Assembly (NCBI GenBank): GCA_017506865.1
Contig: JAFCMP010000412.1
Span: forward strand, 806,001 to 870,000
Length of the DNA stretch: 64,000 nucleotides
Source: Tribonema minus
Taxonomy: Eukaryota > Sar > Xanthophyceae > Tribonematales > Tribonemataceae
Direction of reading: 5' to 3'
Both the position numbers and the translations under genes were made by a program. This document shows positions 1 through 64,000 of the stretch, piece after piece (the first letter of the stretch is position 1; each line of letters starts with the position of its first letter). Below the pieces are notes generated by a model. The model saw only the letters and a program-made list of their open reading frames with translations, was not told the DNA's origin and did no database searches.

Positions 1-34
1 AGTGCCTGCCCGCCTGCCGCGTCGCACGCGCCCG

Positions 35-856
35 TCACCTCCCCTGCTGCGCGCGCACCCACTGGAGCAGCTCAGCGTGCCCTCGCCGCTCCGCGTGCGC
101 CGCGCACGCGTCCGCATCCCACGGGCACCCATGCGCGCGCGCCCACTTGAGGCCCTCCAGATTTCCGACCCACGCCGCCACTTGGCACGTGCTAGCATCC
201 CACGGGCACCCGTTTGCGTGCGCCCACTTGAGGACCTCGTGGCGCCTGTTCCGCACCGCCGCTTCGCTGGTGCGATAGCCCCATGGGCACCCCTGCGCAC
301 GCACCCACTGGAGGATCTCCAGGTACCCGCCCTGGGCCGCCATCGCGCACGTCTCCTCGTCCCACGGGCATCCCTGGGCGTGCGCCCACTTGAGGGCCTC
401 GAAGCTCCCATCCCGTGCAGCCATGAAGGTCGTGCAGTCGTCCCAAGGGCACCCCTGTGCGCGCAGCCACTTGAGCACCTCGAGGCGCCCCCGTGACGCG
501 GCAAGTGCGCACGCGAGCTCGTCCCAGGGGCACCCTGCTGCGCGCGCCCACTCGAGCACCTCAAGGTTCCCGCTGCATGCTGCCGCCGCGAACACGGCCG
601 CACTCCATGGGCACCCGGCAGCGCGCGCCCAGCGCAGCAGCGCGATGGACCCCACCATTGCCGTGCTCCAGGTAGACGGCATGTCGTCGCTGATGGCTTC
701 GCACAGGCCCTTCCAGCGGCGGCACACGAGCAGCACCTGGATGCCGTGGTGAGGCATGAGGAACTCCAGCACAATGGACACCAGCGGGTCCTGGCTGCAG
801 ACGTCTGCGATCGTCATCTCGCGCATGCGCCGCCTGCTGCCCCTCGTCACCGCCAT
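35..856 (-). CDS. F-box-like protein with GCPW(D)-type ankyrin repeats, 273 aa
   Basis: A single uninterrupted frame of 273 codons. Residues about 14–55 resemble an F-box (DPLVSIVLEFL, then VCRRWKGLCEAI), the module that docks substrate receptors to SKP1–cullin ubiquitin ligases. Residues about 65–273 are eight ankyrin-like repeats of about 26 residues with the core L(E/K)WARAxGCPWD; seven carry GCPW. This repeat style is common in large families of stramenopile and haptophyte algae and in giant viruses. The likely role is a protein-binding ubiquitin-ligase adaptor, inferred only from the domain order. The start is the first Met; a second Met 10 residues later would keep both domains. The frame ends in a normal stop inside the window, so the gene is complete unless upstream exons lie beyond 856. 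The F-box assignment is weaker than the ankyrin one. Confidence 0.75.
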   Translation of the reverse strand: MAVTRGSRRRMREMTIADVCSQDPLVSIVLEFLMPHHGIQVLLVCRRWKGLCEAISDDMPSTWSTAMVGSIALLRWARAAGCPWSAAVFAAAACSGNLEVLEWARAAGCPWDELACALAASRGRLEVLKWLRAQGCPWDDCTTFMAARDGSFEALKWAHAQGCPWDEETCAMAAQGGYLEILQWVRAQGCPWGYRTSEAAVRNRRHEVLKWAHANGCPWDASTCQVAAWVGNLEGLKWARAHGCPWDADACAAHAERRGHAELLQWVRAQQGR

Positions 857-1501
857 CCTCGATTGTTCTGCAGCGGCAGGGTCGCAGGCAGGCGCTGAGT
901 GAGGGACCTGGCAGTTGTAGCCAAACGCTCATGCGAATTACATACTTTGGCAAATGGGACCGCTGCATGAAGTGCCGGAGATGGCTGCCTGCGCAGTCAG
1001 TGATGTTGATGTCACACTCAGCATATATATGCTTCGACCTGCTCAGAGGTCGCAGCCATATGTCAGAAAACCAGCGCTCGGCTCGCCGCACAATGCAGAA
1101 AAACAGCGCACACCACAGATGGCTGCCATTGGCTGGCCAATCACCCGACCGCATCGTCGAGTCTCTCACGCATCACGGCCTGAAATCCCAATCAAAGATG
1201 ATCATTACAGAGGCAGCGCCAGTGCGCAAACAGGAGGCGATTGCTATTCCTTGTGTGTTGAAGCTGGATCGTACAAGGCAGGCAGCTCGCAAATGGGACT
1301 AGGCGAGTTGCGCTTCGCAAATAAAACGCACCTCGTTCGCCTTCCGAGGTGTCGGCTAGCTTCCAACTTCCAGTTGAGCTTGGTCCTAAAACTTGAAGTT
1401 TTGAGCTCGAATGTGGTTCGACTGTGGACGATTCGAGCGGGAACAAAGTGCAACTCGCTTGGCCCAACTGTTCTTGGCTAGTAGCGCTTGATTGATCGCC
1501 C
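857..1501. other. Intergenic spacer, no gene seen
   Basis: It lies between the divergently placed ankyrin gene and the first orphan-family copy. It holds a 12-base perfect palindrome, GCATATATATGC, at 1021–1032 that could be a TATA-like element, and one CTTGAAGTT motif at 1392–1400. No coding signature is visible. Confidence 0.5.
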
Positions 1502-2390
1502 ATGCCCAAGGCAGCTCGAGACGGCAATGCGGGAGCTTCGCCGCTGGCAAAGCGTAGAGGCGGCGGCAGCGATCACTCGCCTGAAGCAGTTCTCATCACG
1601 TCCGCCAGCAGCCTTGCCCTTGAAGCCCTGCAAGTGCTGATCAGTCGGAACATACAGAGCGTACATGCGGACAACGCTGCGTCAAAGGAGAGGCCAAGTG
1701 CAGCACATGTTTATACGGTGTATTCCACGTATATCACAGCCCCGAAATGACACTGTCTTATATATACAAGATGCCTCCATGACACCGCAAGCGGCCAACA
1801 ATGTTGCAAGGGGATGGGGTGTCCTCGACTACATAGATTCAGACGGCAGCATGCGCAGATACGACACGGATGGCTGCATTACCATCACCTTGCGCATTGT
1901 GGACGGGGCCCCTGTCAAGTTGAGCGCAGAGCACACGGTGACCAAGCAGCAGTTGTACGGAGCCATCCCTTCCTCCGCTCCGCTCGACATCGCCACTGCA
2001 CGTGCGCTGCATGTGGCCGCAGGCGCGCCACGCACCGTCGCCGATGCCCTGCTTGTCAACTCGCTGCGATTGGATTCCACGTTGTTTGCGGTTGTGAAGC
2101 ACTGCCGCCGGGCTGGCGAGCGCTGCGATACCCTCGGGAGTGTGTGGCGCAGCAGAGCGGAGGCCGAGCAGGAGGCGAGAGGGCTGTTTGCCGACGCTGG
2201 GTGGCGGCAGATGCGCCGAGCGATACTGCACGGCGTTTGCGTCCCAGGCTGGTACCCCCTCAGTCCCAGTGGCATTTTGGCAGATGACGGCGACAGTGAC
2301 GACGACAGTGACGACGAGGAGGGTCTGCACATGGATCAGTACGCCGATTACGATTGTCATCTCGTGCACGACGTGAGGCCCCACAGTTGA
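1502..2390 (+). pseudogene. Orphan family copy 1, frameshifted
   Basis: I do not recognise this family. An 82-codon frame starting MPKAARDGN at 1502 matches the N-terminus of the intact copy at 3720–4607 (MPKTSRNGN, then ALQVLI and KPSAxHVY). It runs into a stop near 1750. The match resumes one frame over and continues to 2390 through the core APLDIATARALHVAAGAPR, the SVWRSRAEAEQEAR segment and an acidic tail (DDGDSDDDSDDEEG), ending DYDCHLVHDVRPHS. The break is near the CCCC run at about 1740–1750, where one extra base explains it. A small intron is possible, but copy 3 reads through the same place without one. There are no transmembrane or catalytic motifs. A short helical, possibly coiled-coil segment precedes the core. 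Confidence 0.6.
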
Positions 2391-3719
2391 GGTAGGCCAG
2401 ACGGCCCTCATTTCATTCTTTCTCGCAGCAGCCGGCACCTGCACTTTGTTTCACAGGCGCATACGAAACCTTCAGTCTTACACATCTACAGGCGCAGAGC
2501 TGCACATTTCAATGCAACCAGTTTCCCCTGTGGTGTATGTCTTTGTAAGACCTGCCCTGCTGCTGCCACCATTAATGTCAACATCTTTGGCTTTTGAGCG
2601 CATCGGGCGCTCTGTTGGGCTTCAGCATGACAAATTTGGTTTATGCGCCAGTGTACGTCCATCATACTGCTGCTTGGGCACTGCTGCATTGCCGCCCAGT
2701 GATGCCCTGTTAAATCGTACTTGTCGTAATGCTGCTGCACTGTCCCGTGTCCAATAGCTGACTTGAGTGTAAGTAAGTATGTGCGCCCTATATCTTTCTG
2801 AATCCTGGTTGGTGGACATGCAAGGCTTATATATGTGACCATTTGATCCGGCTCTCTGCTGAGCAGTGCTGAGAGCAGGTGGCAGAGCAGGTAGCTCGGA
2901 GCAGCAGAAAACTTTGGCACGCGGCCACTTTTCTTCTTCTGATCTTCAATGATGAATCCACACTGCATCTGTCTCTCAGGTCCGGGGCACAGCATGACCA
3001 ATGATACAATGACGACCAGCTTGCGATTTGCACATTGGTGCCCAATCACCTGGTGTGTGATTGGGCCGTGTCACCGTGTCACCCTTCAGAACATGAAGTA
3101 CGCCCTGATGTTGCGTCCAACTGCAGAGCATTGTTAAAATATAATGGTCGAGGTGTCATCGGTCCAGTATCCGAACCTCAGAAGCTAAATGCAATTTGCC
3201 ATGATAAAGCATTCTAGACCGTACAGCCCGCGCATGAGCATTATACCTCTCCTGCCCAAGACTCAAGGCAGGCAGCAGCATTACCAGTTGAACTAGCGAG
3301 GTCCGGCAGGTCAGAGCCTGCTTGATTGGTGTGGTACGCTGATGCACGTACAGCACTCACGAGGCATCATGCCGGACATCAAACTCGCGGTGTCATGTGG
3401 GAGCACTAATAGATGCCACACAGAGCTCACCAAACAGGCTGATCAGGCATCACAGAGCTGCAGCTCAACAACCTGCCAGAAAGCCGAGAAAGTGCACATT
3501 GACTTTGTGGGGAAAGCAGCAAGGAATACATGGAGTGACTCTCAGCAACAAGAACTGCAAGAGAGCAGCTAACAGACATGGGACTTGCCGAAGGTCTGCA
3601 GGTGTCGTGGGGTGAATTTGCAGGGTGAAAGGCGCTACGGTGGCGCGACCGTTTCAGCAAAGCAAGGCGCGACGGAGAGGAACTTCAGTCGGTCGCAGTT
3701 GCATCACATCAACCCCGCC
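2391..3719. other. Intergenic, no gene seen
   Basis: About 1.3 kb between convergent orphan-family copies 1 (+) and 2 (−). Reading frames are short, lack family resemblance and lack low-complexity exon character. I see no repeat or RNA gene here. Confidence 0.5.
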
Positions 3720-4607
3720 TCAGGCGATGAGCTTCACTGGCCGCACGGCGTGGATGTCGTAGTAGGTATGGAAGTAGTTGCCCCGTACATCCTCCTCTAG
3801 AGCTCCGTCGCTCTCGCTGCCGTCATCTGACAGGTTGCTGTCGCGGGGGACGCTCTGACCCGGCACGTAGTGGCCGCAACGAATGGCTTGGCGCATGCGC
3901 CGCCAGTCCAAGTCCTCCGCCAGCCTCCGGGCGGCCTCCTGCTTCGCCTCCGCTTTGGTGCGCCACACGCTCGTGAGGCACCCGGAGTCCTCAGCATCCA
4001 CCAGGTAGTAGTTCATCACTGCGAAGATGACGGGGTTCACCCGGTTCGAGCGGAGCTCGAGACTGGCGCGCATGGCGGCGGCGGCGCTGCGCGGTGCGCC
4101 TGCGGCCACGTGCAGCGCGCGTGCAGAGGCGGCATCGAGGGGAGCCGCGGAGGGGATGGTGCCATGCAGCCGCTGCCTTGTGACCGTCAATACTTGGCCA
4201 CTAGTGAAGTCTTCCTTGTACCTGCCCAAGCTGGGCAGGAAGGCGGTGACGTGGCCAACCCTGTCGTACTTGCGGTAGTCATCTTCCCGGTCGCTGTGGC
4301 CCAAGCCAAAAGCCGCTAGCGCGGCGTTGTTGGCCGCTTCGGCAGTCATGTGGGCGGCAATCACGCGTGGACAAGTGTTTTCGATCTCGAAGCCCCGCCG
4401 ATTATAGAATAGCGTGTAAACATGCTCTGCAGATGGCTTCTCCTCCAGCGCAGCGTTCTCTGCCTGCAGGCTCTGAGCATTCCAGCAGATCAGCACTTGC
4501 AGAGCCCGACGGGCTAGGCTGCTTCCGGGGTGCTCAAGAGGCGCGCTGCCGCCACCCTTGGACACAGGCAAACCTGTATCATTGCCATTGCGCGATGTTT
4601 TTGGCAT
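3720..4607 (-). CDS. Orphan family copy 2, intact, 295 aa
   Basis: This is the only uninterrupted member of the three-copy family at 1.5–5.8 kb. The frame is open upstream to 4751, but alignment with copy 1 (MPKAARDGN versus MPKTSRNGN) places the start at 4607. Visible parts: a Ser/Gly-rich N-terminus; a helical LARRALQVLICWNAQSLQAEN segment near residue 35; a variable middle; a conserved core with APLDAASARALHVAAGAPR near residue 160; a basic helix SVWRTKAEAKQEAARRLAED near 215; an acidic DDGSESDGALEED stretch; and a C-terminal YYDIHAVRP motif shared with the other copies. No known domain, signal peptide or membrane segment is seen. It lies inverted between copies 1 and 3. Function unknown. 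Confidence 0.6.
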   Translation of the reverse strand: MPKTSRNGNDTGLPVSKGGGSAPLEHPGSSLARRALQVLICWNAQSLQAENAALEEKPSAEHVYTLFYNRRGFEIENTCPRVIAAHMTAEAANNAALAAFGLGHSDREDDYRKYDRVGHVTAFLPSLGRYKEDFTSGQVLTVTRQRLHGTIPSAAPLDAASARALHVAAGAPRSAAAAMRASLELRSNRVNPVIFAVMNYYLVDAEDSGCLTSVWRTKAEAKQEAARRLAEDLDWRRMRQAIRCGHYVPGQSVPRDSNLSDDGSESDGALEEDVRGNYFHTYYDIHAVRPVKLIA

Positions 4608-4827
4608 GGCCAGCGAAACGCCAAGGTGTGTACAGCCTGGTCTCTGAATCAGGCGAGTCCAGTTGCACTTTTCAAGTTGAGCTTGCAAGCTTTGAAAGAG
4701 TAAACAGAGCGTAGAGCAGCAGGCGCCTGAACGGGTAGGCGCGTATCGCACACCTTGGCTGTCGAATCCCCTGGCCGCCTCCCATCAACAACTTCAAAAG
4801 TGTGTGCAACGGACGAGAAAAAACTGC

Positions 4828-5799
4828 CATGCTCAAAACAGCCCCTCAAGCACTTCTGGACTTTGGTGGCTAAGCGTGGCGGCGGCGGTGGGCATCGCCC
4901 GAAGCATTGCTCATGACCTCCGCCAGCAGTCTTGCTCTTACAGCCCTGCAATTGCTGATCAGCTGGAACATGGAGAGCGTGCAGGCAGAAAATGAGACGG
5001 CGGAGAAAAAGCCATCTGCAGCGCATGTTTATGTGCTGAGTTCATGTGCTGATTCTATGGTGGCCTCCGATAAGGCTGTCCTATACATATCACGTGCCTT
5101 CGTGAGGATGCAGATGGCCAACGATGTTGCAAGGGGGGGATGTGGCCTCTATAGCGGCATACACGTGTGGACGACAGCATGTGCAGGTACGACACGGATG
5201 GCTGCGTTACCGTCACCTATCGCATTGCGGACGGGGCCCCTCGCAACAAGGTGCGTACGGTGACACAGCAACGGTTGTATGGAGTCATCCCTTCCTATGC
5301 TCCGCTCGACATTGCCACTGCACGCGCGCTGCACGTGGCCGCAGGCGCGCCGCGCACCGTCGCCGATGCCCTGCTCGTCAACTCGCAGCGATTGGATTCG
5401 ACATTGTTTGCGGTGGTGCATCACCGCCGGGCTAGTGAGACTTGCGGATGCTTCAGGAGCATATGGCGCAGTAGAGGGGAAGCCATGCAGGAGGCGCGGA
5501 GGCTGACTGCCGATGATGAGTGGCGGCGGATGCGCCGTGCTATACACTGCGGCTTTCGCTCGCGAGGCCGGTGGCCTCCCAGTTTCGGCGGCTTGTCAGC
5601 AGACAGCGGCAGCGACGGGGAGGAGGGTGCTTACATGGATCGGCACACCGACTACGACTGTCATCTTGTGCACGACGTGCAGCTTCCGCCGTTGAGGTAC
5701 ATACTTTTATGTACTACTAGTAGGCCAGACGGTCGTCATGTCATTTTCCCTGGCAGCGGGTGTGCGCTTACTTGTGACACAGGCACAGCGTGGTGCTAA
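4828..5799 (+). pseudogene. Orphan family copy 3, multiply frameshifted
   Basis: Homology to copies 1 and 2 starts near 4828. The N-terminal frame is broken at once by an early stop near 4871. It can be followed again from about 4907 (ALTALQLLISWN, then KPSAAHVY) to a run of seven G at about 5121, where copy 1 has four G. After that it continues in another frame through YDTDGCVTVTYRIADGAP, the core APLDIATARALHVAAGAPR and YDCHLVHDV. The stop used by copy 1 is absent, so the frame runs about 35 extra codons to 5799. At least two frame breaks make it a decayed duplicate. It is closer to copy 1 than to copy 2. Confidence 0.6.
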
Positions 5800-6852
5800 A
5801 TCTCTTGTGTCGCCTATCTGCAGTCTTTCAGTTTCTGCAGGGAGACTACGATGTTTTCTCCGTGCACTATGTGTGTTTGTGTAGTTGATGCCAGGCCGCT
5901 GCCCCCACAAATGACACATTCTCGAGTGTTGAGCCCATCCCACACTCTGCTTGACGCCACTGCAAACTTTGCTTTTGTTTGTGTCGTTGAAGAAACTCTG
6001 TGGTCCTCGGCCGTGCCACAAGTCACTGTCAGAAGCGCATGCACGCCGCAGCCTGTACCTGCTGTACATGCACCCGTGTACATGTACATACCAAGCTGCC
6101 GCTTGGGGGCCTTCGTAGCTGCATTGCCGCCCGGTGGTCCTCTGCCTGAATGCTTGTTGCGATAATGCTCAGGCTGTCTGCCGTGTGTCAGAGAGATTTG
6201 ATTGAAGTGAGCATGCGCGCTTTCATGGACCCTGCTGAATGGGAAGGCGGGGCTTTTGCTCAGAGTTCAAACTCATGCCTGACGCATACTTCAATGTAGA
6301 CTGCACAACAAAGCTCAGCAGCGTGAGCGACACCCTGGCCTGGTTTACCGTCATTGACAAAAGAGGGTAGCTTGTATGGGCCTGTCAGCTGCAGACTCGG
6401 TCTGACTGCAGGACGCTGTACTCTGCAATAGTAGGGCAGTGAGGCCCAAAAGACCCGTCTTGCTTGCAAAAGAGCAGTTGAAGGGCAGTCGGTTGGTAGA
6501 CATGCATGCCCTTGTGAGGGAATGTGCACAAATATATACTTCGAAGTATATGTATATTGGGGGGTGATATATATACTTCTATATGGACAGCATGCCATGT
6601 CCGCCCATCCACAAAGTCGGAGGAGTCATACATCAAATTACACATTGCCTCTGTCCTTTCTTCTCTGCGGTGAGTGCGCGAGGTTCCGGAGCACGCCAAC
6701 TGCTGCCATCATTATAAATTCCAGCATGCTGCAGGTTGCAATCACATATCACATGCTTGTTGTCCATTGCAGACACAAACGTGCAATGGCAATGGATCAA
6801 CAAGTCGCGAAAGACATGACAATACCAACATAAAGACCTGTTGCGATAAATG
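5800..6852. other. Intergenic, with an 18-base perfect palindrome
   Basis: No coding region is supported. At 6534–6551 the sequence ATATACTTCGAAGTATAT is a perfect 18-base palindrome in an AT-rich patch (6525–6585), unusual in this GC-rich window. It could be a transcription-factor site, a small cruciform or a transposon relic. No second copy of the whole palindrome was noticed. Confidence 0.45.
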
Positions 6853-8305
6853 TCATAAGGATTGCTGTCCATTATCTTCTGCGGTGAGCATGTGAAGATC
6901 GGGAGCGTCAACTACCGCCATCGGCGCGGCGGGCATCGGATGCTTGCCAGGGCAGAACTGGAGCTCCACTTCTTGGAACGCGGGAGCGTAGTTGCAGCGC
7001 TCGAATCCCAGCGTCTCAAACAGCCGGAGCGAGCCCACGTTGTCTTCGCCAATCTGCGCAGGAGTGACGCGGTAGGCACGGATTGCAATTGACAGGCATC
7101 GGGGGAGTCACATTGTGTTGAACTTTGACAGCTGCTCGCGGTTGACGCAAGGAGCGAGCTTCATGCACCCTCACACAGAAATGAAAGCGCGCGGGTTGCG
7201 GCACATAAGCCAGGCATACTGAGCGATGTTTTATGCTTGGTGGAAGGGACCTGACTCAACACAGACACTTACAGACTGGCACTTGCACGACCAGGCGGAC
7301 CATCCAGTAGGTATGTACAACAACCAGAAAGCATGTTCCACTACAACAACTTTGTAGGTACGTGTGCACCCTGCAAGCGGAGGGCCGCGTGCCCACCGCC
7401 CCCACGCTGACGCAGTGACTGAGCACAGACCCCACCTCTTCCGCGTGCTGAAGTCCTTCCTAACAAAAGCCCTAAAGTTACTGGCCGGCAGCCTGTTGAA
7501 GCAGAATCACGGGGGCGTGCGTCCGTACTTGGCATCTTGCAGAAATCTTTTTAGCTCAAGCACTTGAAGTTGAAGTTCACCTTGCAGAAGTAGCGCGATA
7601 CGCCCAGGCTCTCCACGCCGTAGCGCATGAGCATCGCCACCGCCTCGCGAGCGTAGCCCCGGCGCCGGTACGCCGCCTCCGCTATCATGACCTTGCACGG
7701 CCGCGGGACGATGGCGGCACGGGCAGCGCAGCAGATACGAGACGTGGTCAGCGAGCAGGTACAGTGAGTGCGCTCCGCAGTCGCCCGGCGGCATCGCAGA
7801 GCACTGCCACGGTGCCGCTTCGCGCCAAAGTAGGTGCGCAAAACCTGCAAGAGACACAGGCGCGTCCTCGCAAGGCTGCGAGGAACAAAACAGCGTAGTG
7901 CCACATGATAGGCGACGGTACCCGCAGTACAACCCAACACCGTCGCGCCACGCTGCCTCAACTCTACTGCGTGGGGGCCATCCACTTCAACTTGAACAGT
8001 GGCGGCGCGCGCACCTCAACTTCCGCGGCCGCGGGGTCGTCGTGGTCCGCGCCGAAGAACAAATTGACGTCGCCGATCATGCGCGCCTCATCGCAGTGGT
8101 CGCCGCACTGCGCGGCGTCCGCGCCTCCCTCCGCGTGCGCTGCGCTGTGCAGGTCGCTCTCGGCAGCAGCAGCGGCAGCAGCAGCGGCGGCGGCAGTTGC
8201 GCTGTCCGTCGCAGCTGCCGCGTCCCCGTCGTCCGCCGCCAGCACAATGAAGGTGCACTTCTTGGGGTCGTCGCGCCAGTCCGCCTGTGCTGCGCGCGCG
8301 CGCAT
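6853..8305 (-). CDS. N-acetyltransferase 9-like GNAT protein, 5' end uncertain
   Basis: Three exons join in frame: 8305–8015, 7691–7581 and 7053–6853 (stop). Recognisable NAT9-family blocks in order are W-x5-KKCTFIVL, MIGDVNLFF, AEVE|VMIAEAAYRRRGYAREA (GNAT acetyl-CoA loop), ESLGVSRYFCK|IGEDNVGSLRLFETLGFE and FQEVELQF. The NAT9 family carries a GNAT acetyltransferase fold. Introns use AAG|GTGAAC and GAG|GTGCGC donors. A poly-Ala insert of about 12 Ala (8158–8215) splits the first exon between KCTFIVL and GDVNLFF. NAT9 proteins have about 60 residues before KCTFIVL; here only about 15 are visible from a Met at 8305. The missing part was not found upstream, where a TIR-like element sits. An unseen 5' exon or a 5' truncation are both possible. 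Confidence 0.75.
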
Positions 8306-9165
8306 GCCAGCGTCGTTAATACCGGCACTTTCGGGTATGTACGTACGTGCGTACGCGGTAACAGCCGGGATCCTATTACCGTACGGTTTTACCGGCTAGG
8401 GCTTAGGGCTAGCCCATGTTGAAGTTACTAAGTAGGTTTGAATGTCCACAACTAGGGTTTAGCCAAATAAACACGTTCTACTCGCAACAATAATGACTTT
8501 GCGGATTTGACTACCGGTTGTTGTTGCGCGGCGCGGTGCAATGCCTCCGAGGAGAAGAAGTCGCGGTGGCAGCCGCATAATATGAGTGCAGCTAGCGATG
8601 AGGGCTCCAAGTGGCAGCTCAAAAATACTGCGTCTGCACATCTGGTGGTCATCAGCCGTGACAGCTATCACGGCTTCTTGCGCACATCGTGCTCGCGATA
8701 AGATGCAAAGCGTCGACGACGCAGTGGCATCAGCCACCAAGAAGCGCAAGACTGTCGCTGAGAGCAGGACAGGCTGCACGCGTAGCTGCTGCCAGCAAGG
8801 CAGAGCAAGCAGGCCTACCACAGTTTAACGGCAATACAGCACAAGCGGGCACACAGGGCTGCCAATGGCGTATGCATGAGGTGCTACCGTACTACTGTAG
8901 TAGCACACAGTCTGCACGTCAATAAACGGTCCCAGCATCAGCACATAAGGCAGAACAAGTAAAATATATGACTGGGGTAGAAGGACTAGGATTGGGGGTT
9001 AGGTTAGGTTAGGACTAGGGTTGGCTAACCCTAGCTAAACCTAGTGCTAGGGCTAGCCGGTAACACGGTAATACTCTGAAAATCCTACGTACTCCCCTGT
9101 TACCTTGTACGCACGTACTCCCCCGTATGTACGTCATTAACAACACTGGCGCGTGCAGCGCAGGA
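8290..9165. mobile_element. Degenerate terminal-inverted-repeat element with telomere-like DNA
   Basis: The first and last ~110–120 bases (about 8290–8420 and 9035–9165) align as imperfect inverted repeats in the same order: GCCAG-GT-GTTAAT, a GTACGTGCGTAC core, GGTAACA, ATTACCGT and TTACCGGCTAG. The interior of about 600 bp has no coding frame. It carries TTAGGG/CTAGGG-like runs at about 8984–9060 and a GGGCTTAGGGCTAGCC patch near 8398. Its left end overlaps the 5' end of the NAT9-like gene. It looks like a MITE-type non-autonomous element. Target-site duplication could not be fixed because the ends are diverged. Confidence 0.45.
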
Positions 9166-10064
9166 CACGTTTTGAGCCAGTGGCGCGCGTGCCCTGTACG
9201 CTCGCTGAGAGGCGACATGCGTCGCCAATCATGCGCATGCCGTGAGCGCAGCGGGGTGGGACACGCGCATAGGGGGAGGAGCGTTGCGCACGCCAGGCCG
9301 CCCTGGCCCAGTCACGGCGCACGTGACTCCTTGCGCTGTCGATGGCAATTGGATGTCTTTCACCTGATGGGAATGCAACTGTTGCTCGCCTCACTGAGAG
9401 ATGACTCATGCGTGGTGAAAATGTAGAGATGCCTTGCTTTGAAAAGGGTATTGCAGGCGGGCGCCGCAAGGAGGGGACCGCAAATACATGCAACGCGCTC
9501 GGCAACGTCAACGTCGTACCTGCATGGCGTACTCTTCTGGCAGGCTCAGTGGCTCGCTTGCCGTGGCCTGCGTGTACACGAGAGTCAAGGACAAACAGCT
9601 TGGAATGGCTCAGTCAGATCTTTCGTGTCATGCGTGAATACAGGTGCAGGCAGACATCACATGAAAGTGCCTTGTGTGTGATTTTTCTCCAAGTGAAGTG
9701 CTGGTAAATCATGTCAGACTCAAGAGTGCCTCAAGGCGGCACTGCCAAATGTCAACACAATTAAAGTCGCTGTGTTATGAATGCAGGCATCTGGACATCA
9801 GACATTTGAAACACTATGCTTTCAGTCAGCGGCTGATCGTAACTGATTCAGTAGGAATTCCAACTTTGCTGTTGGTGTTCAAGGTGCAACTTCAACATCT
9901 TAGGAACCTGCATTTACCTCTTGTATTGCTGGATCTTGCATCCAGTTGTGGTATTTAGCTACATGCCGCTTACGGTACGGCACCAATAGCACCCGGGCGC
10001 CTTTCAGTGCTATCTTCCAATTGTCTCGCATCTTGAACTCTCCTGCCTCAGGAAGTGCTGCTGC

Positions 10065-10109
<45 letters not shown>

Positions 10110-10969
10110 GGTAGGAGTCGTAAGTAAAGCGCCCTGCCGCGCCGCTGCACGCAGGTCGCCTCCAGCTTACTCACATAAACGAAGCGCGGTCCGTGACCCC
10201 AGCGGCGCCTGTTCCACGACCTGCCGCCGCCGCTTTTACTTACTGGAGGACGACAGGCCTGGCATAAGAGGGGGCAGGGGTGGCGGGCAGACGCCGGCAC
10301 AGGCGGCGAGCGCAGGTGCAAGTTGGCCAGCATGGCTACGATGAACAGGCCGTCGTCCCAGGCAGGCAGACAGGCACCTCCTGTACCGGCACGGACGAGC
10401 GCACCTCCTCGCCCAGACGTGGTGGGTGGACTAGACTGACAGCTTGCACGCATCGCTGACTAGCATTGTGAATGGCATGCCCGAGACAAGTGTTGTGTGT
10501 GTGTGCGAACTTGGCAATGGTGGTGTTTGCTTGCTCACCTAGTAGGTTTCCCATTTTCCTATGCAATGGGCTGTTGCCCTGTGCACAAGGATCATTTATG
10601 CACGTAGGAAGCTGGAAGCTCACAAAAAGAATTAAAACTTTGCTGAGCTTCGTCAAATGCTAGCGGACTCTTGTGATGGCACGACACTCTGAGAAATCCG
10701 AGCAGAAAAGATGTGCTACATTGTACGATCCGGCTCACGGTGCACCAGTGACTTGCTCCTGCAGTGAATGTATTTGTAGGTGTGTGTAATTGTGTCTGTG
10801 GGAGTGTGTGCGCGCGCGCATGCGTGACATGCCTATCCGCATACGATGGTCTGGGGGCGTGTATGTACCGCACTGAACTGCAGCAGCAAGTCCTGCATCC
10901 GTAAACCACTGTTGTACACATCACCGTGCCGCGCAGGCACTTCCATCCGCGCCTCCGGAGGACACCATC
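9166..10969. other. Upstream region of the FYVE–RING gene, no gene seen
   Basis: About 1.8 kb. The only clear structure is the CTG repeat at 10056–10110. A short frame starting at 10333 (about 35 codons, Pro/Arg-rich) is not distinguishable from chance. Confidence 0.45.
10056..10110. repeat. CTG/CAG trinucleotide repeat
   Basis: About 18 CTG units with one interruption (TTG). On the minus strand it reads as poly-Gln, but no surrounding gene supports translation. Such a microsatellite is expected to be length-polymorphic. Confidence 0.85.
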
Positions 10970-13900
10970 ATGGCAGCCAACTGGGACATACTGAGGGCGC
11001 AGACGCAGACGGAGTACAGCGCCCGGAACAGTTACAGTTACAGTTACCCACGCGCAGGTAAGGCTCGTGTGCACTGTTGTGAAGCCGGCTTTGACACAAG
11101 ACCACCCCATTCCAGTATTTCATCAAGCTCTTCTGCGCAGGCACAACGATTTCAATGAGACGCGGAAGCCGGCGGCGGTGGCGATGGCCGCAACAGTAAA
11201 TCATTTCTCACTCACATGATACAGCCTGACGCGATCAGCAGTGCCAGCATGGCAATCTGCTATGCAGCGGCGGCACTGTTGTTACGCGAGCACCACAGTG
11301 CGCCTGCCAGCGCGTGCAATAATGCCGACATTGCGTGATTCTGCGATGAATGCCAAGCGTTGCATTGCTGCCATCGCTGCTCGCATACTGCACCCCAAAC
11401 TGGCCCCCCGCTGTGTCACAGTACGTGTTGACCAGCGTCATGTTCCCAATGTCAGCACTTACCCTCCACCGCACTGCACGGCGCAGATCTGGAGCGGCCG
11501 TGGTCGGCGCGCGGCGCTGAAGTCAGCGCAGCAGCAGCAGCGGCCCGCACCCACTCGCACTCGCCGCTGCTCGGCAATCACGGCCCGCCGCCGCTGCCGC
11601 CGCCGCGCCCGGAGGCGCCTCACCGCCTGTTAGAATCCGCAGCGGCGTGGGACGCAGCAGCAGCAGCTGCGTCCAGCAGAGACGCAGCGGCGGCGGCATC
11701 GGCGGCGGCATTCGAGCGCGGGCGGCGCAGCTCGGAGCCGCCGGGGCCGGACGCGCCGCCGGCGGCGGCGGCGGCAGCGGCGGCATACGGCGGCGGCGGC
11801 AGGGGCGCGGAGCGGCGGTCGCTGTCGCCGCCGGGCGCGGGGTCGATGGTGGCTGGCAGTGGGCCGGCGTCGCTGAGCGGCACGCGGCGCGCGACGGACG
11901 GCGGCGCGGCGGCGGCGGCGGCGGGCGGCGCGAGCAACGGCACGCTCGTGGGCAGGTGCGTGCATGCGTGCTGCCACGCATGCCGGGATTGTCGTGGGTT
12001 TGCCCGCGCCGGCGGTGATGACGCATGGAGCGCCATCTGCATCCAGCGCGTGCCTTTTCGGGTACAGCGTCAGCGGTGTTCGGTGGTTGGTTGGTGTTCC
12101 CAGCCGGTCTTGCAGTTGCGCGCCACACTGCTGGTTGGGTTCAAAGTACACTTTGCGATGCCCCTTGGGGCGCCGTCTCGCTCAAAGTGCATTGTTACGT
12201 GCCGTTGCGTGCCCCACCCTGAGGCACACAACAGCATGGGGCAGTGACCATGCGGCCATTGCTTCAAGTTCAACGCTATGGAGATCTGCCGCGGCGCTGC
12301 AGCATATATCTGCGCAGACTCTCCAATGCAAACACCAACAACAGCGCTTCAGAGCAGTAGCCGACCACGGTGGTAACTTTTTCTCGCCCGACCGTCCTAT
12401 CTCTCTCCCTCTCACGCACGCGCGTGTGGCCATACTTCAAAGCCCCATCATCAAGGTCAGAATGCCCCCTCCCCACAAGCACGCCACGCAGTCACCGTCT
12501 CCTCCCGCCGCTGCCTCTCTCTCACTCCTAACTCCAGGGTCAGGGCGACGCTGTTCGGCTTCAGCAGCGGCACGAGCAACGGCGAGCAGTCGGAGGCGTC
12601 GGCGGCGTCGGAGGGCGTCGAGGAGCTGCGAGCGCTAGGGCGCTGGGCCGTGGCGGAGCAGCCTTCGGGCGACAAGATGCTGTACCGCGCGATGGTGTGG
12701 GTGGGGGACGGGGACGCGTCGCACCAGGAGGAGCTCGGCGTGTACGAGACGCCCGACGCGGCGGAGGAGGCGTGCAAGTGAGTTCAATGTGTGTGTGCTG
12801 GTGTACTGTGGTGGACTGCGGTGGACTGTATGTGCACTGAGAGGAGCTCTGCGAGATGCGCGATGCAGCGGAGGAGGCGTGCAAGCGAGTTCAACATGTG
12901 TGCTGGTGTACTGTGATGGACCTCAGTGGACTGCGTATGTACTGCTAGAGGAGCTCGGCGTGTACGAGACGCCCGACGCAGCGGAGGAGGCGTGCAAGTG
13001 AGTTCAGATGTGTGTGTGCTGATGGACTGTGGTGTACTGCGGTGGACTGCATATATCTGCGAGAGGAGCTCTCGGCGTGGACGAGACGCCTGACGCGGCG
13101 GACGAGGCGTGCAAGTGAGTTCAACGTGTGTGGTGGTGTACTGTGCCGTACCGTGGTGGACTGCAAAGTGCGTTTTGGAGTACTGTGATGTACTTTGGTG
13201 GACTGCACGTGTCGTACTGTTGGCGTATACTTCGGAAGTAGCATACTGCGAGAGGAGCTCGGCGTGTAATAAGACGCCCGACGGACGGATTAGGCCGGCA
13301 AGTGACTTTGCGACTTCAACTGCACTGTGAAGTTGTGTGTGAGTTCGAAGTTGAAGTAGCCATGCCGCAGTGTGCTTTGACGTCCGTCACCAGCAGGAGC
13401 TTGGCGTGTACGAGAATGCGCGGGCGGAGTGGCGGAAGCGGCCTGCGACGTCGCGAGTGCCACACTGCGTGTGGTGTTCTGTGTACTGTTGATGTACCGA
13501 GGATGCACTGCGCCAGCTCGCTACACGATATGCTCGAGGCGGCGTAGGACGCCTGCATTTGAGCCGCGATGTACTGCGCTGTATTAGGATGTACTGTGCA
13601 CTGTTGATGGACGCGCTGTGAGCGACATGAAAGTGCGCACTCGCTTCAGTTCAGAGCTGTGGAAGGCACGCCGTGCTGATGAAGTGTTCATTGCGGGGGA
13701 GGTGGGGGTACGCTGAGAGGAGCAGAGGCGTAGGTAGGTATGAGGCGCTCGCTGTTGCTTAGGGTTAGGGTCAGGGTTAGGGTACTCAAAGTTAGGGTTA
13801 GGGCGCTAGCTACTGCGACCGAGCAAATTTGGTCTCTTGTGTATGGAGGAGAAGAGCTGATGGGAAGCGACGCATACTGCTTCAAGTCCCACATTGGGAC

Positions 13901-16900
13901 AGACGGATCTCTCTCTCTCTGATCTGCACATCAATCGCAGCAGCTCAACACAAGGGGACGCATTGCACCAAGAGGTGCCAGCAGCGAGACGCCAGAAATG
14001 GCAGATAGTTGGCCTCTACTAGGGTGGGAAAAGCACTGAGCTGAGCACTGATTACGCGCCGCTCCCGCGTCCGCAGGGCCTTTGCGGTGCCCAAGAAGCA
14101 GAACGCCGCGCTGTGCGCGCTGTGCAAGAGCTACTTTGGCATGCTGTCGCGGAGGCGCCACCACTGCCGCAACTGCGGGCGCGCCGTGTGCGACGCGTGC
14201 GCCAAGACGTCGTGGCCGTCGTCGATGCTGCCGTTCACGTACAGCGCGGCGAAGCAGGAGCGGTGAGTCAACTTCAAGTATGGATGATTCAACTCATTGC
14301 GCCGTATGCGCACGTGTCTTGAAGTTCGAATATTCAACTCGACGCACCAAGTGCGACGCTGCGCCAAGACGTCGTGGCCGTCGTCCATGCTGCCGTTCAC
14401 GTACAGCGCGGCGAAGCAGGAGCGGTGAGTCAACTTCAAGTAATTGAAAGTTATGAAATTCATATCATTGTGCCTTGTGCGACGCGTGCGCCAAGACGCC
14501 GTGGCTGTCGTCAATGCTGCCATTCATATACAGCGCTGCGAAGCAGGAGCGGTGAGTCAACTTCAAGTGTTGAAAGATCAACTCGTTGCGCCGTGTGCAC
14601 GTCTTAAAGTGTTGCCAATCCAACTGTTGCGCCGTGTGCGCCAAGACATCGTGGCCGTCGTCGATGCTGCCGTTCACGTACAGCGCGGCGAAGCAGGAGC
14701 AGTGAGTCATTTCAAGTGTTGAAAGATCAGCTCGTCACGCCGCGCGCGTTGCGTGCGCCAAGACGTCGTTGCCGTTGTCGATGCTGCCAGTTATCTACAG
14801 CATGGCAAAGCAGGATCAACTTCAAGTACTGAAAATGCGGTGACGACGCACGCTTGTGACGCACCGTAGTTCGCATGGTGACTCAAAATTCAAACTGACA
14901 GTTGGTGATGGACGTGAGCTCCATGCACCGCCGGACGCAGCTCACAGGGTCTTGTCTCAAACCTGCTGTGTGTGGGGTCATCTCACTCTAAGCACGATGT
15001 GTTTCCTAATCCAAACCCTACTCCGCCTGTGAGCCGCACGGCACTGCACGTCAGTGAAGCCGACGCTGCAGCGCTCGACGCATACCATTGCGGCTCGCGC
15101 ACACCGCCACAGCAGCACCATATGCTGCAATGCTGTCCATGCACACAAGTAGGCGTCCTGCCACCGCAGCGCCACCGCAACGCCCCCACTGATGCGTTCC
15201 GTGCTCTCCTCGTTGCATTCCCTCCACCCTGTCACCGCCGCTGCCTGATGCCGCCGCCGCCGCTGCCGCAGCACGTGCCACGCCTGCGACACGTGCGCGG
15301 AGACGAACGAGCGAAGGTCTAACATTCGCATCTCCGCTCTTGGCATGCAGCACACGCACTGCTCATTGCGTTTCCTCTGTCCCGCTGCCGCCGCCGCCGC
15401 TGCTGCAGGAAATGCCGCATCTGCGACACGTGCGCGGAGACGAACGAGGCGTTCCGCGCGGCACTGCTCGCCGGCGACGACGCGGCGGCGCGCGCCGCGT
15501 ACCGCCGCGGCTGCGTCAACCTGCGCTGCCCGTACAGCATCTACCTCAACGGCCTGCCGGTGCACTGCGCCGCGGAGGGCGGCTCCATGGCGCTGCTGGC
15601 GTGGCTGCTGGAGGAGAAGCACTGCCCGCTGTTCAAGGTGTTTACGCGGCGCCGGTTTGCGACGCGCAAGCCCTGGCATGTCCCGCAGGCGTTTCTCAGT
15701 GCGTAGTTTGCGGGTACTCGGTGTGTGCACAGGGCAGCAACTCGCCGCCGCCGCCGCCGCTGCTGCTGCTGCTGCGGCGCGCATGCGCGCTTGCTTGCGC
15801 TGCAGTGCGGCTCCATGGCGCTGCTGGCGTGGCTGCTACATAGAAGAGATATACTGCCCCTGTTCGAGGCGGGGTGTGTGCGCGACCGCGTGTTGTGTGC
15901 GTGCGCGCGCGCGGCGTGCCGCGCTCCTCCTGCGCGTGTAATGAGGAGGGTCGCGTGCGTGCGCTCGTGCGCATACATTCAAACCGGTTGTCAGCCACCA
16001 AAGTTCTGCTGCCCGGAGAACCTACCCCATACACTGCTGGCACCATTTCTCGCTTGTCCTATTGTCGGCTGCCCACCTTCCCCTTTACGGTTTGTTTGTG
16101 CTCCGAACAGGATCTGAGCAGGACGATTGCCCTCGGAAACGGCAGGAAGGAGAGCGTCATGGCGGTCGCCGCACAGAACGGGCACACCCACATTATGAGG
16201 TGGGCCGTCTGGGTAGGTATGCATATGCATAGGATATGTAGGTGTACTGGTGGCACACCGCCAGGGTAGGTATATATATATAGCAGCGCTACGCCATATA
16301 GGGCAAATACCTTTTTAACAATACGTGGGGGGGAAATAGGTATACTGGTGACACAACACCTGGGTATAGCAGTGCTATGTGGTCACAGAGTAGGTTATGT
16401 GAGTAGACCAAATACATATGAGATAACTTTCAATGTGGACATCAGAAAAGGTATCGCTGACATGAGTAATAATTATTATGGGATAGGTGCATTTTGGTAT
16501 GCCGCCTAAAGTGAAGTAGTGCTCTGTTGTCTAGGGTAGCAGCACTGCGGTCGCAGCAGCTGCGCAATTGACGCATTGCACCTCCGTCAAACGGACGGGT
16601 GGCGGTGCAGTCAGCGGCATCAGCGCATCTGACAACTCAGTGACAAGAGTCCGCCAATACTGCGCAGGGCACACGCATGACCATTCTGGCGCTGGTACGC
16701 GCTGGCGCTTGCTTGAATCTGGTCAGCGTTGGGCTTGTAGTTCAAGCAGGGGGGAGAGTCGCAGCGGCTGCTAAGCGGCACGGGCGGTTGTCGCAGTGGG
16801 AGATTGGGTGCACCTTGATGTTTGCCCCCTCCCCGTGCGCCCTGCTCTTCTGATCCAGGTATTGACCAAGGCGATCAGTGGGTGCACTCTTATGTGCAGT

Positions 16901-19900
16901 ACGATGACACCTGCCCCTGTAGCCCACCTGCTCTGCCTTGGTTCAACACAGAAGCGACGCTCACCGCAGGGATTTGGTGTTTGCCCCCCCCCCCCCCCCC
17001 CCCCTGTCCCCCCCCCAATCCCCGCTTACTGCGCCCCCAAATGATAGCCCCCCCCCCCCCCTTCCCCCCCCCCCCCCCTTGCTGACCCCCCATTTGACAC
17101 CCCCCCGCCCTCCCCCCCTTATCCCCGCTTGCCAAACCCCAGGTACCTGCTGCACAAGCACAGCGTCAAGGTCAACGAGATCACGGACCACAAGGCGCTG
17201 TGGCGCGCGCTCGACAAGGCGCTGCGCGAGAGCAGCGCTCAGGAGCTGGGCACGTCCGCCGCCTCGCAGGCGCAGCAGGCGGACGCCGCGTATGAGAGCT
17301 ACGGTGAGCACGCGGGCACGTAACACCTTGAAGTTATCTGATTCATGCTGTAGGCTACAGTGAGCGGAACGAGCCTCTCATTGTACACGCCACTTCGAGC
17401 GTGCTCACTCCGTACCGCATCGCTTGCGAGCATGCCCACTCGTGTGACAGAACTGCAAGCGCGACAGCAGGCGGACGCTGCGTACGAGAGCTACGGTGAG
17501 CGGGGCAAGCCTCTCGTTAGCCACGTCGCTTCGAGCGTGCTCACTCGATGGAAAATCACGCATGCAGGCTAGCACGCCACACCGCACCAATGCATAGCGC
17601 AGAGGCAGACGGAGGCAGCCACAAGGTGACACACACACACTGGTGGTGAAGGGCTGAAGGAAGTGATATTACTATCAACAGAAAACCTGCGCGTGCCAGC
17701 TCAGGCTTGCTGAGTCACCTACACCATTGATCTGGAGCTGATCTCGAACAGCTCGCGAACAAAACTGCACTTCAACTACAACCTGGAGTGCAAACCTCAA
17801 CTAGGGCATCCAACCCTAATTGTGCAACAGCGCCATATTGTAACACACTCCCCCAGTCAAAGCTCCATCCCATGAGCTTGACTGACAAAACGCGCTGGAT
17901 GCCTACTTCCAACTAAGCCTGATGCTTATGTGTGAATGCTCTCACTACATGCAGCCAGAAAAGCTGCACCCCCGTTTTCAACACCCTTTCCCCAGTGTGA
18001 CCGCTGTGGGGAAACAACAGTATCCTGAGGGAAACAATGCCCGCTGCCCTCGAAATCAATTACCACATGCCAGCTGACCTGCACTTCTGCAACCTTGCTT
18101 CTTGTGCTCAGCTACGGCATCGAAACTGTACGCACTGCTGGGTATGCCGCCCTTCTTGTGCGAAGCTCGCCCACTGCTAATGCTGCACTTCTGAGGCCCC
18201 CTCTTCTGTGCGAAGCAAAAGCGATACTGCACTGCTGAAGACCCCCTCTTCTTGTGCAAACCTTCTAATAACTCATCGGCACTGCTACTGCCGGCTGCCT
18301 ATTGCATCCTGCAATGGCACACTGAAATTGGAAGAGCCTGGTACGCTATCCTCTGCGCACACTTGCCCTTAAAAATCGCCATGGCCTCAAACAGGCCCTC
18401 CAGCCAGGGGAATCCGCTCCACCTGGACCTCCTGCGGTAACTCCCGCCACTCCAATTTGCAAGCTGCTGTCCAGCTCCTGCTCATGTCAAGGATGACATG
18501 CGTCGATGATGCCTCACCGCAACCTCCCGTGAAGAAGCGCCTGTTGGCTCGCATCTCCAGACGAGTTTGTCGTCTCCCTGGATCGCCATGCGGACCTTTG
18601 CTGCTGTTGAGCATGAACGGTACCCGCCGGGACACGCTCGAGTCGCCCAGGCTGAACAACAGAGCTCCAAGTCGCATGCTCCAGCTACTCATGCACTATG
18701 TGCATGTCGGCGCAGGCGCATGCCGGCCTCGCCTTCCGCTTATTGATGACCCAGTGGCGTCAAAGCTGGGGACTTCCTTCCATATGCTAGCTACCTCCGT
18801 GAGCGCAGGCTCATAACCGATGGAAAATCACGCGTGCAGGCTACCACGCCACACCGCACCAATGCATAGCGCAGAGGCAGACGGAGGCAGCCACAAGGTG
18901 ACACACACACACTGGTGGTGAAGGGCTGAAGGAAGTGATATTACTATCAACAGAAAACCTGCGCGTGCCAGCTCAGGCTTGCTGAGTCACCTACACCATT
19001 GATCTGGAGCTGATCTCGAACAGCTCGCGAACAAAACTGCACTTCAACTACAACCTGGAGTGCAAACCTCAACTAGGGCATCCAACCCTAATTGTGCAAC
19101 AGCGCCATATTGTAACACACTCGTACCACATCGCTCTCGAGCATGCCCACTCGTGCCTCAGAACCGCAAGCGCGACCGCATTATGAAAGGCTCCATCTAT
19201 GCAGTACGGCCTGCGGGCCCGCAAAACTCTGCACGTACATATATCGGTATGATAGCTGCGGTGAGCGCGCGGCGGCACGCCACGCCCTGCCGCTGTGAAG
19301 TACGCGCAGCAGGGGTGTTGCGGCGCAATCCATTCGCGCAACACTAGCACAGGGCCGTCTTTCACCCGCGCATAATCGTAGGGGAATGTAACTAGGGTCG
19401 CAGCGCGCCCTTGTGAAGAGTTCTGCACGCACTAAAGCGCCCCTTTAATGGTTAACGCACGCACCTTTAGCTGACAGTTACCCCAGTTGGCCAACCCTCA
19501 TCCGCGTCATGAGCCACGCTGGCGGGGGTGCAGCAGGCGGCGCCGCTATTCTCTGACCGCACGAGAGTCATGCAGTGCAGCGGTGCCCCTTCTGTTTATC
19601 TGCGCTACGTGGTCGCCGCTGCGCCATCGTTTGCTGCGGCGAGGCCGCGCGAAGCCCGATCATCCTGCTCCTTCGTTTGCCTTGCTGGTTTCACTTCATC
19701 GCCATCCTGTTCTTTTAAGAGTCAAACCAGTGCGCGTTCTCCCACTCCTCCCATTGACACACTTGCGCTCGCGGCTGGCGCCTTGTGCGCGAACCGGCAG
19801 TGCCCCACTGCAAGCGGGCCGCACCATGCACCCCTACTGTCAGGTGGTGCATCCCAATGGTGTCGTCTCCCTACCTCAAATTTGAAGTGTTTGCACTCAC

Positions 19901-21297
19901 TTACCGGAAATGCCCTCGCTTGTGCAGCTTCTTGCTTCCCGCGCGTGCATTGCGCCGCTGACACTCGCGACGCACGCCGTTTGCGCCCTGCACCCACTGC
20001 ATGCCGCATTCACGCACACATCGGCATGAAACATCCTTTGTTTTTTGTCCCTTTTCATTTGGTCTACGCGCAGTGCACGACGCACTCTGTGTGTACTCTG
20101 CGCCCACTGCCCATTGCGGTCTTGCACTGCATGTACGCGTCTTCAAATGCCTTTTCTCATCCGTGTGCATGCATGCCATCCCCCCCTCGCCCCCCCCCTC
20201 GCGCAGTTCACGCGCCGTCGGCGCCGCTGTTCGCCACGGCGGCGCCCGTCGACAACAACGACTGCATCATCTGCTTTGAGCGCGAGCGCGACTGCACGCT
20301 GGTGCCGTGCGGCCACCACGCCTGCTGCCAGCAGTGCGCGGCGCAGGTGAGCGCTAGTGGTGTCGCTAGCATGCCTGCGATTCACGTCAAGGAGCCACAG
20401 ACCGGTGGTGCGCCTCGTAGACCGTGCCACTGCGCAGTGCTGTGGTGTGCGTTTCAAAACGACGCAACGACGCCTGCTGCCAGCAGTGCGCAGCGCAGGT
20501 GAGCATTTTGGCAATGTCACCCATGTAGCGTGCGCTCCATGTCACGGAGTTTCAGACCAGTGGTGCGCCTTGTGCTCTTTGCCACTGGACAGTGCTATAC
20601 ATATATATAGAGCTCTGCGATCTTTTGATTCGTTTTCATGTATATTGTGTGCGTTTCAAAACGACGCCCTCGTGCCGTGTGGCCACCACGCCTGCTGCCA
20701 GCAGTGCGCGGCGGAGGTGAGCTTTGATGGTGTCACTACATTAACGCGCTGGCGGTTCATGTCACGGAGTTGCAGACCAGTGGTGCGCCTCACGCCGCAG
20801 GGCCAGAACAACACCGTGCCACTGCGCAGGGCTATATATGGTTTGCGTTTCAAAACCACTCCCTTGTGCCGTTGGGCACCACGTGTGCCGCCAACAGTGC
20901 GCGGTGCAGGTGAGCTTCGGTGGCGACCCCATGTAGTGCCGCTGTCAACAAAAAGATCCTGGCCTACCACCACTGGCCAATGTCTCTCAGTCCTGGGGTC
21001 ACTTGCCTGCCAACTCCTGCAGGAGGGCACTTTGTGGAAACGTACGCTGCGGTGCGACCGGTGTTGTGTCGCATGCCCGGCTGGCTCAGCCGACAGCAGC
21101 ACGATGCAGACGCTGACGCAACATGCATGCCGTACTGCACGCGCTCAACATCGCCAGCGACGCACCATGGACGCACGCTGACCGATGTCCACGTCTCTCA
21201 TCTCACTTTTGTGCCTTGCTGCTCTCTTTGGCAGTTCAATGAGTGCCCCGTCTGCAGAGCGGTGGTGCAGCAGGTGGTGCGCACCATCAACGTTTAG
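10970..21297 (+). CDS. FYVE–ankyrin–RING protein, nine exons, 554 aa
   Basis: Exons: 10970–11057, 11487–11955, 12538–12777, 14077–14262, 15409–15637, 16111–16199, 17143–17303, 20207–20346, 21235–21297. They sum to 1665 nt, and every phase matches across GT–AG introns. Residues 30–186 are Ala/Gly/Ser-rich and disordered. Residues 279–336 form a FYVE zinc finger (C279/C282, RRRHHCRNCG at 291–300, C304/C307, C330/C333), which binds phosphatidylinositol 3-phosphate on endosomes. Residues about 340–440 are ankyrin-like (VHCAAEGGSMALLAWLLEE, VMAVAAQNGHTHIMRYLL). Residues 507–541 are a C3HC4 RING (C507, C510, C522, H524, C528, C531, C538, C541), implying E3 ubiquitin ligase activity. The likely role is an endosomal E3. 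The FYVE finger is split by intron 4 and the RING by intron 8. Introns are packed with exon-edge duplicates. The Met1 exon is supported by phase only. Confidence 0.85.
12841..13440 (+). repeat. Five tandem decayed copies of the exon 3 end plus donor site
   Basis: The true exon 3 end (from GAGGAGCTC at 12728 to the donor at 12778) recurs within intron 3 with copies starting at about 12841, 12948, 13063, 13252 and 13394, spaced about 107–189 bp. The copies at 12948 and 13063 keep the peptide-level sequence and a perfect GCAAGTGAGTTC donor. The first and last two are increasingly mutated. They could act as alternative or decoy 5' splice sites. Confidence 0.85.
13757..13805 (+). repeat. Interstitial telomere-like TTAGGG repeat
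   Basis: About six TTAGGG or near-TTAGGG units in intron 3 of the FYVE–RING gene, interrupted by TCAGGG and a short ACTCAAAG spacer. Confidence 0.8.
14347..14830 (+). repeat. Four tandem decayed copies of the exon 4 end plus donor site
   Basis: The last ~70 bases of exon 4 (the Cys-pair region through AAKQER) with donor and the following TCAACTTCAAG motif recur at about 14347–14440, 14476–14570, 14625–14725 and 14735–14830. The first two keep an intact GGTGAGTCAAC donor. The third has AGTGAGTC, and the fourth has lost the donor. Confidence 0.85.
15257..15320 (+). repeat. Upstream copy of the exon 5 start with acceptor-like sequence
   Basis: A copy of the acceptor region and first ~50 bases of exon 5 (GCGACACGTGCGCGGAGACG and flanks) lies about 140 bp upstream of the true acceptor at 15409. 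A matching copy of the exon 5 end (GGCTCCATGGCGCTGCTGGC and flanks) lies downstream in intron 5 at about 15805–15880. Thus both edges of one exon are duplicated outward. Confidence 0.75.
17345..17546 (+). repeat. Tandem copies of the exon 7 end and donor in intron 7
   Basis: An imperfect copy of the exon 7 end (GCGGACGCTGCGTACGAGAG, then CTACGGTGAGC) lies at 17466–17500, with a shorter remnant near 17352. Each is followed by the same intronic stretch (CTTCGAGCGTGCTCACTC). The second of these stretches is interrupted by the LTR-type element. Confidence 0.75.
17547..17850. repeat. Left LTR
   Basis: Copy 1 of the 304-bp direct repeat. It starts near GATGGAAAATCACG and ends in TGTAACACACTC. The exact terminal bases are uncertain because the flanking CACTC overlaps the repeat end. 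Confidence 0.7.
18819..19122. repeat. Right LTR
   Basis: Copy 2 of the 304-bp direct repeat, the same length as the left copy with about two substitutions near its start. Confidence 0.7.
20467..20915 (+). repeat. Three tandem copies of the exon 8 (RING) end plus donor
   Basis: Copies of the RING segment ending CACGCCTGCTGCCAGCAGTG, GCG, then GTGAGC occur at about 20467–20500, 20668–20717 and 20861–20910, each followed by related intronic sequence (GTTTCAAAACGACG and CATGTCACGGAGTT). The middle copy preserves the peptide PCGHHACCQQCAAE and its donor. None has a convincing acceptor of its own. Confidence 0.8.
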
Positions 21298-22651
21298 CGC
21301 GTGAGCACTGCCACTTGCAACGGCGTTCAGAACTGGGTCTAGGTCGATTACCGATGGATCGCTTTGCTGAAGCGGCGCTCTTCGACTGCAGCAGCCAATG
21401 GCAGCAACAGCAGCGGCGGCGGCGGCGGCAACGACGGCACCGGCACCACTGCCACCAGCAGCAGCGGCAGCAGCAGCGGCAGCGGCAGCGCCCGCAGTGA
21501 CAGCACTGATAGCGCTAGCACGACCACCGTGACAGCGCAGCAGCAGCTGCTGCCACAGCCGCAGCATGCGCGCTGCAACGTGCCTTTTGCACGCAGCCCC
21601 AGCGCACCGCACGATCTGAGGCTTGCCGTGGCGCCTTCGTTGTGTGCGCCCAGGTGTGCAAGTTGTCTATGCAACGCACCTCGGTACCTGTACGACACAA
21701 CTGTTGCATCTCAATACCTGTACGACACTAGCTGCATCGACAACACCAGCGCGCGCAATCGGTAGGGTGCGCGCGTCGCAGTTATGATTGCTTGCAGGTG
21801 TCAGGTAGTAGAGTGCTGTCGGTTTTCGGACTTTTGCGTTTGTGTGTGAGGGGGGACCATCGTCGTGTGCCCCCCGCATGTATGTTTCTCCGGGGCTCCC
21901 TAGGGGGTCGCTGTCAATGGCACATTTGGGGCGCCATGTACAGACGCCGTATTTATCGCTCTCGAGTTGACACATGCTTGCTGTGGGACAATGTTGTGGA
22001 GTGCCCTTGCTCAGCATGCAGTGATTGCCGACGCCGGGTGACAGGTGTAGATGTAAATGTACAAGTAGGTGCGCAGTTATCACGGGGCATTTTTCCCCCA
22101 AAGTTTTTTGCAAAACAAACAAACTGGTGTACACCTTTATGGGAATGCATTGTACAACCATACCTCTGAAGCTGCAGTCAGAAGGAAAAAACAGCAACCT
22201 TTGGTGCACAGCAAGAGCCAGGTGCGCTGGCCCATGAAGTTTGCAGCAAACACTGTGCAATCACTGGCATGTGCATGCAGCGCTCTCATGATGTGCATTA
22301 AAATATTCATAAAGGCCCCAAGGGAGGCCGGGTGTCCCATGCAATTGTGCATGTTCGCAGCTGATTTTCGTTAGCGTCGACGCCAATTACTTGACTGCAG
22401 GTCAGCAGCCCCCAAGTCCACGTATTCTTCGCAAGCGCCAGGCAGGCAAAGTCAATGCCACTGCACCGCACCCACCATTGTGACTCCTCAGCACATGCAA
22501 TGAGGTGGGACCTACTATGGCTCTAAGAGCACGCCTTCTTAGTGGTGCTTGCAGTTGATATTGCCACACCACCATTAGACAAGTGACTTGGGAGATTCAG
22601 GCTCTACTCGTCACAAGTGACTGCCCCCTCTATTCACCTGCTGAGGCACCT
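21298..22651. other. Spacer between the RING gene and LRR pseudogene 1
   Basis: It contains the 3' flank of the RING gene, a GCN trinucleotide-rich patch at 21400–21500, and sequence shared in inverted orientation with 45900–46600. Apparent frames here are not conserved as proteins beyond what the duplication explains. Confidence 0.5.
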
Positions 22652-24412
22652 CCTAAAAGCCATCACGCTGCGTCACACGCATGATAGCGTCTGGCAAGTT
22701 CTGCTGCAGCGCCAACCGGCAGTTGCGTATGTCGAGCCGCTGAAGCTGGCCAGCGCGCCAATGCTCCGCGGCAGCTGCGGCAGCGCTCGGCATGCGTACA
22801 GGTTGAGGGCCGTGAGCGCCGCCAGCTCGCCGATGGACTCCGGCAGCCGCGTCAGTGCTCGGCAGCCGCTCAGGTGGCGGGTCGTCAGTGCTGCCAGCTC
22901 GCCCATGGTCTCCGGCAGGGCTGCGAGCGCAAAGCAGTCCTGCAGGAGCAGCTCCATCAGCGCGCGCAGACCGCCGATGCTGTCCGCAGGCGTACCAGCG
23001 AGCTGCAGTAGCTCAGGCGGAGCGCCGTCAGCGTCGCCAGCCGACCGATGGCGTCTGGCAGGACTTGAAGGCTGCCGCAGCCGTTAAGGTTGAGCGTCAG
23101 CAGCGCCGCCAGATCGCCGATGCTGTGTGGCAGATGCCGGAGCCCGCTGCATCTGCACAAGTTGAGCGTTGCCAGAGCAGCAAGGCTGCCGAGGCTTTCC
23201 GGCAGGCGCGTCAGCGCGCCGCAGTTACTCAAGATGAGAGTCGTCAGCGTGGCGAGGCTGCCCAGGCTTTCCGGCAGGCGGGCGAGCGCGCTGCAGCTGT
23301 CCAGGTTGAGCGCTGTAAGCGCGGGCAACCCGCCGATGGTCTTGGGCACACTAACAAGTGAAGTGCCGCTCAGGCCCAGCGTTGTCAGCGCGCTAAGGCT
23401 GCCGAGGCTGTCAGGCAGCGACGAGAGAGCGCGGCAGCCGTCTAGGTTGAGCGCCGTCAGCGCGGGCAAGCCGCCGATGGTCTCGGGCACACTAACAAGC
23501 GAAGTGCCGCTCAGGTCCAGCGTTGCCAGAGTTGTGAGGCCGCTAATGCAATCCGGCAGGAGTCTGAGCCCGATACAGTCTTGCAGCGACAGCGTGGTGA
23601 GCTGCGACAGGCCGCGGATGCTGTCGGGCAGGCCTGAGAGCCGATCGCAGCTGCGCAGCGTCAGCGTAGTGAGCGCAGCCAGCTCGCCAACACTGTCCGG
23701 CAGGCCGGTGACTCGACTGCAGTTGTGCAGCGTCAGCGCCGTGAGCGTGGGCAGCGTGCCGATGCTGTCTGGCAGGCGGGCAACGCCAGTATCAAAGCTG
23801 AGTGACGTCAGCGTCAACGGGCCGCAGACCTGCTCCGGCAGGTGCGCCGCCAACGCGGCAACGTGATCAGGAGGGAGGCTGGCTGGCGTTTGCGCATCAT
23901 TCGGAAGATAGGGCGAGTGTGTGAGATGATCTGTTGCACGCAGCAGCGCACACACAAGATCGGGGCCGAGGTCAGCGTAGCCCAGGTGCAGGTGCAGCTC
24001 CCGCAGCGACCGCGGAATGTGCGGGAGCCCAGCACCTGGCCAGTACAGGTCCATGACCTTGACATCCCTGAAGAAAGAGCTCAGATTATCCGTTGCGCCT
24101 AGACCGGCTGCGAGGGCGAGCATCGGATCCGACTCGAAAGGGCCATGGAGCGTCAGGTGCGCAATGTTTTTGGTGAGAAACGCCTGAGCCGCCGAACCCA
24201 CTGGCTGATATCTTTCGGGCCGCAGGTGCATCACCGGTCTCGCTGTTTGCCGAATCGATCTGCAGAGATCCCACGCGACCTTGGGCAAATCGTGTCTGAG
24301 CTATCACTGACAGCACTCGGGTGACTTTGTCCATGCTCGCCTCATGAACAGCTGCAGTCTTGAGGTGTTTCTGGGACGGTGCTTCGCCAGCACCATTGCT
24401 TTCGATTGTCAT
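22652..24412 (-). pseudogene. LRR family copy 1, three frameshifts
   Basis: It aligns over its full length with the intact LRR gene at 43371–45155. The start at 24412 (MTIESNGAG) corresponds to MSSESNVAG. Three small deletions break it: two bases near 24287 (CGATTATTG became CGATTTG), one base near 22987 in an LRR, and one base near 22747 close to the C-terminus. Between the first two the frame is open for 443 codons with about 12 plant-type LRRs (LPDSIGxLxALTxLxLxxC). The restored order would end LPDAIMRVTQ. The long intact middle suggests recent loss, or assembly errors at one or more sites. Confidence 0.75.
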
Positions 24413-25782
24413 GGCTATTGATGCAAAGCGTTTCCTAGGGCAAGCGCTGGAACCGAACAGTTGAAGATGCGAACTTCGGATAGTTGAAGATGTGAACTTC
24501 ACTTTGGATCTAGGCTCATCTACGCATCGCCTGCGGCGCATTTTCTCGTGTTCATCTTGAAGATGAGTATTTGGTCCCGACGTATGTGCTGCATGGCCTA
24601 CTTGTTGCCTGTGAGATGCAGGCGCTGTTGAGGGTGAAGAAAAAACAACTCAAAAGTGCCACCGTGCATCTTCACGATCACACCTGCCTGTACCTTGCAC
24701 TGCTGAGATGCAAGCACTGAGCCGTGCTCTTGCTTAGACTGAAGCCCTAACGGATGATTAAATGTTACACCTCCTTCCAGTACACAGCTTGAAGGGCAAT
24801 TGAGTCCACTGAGCTGCATGTCGTGAGCTTTGCAGATCACCTTCATGCACGAGCAAATACACACTTGCTTTCGCTGAGAGGAACTTGGGTGTGCCCTGTC
24901 GCTGCGTGCCATCAGTGGCGCTGTGCGGCAGGACTTTCAGGGGGACAGACGACGTGCAACTTGACCGGTCCGCACAGGCACCAACGCTCTCATGCCGCAT
25001 CAGCAAAACACAGCTCAGTTCGTCTCAGCACCTTCGATTGCCTGAGATGCCTGCAGGTTGCAGTAACCGATGAGAACGAAGACTGCATGCACTTGCAGTT
25101 CTCACCAAGGCGGGAACGCTGGCACTTTACGTTGTGAATCGTGCCTCAAGGCATGCATGCACCTACATAGAGATGCAACACAATGATATTGCATCACGTG
25201 AAGGGGAGGGGGGGGGGAGGTACTTGTGTGCCATACCTGCATTAACCTCTGCCCAAAAGGGCTCGGCCGTGTGGGTTGCCGGCGCAGGCGCGATGCCTGT
25301 GCAAGCCTTCACAACACGGCAGTGATCAGGTCAGCACCTTACTTCGCTGCAGGCCTTGAGGAGGCGAACACCAGCAGACCAATAGCACACACAAGCGTGG
25401 CAAACACACAACCGAGTCCAAGGACACTTCCATTCCTTGCAGCCCTAAATTGCTACGGCGGTCTGACCTGTACATCTGCAAAAATACAATGACCGCGACC
25501 GCGCCCCGCCCGCTGCACGCTGGTGCGCCGAAGCTTGCGCCCACAGCTGCCGCAGCCCATGTTACAACGCTCAGGTGACCCCATGGTGCTGTTGGTCCCA
25601 ATGCTACCGCCAAAGTGTCCGAGCACTGCTGCTATCTCAGCGCTGCAGCATTGACACGGCGCAACCGGCCATGCCATGCGGCAGCTGCGCGGCGCAGCTT
25701 GCGCGCGGTGAGACGATGGCTGCGCCCAGAAGAGCCGCCGCTGCCACCGCCGCGCGCTATCATGGCTGAGCGGTGATGACTA
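24413..25782. other. Intergenic, no gene seen
   Basis: About 1.4 kb between LRR copy 1 and the 3' end of the proline-rich gene. Short frames show no family resemblance. Two near-repeats of AGTTGAAGATGxGAACTTC lie at 24460–24500, just upstream of LRR copy 1. Confidence 0.45.
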
Positions 25783-28215
25783 CTACGCGCCGCCGTTGCT
25801 CGTAGCGCGCGCCTTGGCGACGTTGACGCCGTTGGCGGCGAGCAGGTGGTCGAGGAAGTGGCCGCAGTGCTCAGGGGAGTCGTACCAGACGGCGAAGGGC
25901 ACGCCGCCGAAGGCGATGTCGTACGCGGAGAAGAGGTACTCGCAGTTGAAGTCGAGGTGGGCATGCGCGCGCGCCGTGTGCGGCGGGGGGACGCACAGGA
26001 AGTTCCACAGGTAGCTGCGAGTGGTCGAAGGGGGGGAGTGTGGGTGTAGAGGTGAGATTGTGCACGCTGATATTGCTCTCGGGAATGCACAGGAAGTTCC
26101 ACAGGTAGCTGCGGATGGTCGAAGGGGGGGGGGGGAGGTAGAGGTGAGACAGTGCACGCTGATATTGCTGGGCGATGCAGTCGCGGTGAGAAGCCACTGA
26201 AGGACCAGATGGTGGACAGCAATGCAAAGCGGACCAAGCGTGAATGTTTGTGGAATCAAGCGTAGATGGTGTGTTGGAATGACTTGAGACCTTGAATTAA
26301 TTCATCTGAGGTATGTGGCATGGAAGCACCCCAAATGTATTGAGGCAGCCTTTTGCAGCATCAAGCACTGCAGCGCCAAGTTGAATGAACTCGCAGCGCT
26401 CGTCATAATGGGGGCAGAAGTGGTGGAGTTGTTGCATGGCCGGTGTTCGAGCCTTATTAAACGGCCACCTTCAAGTTGAAGTTCTGCAGGCATGTTTACC
26501 TGCACACACACGCTGAAGAGCCGCCACCTATTGGCGCCATACATGGGTACAATTTGATGCGCACATTGTTCTAGCGACTGGTTTGCAGAGCACTGCAGCG
26601 AGCAGTGTGTTCTCTTTTAAGCACAGTGTGCGCCGTGGCAAACGCATGGAGAGGGGGGACGCCGCCCTGATCTTTCATACTTCGAAGTAAGTTTATGACC
26701 CGCATCACAGCTTAGGAGCACTGCTTGAAGCAGTGCCACAGCGAACCTGTGCTGAGCGGTCGCCGCTGCAGTGTGCATCAACACCTCACCGTGAAGCATG
26801 CAGCCGGCCCCTGTGGCCCAGTATGACCTGCGCGCACTACTGCAGTTAGGCACCCACGCTAGCAGCTGGCGCCGTGCACACAACTGCTGCGCGCAAAGCT
26901 TTGCACGCTGCAGAAGGCACGGCAGCATTACCACAGCATGCGGTGCCAACAGCAGCTGTTATTGCGCACGAAAAACTTGAGGGACGACTGTGATTGCTGT
27001 TGTATACATCAACCAGCTCTTGAGGGATCCACTCTATATCACACAAGAGCAACGCGCGATTGTGCGCCTCACCAGAACGCAGGCTCCAGCGGCGGTATGT
27101 TGAGCACTGGCGAGAAGATGCCGACGGGGGGTCCTGGCCCGAGGGGCACCCCAAACGGGCCCCCCAAATCCCCCTTCGCTGCCCCCCCGCTGTCACCAGC
27201 TGCGGTGGTGTTCGTCAGGCGCCCCGCAGAGAGCGTCGGCCCCTCTGGACGTGGAGTCGCGGGCGTAGCTGGGGGGTCCACAGGGGTTTGTTTGGCGGGG
27301 GTAGAGAAGGGGGCGTCGGGGGGGCCGTGCGGGGGGAAGAAGGGGCCGGGGGGGGGACCAGTGGCGGCGGTGGGGGGACGGCGGGCGGCGGCGCGAACGG
27401 CATGCCCGGCGGCGGCACTTGCACGCCTGCGTGTCATCAGATGAAGGGGAGATCAGCTGTGAGACACAGGTGTAGAATTCATACTTGACTGGGAAACATG
27501 CATGATGGAGGGAAGTATGAGATCATGTTTTGAAAGAGTTGTGTGCGCTGCGCAGTCTGCAGCTGTGGCACCAGCGGCGTGTATGGCGGTGGAACAAAGG
27601 AGAATGATGCAAATGTCTAGTCAGCTGAATGTGTGCTAGTCAGGATAACATCTTGGCCCAGCAGCGCCACAGACGGCAGTGGCCATTGTGGCGGCGGCTG
27701 AACTGCCTGTGGCATGTCTGGCGGCAGCGTTTCAACACTTGCCTGTGGTGCGTGACAAGTGCGTACCACAAGTGCATGAGCTTGAATGTTCATCATGCCA
27801 TCAATGAAACAGTACGGCAGGCTGTGTTTCACACAGCGCCGCTGCTATCCCAGCAGCTACTGCTGGTGCGAATGGCAGTGCATTCTTCAGCAGAATGAGT
27901 CAGCGAAAGCTTTAATGATCACCACTGCATGACGCCCTGCCCGCTACGGCTGTACCTGTGCTATGTTCTTGACAAAATTTCTGAAATACAGTTTGTTGCA
28001 TGCTTGGCGCTGCCTACATGGACTCTCTTGCGGAAAGGCTATTCTGTATCACCTGGAGGTGGCGGCGGTGGCACGCCCGGTGGCGGTGGCAGCGGTGGAA
28101 TGGAGGGTGCGAAGATGCGGCCTGGGAAGTAGAGAGGGTCGATGAAGCCGTTTGGGCCCACCGGAGGGCAGAAGACAGGAGCCATCAGCTTAAAGAAAGG
28201 GCAGAAAGGATCCAT
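25783..28215 (-). CDS. Proline-rich protein, three exons, one-base frame break
   Basis: Exons on the minus strand: 28215–28053 (starts MDPFCPFFKLMAPVFCPP), 27426–27073 and 26014–25783 (stop). Exon 1 ends in phase 1 and exon 3 starts in phase 2. The middle exon of 354 nt fits only if one base is missing. The break maps to a run of nine C (about 27350–27358), where the reading switches from VPPPGMPFAPPPAVPPPPP to GPFFPPHGPPDAPFSTP. With ten C the gene would encode about 248 aa: Pro-rich 40–110, then a globular tail, CYLWNFLCVPPPH, HLDFNCEYLFSAYDIAFGG, VPFAVWYDSPEHCGHF. The tail faintly recalls GOLD-type beta folds, but I do not recognise the family. A duplicate of the exon 3 acceptor and start lies at 26108–26060. 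Homopolymer sequencing error is the simplest explanation of the frame break. Confidence 0.55.
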
Positions 28216-31183
28216 GGTGGTGATGGGTCGGTGGCGGGCGCCTTGTACCAGCAGGCAGCTGCCGCAAACGACGAACAACAAGCGAGCCACGGCTCGCTGC
28301 TGCTTCGCCCCGTGCAAGCGATGCCGCGTCATGGTGATCAGTGGTGTCGATGGCTGACGCACAAGCTGTTACGTCGGCGGCGCGCCGCTACGTGCAGACT
28401 TGCTTGCCTTTCATCCCACTTCGAGATCATCGTAAGCAGAACGATGCCGCACAAGGCTCCCAATGCTATTTGTGAAGCACTACGCAGAGCAACTTGACGC
28501 CTCTCGGCAACAGAACGCTGCCGCACAGGCTTCATGCAAAGCAACCAATTCTCACTTTAAATCTTTCGCGCTTTCAACGGGAATAAACGGCGGCGTGCTG
28601 GGCTGGGGATTTCAAGCAATCTGGTGAGAACTGTGTTCAGCAATCATCTCCGTCGGCATGAAGCCCATGCTTCGTCTTTTGCACGATGAACTAAAAAAAT
28701 CCCATGAACCAGATAGGTCTCGAATCGTCGGCCCCGCAATTCGCAGACGGCCTAGAGAGCGCACTAACCTAGTCCCTACTGTTTAATACATGAAGCTGGA
28801 ATGCACATCTCACGTGAAAAAACTACACACTGGCATACTGGACATCAGAAGGTACTGTAGAACAAGAGAATGATGATTTCTGCGGAATATTTTGTGTGTG
28901 TACAAGAGAAAAGGGTACACAACCATTTGAGTGACAGGTGCATCAAACAATGGCTACGATGCAGCCACAGGCATTCAAGCTTCAACCGCCCTGGCATCAG
29001 AAAGTAGGCTGCACAGTACTGACAAAACAGGGACATGTAAGGAGAACGTGACATGAGAGCGAACCCAGGCACAGACACACTGACTGCAACAGTGGCTGCC
29101 TACTGTGCAAGCAAGCGCATCACAACTTGTTGACCAGTCATTCAGATACGCATGTTGAATTTAATTGGAGTGCACAGAATGAATGACAACTCTCCTGCCC
29201 TGCCTGTGCGTGTTCTGCCAGTCATGCGGAAGCCCCGCACCTACAGCGGTGCGGTGGCACAAGATTGGCACACATTGCCATGCAACGCATCCATGTGCTG
29301 CGCAATTGCCGGGGCGGCAAAGGTATGGAGCAGGCAGCAGCTGCTGGGTCTGCAGCTGGCACCGTGGTGATTGTCAGCAAGTGCGCCCCATATGTGGAAG
29401 GAACTGCATTAGCAGGCTTATATGGTGACGGGTGGTGCAGCGGTCACTAACGCGCTGACAGGTGCTGGCGCCAACTCTGCCAGCCAATTGTCATCCTGCA
29501 CAGACTTTGCAAGTGGATTGGGTGTCAAGAAAAATGCAGTGTACGTTACAGCCATCCTGCACGGAAGCCAATTGTCATCCTGCGCGGACTTTGCAAGTGG
29601 ATTGGGTGTCAAGGAAAATGCAGTGTACGTTACGGTCATCCTGCACGGACTTTGTAAGTGGATCAGGTGTCATGGAAAATGCAGCGCATGTCAGTGTCAG
29701 CGGGACGTAGCATAGCATCACCAAGCGCGCGCAGCAAAGGCATTGAAAAGAGCTGGAGGGCTCAAATTGCCGCAAACACCGGTACCATCAGCACGACCAT
29801 CAGCATGCCACCACGCGAATGGTGAAAGTGTACGCTGTGAGCTTGGCTCTACATGATGTAATGCTGTAGCCGCGCCATCATAGTCGTGCCATGTACTGCA
29901 GCCCACCCCCAACTGCTGAACATATGTGACTTTGTTTACAATTCCCTCATACCCAATCCGTTCGCAAAACCATGCAGGATGGCACCACTGTGGTCAAGTC
30001 ATCAGCACATGTCAGCGCTTCCAGGACAACTTCAACAGTTGGAAGAGACGCCATTCCTGGCGCCAGCGTGAAGTTATCGCGCATCAGACCTCACCCAGCA
30101 TGGGATGTGAGCACGGCAACGCGGCATTGGCATGTTGTGTCTCGGGTGCGCGCGCGCTGTGCAAGCAACAGGAGCTGCCGAAGATGTGATGTCAGCGCAG
30201 GAGTGGCTTCGGGACTGCGGTGATGCCTGCAACTGCTGCTCCCCCCAGTCCAGTCGCAGCGCGCTGAACTGACGGGGATCATGCAGGTTCTGGCCTGCTT
30301 CACGTGGAGCAGAGGTGTACCATCGCAGGTGTTGTGAGGCTGGGCTCTACAACCGCTGCAAGGAGCAATGGGCAAACAAAGAGGACCTGCGAGGGTCAAT
30401 GCCTCGGGCAGCACGAGCCACTGATGCAAGCACGATTTTGTTGAAAAGCCATCATTTCGTTTCAAGGTTGTCCTCAGAGCCGAAGGCTAGGACAATGTAG
30501 ATAAGTTTAAAGGTAAATCATTGGCTGTGGACGATGCAACAGGCAGCATCAACAGCACTAGCAGCGGCAGAGGATTTTGTTCTCACGGCAGGCCGCCAAC
30601 TGACCTTGTGAGCGCCTCTACATCTTCAGCTGGACAGCTGTGATCACCACCTCCAAACAGGTCACCTGCAATGTGACAAAAGGCACAGCGTTTGAAGCTT
30701 TGCGTCAGCGTCGCAGGCAGGGCTGCAGATGAATGGTGGCAATCATGTAGCAACCAGCAAGGATCTCTCAGCAGAAAATTGTGTACACCGTCAATAGCAG
30801 CATGGACCGCTTTGCAGCGGCTTTTGTTCAGTCCGCCCGACGGAAGTGGTCATCACAGAGACACTGGCCAGCACCTGCATCAGCAGACAATCACAGGATG
30901 GATGTCATTTGCAGTGTGCGGCTGTGTGAACTGAGACTCACATGATCTCCATCAGCACACGCGGTGCCGGATTGCCTGCGCCACGTTCGCAGGCAGCTGC
31001 GCCACCCTTTACGTTTACATCCTCTGCCGCCGGAGAGCGCCGCGCCGCCGAAGAGAGAGTTTAGTTCGATGAGTGTTTTTTTTTCACTCTCCCGTGGTGA
31101 TGCTCAGAGCCTTTACTCGTCACGGAGAAGAATCACTTTTCATCGGGGTGGCGCGAGCACCTGGGAGAGAGAGAGCAGCAGCC
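28216..31183. other. Long intergenic region, no gene supported
   Basis: About 3 kb, less GC-rich than the genes. The only clear structure is the tandem repeat at 29483–29700. A purine-rich GAGAGAGAGAGC stretch at about 31164–31180 sits immediately before the proposed phosphate-carrier start. Confidence 0.45.
29483..29700. repeat. Tandem repeat, about 94-bp unit, 2.5 copies
   Basis: Units start GCCAATTGTCATCCTGC at 29483 and 29577. A third partial unit follows from about 29632. Each contains GACTTTGCAAGTGGATTGGG and GAAAATGCAGTGTACGTTAC. No gene overlaps. Confidence 0.8.
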
Positions 31184-34100
31184 ATGCAGTGCTTCGCGCC
31201 TCCTAGGAGTATCTACTCACCGATCCTGCAACCCGGCAATGGGTAAGCAAAGCCCCCTTTCGCATCTCTGTGCGTCGTGCTTGTGTCCAAAAGTTACTGG
31301 AGCGAGAAAGGGACAGCATGTTCGCGGCGAGCTCTGCTGTTGGCAGTGTTATTGTGTGTGAACCATGCATGATTATCAATAGCACAGCTTACAGTCAGAC
31401 GTGCAGGCACGTCGCTCGGCATCAGCACCGCTTGCGACAAAGCGGAGCCCTTGGTGGCTGGGTGGGATTTGAGATGCACAGCTTGTGCACGGATGTCAAG
31501 GGTTGAGTTTCACAATTCAGTACAGGCTCAGTAAGGTATTGCTGTGTTGCACATCACCGCCAGCAAGCAGGCGAACATCCTGTCGGGAGGGGCCTCGTCA
31601 TCTTTTTCATGAAAACAGATTTTGGGACAGTGTGTTTCCGATCTATCACACCAAGTGGCCTCCACTTTATCATCTCCGCATCAGTTCTTGTTGTTACTCA
31701 TGCACTCAGCATTTTACGTTGCGCAGACGCCACCATGTCTCTCCGCACCATGCAAGAGTCGGTGCCGTTTCTCTGTTGCGGCAGAGAGTCAGAAGGGCCG
31801 GTGCGGCGGTGACGACCTAGCTTTACGCGAGCTCTTGGTCAAGTCTTCATGCAGTGCTGCTTCTTCCCTGCTGATGCCCTCCGATTTGCCGCTTGGCTAG
31901 GTTCAGGACGCCTCGCTGCTGCCGCAGATGCATTGAAAACTCCTTTGCGCCCAACGACCAGGAGTTGACAGCTATTGCATATTTAAAGACTGCCCATAGC
32001 AAACTGCACAATCAGCAAGCTGGACATCTTGTGGTAGTATATCTGTCCAGCCTTGGCACGGCTCATAGCATAAGTCCCAATTTCTTCGTGGGCTGTGCAG
32101 GCAGATGTATTTGCACCTTCTCACATATCATGCCTGTCATAAGATCTTGTATCCATCATGCCCCATAATTTTTGCACTTTTTTTGCAAATGTTCTCATAT
32201 TTCATTCAGCAATCTTCGCGTATATGGCGCTCTGAACCGTGCACATGGATTCTCGCAGTCAGATGGTGCACAACTACGCTGAATCGGCGTCTTTACAAGC
32301 CTTTGACTCACAAATACGCTGCCTCAGCCCGGCCCTGCCTTTCTCTTTTTGCGAACCCTGATTCATGGTCGCAACTGCTGCAGGCGGCCGCTGTCACGTC
32401 TCAATCTCTTTAGTCGTGGTTAGCCTCAGATTATCAAGGCAGCGAAGTTTAATAAGCGATTGCATCGGGAAATGAGTGCTGTGCTTGAAATAACCAGTGC
32501 GGATCTGTTTCTGGCATCATTCAGGATCAGCATGTTGCTGGAGAACGGAGGACGGCCTGTCGCATGCAAGCACATCGTCTGCAGCGCTTCATAGTTTATG
32601 AAGCCAACAATTTATAGAACACTGCTGCATTCATGCCACCGCAGCATCACCAACCACAGCGAAAACGACAGCGACGTCAATGTGTCTCACGCACCGCACT
32701 TCATCACGTTGCGGCCAAGCGCGTGCGTGCGGCGCGCCATCAGCACACATCTGCCAACTTCACCTTGCCAAACGAATCACTTGAAATGACTCTCCATCCC
32801 CCCCCCCCCCCCCAATGCAGGCGCAAGAAGGTGCTCGCCACGTCCGCCGCGGCGGGGGGCGCATGGGACGCGCGCCTGTCGCACACCCCCATCCACGACA
32901 ACCAGTACTACCTCAAGTGCATGCTGGGCGGCGTGCTGTCGTGCGGCCTCACGCACACGGCGGTGACGCCGCTGGACGTGGCCAAGTGCAACATGCAGGT
33001 GCGCATATGTACTGCTGCTGTGCTCTTGATGTATTACCAACGGCCGTGACGCTGCTGGACGTGGCCAAGTGCAACATGCAGGTGCGCATGTGTACTGCTG
33101 CTGTTCTCCTGGTGTACTGCTGTGGTCGAGATGGTCCACGTGTTGCGGGCGCGCAGCAGACGTGTTGCAGGCGTGCAGCAAAAGGCATGCTGCTACCGCA
33201 GTTGCATGTGTACTGCTGCTGTACTCTTGGTGTACTGCTCTTGTCGAGGGGTTGTGGTCCACGTGTTGCAGGCGCGCAGCAGGAGGCATGCCGCTATTGC
33301 GGTCGCCCTGTATGAGATTTGAGTGAGCCGGGCGCGCAGTGGCATGTGTGCACTGGCACATCTGTTGCTCAACACGACAGCCTGCGGCCATTTGTGGGGT
33401 ACCAAGCAATGCCCCAAATCGTATGGCAATCACATGCCGGGGTGCTCAATGTTAACCACTGATGCTCAAAGGCACCTCACATGCCGTCTCATCCACTTTT
33501 TTTCGTGCAGCCGATACATACATTTGAGTGCATGAGCGCTGTGCATCGCCCCGTACACACTGCACTGCGCCACCGCACCCACATGCCCGGCTGCACGCCA
33601 CCCCCCCCTCCCCCACCCCTTACGCAGGCCAACCCCGGGGAGTACAAGAGCCTGGTGCAGTCCATCAAAAAGATCATGAGCGAGGAGGGGGGTAACGCCA
33701 TATGGAAGGGGTGGGGGCCCACGGCGATCGGGTACTCGGCGCAGGGCTGCTTCAAGTTCGGCCTGTACGAGTACTTCAAGGACTTCTACTCCAACCTGGC
33801 GGGCGAGGTGAGTCACACGCTGAAGTTGGGCAAATCCGCTGCGATAGCAGAACGAGGCGCCTGAGCCTGGCGATTCTTGCTTGGCAGCCTTTCGCACTCT
33901 AAAGCCAGTTCTTTTAAACGTCGCTTGCTGTAGGTGATGAAGCTGGAGATGTAGTTGCTGGTGCTTTCCACCTGCTTGTGTATTACATCTTTCTTTTTCT
34001 TGTTGGCACCTCGGTACTGGTGTGCATCGGTCACTAAAAGTCTCACTCGCGTGTCGGCCGCGCATGCAAACTACAAAACATGTTTTTGCAAAATAGATTA

Positions 34101-35496
34101 TTGTTGTTGCAAAAGCTTATTATTTCAAAAAGTGCTCGGCCTTTTCAATTCACCATCGTAGCACAGTAATCACACGGCATCGACACGGGAGGGGTATGTG
34201 CAGAAAGCTACAAGCTTCAGCATCAGCTTTCAGATCATAATGGGTTATTTACTTGGCGATTTGCAACACCTATAATGGAGGTTACTCGCGTCGGATGATA
34301 CTCATGGGGCAGAGACAGCATGCACATCGTGTAGGTTGAGTGACTCAAAATGTGTCGTGGTACACCCCAAAGGCGCGAATGGAATGTACAAGAAGTTTGC
34401 CAACTTCAAGTCATGACGTGCCAAGACGCGCAGACAGTATGTATGACTCCTGCGGGTCACTCCTGCATGAGCACCTTCTGATTGGCTCCAAAGAGCTCAA
34501 AGAGCACCTCTCCCCCGCAGGCAGCAACTGCAGCACCTTTGTGGATTACTCATGTCACCCTGCGAACTTTCGTGTGCCAAGCATGTGACGCTCCTCTGTA
34601 CCCCCCTGGTGCCCCCCCCTGCGCGCAAGACAACGCGTACAAGTACCGCGGTGTCATCTACCTGTAGTATATTCATGTCACCCTACGACTTTCGTTTGCC
34701 AGCATGTGACGCTCCTCTGTACCCCCCTCGCGCCCCCCTGCACAGGAGAACGCGTACAAGTACCGCGGCGTCATCTACCTGGCGGGATCCGCGTCCGCGG
34801 AGTTCTTTGCGGACATTGCGCTGTGCCCCATGGAGATGGTCAAGGTCAAGGTGCAGACGTCCCAGCCCGGCACCTTCCCCACCGGTGAGGCGCTGATTGA
34901 GCACCCCTCGTTGTAAGTTTTATTGCATTTGAAGTCAGAAATACACCCAAAGTTGTACACCTTCCAGCCTGGCTCCTTCACCACCGCTGAGGCACTGATT
35001 GAGCACTCCTCGCCATAGGTTTTTCATTGCATCTGAAATGAGATGCGCATGGCACAGCCCTGTAACTTCCCCACCGGTGAGGCGCTCATCGCTCCTCACA
35101 CAGTACACATGAATGCATACAGAATTGTGCACTCCTCAAATTGCACACACCGTACACATGATGGCATACAGCGTTGTGCTTTTCTCACATTGTACGTAAC
35201 ATTTCATACAGGATTGTGCACTCCTCGCATTGTACATATGCCGGCGGGCCTACTGCCACAACTGCCTTGCCCCGCTCGGCAGTTGAGCGCTGCTCAAGGG
35301 TCTCTTGCAGGTCATGTGGGGCAGGTGACGGAGCGCTTGTTGCAGCTGCAGCGGCTGGCGCGCTGGAAGTGAATGGGGGCTTGTGAGTGGGGGGGCAAGG
35401 GGGGCGGGGTCTCGAGGGCTTGCATTGGTTGTTGGCAGTTTGAGCGGCAGGGGGAGAGGGGGGGGGGGGGCGCTCTGATCACGAGGTTCTGAAAGC

Positions 35497-35533
<37 letters not shown>

Positions 35534-37420
35534 TTGCGCTGCCTGCCTCCCCCCCCCCCCCCCCCCCCCCCCCCCCCAGTTGCGCTGTGTGCATTTAGCT
35601 GCGTAATCATGAATGCCCGCGGAATGCGACCCCGTCACTTTGCAGAGTTGACATCTGTCTCTCGCTCTGACACAACCGAACACCAGATATCTGTTGCAAC
35701 CGTAGTTTGCAGCCGTTGTGAAGCCCGCAAACATATGTGAGTGGGGTGTCGCGTTCAGCTTCGGGGACCACTGGGCCTTGCATTCGATGCGCGAAGCTGT
35801 TTCGGTGCGACATGCCTGATCACTCCAGTTGCTCAATCGTCAATTCCATCGCGTCACGTGCCGCTCGTGCGCAGGCCTCGGCGCGGCCGTCGCCGAGATG
35901 AACGCGCGCAAGGTGGAGCTCAAGTTCCCCTTTGGCTCCGTGGTCCCCCTGTGGTCGCGCCAGATCCCCTACACCATGGCCAAGTTCTACTTCTTTGAGA
36001 AGGTGAGGCCGGTGCTTTTGATCATGCGAAAAAGTTTGAAACCGCTTGGTTTTAGCGTAGAGTCTGGCGCGGTGGCATGTGTCCAGGCGCGTGGAGTCGT
36101 TTCAGCGCATTGCGGAAGCGGCGTGGTGATCATCAGTGCAGCGCGCATCGTCTTCGGATTTTGATTGCGTGAGCAAGTGCATCATGGCGCAGCAGCTCAA
36201 CGCCAGTGCGCTGCGCTGTTGAGGCTGACTGTGCGAGTCTACGGTTGCTTGGCAGCTCGACTTGTCGACCGCGCCTACATCGAAAGCATCCGCGCGGAAC
36301 GCGCCACAGCACTTGCCGCTTGCTTGCATTGACACCTCACCCCCCCCCCCCCCCCTCTCCCCTCCGCGCGCGCGCGCAGGTCGTGGAGTTCTTCTACGCC
36401 AACGTCTTCACCAAGCCCAAGAGCGAGTACTCCAAGGCGACGCAGCTCGGCATCACGTTCGCGTCCGGCTACACGGCAGGCATCATCTGCGCCATCGTCT
36501 CGCACCCCGCCGACACGGTCGTCTCCAAAATGGGCAAGGGCGGCAAGTCCGCGGGCGAGATCCTGTCGGAGCTCGGGCCCAGGGGCGTCTGGGGCGGCCT
36601 CGGCACGCGCGTGCTCATGATCGGCACGCTCACGGGCCTGCAGTGGTGGATCTACGACACGTTCAAAACGGTGCGCGCGCGTGCACTTCGTGTTGGTGGC
36701 TCTCAGACGCGCGCCCTCCTTCTCGCGCTGGCAGCGCTGTTGTGGTTGTGTGCGTGAGCGGCGCTGCCTGAGCGAGTGTGCGCCTGAGATCGGCTGGTGG
36801 TTATGCGTATGCTTTTTGCGGAGAAGCATGTTGGCCGTCTTCACCGCAGCAGATGTGTGCTGTTGGTGGCTGTCGTCGCACGAGCTGCTGGGCACTTGCA
36901 GTGACCCCGAAGCCATTGTCTAGAGCCATGTTTAGCCGGCAGCTTGTTAGCGTCCTGCAATGGGGAATTGCTGCCTGCATGTCGGCTGCATCGCGCGCGC
37001 CTACCTGCCCCCCGCACCACAGCTTACCTAACGGCACGTCTGCCTGGCTCAAGACGGGGCTAGTGTAGTGCATCACAATCCTGCACACTCTCTATGCTCA
37101 TTATGACGGACAGCGCGTGCTGCTGTTCTGCTCGTCAGCCGCACTGCAGTTTCAGTGACCCACAAGCGCCATTTTAGCACGCAGCATGCTAGCGTCCTGC
37201 AGTGGGGAATTGCTGCCTGCATGTCAGCCGCATTGCGCGCGCCTACCTGCCCCCCGTGCCACAGCTTGCGCACCGGCACGTCTGCCTGGCTCAAGATGGG
37301 GCTCAAACACCACAACTTCCTGCTGCCTTCTATGATTCTGACGGACGGTGCATGCTGCTGTTCTGCTCGTGGGCGCAGGTCATGGGCATGGGCACGACCG
37401 GCGGCGGCGCCAAGAAGTAG
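31184..37420 (+). CDS. Mitochondrial phosphate carrier, seven exons, 338 aa
   Basis: Exons: 31184–31242, 32821–32998, 33628–33807, 34746–34884, 35875–36002, 36380–36670, 37379–37420 (1017 nt, all phases consistent). The family imports phosphate with protons across the inner mitochondrial membrane for ATP synthase. Three carrier repeats are visible. Repeat 1: [19 protein letters not shown] and [10 protein letters not shown] (about 50–79), then [17 protein letters not shown] and [21 protein letters not shown]. Repeat 2: [20 protein letters not shown] and VKVKVQ (155–180), then [19 protein letters not shown]. Repeat 3: [19 protein letters not shown] and [16 protein letters not shown]. These match SLC25A3/PIC family signatures closely. 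The short first exon ([16 protein letters not shown]) is inferred from phase 2 agreement and its donor GGGTAAGC; it is the least certain part. Length is normal for the family. Confidence 0.9.
33043..33081 (+). repeat. Copy of the carrier exon 2 end with donor
   Basis: A copy of the exon end (GTGACGCTGCTGGACGTGGC through AACATGCAG) and donor GTGCGCATGTGTACTGCTGC sits about 45 bp inside intron 2, right after the true donor at 32999. Confidence 0.8.
34570..34666 (+). repeat. Upstream copy of the carrier exon 4 acceptor and start
   Basis: The stretch CATGTGACGCTCCTCTGTAC, a C-rich tract, then AACGCGTACAAGTACCGCGG and GTCATCTACCTG occurs just before the true exon at 34746, but runs into a TAG. 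Downstream, two decayed copies of the exon 4 end (CACCTTCC-CACCGGTGAGGC) lie at about 34955–35010 and 35060–35095. Confidence 0.8.
35497..35577. repeat. Two long poly-C tracts
   Basis: Runs of roughly 30 or more C, separated by GTTGCGCTGCCTGCCTCC, in intron 4 of the carrier gene. Length in the assembly is likely unreliable. Confidence 0.85.
36930..37378 (+). repeat. Tandem duplication ending at the last carrier acceptor
   Basis: Two copies of about 210–240 bp (about 36930–37138 and 37165–37378) share TAGCGTCCTGCA-TGGGGAAT, TGCCTGCATGTC, CTACCTGCCCCCC and TGCTGTTCTGCTCGT. The second copy ends exactly at the acceptor of the terminal exon (37379), so the duplicated unit is an acceptor-proximal intron segment. 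Confidence 0.8.
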
Positions 37421-38383
37421 ACGGCTCCATCGGCATTGGCGGCGGTGCAGCGGCGCTAGCAGCAGCAGCGCGCTGCATTGGCGGCGCAGCGGAGCCATGT
37501 TTTTGGCTGGAGAGGGGGCTGGGGGGGAGCCATGTCGGAGAGGCACCGCTGCTGTGAGGAGGAATCTGAAGGCGGCAGTCGCTGTCGTTTGCACTGGTGT
37601 TGGGACGCGTAGGTTTTGCAGAGGGTGGGGGCAGGGGGCACAAGCTCTTTTTGAGTCAGCGGGCGGCGCCCTGCGGCACCTGCCCCGTGATCGTAGGCGT
37701 TGTTATGGCTACGGCAGGCGGGCCGTCGCTCTCCATCATCGAACTTCGGCGCTCTGGAGCAAATTTTTGTGGTGGTACTCAAATGCATCGGTATGCTTTC
37801 CTCCCTGTGAGACTTTGAGCGAGCTTTCTGTATGTTATGATTGTCAGGGGCCCAGCATTGGGTTCCAGCTGCTCTTGCATGGTGTACCTCCGCTTGAGAG
37901 AGGGTGGCTGCTGCGCACTGCAGCGTTATTCGTTCGTCCCATGCATATTCTACTAGTGAATGTCATCGAAAATATGGTCACATGCTGATGAATTGTTTGT
38001 GAGGCAGTTGAAGCAGTTGGTGAAAACAGCTCTGCAGGTAGTTGCGACTTGGGGATAACTGATCCCCAAGGTTTGCGAGGGCACTCGCGACCGCAGCAAG
38101 CATCCAGAAGCTGGCAGCTGACGGAAACAACAACGACGAGCTGAAGCCAGTCAGTCCCATCCCAAACTGTCAATCGAGCTGAAGCCAGTCCCAAATTCGG
38201 ACCGGCTTCAGCTGAAGCCAGTCACAAACTCGGACAGCTCGTCCGTGCTTGGGGCTTCAGCTCGTCCGACAGAAGGTTTTACGCCATGGCCAAGCTTATC
38301 GTTCCAGATCAAGGCGGTTTGAAGTTGAGGATATAACTTGACCTTTTGATGTTCTGTTGCTCAATCTCACACTCACACCGAGG
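37421..38383. other. Spacer and probable promoter of the plastid STI1 gene
   Basis: There are no genes. Three GAGCTGAAGCCAGTC-like direct repeats lie at 38138–38152, 38176–38190 and about 38209–38223. The last is part of a 16-base perfect palindrome GGCTTCAGCTGAAGCC (38204–38219), with a further inverted half at about 38252. The cluster is 160–245 bp upstream of the start codon and may be a regulatory array. Confidence 0.5.
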
Positions 38384-41300
38384 ATGAAGCATTGGCTACT
38401 TGCGATCATTGCTACCACGCTGCTGCTGGCCAATGAGGCCAACGGCTTCATAACGCCGGCTGGTGGCGGTCTCAGCACTAGGCCATCATGTCGCCTCAAC
38501 GTGGCTTCGCAGTCGGCGGAGAAGTACCAGAGCATGCGAGCAAGTGAAATCAAGGCCGAGCTAGACAGCATGGGCGTGCGGTATGACGATTGCTTTGAAA
38601 AGAGCGAGCTGGTTGCGAGACTGGCGGAGGCGAAGGCAAATCCAGCAGCAGCACCTAAGCAATCACAGAAGCAGACCCGGACGGAACCTGCGACGGGAGC
38701 CAAGACATCGGCAGCAGCAGGAGGACGGGCTGGCAGTATAGGGGAGATACAGAGTATGCGAATGTCTGAAATCAAGAAGGAGCTTGAGGAGCGGGGGGTC
38801 GACTATTCTGGCCTGGTAAGCAAATGAGAACCGCCGAAGATGGTATTCCATCTTCCACAACACCCTGGTGCGCATCCCAGCGTGAGAGGGGCATAGTTGT
38901 GCTGCAAGTGTTCCGGTTGACAAGCTGCAACTGCTGCATGTTCTGCACAGTCGCTGACCGTCAAAGTAGCACATGCGAATCTGCACTAGTGATGTGGACG
39001 CGTACCCGAGACGTTCTCACTCTGACCTAGAAGCTTCCGATGCGCCATCGGCAATCCTCACTCACACCCGCTCAGTGGACTCTGCCACATCACGAATTCA
39101 AGTGCTCATACAATGCCAGCAAGTACGCCACATGTGCATGCACGCAGCCGTTCGACTGATGAAGGCGAGCGAGTGCAGTCACGCTGCACACCAGCTGCTC
39201 TCATGATATTCTTCTTAGAAGTATAACCAATTAGTAGGCAATCTCCAACATGTGAGAAGCTCTAGCCTCTATGTGCCCTGAGTTCCGACGCTTCACGCTC
39301 TTACCATTGCTCGCAACTCTCGCTCACAGCTGGAGAAATCGGAGTTTGTGGCGAGGCTGGCGGATGCGCGCGCGCGCAACGGCACCAAGCCGCAGCAGCA
39401 GCGCAGCACCGCTCAGTCATCTTCAACATCGAGCGGCGCAAAGCCCGGCAGCGGCGGCGGCAGCAGCAGTGGCGGCAGGCCCAAGGACCCTAATGAGTAC
39501 GATCCCTCGTACAGGGACGTCAAGGTGCAGCGCATGAAGAAGCCGGAGGTGAGCGCGATTTCTGCCTGCGCCCCGCAAACTTCGACACCACCTGCCAAGT
39601 GGGGTTCATGTTTTGGAACGCACAGGCATCGATTGGTGTGCTCTCACAGTGAGTTCTTGATGCATGTGCTTCGTCGACAGCAGGCACTGCGGCGCATTGC
39701 CGCATTCCGTCATGTGCCCATTGAGGTCCACCATAACCTTCTTCAGTAAATGACTAAGATTGCACATAGACATTCAGTTTACCAGGCTCAAGTAGGGGGC
39801 CCAGGGCAAGGGTTTTTGCAAGTTGTTTGAGCATTGGAGGCTGATGGTGCATGTCAAGATGCGGTTGCGCAGATCAGCAGTACAGTACTGTTCCTTTGGC
39901 AGCAGTGCTCTTGCAGATTGAAATGGTGGCAGCAGCAACAGCAGCAGCAGCAGCAGAACCTTAATTGCTAAAGCTGTTGGTAGAGATGCTGGTGTTTCTT
40001 TTATTAGTAGTTATGGATCAGTGGCAGCAGTGCCGGCTAGCACCCTCATGGCAGCAGAGCCGGCTAGCACCCGCAGCAGCAGCAGCAGCAGCAGAATCGG
40101 CCGGCACCTGCAGCAGCGCAACCACGTGCCATTCGCTGCTGCGATGCAGCTGCTGCTGCCAGGTGTGCAGCTGCGCGCGCACATGGCGTCATGTGACAAC
40201 TCATTGCTCATGTCATCGGTCTGTGCAGACCTCACTCGTAGCGTTCCTGTGCAGAATTGGTTTCAGATGATGGCGGCGGGCCGCCGGATCGTGCTGCGCG
40301 TGGCGTCGCCAACCCCCTTTGATGCAGCCCTCATCGACAAGCACCGAAACCGCTCTTTCACCTCTCATAGCGTCAAACGCACACCTCAAGCAACCCTACA
40401 CGCGCGCCGCTCGCGAATCTCGCGCAGCCCCAGCAACCCAGCGGCGGCGCACCGCAGCAGCCCCCCTTTGGCGGCGCCGCGCCCCAGCAGTCCCCCTTCG
40501 GCGGCACCGGCGCTGGCGCCGGCAGCAGTCCTTTTGGGGGCGGCATGGGGGGCGCCAACCCCTTTGGCGGAGCGGGCGGCGCCTCGGGGGGGTTTGACCT
40601 CGGGAGCCTGCTGGGGGGTCTCAGCGGCTTGATGGGGGGCGGCGGTCTGGGGGGCATGGGGGGTATGGGGAGTATGGGCGGGCCCGCTCCGGGGAGGCCG
40701 GGCCCAACTGCGGGGAGACAGACCCCTAATGCGGGGAGACAGGCCCCCAATGCGGGGAGACAGGCCCCTAATGTTGGCAGGCAGACTCCCAATGCAGGGA
40801 GGCAGGCCCCTAATGCGGGGAGACCGGCTTCGGGTGCCGGGAGACCGGCGCAGAGTGCGGGGAGACCGGCCCCGAATTCGGGCGGGGGGGCGGGGGGGGC
40901 GCGCAGCGGGGGGATGGGCGGCGTGGGGGACATGCTGTCGAAGGTCATGGGCAACCCCAAGGCGATGGCGGCGCTCCAGAAGGCGCAGAGGTGAGGGTAC
41001 TTCCGCTAAAATATGTTGATGTAGGGCGCCTCTGCAGGGGGGGATGCGTGTTCGCCTGGTCTGCTACTGTGGAACGTGCGTTGGTCACAGACAGTAATGT
41101 AAGTACAGTTCAAGAGTACACTGATGAATGGGTGGACTGCGGCACCACGCCATACTCGCTGTGACCTGACTGTCGCAGACAGCGCCGCCCGATCTGGTGC
41201 CACAAGCCCCATGTGCAGGCTGGGAACAGTCGATGCGTGCGTCTGTATCGAACCTGTGCGCCAATGTGTCCCTGTACACGCACATTCAGGCTCAAATGTC

Positions 41301-41873
41301 AAGTTCAACAGCTGCGAGGATTGTGTGCAGCGATGCGCGCCAACGTCTTCAGGGCAGCCACTGCCTTGCGCCTGTACAGAGCCTGTAGTTCGCCTGTATG
41401 CACAGCTTTTGATTATGTGTGCGCTGGTTGCGTCGCGCAGCCTGTGTGCACCGTTCACGTCAAATGCCAGAGGTGCGTGAGCACGGTCGCATGCAGCAGG
41501 CCAATGCAGCAACGCAGCCCGGCACCCCCGTCGCATGTGCGTGCGTTGGCGCAACACGCTAATGAGACGGCCACGGCGGCAATGGGTGGAGCGCCGCGCG
41601 CTAGGACAGCCGAAAGAGTCCTGATTTGCCCTGCACACGTGCGTGCGCACCCGCGGCGCCATCAACGCCGCGCCTCTCGCTTACTTCAAGTGTTCCCAGC
41701 TGAATCCCCCCCCTCCCCCCTCCGCTGCTGTGCACTGCCGCCGCCGCCGCTGCAGCAACCCCAAGGTGATGGCGGCGGTGCGGGACGTCATGGCAAACCC
41801 ATCGGCGATCGGCAAGTACGCGCGCGATCCCGACATCATGACTGTGATACAGGAGATCCGGAGCATACTGTAG
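38384..41873 (+). CDS. Plastid-targeted SAP-like/STI1 protein, Tic40/Hip-like, 462 aa
   Basis: Exons: 38384–38815, 39330–39548, 40371–40990, 41756–41873; phases 0, 0, 2 all agree. Residues 1–21 are a signal peptide (HWLLAIIATTLLLANEANG) followed by Phe22 (FITPAGGGLSTRPSC), the pattern of heterokont bipartite plastid targeting. Two SAP-like repeats follow at about 49–85 and 126–160 (SMRxSEIKxELxxxGVxY, then EKSExVARLAxA). Next come Gly/Gln-rich PFGG repeats, about ten heptads of the AGRQAPN type (about 265–335), and a C-terminal STI1 region with NPKAMAALQKAQ, NPKVMAAVRDVMANPSAIGKY and DPDIMTVIQEI. STI1 NP/DP motifs occur in Tic40, Hip and Hop co-chaperones. A role in chaperone-assisted plastid protein import is inferred from the C-terminus and targeting only. 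There is no transmembrane anchor of the Tic40 type after the transit region. Confidence 0.75.
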
Positions 41874-43370
41874 GCCGCTGCGCACTGCACAGCAGATGAG
41901 GAGCACGCTGTCGGAAGCTACGCATTGCGGTGGCGCAGGGTGGCAGCGCTGACGTCGTCGGCGCACGCGGCGCGGCGGCAGTGGTGCCGTTGAGTGCCGC
42001 TGCATTGGCGGCAGCGGCGCGCGTTGCACTCGCACAACGCGCAGCAACAGTCGTGCAGCCGTCAGTACTTGAAACTGTCGCAGGATGGCAGCTCTCAAAT
42101 GCAGCCAGAGCCAGTGCCGTTCAGGCACTCATCGCAAGATCCATCATGGGGATGGACTGCGGCGGCGGCAGCAGCTGTGCGGACTGCGCACGTGCTAGTT
42201 CGCTGCCGGTGGCGGCTAGAAAGCTGTGCAGACAGTGTACACAAAAGCGCCACAACGTCCATGCAACAGCGCCACAACGGCCATGCAACAGCGCCCGGCA
42301 TGACGCGCACAGCAACTCGTGCACATGGCCACGCATAGTCGTTAGATCTGTGTCCAATATTAGTATACACTGGCCTGTGCCGCCTTGAGTGGCACCCTGT
42401 AGATATGTAGAGCCCATCATCTCATGAATGTACATATGACCCTGCGGTCTGTGCGGCCGTGGCGTTTTTTTGCTGTTGTGTATGTGGGTTTCCTGTCATG
42501 TTTCAACTGACCATTGAAGGTGTCTCGTCTCACCTTCACACACCCTAGTAAGACTCATTCTGCATGAAGGTACATGCAGCTGTCGGCTTCTGACCCTTAG
42601 CCCTGCCATATGATGCTCATGGCACAATTGCAAAGCAATGTACAGAGAGGACTGCAGAGGGGACTGACAATGCCGTACATGCGCACCTGGAAAGATCAGC
42701 ACATCACCTGCTGTTGTCACTCTGGCGCGTGCATCACTTCTTACACATTCTTATGTATCTGTGTTTGAGGTTGGCTTTGCCCGACACATGGAGCCACCGT
42801 CACAAGGGACTTTTGGAAGAGACTATTGACAGGACACTTGTGTTAAAAATGCACTCTGCAAATATTCTTTGCTGGCATATGATGGTGACCGAACTTATTT
42901 TTGCCAACAGCACATAAAGCTTCTGGCCAGCCAGCAGCCTTGGGGATAAGAATTATTATCCCCTATCAGCAGCACATAAAGCAGCCGGTCACTAGTTCGG
43001 CCTGGGCTTGATGGCGGTGAAACATCAGAGCACACCTTCGCTGCGAATGAGCTGCTAACTGTGCCGAGGTGCTCACAACTGTCTGCAGCAAGAGTGAGAC
43101 GTGTACAATCTAATACGTAAATGGTACACAAGACGATGGTCTGTGGTGCATCATCTCTGTGGCTGAAGCATAACATGCTTTGGGGTTAGGTGCTGATGAG
43201 CAGCGCCTTATCTGTGTGTATCAGCTGTAGCCGCTGACAATCAAAGCGTGAGCGTGCGAGCACACGATGACTCGCGACGAGTTGAAGTTTTGTGTACGAA
43301 CTTCAACAAAAATGCAGAGACAAGCAAGCCACGTCTCGCGCCCCTGGGAAACACTTTGAGTCCAACAGCC
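41874..43370. other. Intergenic, no gene seen; one hairpin
   Basis: About 1.5 kb. A hairpin GGGGATAA-GAATTA-TTATCCCC lies at 42942–42963, with 8-bp stems and a 6-base loop. No T-run follows in the usual place, and it is not near a gene end. Otherwise nothing is recognised. Confidence 0.45.
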
Positions 43371-45155
43371 ATGTCCTCCGAAAGCAATGTTGCTGGAACA
43401 GCTTCAGAGGAAAGCGTACCGTCGCAGAAACACCTCAAGCACGCACACGGGGATGATAGTGGGAGCCTGGACAAAGTAATCGGAGTGCTGTCAGTGATGG
43501 CTCAGACTCGATTATTGCCCAAGGAGGCGTGGGGACTCTGCAGATCGATTCACCGAACAGCGAGACCGGTGGTGCACCTGCGGCCTGAAGGAAATCAGCC
43601 AGTGGGTTCGGCGGCTCTGGCGTTTGTCACCAAAACTATTGCTTACCTGACGCTCCATGGCCCTTTCGAGTCAGATCCGATGCTTGCCCTCGCAGCCGGT
43701 GCGGGCGCAACGGATAACCTGAGTTTCTTCTTCAGGGACGTCAAGGTCATGAATCCGTACCGGCCTGGCTTTGAACTCCCGCACATTCCGCGGTCGCTGC
43801 GGGAGCTGCACCTGCACCTCGGCTACTGCGACTTCAGCCCCGCTCTCTTGTGTGTACTGCTGCCCGCACAAGGTCTTCCCACACACCCGTGGAATCCTCG
43901 GACGGATGCGCGAGCGCCAGCGAGCCGCCCTGCTGATCGCGATGCCGCGTCAGCGGCGCGCTTGCCGGAGCAGGTCTGCGGCCCATCGACGCTGACGTCG
44001 CTCAGCCTCCAGTACTACCCCACCAGCCTGTCAGACGTCGCCGCCTCACTGCCTGCGCTCACGGCGCTGTCACTGGACGGCCAATACCACCTTGCGCACG
44101 TGCCGGACAGTGTCGGCGACCTGACTGGGCTCAAGCGGCTGGCGCTGCACAACTGCCGTCTGCCCGCGGGCCTACCCGAGAGCATCAGCGGCTTGACACA
44201 GCTGACCGCGCTGTTGCTGCCGTGCTGCTCGCGTTTGGGACGCCTGCCGGACGGCATTGGCGGCCTGACAGCGCTGGCGCAGCTGGACCTGAAGAGCTGC
44301 CGCGAGCTCTCGTCGCTGCCTGACAGCCTCGGCAGCCTTAGCGCGCTGACCACGCTGGACCTGAGCGGCACTTCACTTGTTAGTGTGCCCGAGACCATCG
44401 GCGGCTTGTCCGCGCTCACAGCGCTCAACCTGGACAGCTGCAGCGCGCTCGCCCGCCTGCCGGAAAGCCTGGGCAGCCTCGCCGCGCTGAAGACACTCAT
44501 ATTGAGTAAATGCAGCGCGCTCACCCGCCTGCCGGAAAGCCTCTGCAGCCTCGCTGCTCTGGCAACGCTCGACTTGCGCAGATGCAGCAGGCTCCGGCAA
44601 CTGCCAGACAGCATCGGCGATCTGGCAGCGCTGCTGGCACTCAACCTCACCGGCTGCGGCAGCCTTGAAGCGCTGCCAGACGCCATCGCGCGACTGGCGG
44701 CGCTGACGTTGCTCCGCCTGGGCGTCTGCACGTCGCTGGCGCGCGTGCCGGACGGCATCGGCGGTCTGCGCGCGCTGACCGACCTGGCGCTTCCAGGATG
44801 CTGCGCGCTCGTAGCCCTGCCGGAGACCATCGGCGACCTGGCGGCGCTGACGTCCCTCAACCTGAGCGGCTGCCGAGTGCTGGCGCGGCTGCCGGAGTCC
44901 ATCGGAGAGCTGGCGGTGCTGAAGACCCTCCACCTGAGCGGCTGCCGCGCTCTGACGCAGCTGCCGCAGAGCATCGGCGCGCTGGCGGCGCTTACGGCCC
45001 TCAACCTCAACGGATGCCGAGCGCTGACGCAGCTGCCGCGAAGCATCGGCGCGCTGGCCAAGCTTCAGCGGCTCGACCTCCGCAACTGCTCGCGGGCGCT
45101 GCGGCAGGGCTTGCCAGACGCGATCGTGCGGGTGACGCAGTTTGACATTGAATGA
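43371..45155 (+). CDS. Leucine-rich-repeat protein, intact family member, 594 aa
   Basis: A single exon. The frame is open a further 41 codons upstream, but the start at 43371 (MSSESNVAG) is set by alignment with the starts of the other three copies. Residues 1–190 are a conserved N-terminal region (LDKVIGVLSVMAQTRLLPKE, AWGLCRSIHRTARPVVHLRP, IPRSLRELHLHLG), with a possible divergent F-box-like helix set at 35–70. Residues about 200–580 are some 16 LRRs of 23–24 residues with the consensus LPxSIGxLAALTxLNLxxCxAL. This matches plant/protist-type LRRs, a curved protein-binding solenoid. There is no signal peptide, kinase or NB-ARC domain. It is probably an intracellular interaction or adaptor protein; the partner is unknown. 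Three sister copies in the window (22.7, 57 and 60 kb) are broken, so this may be the functional parent. Confidence 0.85.
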   Translation: MSSESNVAGTASEESVPSQKHLKHAHGDDSGSLDKVIGVLSVMAQTRLLPKEAWGLCRSIHRTARPVVHLRPEGNQPVGSAALAFVTKTIAYLTLHGPFESDPMLALAAGAGATDNLSFFFRDVKVMNPYRPGFELPHIPRSLRELHLHLGYCDFSPALLCVLLPAQGLPTHPWNPRTDARAPASRPADRDAASAARLPEQVCGPSTLTSLSLQYYPTSLSDVAASLPALTALSLDGQYHLAHVPDSVGDLTGLKRLALHNCRLPAGLPESISGLTQLTALLLPCCSRLGRLPDGIGGLTALAQLDLKSCRELSSLPDSLGSLSALTTLDLSGTSLVSVPETIGGLSALTALNLDSCSALARLPESLGSLAALKTLILSKCSALTRLPESLCSLAALATLDLRRCSRLRQLPDSIGDLAALLALNLTGCGSLEALPDAIARLAALTLLRLGVCTSLARVPDGIGGLRALTDLALPGCCALVALPETIGDLAALTSLNLSGCRVLARLPESIGELAVLKTLHLSGCRALTQLPQSIGALAALTALNLNGCRALTQLPRSIGALAKLQRLDLRNCSRALRQGLPDAIVRVTQFDIE

Positions 45156-46598
45156 ATGGTGTCTCTACTCAGCACAAATGCGCCTGAGCACACAAGTAGA
45201 AGCAGGCGGTCGATTTGTGACGAGTAGAGTCTGACTCTCTCAAGTCACTCATTATCAAAGTTTGAGTCACTCGTTCAAGGCACGTGTGGGTGTGACAATA
45301 CCAACTCAAAAGATCACTTTCCTGTGACGCTTTTTTCAAATAGCCATTGTGTTACTTGGTGTTTCTGGGCCGCTTCCGTTGCGCGTGTGTTGAGGGGTTG
45401 CAATAGTTTTGTGAAATGAGTGCGAAACCAATGACTTTGCCAGCCTGGTGCCTGAATAATGTGGTCTTGCGGCTGCTGACCAGCTGCAGTCAAGTAGCGC
45501 CCAAGAAGATTTAGCTGTGAACATTGCACGTCATGTGAGCTCTGCCTGCACATGCCAGTATTTGCGGAAAACTCATGTCACGGCTGGGATGTGCCAGCTG
45601 AGCGCCAGATATGCACACCACAGGCCAGCGCAACTGGGTCTTGTCACGCATTTGCGTGCTTGCTGTTTTTGGGGTTCGACTGGTTTGCATCCTTCAGAAG
45701 CGCACCCTGCACTTGGGGCTTGCGTGTGCCTGGATTGTGCACCGCAACTTCACCAAGATGTATACCAAATCGAATTTGTGCTAAATGCAAGACTCTGGGT
45801 GTACACCAGCAAAAACTACTCTGTATTTGTGATGACCTGCTACAAGGTACATTTGGTGTCAATTCTGGCAGCAGGCTAGACATCTACCATCTGGGCTTTT
45901 CCGCGACGTAAGCGAGGTTTTCATGAAAAGCTTATTTCATCTACATCTGTCACCCGGCATGGGCAACCACTGCATGCTGAGCAAGGGGCGTGCAATGAGT
46001 TGCCCCACAGCAAGCACATGTCAACCCGGAAGCGACAAATACTTTATTGGTACTTGGCACCACAAATGCGCCATTGAGGGTGGCCCCTCAAGGTCCCAGA
46101 GAAACATACTTAAGTACTACATGCGGGGGCGAACGACCATGCCCCCCCTCACACACACACACAAGTAGAAGTTCAAAAACCGGCAGCACTCCATTACCTG
46201 GCATCTGCACACACGCCTTCAGAAACTCCATCACTAGACAATGGCGACGCGCGCACCCTAGCAGTGGAAGCAGTGTCACAAAGCCTTAGACCATGCGATG
46301 CGCCGGAGCTGCGTGTCACAGGCACTGCACAATGCAGCGCCGTGCATGCTGCAGCTGCTGCCATGGCTGCAGTTGTACCGCGGTGGTGCTGGCGGTTCCG
46401 ATGCTACCGCTGCCGGCATTGCCATTGCCGCCTGCTGCCGCTGCTGCTGGTAGCAGTGCCGCAGATGCCGTCATTACCGTCGCCATTGCTGCTGCTGCTG
46501 CTGCTGTCATTTTGCTGCTGCGGTCGATGAGCACCGCTTCATCGGCAATCGACCGAAGAGTGGTTCTGAGCTTTGTGGCAGGTGACAGCGCCCACGTG
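45156..46598. other. Spacer downstream of the LRR gene
   Basis: No independent gene is supported. The part from about 45920 on is homologous, inverted, to 21300–22080. Confidence 0.5.
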
Positions 46599-46661
46599 CT
46601 AGACGTTGAAGGTGCGAACCACCTGCTGCACCACCACTTTGCAGATGAGGTATTCCTAGAA
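46599..46661 (-). pseudogene. Dead inverted copy of the RING gene's last exon
   Basis: On the minus strand CTGCTCTCTTTGGCAG is followed by a 63-base segment of exactly the length of exon 9 of the FYVE–RING gene. It ends VVVQQVVRTFNV-stop versus VVQQVVRTINV-stop. The second codon is now TAG, and the first zinc Cys of the CPVC pair is lost (YLIC). It therefore cannot complete a RING. Confidence 0.85.
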
Positions 46662-46711
46662 CTGCCAAAGAGAGCAGCTTGGCACAAAAGTGAGGTGACA
46701 GATGTGAGCAC

Positions 46712-47637
46712 CGGTGAGCGTGCGTTTACGGTGGGTCAGTGGTGATGCGAGCGGGTGCATCGAGCGCTCTCATTGGTATTCATTATATTTTGAGTAACGC
46801 AGACTAATCAAACCAATGCATTGTTGTATAATTCGTTACCGCACTCTACACTCAAGTTGATAGTTATCTGGACTGCTTGTTGGTGACTGTGTGCTGAAGA
46901 TTCATACATAGAAGTGGTGTGCATCGCAGCAGCATTGGCTTTGCCCCGCTTGGCACTTGCATTTCACTGCTGAAACCTGCCACTGTCATTGTTTGCGCCA
47001 TTTTCAGGCACAACGGCAGCTGCTTGATGAGTCCGCAAGCGGAATGTCATCACAGCAACCGCGCAAATTCCTCCTCGAGGGCCCTGTCGCGTTACCTGGC
47101 CATTCCATTGTTGTGCGCCTCTGACGAATATCAACATGGCATTCGCAAATGATGGAAAAATGTATGATGTAGTCATCGCTGCTGTCGGAAGTAGTCGTGG
47201 CAATTGCAGTTGGGGGTCGAGCTGGATCGGATCGCTTCTCCATTTCCTTTGTACCAGGGCTTGCGACGTTACGCTTGGCTTTGATGGCGCTGCAGAGATA
47301 TCATACGGAGCATGGCATTATACACAACCTCGGATCGCTGCTCAACGCTGCTCGACTATAATATGCTGCCCACAAAGCTTCTTTCGTCGCGTCACACGCA
47401 TTTTTTCCGTTACGTGCCGGTTTCATCAGAAGTTGAAGCAAAAACCCCCGCCCGTTATTCTTTTGGGGGTAGTGCCCCTTCGCTGCACTGAGTTATAGCG
47501 TTGAATTTGGCATTCTGGAGTAGCGCGGCAACGACAGCGCGGCGGTGAGGGGAGGTGGGGTCTCTTCGGGGAACGGGATACCTGCTGCGTTGCCCGCCCC
47601 ACTGACCAGCTGTTAGCTGGTGTGCGCTGTTGCCGCC
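46712..47637. other. Upstream region of the WDR44-like gene
   Basis: About 0.9 kb with no supported coding region. It presumably contains the promoter; no TATA box or repeat stands out. Confidence 0.45.
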
Positions 47638-50600
47638 ATGCCCGACAGAGGTTCAACCACCAGGCAGCAGCACCGCAGAGCCTTCGGCGGCAACGGAGGG
47701 CCTACGCCAGGAAAGCGGCTGGAGCACGCATGTCCAGGCAGCGAGGCCTCGGTGACTACTTCTGAGGAGACCCTCAGCCCCATGACTGCAGCCACCATGG
47801 AAGCAGAGGCAGCAGCTTACGCTTTGAAGAATCGTACCGATGTCCACACTGGCTACGGCAACCCCTTATATCTTGGGCGCAGCGGGGCTGGCGAAGGTTT
47901 CTGCCGTCGTCAAGCATGGTTCCCCGGATCCGCATCGGCCGCGGCTGCAGCGCAGCGCAGGGCAGATCCTACCGAATGTAACTCCTCTCTAACGAGCACG
48001 GATTCCACGGCTTCCGAGGCAGGCTTGCGCTCCTTCAGTCCCTTTACCACACGCAGCCCCGTCGGGCCTGCATCTAGGGGAGTTCAGGGACAGCAAGAGT
48101 TCTTGCCTCCCCCAAAACCGCGCAGCCTGGCTGCCTCGGCGTCTGGCAGGTTCGCCTCTCTGACAATCGACCACTCCACGGCATTACCGTACGCACCTGC
48201 GTCTACAGCAACCTCAGCGTTTCAGGCGGGAGTGCCGACGCATGTGTTGGATAGGAAGGGAGACGTGGCGCTGCTGCAGGAGGGAGAGCTATTGCCGACG
48301 GTGGATGTCACAAAGGCGAGGGCCCGGCTGTTCAACGTCCGCAAGGTACGTGCCGGCATGGCTCCATTTCAATGTTCGCCGCTGGAGTCCATGTTGTGAT
48401 GTCATGTCGTGCAACAGGCAACAACATGCAGACGTGTGAATGGCGTGCCCTCAGCAGATCCGGCACGGCGCCATGACCCGACATAACCTCGCGTCATTTG
48501 AGTACGTACACACACAGGCGAGCGGTGTTCGGCAACCTGAGGCTCAGCGGATGCGTGCACGCAGTTTCGCGTGCTTTCGCCAGGGCAGTACATAGTGCCA
48601 ATGCAACTCATTCGTTCGTGAAGCGCTGTACCGTCCAGTCGACTTGAGTATCTGCTGCAGCTGGGTGCCACAACCAACTTCTGGAAAACCTCCGCGCTGG
48701 TACTTTCGAACCAACTTCGCTCTAGATCGCTGAATCGACTCTTTGACAACACTTTAGGGGTTTGCAAATGCATCTCTAGTTCTGCACGTGCATAGCAAAC
48801 TAAGGTGTCTTGTTTGTCTCGTGAAGCAAGTACTCGTGCGCTGATAGTCGGACCAGGCTTGTGCGACAGTTTGACTGTTTTGGTGCCCTCTTTTGACTGA
48901 CTTACAGATTCCAGGCACAATGACAGTACCAGCATCAGTTCAGATGCATCATGCCATACCGTCAGCGCTGTCTTGAGGGTCCATCATATCAGTTTGACCA
49001 AGGAACCAGAAAGCTTCATGCCTGTCATCGCCAAAGATGCAGCAAGTAGAGCACCGCTGGGCGCTGGCTTCGTTGCTCGCCGCAGCAGCACGCTGCATAA
49101 TCACAGCATATGCGCATGCACCCACGCAGAGCCCATAGCGGAAGCAGTCGTGCTCGCCATCTGATCTTGCTATGGCGCCGCGAGAGAGCAACGCAGCCTC
49201 GCCACTTGTGTTCGGTAGCGTTCATCAGTTGATGTGGGTGCGCTTGCGTGGCGCACTCCGCGTCCTTTGTCTGCACGCCGTGCGCGGACAAGCGTGCATG
49301 CAGGGAAAGGCATGGCACCACACCACGCACGGCGCGCGGCGCAGCCGCACTGCTGCCAATGATTCTACCCATCATGACGCCGACACTGGGGCTTGTGTGA
49401 CAGCACGCCGTCACGCTCAGCCCGTACACGCAGCCGCACACGCCGCGGCACACGCCTTGAGGCATGTCGGCGCTTGCACGCCCCTTTTCAATTGCCGCGC
49501 GCCGCCCGCCCGCTGCTGACGCCCCCCCATCACGCGTGCGCAGCAGCACGCTACCGACATGGCTCAGCTGCAGCGCCGGCCCTCTGAACGACAGCGATGC
49601 TCATTGAAGCAAGCTCGTGAAGTACAGCAATTACGTGCTGAGCGCTGCTACTCTGCGCGCGGCTCAGCCGCAGCACAGGCCCTCTGGCCTCCAACGATGC
49701 TCGTTGAAGCAAGCTCGTGAAGTGGCGCAGCTGCACGCTGAGCGCTGCTGCTCCGCCCTCTCCTTGCGCGCAGGCCGCCAAGCAGGGCCACACGGCGGCG
49801 ACCAAGCTGGACCGCAAGCCATGTAAGGGCGCCGTCACGGGGCTCGGCGCGCTCAACATGGAGATGCTCAACAAGCACCGGCCGGACTTCTCGGACCTGG
49901 TGACGTTCCAGGAAATGCAGGCGCACACGGTGAGTTTGAGGGCGCGCCTCCTGAGTAGCCGCAGCTGTATCCGCCGCTGTCGCGGTGCGGGTGCGCTTCG
50001 CTTCGGCTGCTAGCACTTTTGCCCTCAGCAAATTGTGCCTGGAGAGGTGTCGCCTGCTGGTGAGCTCTGCTTCTGCGCAGCAGGCCTGCAATGCGCGATG
50101 CGGTGTGCTGCGCTGCTGCGATGCCGCCAGCGCCGCACAAGTTCACGCGCCGCTTCACATGACGCAGCTGCTGCGCGGCAGCACCGCCGCCGCTGCGGTG
50201 CTCCGGCAGCCAGCCGGCCCGCAGCTGCCGCCGCGCCACACGCGTCGCCTGAGTGCCCTGTTGTCTGGCATCACACCAAACGGCGACACTCCCCGAACAG
50301 CAAACGGTAACACACTACCCCGGCGTGCCGCAAGACATGACGCTCATGACCCCCCCCCCCCCCCCTCCCTGCAGGGCCCCATCTGGTGCGTCGAGTTCTC
50401 GCACAGCGGCATGACACTCCCCAAATAGCAAGCGCTGACACAGTTGGCGTGCCGCTCACAACGCTCCCCCCGCCCCCCCCGCAGGGCCCCATCTGGTGCC
50501 TCGAGTTCTCGCACAGCGGCATGCTCTTTGCGACGGGCGGCGCGGACGGCGCCGTGCGCGTGTGGCGCGTCACCGCCGCCGTCGAGCACCGCGCGGCGCC

Positions 50601-53600
50601 GCCGCCGCCCATCAACTGGGCGTCCACGCCCAAGTACTCGCAGGTGGCGCAGTACAAGGCGCAGTGCTTCTCCGCGACGGTGAGAGTGGGGCGTCGCCGC
50701 CGTCGGTTGCAGTTGCGGTTGGGCCGCATGGCTGCCGCTGTTTGCGTCTCATGCGGGTGCGGCGGTTTTGCGGGGTGTGTCGTCTCTGCGTTGCGCACTG
50801 CGGCTAGTCTCGTGGACGAGCTGACGAGCTCAGTAGCCTCCTTGAGCTATGCGTCTTGCGAGCAGCGTCTCGGCGACAGTGTTTGAGGTTCACCCCCTGC
50901 CGTATCCCCCCCCCCCAAACACTCGAAATCTGCATGCGCTAGACTCGCTCTGCACATTGCGTCAGCTTCGCATTGCCCGAGATGCCATCATAGCCGTGCA
51001 CCCCACCCAAACCTGCCACAGCCCCTCCTCCATCCGTCACACTCAAATCCCCCCCCCCCCCCCCCCCTTGTCCCCCCCCTCACACACACGCACAGAACGC
51101 CGGCAGGCCGCAGAGCGCGCCCATGTGGCGCTCTGTCACGCCGTCCGCCGCGCTCACGCGCTCGCCGGAGCCGTGGGCGCGCAGCCCGGCGCCGCGCGGC
51201 TCGTTCTCCGCGGCGTCGTCGCCGGCGCACGGCGGCGGCGGCAGCGCACACGGGGGGTTTCCCGCACTGCAAGTGACGGACCAGCTGTTCCGGTCGCGCC
51301 CGGCGGCGGAGCTCACCGGTGAGCGCCGCTTGGTTGACGGTCGGAAAGAGTGCTCGCAGTATCTGTAGTTTAGCTTGAGCTCGGTGCATGGGGGGGCGAC
51401 GTGCCACCGGCGGTGGCGGCGGCGGCGAGGTCCGGTGGCCCTCTGAGCCGGGTCCGCGTTGTTGTGCTGCACTTATTTGCGCAGTATGTGTGCACATGTT
51501 GTCGCATGTCTTGAATCGCCGCGCAGCCTCTGACCCCCAGCGCCTCCCCCCCGCCCCCCCTTCTACCCCCTCTGCACTTGCGCAGTATGTATGCGCACAT
51601 TGTCACATGGTGCAAGTGACCGCGCAGCCTCTGACCTCCAGCGCCTCCCCCCCCCCCCCCTCCCCGTACAACCCCCCGTTAGGCCACACCGCGGACGTCA
51701 CGTCGGTCGCGTGGACCGCCGACGGCCGCATCCTCACGGCGTCGCTCGACGGCACGGTGCGCGTCTGGCGCCTCGCCGCCGCCGTCGCAGCGCTCAGCAC
51801 GGCCGCCGCGACGCCCGGCGCGGCGACGCCGCTTGCCGCGGCGACGCCCGCGACAGGCGGCGGCAGCAGCGGCGGCGGGGGCAGCGCAGCGGCGGTATGC
51901 GAGCGCGTCTTCGCGTCGCACGAGGCGGTGGCGTGCGTCGCGGCGCACCCGCTCAAGCCCGCGTACTGCGTGTGCGGGCACCTCGACGGGCGCGTGAGCG
52001 TGTGGGACATTGACGCGGGCGCGCTGACGTACGTGCGGCGCGTGACGCCGAGCGCCGCCGTCGCCGTCTCGGCGGCGGCGTTCACGCACGACGGCAGCAC
52101 CGTCACGCTCGGCTTTGGCAACGGGACCGTGCAGGTGGGGGGTGGATGCGGGGCGTTGTGTTTTGCGCGCTGTCTTGCGCTCGGCGTGCATGTGTGCGTG
52201 ACCTGTGCGCTGCCATGCGGGGTGAAGATGATGAGTGGGCAGGGGCAGCTGCAGGACTGACGGAACGCTTGCCACGCACTGCGCGCGACTGCACGAGAGC
52301 GTGCATGCACATCAGCGGGCAGAGGTGGAAGGAGGGAAGGCCCAAAATTACCACCACAGACATGACCGGTCAGCCCCATTCTCACGGCTGCAAAAGCGCA
52401 CTCGAGCGTTGCACTCACCACGCCCCCCCATCCCCCCCCCCCGGTCTCAGGTGCGTGAGAGCCGCACCATGCAGCTGCGCCAGACGGCGGACGTGCGCAC
52501 GAGCCGCGCGGAGACGCACACGGCCGTCACCGGCTTCGCCTTCCGCCGCCTCTGCCGCGCGGTCGTCGTGGGCGCGCGCGGCTCCAAGGCGCGCGTTCTC
52601 GAGGCGTCCGACTACCGCGGCAGCGCTCAGGGCGCGGCGCTGTGCGAGGCGCGCACGCTCGCGCGCGCCGCCAAGCTCAAGGGCGCCACCGTCACCGGCC
52701 TCACCATCAAGCCGTCGCTCAGCGACGACGACCGATATGTCATTGGCGGCTCCGAGGACGGGCGCATCGTCATCTGGGACGCCGGCTGCGCGGGCGGCGG
52801 CGGCGGCGGCGGCGACGCGGAGCCCGGGTTCGAGCGCTGGCGCCTCGACCCCGCGCGCGCCGACGGCGACATCACCGTCCCCACGTGCGCGCTCTTCGTG
52901 CCGTCGCCCGCCGTGCACCACTGCGTCGAGCAGGTGATCGCCGCCAAGGCGGGCGCCGCGGACTTCGAGGCGGTCGCGGCGGCGGCGGCGGAGGCCGCGG
53001 CGGAGGCGGCGGCGGAGGGCGCCGCGGCGGCGGCCGCGCGCGCGCGCGTCCCGCGCCCGCACCGCCGCACCAGCTTGAGCGCGCTGCGCAGCAACGGCGT
53101 GTCCGGCGCGGCGAAGCGCAGCCTCAGCTGCGACAGGGCGCCCGTGGCCTCGGCGCCGCCGGCGGAGGTCGACGGCCTGGCGGCGGTGGCGGCGGCGGCG
53201 GCGGTGCGCAGCGCCGCCGGCGTCGCGGCGCGCGGCGCGGGCGGCGTCAGCAGCAGCCAGCACCGCGCTGTTGTGCACGGCCGCGTCAGCGCGGAAGCGC
53301 AGCGGCTGCGCTCGCTGAGCAACGCGAGCGCGACGACAGTGGTGGGCGGCGGCGGCGCGTGTGGCGGCGGCGGAGGAGGCGGCGGCAGCGTCGCCGGCAC
53401 GCCGCAGCGCGGCGCGGGGGGCGCGGTGGTGGTGATGATGACGCCGCGCGTGCTCGGCACGCCTCGCGCGGACGCGTCGCCCGCGCACCGGCGCGGCGCC
53501 GCCAACGTCGTGGAGGCGCTGCACCTGGGGCAGGTGCGTGATGATGCTCAGGGGGTTAGGGTTGGGATTAGGGTTAGATAGTGCCGCGCAGTGCAAATGT

Positions 53601-54172
53601 CGGGTGATGATGCTCAGGGATAGGTTAGGGCTAGATGGTGCCGCGGTGCCAACTGTTGGGTGATGATGCTCAGGGCTAGGGTTAGGGTTAGGGATAGGGG
53701 TAGGGTCAGGGTTACATGGTGCCGCGCAGTGCCACCCTTTGGGTGATGATGCTCAGGGTTAGGGCTAGGGTTGGGGTTAGGGTTAGGGCAAGGTGGTGCC
53801 GCGGCGCACCTGCAGTCTGTCTGCACAGCGGGTTGTGTGGGCGCTGCTGCGTGCAGCGGCTCAGCGCAGCCCGGACAGGTCTCTTACAGCATGCGCTTGA
53901 CACTGCACCTGCCGCGTGCTGCGCATCTTAGATGATGACGATGATGCTCATGCCCCCCCCTCAAATGTGTTTTTTTTCCCCTTGTGCAGGGCGCGCGCTC
54001 GTCCGCGGGGCGCCTGCAGAGCTACCGCAAGTGCACGGCGGCGGGCGGCTCGGACGTGCCGCGCAACTCCATGGTCATCGCCGCAGACACCACGGGCCGC
54101 GTCCACGTCTTCTGCCGCGCCGCCGTCGCGGAGGAGTGGTCCACGGCCGGCAAGGCGGTACGCCGCCGCTGA
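47638..54172 (+). CDS. WDR44-like WD40 protein, seven exons, 999 aa
   Basis: Exons: 47638–48345, 49774–49929, 50485–50679, 51096–51318, 51683–52134, 52451–53533, 53990–54172 (3000 nt, phases consistent). Residues 1–260 are low-complexity Ser/Thr/Ala. WD40 blades follow: GPIWCLEFSHSGMLFATGGA, VRVWRV (289–320); ELTGHTADVTSVAWTADGRI, LTASLDGTVRVWRL (about 425–460); VFASHEAVACVAAHP, CGHLDGRVSVWDI; AAAFTHDGSTVTLGFGNGTV; TAVTGFAFRRLCRAVVVGARGSK; ATVTGLTIKPSLSDDDRYVIGG, DGRIVIWD (about 655–690); MVIAADTTGRVHVF near the C-terminus. Blade order and the FRSRPAAELTGHTADV junction match WDR44/Rabphilin-11, a Rab11-binding endosome-recycling protein. A 230-residue Ala/Gly-rich insert separates the last two blades. 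Rab binding itself cannot be read from the sequence. Confidence 0.85.
49558..49773 (+). repeat. Tandem repeat just upstream of the WDR44-like exon 2 acceptor
   Basis: Two units of about 108 bp (49558–49665 and 49666–49773) share GGCTCAGC-GCAGC-C-GGCCCTCTG, GATGCTC-TTGAAGCAAGC and GCTGAGCGCTGCT. The second ends at the exon acceptor. Confidence 0.8.
50375..50428 (+). repeat. Upstream copy of the WDR44-like exon 3 start, ending in a stop
   Basis: A poly-C tract, CCCTGCAG, then GGGCCCCATCTGGTGC and TCGAGTTCTCGCACAGCGGC repeat the true acceptor and exon start at 50485 about 110 bp upstream, but read into TAG at 50426–50428. Use of this acceptor would truncate the protein. Confidence 0.85.
51480..51655 (+). 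repeat. Acceptor-proximal tandem repeat before WDR44-like exon 5
   Basis: Two units (about 51480–51560 and 51583–51655) share GCGCAGTATGT, GCGCAGCCTCTGACC and CCAGCGCCTCCCCCC, immediately before the exon 5 acceptor at 51683. Confidence 0.7.
53534..53815 (+). repeat. Tandem repeat carrying interstitial telomeric TTAGGG arrays
   Basis: Four units of about 70–100 bp in intron 6 of the WDR44-like gene. Each starts GTGATGATGCTCAGGG, runs through two to six TTAGGG-like hexamers, and ends TGGTGCCGCG(C/G). The first unit begins at the donor itself (CAGGTGCGTGATGATGCTC), so the array grew from the exon–intron junction. Confidence 0.85.
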
Positions 54173-54985
54173 GCGTGCGGCGCTGCGCGCTGCCGCCGCC
54201 GCTGCCGCAGTTGCCCAGCGCTGCTCCACAGCTGCTGAGCCGCGGCAACAGAGCGGGGTCTTCCCCCCTTCCCTGGGTTTTGGGGGCAGTCCCCCGCATC
54301 GCCCGAGCCCCCCCCCCTCCCGTGGGGGGCTTACACGCTGCAGCCCTCCCGCTCGCAGCGTGAATCAACACACCACATCTCTCTCCAGGTACTTAAGTAG
54401 CGGTCGCAGGGGGGGAGCGGGGGAAGGGGGGGACTACCCCTCCTGCCCCCTAGCCGCGTGCCCACAGCACTGCGCGACCGAGGGCTCTGCCCCACTCTCC
54501 CTGTTCGCCCCGCCTGTGCTTAGAGAGCAGCTGCACACCATGGGCAGGGATGGGGGCGGCAGGGGGGCAGAGCCGATTATTCCCGAAGGTCAGTTAAGGG
54601 GGGGGGGGGGGGGGCGCTTTCCAACGAATTGATACAGCAAAGGGGGTGGGTTGGAGGGGACTGGGGGGGCTTTCGACTTGCGCATCCGCCCGGATGCGAG
54701 CGGGAGAGCGGCGCGCGCGCGCGCGCACCCAATCATTTCCGTCCGATTTCTGTGGATTTTGTCGCGGGCCGCCCCCGCCGCGGTGCCGCTGCACCCCCTC
54801 CCGGGGGCAGCGCACACGCCCGAGAGTCGCGAGAGCAAACGTAAACTTGATGTCACAGTGCAGTGCTGCCCATGTTTTGATCACGATGGCCGAGCCCCGC
54901 TACAACGGGGCGGAGGACCGGCGCGCCGACTAGCGGTGTGTGTACTCGTTGTGCCGTTTGGAGGGAGGGCGGGAGGGGGGTCCCG
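54173..54985. other. GC-rich low-complexity spacer
   Basis: G- and C-homopolymer-rich DNA with no conserved frame. A run of about 18 G lies at about 54597–54614. Confidence 0.5.
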
Positions 54986-57071
54986 AATGTCCTTGGTGTA
55001 AGTGGGGGTGGGGGGGGGGGGGGGGGGGGGGGGTCGTGGTCAGAATTCACAGGAGAGGATATCATTTGCGCCCCGGGGCAGGGGCGTTTTGCTGTGGCGC
55101 GCATGCGTGATTGAGTATTGGGCAGGGCTGCACCCCTTTTGGTGCTTGCTTCTTCCACCAGATAGCGCCGTTTGCCTCTGTTTATTATACACTACTATTT
55201 CGTTTGTGACTAAAAACCTGTCCCCCGCCTTTGATTTGGGTGTATTTTGATGTGCTTCTGCGTGGCATGCCAATTGCCCAGTGGCCATAGCTGCTTGTAA
55301 GCTCAGTTGGCCATGTTGTTTTAGAACAATGCTTACCTGAAAATACGCAAAGCATGCGAGCCTTGAACACAGTAGCCTAAAGTATACCATCTCACTCTTG
55401 GGTAGTAAGATGCAAACGCTCATGCATGGCAACGACAAACGCTCATGCATGGCAACGACAGGTGATGCGTTGGGCTATCCAGGTGATCACAATTGGCTGT
55501 CCTGCTCATATGGCGCTCCCCATGTGACAGTGCCAGTGCGCAATACATACCTCGCAGCCATATTGGAGCAGACCTCACAGGATGCACAACAGTCTACAGC
55601 CAGTTCACATAAGCACCAGCTGCGGGGGTCAGCAGCTGGTGACCTGTACTCTAGGTGCCACACAGGGACAGTCAACATGCTACGGCGCTGCACAACGCCA
55701 GCATGAGGCAACAAACATCCAGTCCAATGAAGCAACAAGATGTCACAATGCAGAACATCATGTTCACGGTGTTTGTTTCTGTCCTTGCAACTGGTATTGC
55801 GAGCGCACACGTCATCGGATCAGACGCGCAGTTTGCGAAGCTCAACTAAGCCAGACTCACCCCATCACACTGTGCCAAGGCAAGCGCAAGACAACTCCCT
55901 GCGCGTGCGCTGTCCGCTCTCAATCTGTAGAGGCTACGGCATAAACGTCCCAGCTCCCGGGCACACAAACGAGCGTGTCTGGCACACATTGCAGTCCGCT
56001 GCAGTCGAAAAGGTCAATGCGCTGAAGCGCCGCCAGCTCGAATGTCCTTGGTGTAAGTGGGGGTGGGGGGGGGGGGGGGGGGGGGGTCGTGGTCAGAATT
56101 CACAGGAGAGGATATCATTTGCGCCCCGGGGGCAGGGGCGTTTTGCTGTGGCGCGCATGCGTGATTGAGTATTGGGCAGGGCTGCACCCCTTTTGGTGCT
56201 TGCTTCTTCCACCAGATAGCGCCGTTTGCCTCTGTTTATTGTACACTACTATTTCGTTTGTGACTAAAAACCTGTCCCCCGCCTTTGATTTGGGTGTATT
56301 TTGATGTGCTTCTGCGTGGCATACCAATTGCCCAGTGGCCATAGCTGCTTGTAAGCTCAGTTGGCCATGTTGTTTTAGAACAATGCTTACCTGAAAATAC
56401 GCAAAGCATGCGAGCCTTGAACACAGTAGCCTAAAGCATACCATCTCACTCTTGAGTAGTAAGATGCAAACGCTCATGCATGGCAACGACAGGTGATGCG
56501 TTGGGCTATCCAGGTGATCACAATTGGCTGTCCTGCTCATATGGCGCTCCCCATGTGACAGTGCCAGTGCGCAATACATACCTCGCAGCCATATTGGAGC
56601 AGACCTCACAGGATGCACAACAGTCTACAGCCAGTTCACATAAGCACCAGCTGCGGGGGTCAGCAGCTGGTGACCTGTACTCTAGGTGCCACACAGGGAC
56701 AGTCAACATGCTACGGCGCTGCACAACGCCAGCATGAGGCAACAAACATCCAGTCCAATGAAGCAACAAGATGTCACAATGCAGAACATCACGTTCACGG
56801 TGTTTGTTTCTGTCCTTGCAACTGGTATTGCGAGCGCACACGTCATCGGATCAGACGCGCAGTTTGCGAAGCTCAACTAAGCCAGACTCACCCCATCACA
56901 CTGTGCCAAGGCAAGCGCAAGACAACTCCCTGCGCGTGCGCTGTCCGCTCTCAATCTGTAGAGGCTACGGCATAAACGTCCCAGCTCCCGGGCACACAAA
57001 CGAGCGTGTCTGGCACACATTGCAGTCCGCTGCAGTCGAAAAGGTCAATGCGCTGAAGCGCCGCCAGCTCG
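54986..57071. repeat. Direct tandem duplication, unit about 1.03–1.06 kb
   Basis: Copies 54986–56040 and 56041–57071 are nearly identical. Main differences are poly-G length and a 24-base extra repeat (ATGCATGGCAACGACAAACG region) in the first copy near 55430. The right edge of the unit lies inside the C-terminal coding part of LRR copy 3, so the left copy carries a stub of that gene (about 55940–56040). Junction microhomology is CGA. Near-identity implies a very recent event or an assembly artefact. Confidence 0.85.
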
Positions 57072-58725
57072 CCAATGCGCTCCGGTAGCCACATCAGCGC
57101 TCGGCAACTGCGCAGGTTGAGGTCCGTCAGCGCTGCCAGGCCGCCGATGGACTCCAGCAGTTCCTCAAGCGCGGAGCACCGCCGCAGCGTCAGCCGCGTG
57201 AGCGCGCGCAGACGGCAGATGCCGTCGGGCAGGCGCGTCAGCGCTCTGCACTTGGTCAGGTCGAGCGCTGTCAGCGCGCGCAGCTCGCCTATGGCGTCCG
57301 GCAGGCATGTGAGCTGAGAATCGTCCATGTTGAGGTGCGTCAGCGTCGCGAGCGCGCAGACGCGCCACGGCAGCGTCGTGAGCTGCGCAGCGCTCAGGTG
57401 GAGCGTCCGCAGCGCCGTCAGGTCGCCGATGCACTGCGCCGGGAAGCGCGCGAGGTCGGTGTTGTGCAGGCCGAGAGACGTCAGCGCCGCGAGGCAATGG
57501 AAACTGGACAGCAGCCGTTGAGCGTCCAAGGAAGCCAGACCGAGCGACTTCAACTGCGTCAGGGCCCGGACGCCGTCCGGCAAGCTCTGCAGAGCGCTGC
57601 AATCGTCCAGGTCGAGCTCCGTCAGCGCCGCCAGATCGCCGATGCTGTCTGGCAGGCGCCGAAGCCTGTCGCAGCCGCGCAACGTGAGCGCCGTCAGCGT
57701 CGCCAGACCGCCAATGCTGTCTAGCAGGCGCTGCAGCACGCTGCACAAAGACAAGTCGAGCGTGGCCAGCGCGGCGAGGCTGCCGAGGCGGTTCGGCAGG
57801 CGGGGCAGCGCGCGGCAGTCGGTCAGGTTGAGCGCTGTCAGCGCGGACACGCCGCCGAAGCTCTCAGGCACACCGACGAGTGCGGTGCAGAAGGCCAGGT
57901 CCAGCGTCGCCAGCGCCGTGAGGCCGCCCACGCTCTCGGGCAGGCGCCTGAGCTTGTGGCAGTGGCGCAGCGAAAGCGCGGTGAGCTGCGTCAGGCCGCC
58001 GATGCTCTCCGGGAGGCCCGCGAGCCGGCGGCAGTCGCGCAGCGTCAGCGCCGTCAGCGTCGTCACTTCGCCTATGCTGTCCGGCAGGCTGAAGATGTCG
58101 CAATCCGAGATGCTGAGCGATGTCATCGCTGAAAGGCAGCCGCAGCGCCCCGGTGCATCAAGCAGCGGCGGGCGCCGCGCCGGCGCTGGCGCATCGCACT
58201 GAAAGTCGGGATGCGCGGCGCCGTTTAGCGCGCGCAGCAGCGCCAACACAAGATCGGGCTCGCAGTCCTCCAGGCGCAGCTCCTGCAGCGATCGCGGAAT
58301 GCGCGCAGGCCCCACACCAGGCCGGCACAAGGCGAGGACCTTGACGTCCTTGTAGAAGGCATCGAAGTTTCCCCCGCGCCGAATGCGGCAGGGCTTTCGG
58401 CGAAGGCGAGGAGCAGATCCGCGTCGAAGTACTTGGACAGCGCCAGGTTGACGACGGTTTTGCTGGCGAACGCTTGAGCCGCTGCAGTCAGGGGCACCTT
58501 CTTGGCGTTGACTAGCAGGCGCACCCTGGGTCTCACGGATCGGTGCACAAATCTGCACAGACTCCAGGCGGGTTTGGGCAGCAGTTGGGTCTGCGCCAGC
58601 ACCCAGAGCACGCGGACGAATTTATCCATGCTCACCACCTCATGCCCGTCCGCAATCGCATGGTCTTTCTGCGAGGGAAACCCCTGTGCTGTGCGAGCAC
58701 CATAGCTTTCGCCGCTCCGAGTCAT
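56951..58725 (-). pseudogene. LRR family copy 3, one frameshift
   Basis: The start at 58725 (MTRSGESYG) and N-terminal region (MDKFVRVLWVLAQTQLLPKP, then AWSLCRFVHRSVRPRVRL) match the intact LRR gene. The frame breaks at a run of five C on the plus strand (about 58371–58375), where one missing G on the coding strand shifts out of GAGGNFDAFYKDVKV. From there a 530-codon frame continues through about 15 LRRs to the stop at 56951 (VPGSWDVYAVASTD). Only this one homopolymer break separates it from a functional gene of about 590 aa, so a sequencing error is quite possible. Confidence 0.65.
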
Positions 58726-59841
58726 CGTGTGTTGTCGGTGTCGGATTCGGCGATCGCTTTCAAACAGGCTAGCTTGTTGATGCTTGAACAACGCCAGCCT
58801 ACTGCGCTGATCGCTCCGGAGCCAACACGCACGCTGTCTCGCTTTGCTTTCAAAAAAAAGCGCGAAAGCGAAAGCCCAAACTTCACTTCAAAGGATTTAT
58901 TCTCGCCCAATGCCAAGCAGTAGTAACCCATCTGTGTTTTTTTTCAAAAAAAGACGTTTTTTCCTTGTGTCGCGAGTTGGACGTGAAGCATCCAGACAGT
59001 TGCCTCACACAACAGGTTACGCACTAGTTTTCCCGGCCAAAAACTCGCATCGTCCTGCCACGGGGTGTACGGGCAATTAATTGTGGTACAGTTGGGAGTG
59101 CCCCTGTCTTAACAGTTGGAGGAGTCGGGTTCGATACCCACCAAAGTCTCAGCGCAGACTAGGCTGCTGCGTTGACGCAAGCTTTTCGATTGCATAGGCA
59201 ACCCGGCCTCCCTTGGGCCTTTATAAATACAAGTCCATACGTACGGGCAATTATTAAAATCTCTGGCTCTAACCTTTCTGCCTGCAAAGTGCTTGTGACA
59301 TTATCAGTAAGCTCAATGGGGCCACGTTGTGAAAATGCTGACCTGCTGATTCCACGCAATCTATGCAAGCTTGGAACACAGTAGTCTCAAATATAACATC
59401 CACTGTTGAGCAAGCGTCAACGAGTAGGTGATGTGTTGGCAAATCCAGGTGCTCATATTTGCCTCTCCCGCTCATACTTGGCGCTCTCGATGTGACAATG
59501 CAAGTGCGCAATACATACCCCGCCACCATATGCGAGCACAGAATGCACAATAATTCACAGCCAGTTCACATGAGCTCCAGCGGGCCAGCAGCACGTGACG
59601 TGTACTCTAAGTGCCACGCAGGGACAGCCAAGATGCTACACTGCTGCACAGCGCCACTTTGACGGGCAACGAGCATTTAGTCCAATATTGCAGCAAGATG
59701 TCACAATGCAGAACATCACATTGTTCGTCTTCCTGTGCTTGCAACTGGTGTTGCAGCACAAATGTATCATACGCCTAACTTGCAAAGCTCAAGCAAGCCA
59801 GACTCACCCCATCCCATCATGTCAACGCCAATGCAGGACAC
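58726..59841. other. Spacer between LRR copies 3 and 4
   Basis: It contains the upstream region of copy 3, including CGAGAATAAATCC and TTTGAAGTGAAG on the minus strand, shared with the upstream region of copy 4 at about 61835–61850. It also holds the tRNA-like sequence and a diverged copy of the LRR copy 3 downstream flank. Confidence 0.55.
59077..59145 (+). other. tRNA-derived (pol III A/B box) sequence, SINE or tRNA pseudogene
   Basis: An A-box-like TGGTACAGTTGG (59084–59095) and a perfect B-box GGTTCGATACC (59128–59138) are spaced as in a tRNA. The acceptor and T stems do not pair well and the anticodon stem is short (CTGT/ACAG), so it is not a functional tRNA. It could be the head of a SINE; no second copy was seen in the window. 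Confidence 0.4.
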
Positions 59842-59900
59842 CTACAGCGTTTCATTCTGAGCACTCTGGCGCGCTTCTGCCTGGTTAGTAATGGCGACGG
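59225..59900. repeat. Diverged third copy of the LRR downstream flank
   Basis: In order, it matches 55290–56030 and 56320–57060: GCAATACATACC-CG-CA-CATAT, CACAGCCAGTTCACAT, GTGTACTCTA-GTGCCAC, AAGATGTCACAATGCAGAAC and CCCAGCTCCCGGGCACAC. It shows that LRR copies 3 and 4 share both gene and 3' flank, an older duplication than the 1.03-kb tandem one. Confidence 0.8.
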
Positions 59901-61713
59901 CATAGGTTGCCCAGCTCCCGGGCACACGAACGAGTGTGTCTGGCACGCTCCGCAGCATGCAGTTAGAAAGGTCGATGTGCTGAAGCGCCGTCAACTCGCC
60001 AAAGCGCTCCGGCAGCTGCATCAGCGCTTGGCAACTGCGCAGGGTGAGGTCCGTCAGCGCTGTCAGGCCGCCGATGGACTCCGGCAGCCGCGTCAGCGCT
60101 CTGCAGTCTTGCAGGTTGAGGGACGTCAGCGCCGCCAGCTCGCCGATGCTCTCCGGCAGGGCTGTGAGCGCGTAGCAGTCCGCCAGTAGCAGCTGCGTCA
60201 GCGCGCGAAGACCGCCGATGCCATCTGGCAGGCGCGCCAGCGCGCGGCAATCGGCCAGGTTGAGCGCTGTCAGCGCGCGCAGCTCGCCGATGGCGTCCGG
60301 CAGGTGCACGAGCCCGGTGCAGCCATACAAGCTGAGGCGCGTCAGCTCTGCAAGCGCGCAGACGCCCGGCGGCAGCGTCATGAGCTGCGAGGCGCCCAGG
60401 TCGAGCGTCCGCAGCGCCGTCAGGTCGCGTATGCACGCCGCGGGGAAGCGCGTGAAGTCAGTGCCGCGCAGATCCAGCGACGTCAGCACCGCGAAGCAGC
60501 GGAAACTGGGCAGCAGCCTTCTAGCGTCCAAGGAAGCCAGACCGAGCGACTTCAACTGCGTCAGGGCCTGGACGCTGACAGGCAGGCTCTGCAGAGCGCT
60601 GCACCCACCCAAGTTGAGCGCCGACAGCGTCACGAGGTCGCCAACGCCTTCCCGCAGCCTTTGAAGCCTCTCACAGGCATACAGCTTGAGCATCGCCAGT
60701 GAGGCGAGGCTGCCAAGGGACTCCGGCAGGCGGGTGAGCGCGTGGCAGTTGGTCAGGATGCGCGTTGTCAGCGCGGCGAGGCTCTCCGGCAGGCACGCAA
60801 GCGCGCGGCAGTCGCTCAAATCGAGCACCGCCAGCGCGGATAAGCCGCCGATGCTCTCAGGAACGCTAACGAGTGAGGCGCAGTAGGCCAGGTCGAGCCA
60901 GCATTGTGAGGTCACCCACGCTGATGGGCAGGCGCGAGAGCTGGTGGCAGTGGCGCAGCGACAGCGCGGTCAGCCGCGTCAGGCCGCCAATGCTTTCCGG
61001 AAGGCCCCTGAGCCAGCGGCAGTTGTGCAGCGCCAGCGCCGTCAGCGTCATCAGCTCGCCGATGCTGTCCGGCAGGCTGGAGACGGTGCAGTCCAGGAGG
61101 CTGAGCGATGTCATCGCTGAGAGGCCGCCAGAGCGCGTGCGCATACATGTGTCGGTGCGCCATGTAGAGCAGGGGGCCTCGCTTCAAGTTGAAGTGGCGT
61201 GTCGGACTGAAGGTCCGGGAGCGTGGGGCTGACCAGCATGCGCAGCAGCGCACACACAAGAACGGAGCTGCAGGCCTCCAGGCGCAGATCCTGCAGCGAT
61301 CGCGGCAGGCGCGCAGGCTGCAGCACAGGCCGGCACAAGGTCAGCACCTTGACGTCTTCGTAGAAGGCATCGAAGGTGCCACCACCCGCGCCGGATGATG
61401 CAGCAGCGCTCTCGACGAGGGCGAGCAGCGGATCCGCATCAAACTGTCCGGACAGCGCCAGGTGGACTACGCTCTTGCTGACGAAGGCCTGTGCCGCTGC
61501 AGCCAGTGGCACGTCCTTGTTCAAACGCAGGCGCACCATTGGTCGCACGGATCTGCAAAGACTCCAAGCGGCCTTGGGCAGCAATCGATTCTGCGCCATC
61601 ACGAGGAGCACGCGGATGGAGTTGTCGGTGCTCGCCATCTCATAACAGTCCGCACACTTGTGATGTTTCTGCGACTCCTCTGCCGCTGTGCCACCAAAGC
61701 TTTCGCAGCTCAT
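59842..61713 (-). pseudogene. LRR family copy 4, two frameshifts
   Basis: The start at 61713 (MSCESFGGTAAEE) and N-terminal region (SIRVLLVMAQNRLLPKAAWS, FDAFYEDVKVLTLCRP) match the family. The frame breaks near 61130, between the N-terminal region and the first LRR, and again near 60900, where about five bases are missing after SVGDLTMLA. The rest is open to 59842 with about 13 LRRs ending VPGSWATYAVAITN. It is nearest to copy 3 by N-terminal and C-terminal wording and by shared flanks. Two independent breaks make it a probable pseudogene. Confidence 0.7.
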
Positions 61714-62164
61714 TGTACTTCCAAATCTCGAGTTCGGCTATCTGTTTCAAAACAACTATATTATTGAAACTTTCAGGAACCCAGCCTGATGCTTTGTTTA
61801 AAGTTCAGCTAACTTCAAACCCACCCAACTTCAAGGATTTATTCTCGAGGAGCTGGGCGCAGCGTGGCAACGCAGTAAATCGAGCCGCGAGTTGTCAGCT
61901 ATGAATTAGCACAGTTCTACTGGTTGTCCCACACGACAGGCGGTCACGAGTCAAAGCGCGCGACAAAAATTCGTATACTTTCCTGCCACCAAGCTCTCTG
62001 CCAGAGTCTCTGGCTTTTACCTTTCTGTGAAGTCACACGCAGTAGACAGCGACTGGGCGGGACGGGGCGTGGAGCCCTGAGAAAATTCCGGTGTGGCGGT
62101 GGTGTCAAGGTGTTCTGCCCAGCCACTCAGAAGATCCATCGTCAAGAGCTGCCCATCGACGCAG
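61714..62164. other. Spacer upstream of the proline-rich/UBL-like gene
   Basis: It contains the LRR copy 4 upstream region with AACTTCAAGGATTTATTCTC (61827 on) and the presumed promoter of the next gene. No coding region is seen. Confidence 0.45.
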
Positions 62165-63340
62165 ATGAAGCTGCTGCTGCCTGCTTTCGTGAGGCGAATG
62201 CGCGAAAGGAGTCAGCAGCATTCAGCGGCGGCTGTCGCCGCCCCGCCGCCGCCGGCTGCCGCCCCACCGCCGCCGGCTGACGCCCCCCCGCCGCCGGCTG
62301 ACGCCCCACCGCCGCCGCTGGCTGCCGCCCCACTTTCTGGTGAGTGTTGTGGTATCATCCCGAGCATGGTGTCGCTTGCTGATATAGCTACGAAAGTAAT
62401 CTGGCCACTGGACTCCGCACTCTGTCGGCAGCGCAGGTGACATAGACAGCTGCCACTGCCAGTTGTTTACAGGGCTGCTCCGCCACTAGTTCAACCTGTT
62501 ACTACGGGGCACAGAAATCAAGGGCTGCAGACCTTCACAACCTACTGCTTGTGTCACAAAGCCTGTTCCCTAGTTCTGCTTGTATTCTGATTTGTCATGC
62601 ATGCTACGTACAAAGAAGTGCACCACCACTGTGTAAATTTTGTTTCATATGCCTGCTCGATTGCCTGACCTGTTTTAATGCTGCACTACTCTGCAGCAGG
62701 CATCATGATGAAAACGGTGGCTGTGTGGATAGCACCAAACAAGGCGTTTCTTGTGAGTGCCGCGGCTGACTACCGCGTGGAGGACGCCATCATCAAAGCC
62801 CTCGCATCTGCAGGGTTCGGCCTGAACGAGATAGCGCAGGTGACGCTCGATGGCGAAGTTCTGGATCCCAGCAATGAGAGAGCGCTAGACACACAGCTCG
62901 GCGATCGTCGTCTTGACATCATGGTGAAGGACTTGGAGTTCGTGGAAGCAGAGGGCCGAGGTGGTGATGCGGAGGTTGACAAATGCATCGACGCCCTTTT
63001 CAGGTTCACTGCGGGAGGCGAGCTCTCTAGGCTTAGCGCCAGTGCGCTGTTGCTATTTGCGTCCAGAGCTCATGATGTGCCGCAGGACAAGACTGAATCT
63101 GGGGAAGTGGTCAACCGCTACTCGCAGCTGCCATCCGTAGCTCACCTCTTTTCGGGGGGCGGCGTCAGCGCAGCCGAGTTTGACAAGACAGTGCAGCAGC
63201 TTCTTCGGGAGCAACATGGGTTCCTCATGAGCGAGAAGCAACTGCGCCATGACGTGCGCAGGGTACAGGAGCTCCTCATCACGCACATGCGTTTTGCAGA
63301 GTTCTTTCAGAGTCCGACTCGTGCTTACCCTACATCTTAG
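62165..63340 (+). CDS. Proline-rich, possibly ubiquitin-like protein, two exons, 272 aa
   Basis: Exons 62165–62339 and 62697–63340 join in phase 1 (PLS-G/A then GIMMKTVAV). Residues 1–20 are basic and hydrophobic (MKLLLPAFVRRMRERSQQ). Residues 25–58 repeat APPPPADAPPPPA. Residues about 63–135 (KTVAVWIAPNKAFLVSAAAD, YRVEDAIIKALASAGF, ITLDGEVLDPS-like, RRLDIMVKDLEF) have the strand–strand–helix–strand pattern of a ubiquitin-like or Crinkler-type header domain; this is a faint resemblance. Residues 145–272 are helical (FDKTVQQLLREQHGFLMSEK, LRHDVRRVQELL) with no known motif. If exon 1 is wrong, the protein would start at the Met pair at 62705/62708. Family not recognised with confidence. Confidence 0.55.
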
Positions 63341-64000
63341 GTGATCAATGCAAATGGCATGATCGGCAACAGCAAAAGATCCACCAACCCTGCATGGCGC
63401 GCCGAATGGCATCTTCAGGAGAATGCATTCATTGCGCGCTGACCTACCTCGAAGTATCATTCAAATCCTGCTCAACAAGTTGGGCTGGGCTGATTGGGCT
63501 AACTCGCAATTCGGGCATGACGTGCACACAAGCCATACCAAACATGAAAGGAACACCACAAACAGTAATGTGAAGCGAATGGATTCTGGTCGACACAGGG
63601 CTCCTGTGCTGATGCAAGTCCCTCTGCAGCGTACGCAATTCCCACAGCACCATGGCGGATGCTGATGTATTTGAAAGGTCGCATCGGTTTCGCTCCTAGT
63701 AATAGAGACTTTCGTCCACACCAACTCAATTCACGCAATGGCAATTCACGATCGTGGCACTTGCTCCCTGTTGTCAGAAGCTGCCGTGTTGTGCCGCTGC
63801 CACGCAGCAAGCCAACTTGAACGTCCGTGCTGCAAGCGTACTTGCTGATGACAAACGCGCAGCGGTGCGCCGCAGGCCGCGTCGCCGCAGCAGCGCGCTG
63901 CATCGCGCAATGCGGGGGCGCGCCACCCGGCGCGCAAAGACGAGCGCAGTCGCATTCGCTCGCTGGTGCGCACGCGTGCCTGCTTGACGGGGACTGTTGC
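63341..64000. other. Window end, no gene seen
   Basis: The last 660 bp contain only short, overlapping frames on both strands with no recognisable motif. A gene cut by the window edge cannot be excluded. Confidence 0.4.

Follow-up and report, generated by a model that had tools for sequence, protein, structure and literature searches.

Copies of exon edges with their splice sites in adjoining introns of Tribonema minus

Analysis of exon-intron junctions in Tribonema minus showed that many introns contain decayed copies of the edges of their own exons. The copies were confirmed as real and not the product of chance, both in the 64,000-bp stretch of contig JAFCMP010000412.1 that was analysed (the window) and beyond it, and they appear to be harmless scars left by recurrent duplication of local DNA at exon-intron borders. 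We favour, with confidence somewhat above even, an origin in duplications that cross splice junctions and stem from break repair or template switching; these would be tolerated through use of the original site and would then decay.

The genome searched is eukaryotic and comprises 158 Mb in 554 contigs; base counts gave the window a GC content of 59%. Gene names used here (FYVE-RING, carrier and WDR44-like) are labels from a preliminary description of the window, and domain evidence supported a mitochondrial-carrier domain and WD40 repeats among its genes. Matches to light-harvesting proteins numbered 92 in the genome, and the one query tested found fucoxanthin chlorophyll a/c proteins as its best match, as would suit an alga that probably has chlorophylls a and c. 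Sampled introns typically began with GTG(A/C)G and ended with a C-rich stretch and GCAG.

Within the window, 36 junctions (17 donors and 19 acceptors) of the FYVE-RING, carrier and WDR44-like genes were read by hand. Sixty exon bases at each junction were aligned to the adjoining intron, and a score of 40 or more was taken as a strong copy. Strong copies of a junction's own edge were found at 9/36 junctions (6/17 donors, 3/19 acceptors), while 0/894 mismatched exon-intron comparisons reached this score, bearing out the preliminary claim of exon-edge copies in adjoining introns. That description had named 15 places. Ten proved to be edge copies, reaching the exon edge or stopping at most 4 bases short of it; one was weaker, and four were repeats confined to the intron.

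Six of the ten lie in the FYVE-RING gene, on the plus strand. The end of exon 3, with its donor GT at 12778 (region 12728–13415), is followed by an intronic array whose units are cut at 12840, 12946, 13063 and 13242, with a fragment at 13388–13415 and 79–86% identity between units. The end of exon 4 (donor 14263) has four intronic copies within 14190–14815, at 14353–14424, 14479–14551, 14629–14700 and 14751–14815, with identities of 97, 90, 96 and 85%, respectively. For exon 5, both edges were copied. Its start (first exon base 15409; region 15249–15448) has an upstream copy at 15249–15311 that matches from exon base 5 (88.9% identity, score 57), and its end (donor 15638; region 15566–15869) has a copy at 15796–15869 in which GT has become GC (80.5%, score 66). 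The end of exon 7 (donor 17304; region 17273–17546) has a copy at 17465–17501 (score 52), alongside a second local repeat, 17354–17410 / 17490–17546. The end of exon 8 (donor 20347; region 20299–20923) is followed by three intronic copies, whose equivalents of the donor lie downstream of it at distances of about 152, 370 and 563 nt.

In a minus-strand gene, the exon start at 26014 (first exon base; region 25987–26169) has an upstream copy at 26081–26169 with 86.8% identity over 91 bp, the exon part being identical at 26/28 bases. BLAST brought this acceptor to light, and it was read on its own, outside the 36 scored junctions. The remaining places are on the plus strand. The carrier donor at 32999 (region 32957–33282) has a copy at about 33040–33081 (score 74), and its intron holds an additional, intron-only copy near 33204. 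At the carrier acceptor with first exon base 34746 (region 34547–34781), the unit copied to 34547–34664 runs from the end of the intron through its C-rich tract and the AG into the start of the exon, with AG changed to AA in the copy (87.3% over 118 bp, score 62). The weaker case is the carrier donor at 34885 (region 34848–35043), where a copy at 34950–35043 has CT for GT; the edge score was 34, and the BLAST match (78.7%, E 2.7e-14) takes in the intronic part. The WDR44-like acceptor with first exon base 50485 (region 50285–50523) has an upstream copy that spans the end of the intron, the AG and some 40 nt of the exon, 38/39 of the exon bases being identical (score 73).

The four intron-only repeats, also on the plus strand, contain no exon-edge copy. 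A tandem repeat at 36922–37370 (81.5%, score 17) ends 8 nt before 37379, the first base of the last carrier exon. Repeats at 49561–49756 and 51477–51660 lie before the WDR44-like acceptors at 49774 (just upstream of it) and 51683, and an array with GGGTTAGGG telomere-like units runs from the WDR44-like donor at 53534 (53535–53788), leaving the exon part uncopied. Across the genome sample described below, telomere-like repeats were not significant companions of the copies, being near 6/25 junctions with a copy and 13/105 without (p 0.20).

To extend the analysis beyond the window, a genome sample was assembled from exons anchored by three Pfam families. There were 201 Pfam matches, and the 95 lying in fetched blocks were used. 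Manual curation removed matches interrupted by in-frame stops and an apparent duplicate locus (C256), and the sample excludes loci L062, L063 and L073, which were unplaced. The 85 merged exons yielded 137 junctions above the score cut-off, of which 130, in 53 blocks and near conserved domains, had enough intron and distinct edges. These junctions are predicted ones. A full gene-finding HMM was tried for exon calling and gave many spurious micro-exons; boundaries were instead scored exon by exon from the Pfam anchors.

Strong copies in a junction's own intron were found at 25/130 sampled junctions (17/70 donors, 8/60 acceptors), against 0.12 expected by chance, and at 0/130 of the same junctions when the reverse complement was searched. 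The affected junctions fell in 16 of the 53 blocks. The exon-edge excess seen in the window therefore recurs elsewhere in the genome. Two paralogs, C101 and C146, were both counted; with C146 removed the figure was 21/126. With window and sample pooled, about 27% of donor edges and about 14% of acceptor edges were affected, with 46 copies counted at 23 donors and 13 at 11 acceptors. Donors exceeded acceptors weakly (p 0.054).

The copies look local. Of the tests made, 15/90 found the exon edge in the adjoining intron and 0/90 found it in the intron at the exon's other end, and mismatched exon-intron comparisons gave almost no matches. Three queries were searched genome-wide, namely a single exon edge and two stretches of adjoining intron. 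The exon edge, 14190–14262 at FYVE-RING exon 4, gave matches at five places, all in its own locus, with none reported elsewhere in the genome at E ≤ 0.001, and the two intron stretches were unique. These results bear on the idea that the copies are introners, other mobile elements or assembly artefacts. Mobile elements are described as making introns in diverse eukaryotes (PMC9860276), yet all three DNA queries matched their own locus alone rather than related sequence in many introns; most copies are diverged by several percent, unlike assembly duplicates, and copies differ between the paralogs C101 and C146. We regard this as the least probable of the explanations considered.

Both paralogs carry an ATP-synthase alpha/beta domain (PF00006) and have in common a 302-bp stretch at 97% identity, while their introns are only partly alignable. 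The copies of C146 at two junctions comprise four of the exon start, lying upstream and all preceded by AG, and three of the donor edge; at the equivalent junctions of C101 neither type was found, the best scores being 19 and 27. Both paralogs have copies at a third junction (donor 1624). The C146 copies are mostly slightly nearer to C146's own exon than to that of C101 (for example, 76/79 versus 72/77), although one donor copy is nearer to C101 (34/39 for C146, 35/39 for C101). As judged from sequence comparison, this suggests that copies were gained in C146 after the paralogs split, probably recently; the alternative is loss in C101.

The preliminary description had proposed a process centred on the junction, and the distribution of copies along exons and introns agrees with this. 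When the probe was slid into the exon by 0, 30, 60, 90, 120 and 180 nt, matches fell from 25/130 through 12/130, 5/126, 1/113 and 0/99 to 0/70, so that the signal dies away over about the first 120 nt of the exon. An aggregate profile was built from the sample and window junctions together (87 donors and 79 acceptors, counted ahead of the removal of low-complexity segments). Copies were found for 23–24 of 84 donor edges and for 15/235 deep-intron probes (three offsets pooled), a ratio of 4.5 (24/84 versus 15/235, Fisher p 7e-7). The first intron bases after the donor (+10) gave 9/72 and the exon interior at −180 gave 0/74. At acceptors, 11–12 of 76 edges had copies, falling to between 0/70 and 1/71 in the exon interior from +60 on.

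Loci L002–L008 were tried as a repeat background (159/1500 random windows) and dropped because they had been fetched for a simple repeat common to them and the window. Four window stretches were substituted and gave 14/1500; these stretches are small and of unproven intergenic status.

The main competitor to a true junction bias is ordinary tandem duplication, uniform along genes, with the junction pattern arising by survivorship. Under this explanation exon-only duplications would be weeded out, and those spanning a junction would remain identifiable for longer, the exon being frozen and the introns turning over fast. Such an origin was simulated with single tandem duplications, uniform placement, exon positions 1 and 2 nearly frozen, identical detection and three age ranges. 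The simulated edge/deep ratio was 0.9–1.3 and the edge/+10 ratio 1.1–1.3, against 4.5 and 2.3 observed. Since the observed edge/deep ratio exceeds that from uniform duplication, a junction bias in duplication is likely. The simulation was run without rapid intron turnover, which could lift the edge/deep ratio, by our estimate to about 2. The intron-side excess near donors, two-fold over the deep intron (9/72 versus 15/235), was non-significant (p 0.13), as survivorship would allow, and the partial alignability of the C101 and C146 introns despite their 97%-identical exon stretch fits fast turnover as well. The exon-edge excess itself is strong; a hot spot and fast intron turnover are both candidate sources of it.

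The copies show two structures. Among the 23 first donor copies, 9 covered at least 90% of the repeat period and are plain tandem units with intron included, as uniform duplication would produce; 2 covered 70–90%, and 12 less than 70%. Eight of these 12 end at most 12 nt from the donor, and at least one (C224:3059) is an alignment failure through indels. Also in keeping with survivorship, 32/130 sampled regions carry repeats with both copies intronic, some of them being exon-edge arrays. Filler-separated copies, however, are no simple tandems. At C68:4096, 62 identical bases in a row surround the copied donor, similarity then stops, and filler lies between original and copy; the abrupt stop also counts against the mechanism that we favour. 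Taken with the simulated ratios, such copies lead us to consider survivorship less likely than that mechanism, though a serious contender.

In the mechanism that we favour, a stretch spanning the exon-intron border would be duplicated locally and in direct orientation, and duplicated units of this kind, in which the exon edge and splice site come with part of the adjoining intron, were found. The unit most often comprises the last 30–120 exon bases, the 5′ splice site and some intron. Donor copies are placed about 80–570 nt deeper in their own intron, and acceptor copies upstream. The source is probably a repair or replication error, either staggered-break fill-in with end joining or a template switch, and joining with or without extra bases would give filler-separated or clean tandem duplications. 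The duplication would be tolerated because splicing at the original exon-proximal site, presumably still in use, gives the same mRNA. The copy would then decay and leave the intron longer. That the copies lengthen introns, as had been proposed, holds in the direct sense that each added copy makes its intron longer.

The cause of the junction bias, like the break or template-switch origin, is inferred. A bolder version of the mechanism, which we hold as tentative, is a donor-centred mutational process that keeps copying exon edges and splice sites into introns and so drives their lengthening and fast turnover genome-wide; it might act, for instance, through transcription-linked nicking at 5′ splice sites and fill-in of 30–120 nt staggered breaks. 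The first AG tends to be used in splicing, and for this reason an acceptor copy, being placed upstream, may be more harmful than a donor copy.

Comparison of copies with their exons was used to examine decay. The 31 donor copies from the genome sample (the window's 15 not included) differed from the real exon 61, 47 and 109 times at codon positions 1, 2 and 3 over 1954 aligned bases, and of their 26 indels 24 shifted the frame. This pattern fits an exon changing mainly at third positions and a copy changing everywhere, and indicates that the copies decay mostly like non-coding DNA. Copies located by their intronic part gave identities of 0.915 for exon and 0.837 for intron (12/16 had exon homology), near the 1:2 ratio of divergence that would follow from free mutation of one exon copy alone, with the exon part more alike in only 8/12. 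A lenient aligner, used in a test for perfect tracts, gave intron identities of 0.75–0.82 against a random baseline of 0.76, and these are therefore uninformative on intron homology. The same test had been considered for gene conversion, with patchy perfect tracts in 17/37 copies at p < 0.05; it was confounded by alignment tails and discarded as evidence.

The preliminary description also suggested that the copies could supply decoy or alternative splice sites, and selection might then keep them in that role or as mini-exons. The donor hexamer in copies is indeed 96% identical to the real donor. The claim that copies include the splice dinucleotides stood for most, with GT kept in 33/37 edge-reaching donor copies and AG in 7/10 edge-reaching acceptor copies, and failed for those of 15638 and 34746. 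The GT figure is about what 8% divergence would leave, and thus near the neutral expectation. Left ends of copies showed no excess of AG (17/46 versus 18.8 expected), and the pattern of differences, with its excess at third positions and its frame-shifting indels, is in line with non-coding decay. Between copies of the same edge, exon-derived parts were more alike than intron-derived parts (0.871 versus 0.735; exon higher in 14/15 homologous pairs, 8 families). Simple neutral decay does not predict this, and it stands as a residual point favouring constraint; the likely cause is ascertainment, since the copies were found by exon similarity. A decoy or alternative splice-site function is thus unsupported, and selective retention appears improbable.

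If they are scars of duplication, the copies would be useful in their own right. An exon edge held by selection beside a freely decaying copy is a datable mark of intron growth, where introns usually hide their history, and junction-crossing duplication is here common enough for rates, break points and bias to be measured. If the donor excess holds, it would tie transcription or splicing to local mutation. The convincing but false splice sites that the copies bring into introns also complicate gene annotation.

Several known systems resemble parts of this pattern. Human introns reportedly arose from tandem arrays, according to Zhuo and colleagues in 2007, and the association of tandem arrays with introns is the likeness to the present case. 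Introners are a described source of introns (PMC9860276, PMC7789003). Intron gain by tandem duplication is reported as established (PMC3443670), and the Rogers/Hellsten model described there likewise involves local duplication of exon sequence with splice-site motifs. In that model a duplicated exonic AGGT gives both ends of a new intron, whereas the copying here starts from an established junction and adds to an intron already in place. Birth of the introns by this documented route, with the copies as remnants, would account for exon-derived sequence sitting inside introns. Yet in 15 window introns (the one longer than 2.5 kb being left out of the end tests) there was no sign of new introns. 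Neither the upstream exon end and the intron 3′ end nor the downstream exon start and the intron 5′ end matched (scores 10–23), and the copies lie at variable depth, many bringing intron bases along. Intron birth is consequently given very little credence.

Short direct repeats at intron ends have been attributed to break repair (PMC11782384; PMC2809761 for Drosophila, citing work on Daphnia). They resemble the copies as a possible repair signature near splice sites and, as described, in having unrelated sequence between direct repeats. The published repeats measure 4–30 bp in PMC11782384 and at least 8 bp in PMC2809761, and lie at both intron ends; the present ones are about 30–120 bp, with both copies at one intron end. 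Comparison of the first and last 100 nt of the same 15 window introns gave scores of 10–22 and no direct repeat at both ends, in a test blind to repeats of 4–10 bp.

The nearest precedent is the potato RdRp gene, in which a tandem duplication is described as crossing an intron-exon boundary and bringing splice signals along (PMC4974935). The preliminary remark that the phenomenon has no standard name was thus partly right, such a duplication having been described for one potato gene. In the open-access literature on introns, duplication and splice junctions, surveyed mostly at the level of abstracts, exon-edge copies at the present frequency were absent from the papers listed. Single cases of junction-crossing duplication are therefore already published, and the scale seen here is apparently new within the literature surveyed. 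The potato case, as reported, is a single recent duplication from which a new intron arose, whereas in T. minus the copies affect about a fifth of sampled junctions and are more frequent at donors, often multicopy, and decayed.

Telomere-like GGGTTAGGG repeats were found in two introns of the window, at 13762–13803 and at 53553–53788, the latter within the array that extends from the WDR44-like donor. The window contained nine matches against 0.15 expected, and 66 occurred in 232 kb of sampled blocks, part of which had been fetched for a shared simple repeat. A genome-wide search with a telomere-like 21-mer returned 8567 overlapping hits, among them the array that opens contig C2. Anchored exon gave no hits in 24 kb; the rest of the sampled sequence, 170 kb, held 59. 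These repeats may be marks of repaired breaks.

Intron 7 of the FYVE–RING gene carries a pair of 305-bp direct repeats (17546–17850 and 18818–19122; 99.3% identity, spacing 1272 bp) which looks like a young LTR-type insertion. The pair lies close to a decayed array of exon-edge copies. Elsewhere in the window, a 1.06 kb direct repeat of 97% identity (54984–57071) lies beside leucine-rich-repeat-like genes, of which one is confirmed by Pfam (43200–45155) and two are recognised by similarity (57000–58900 and 59840–61740). These genes have the look of a locally expanded family.

Long, almost pure C runs precede several window acceptors (e.g. 33628, 36380 and 50485), and acceptors in the genome sample were likewise C-rich; the polypyrimidine tract at these sites is largely C.

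Two paralogous ATP-synthase alpha/beta domain (PF00006) genes, on contigs C101 (821038–826242) and C146 (1167605–1173137), share near-identical exon stretches, while their introns can be aligned in part only. Such a pair lends itself naturally to measurements of intron turnover.
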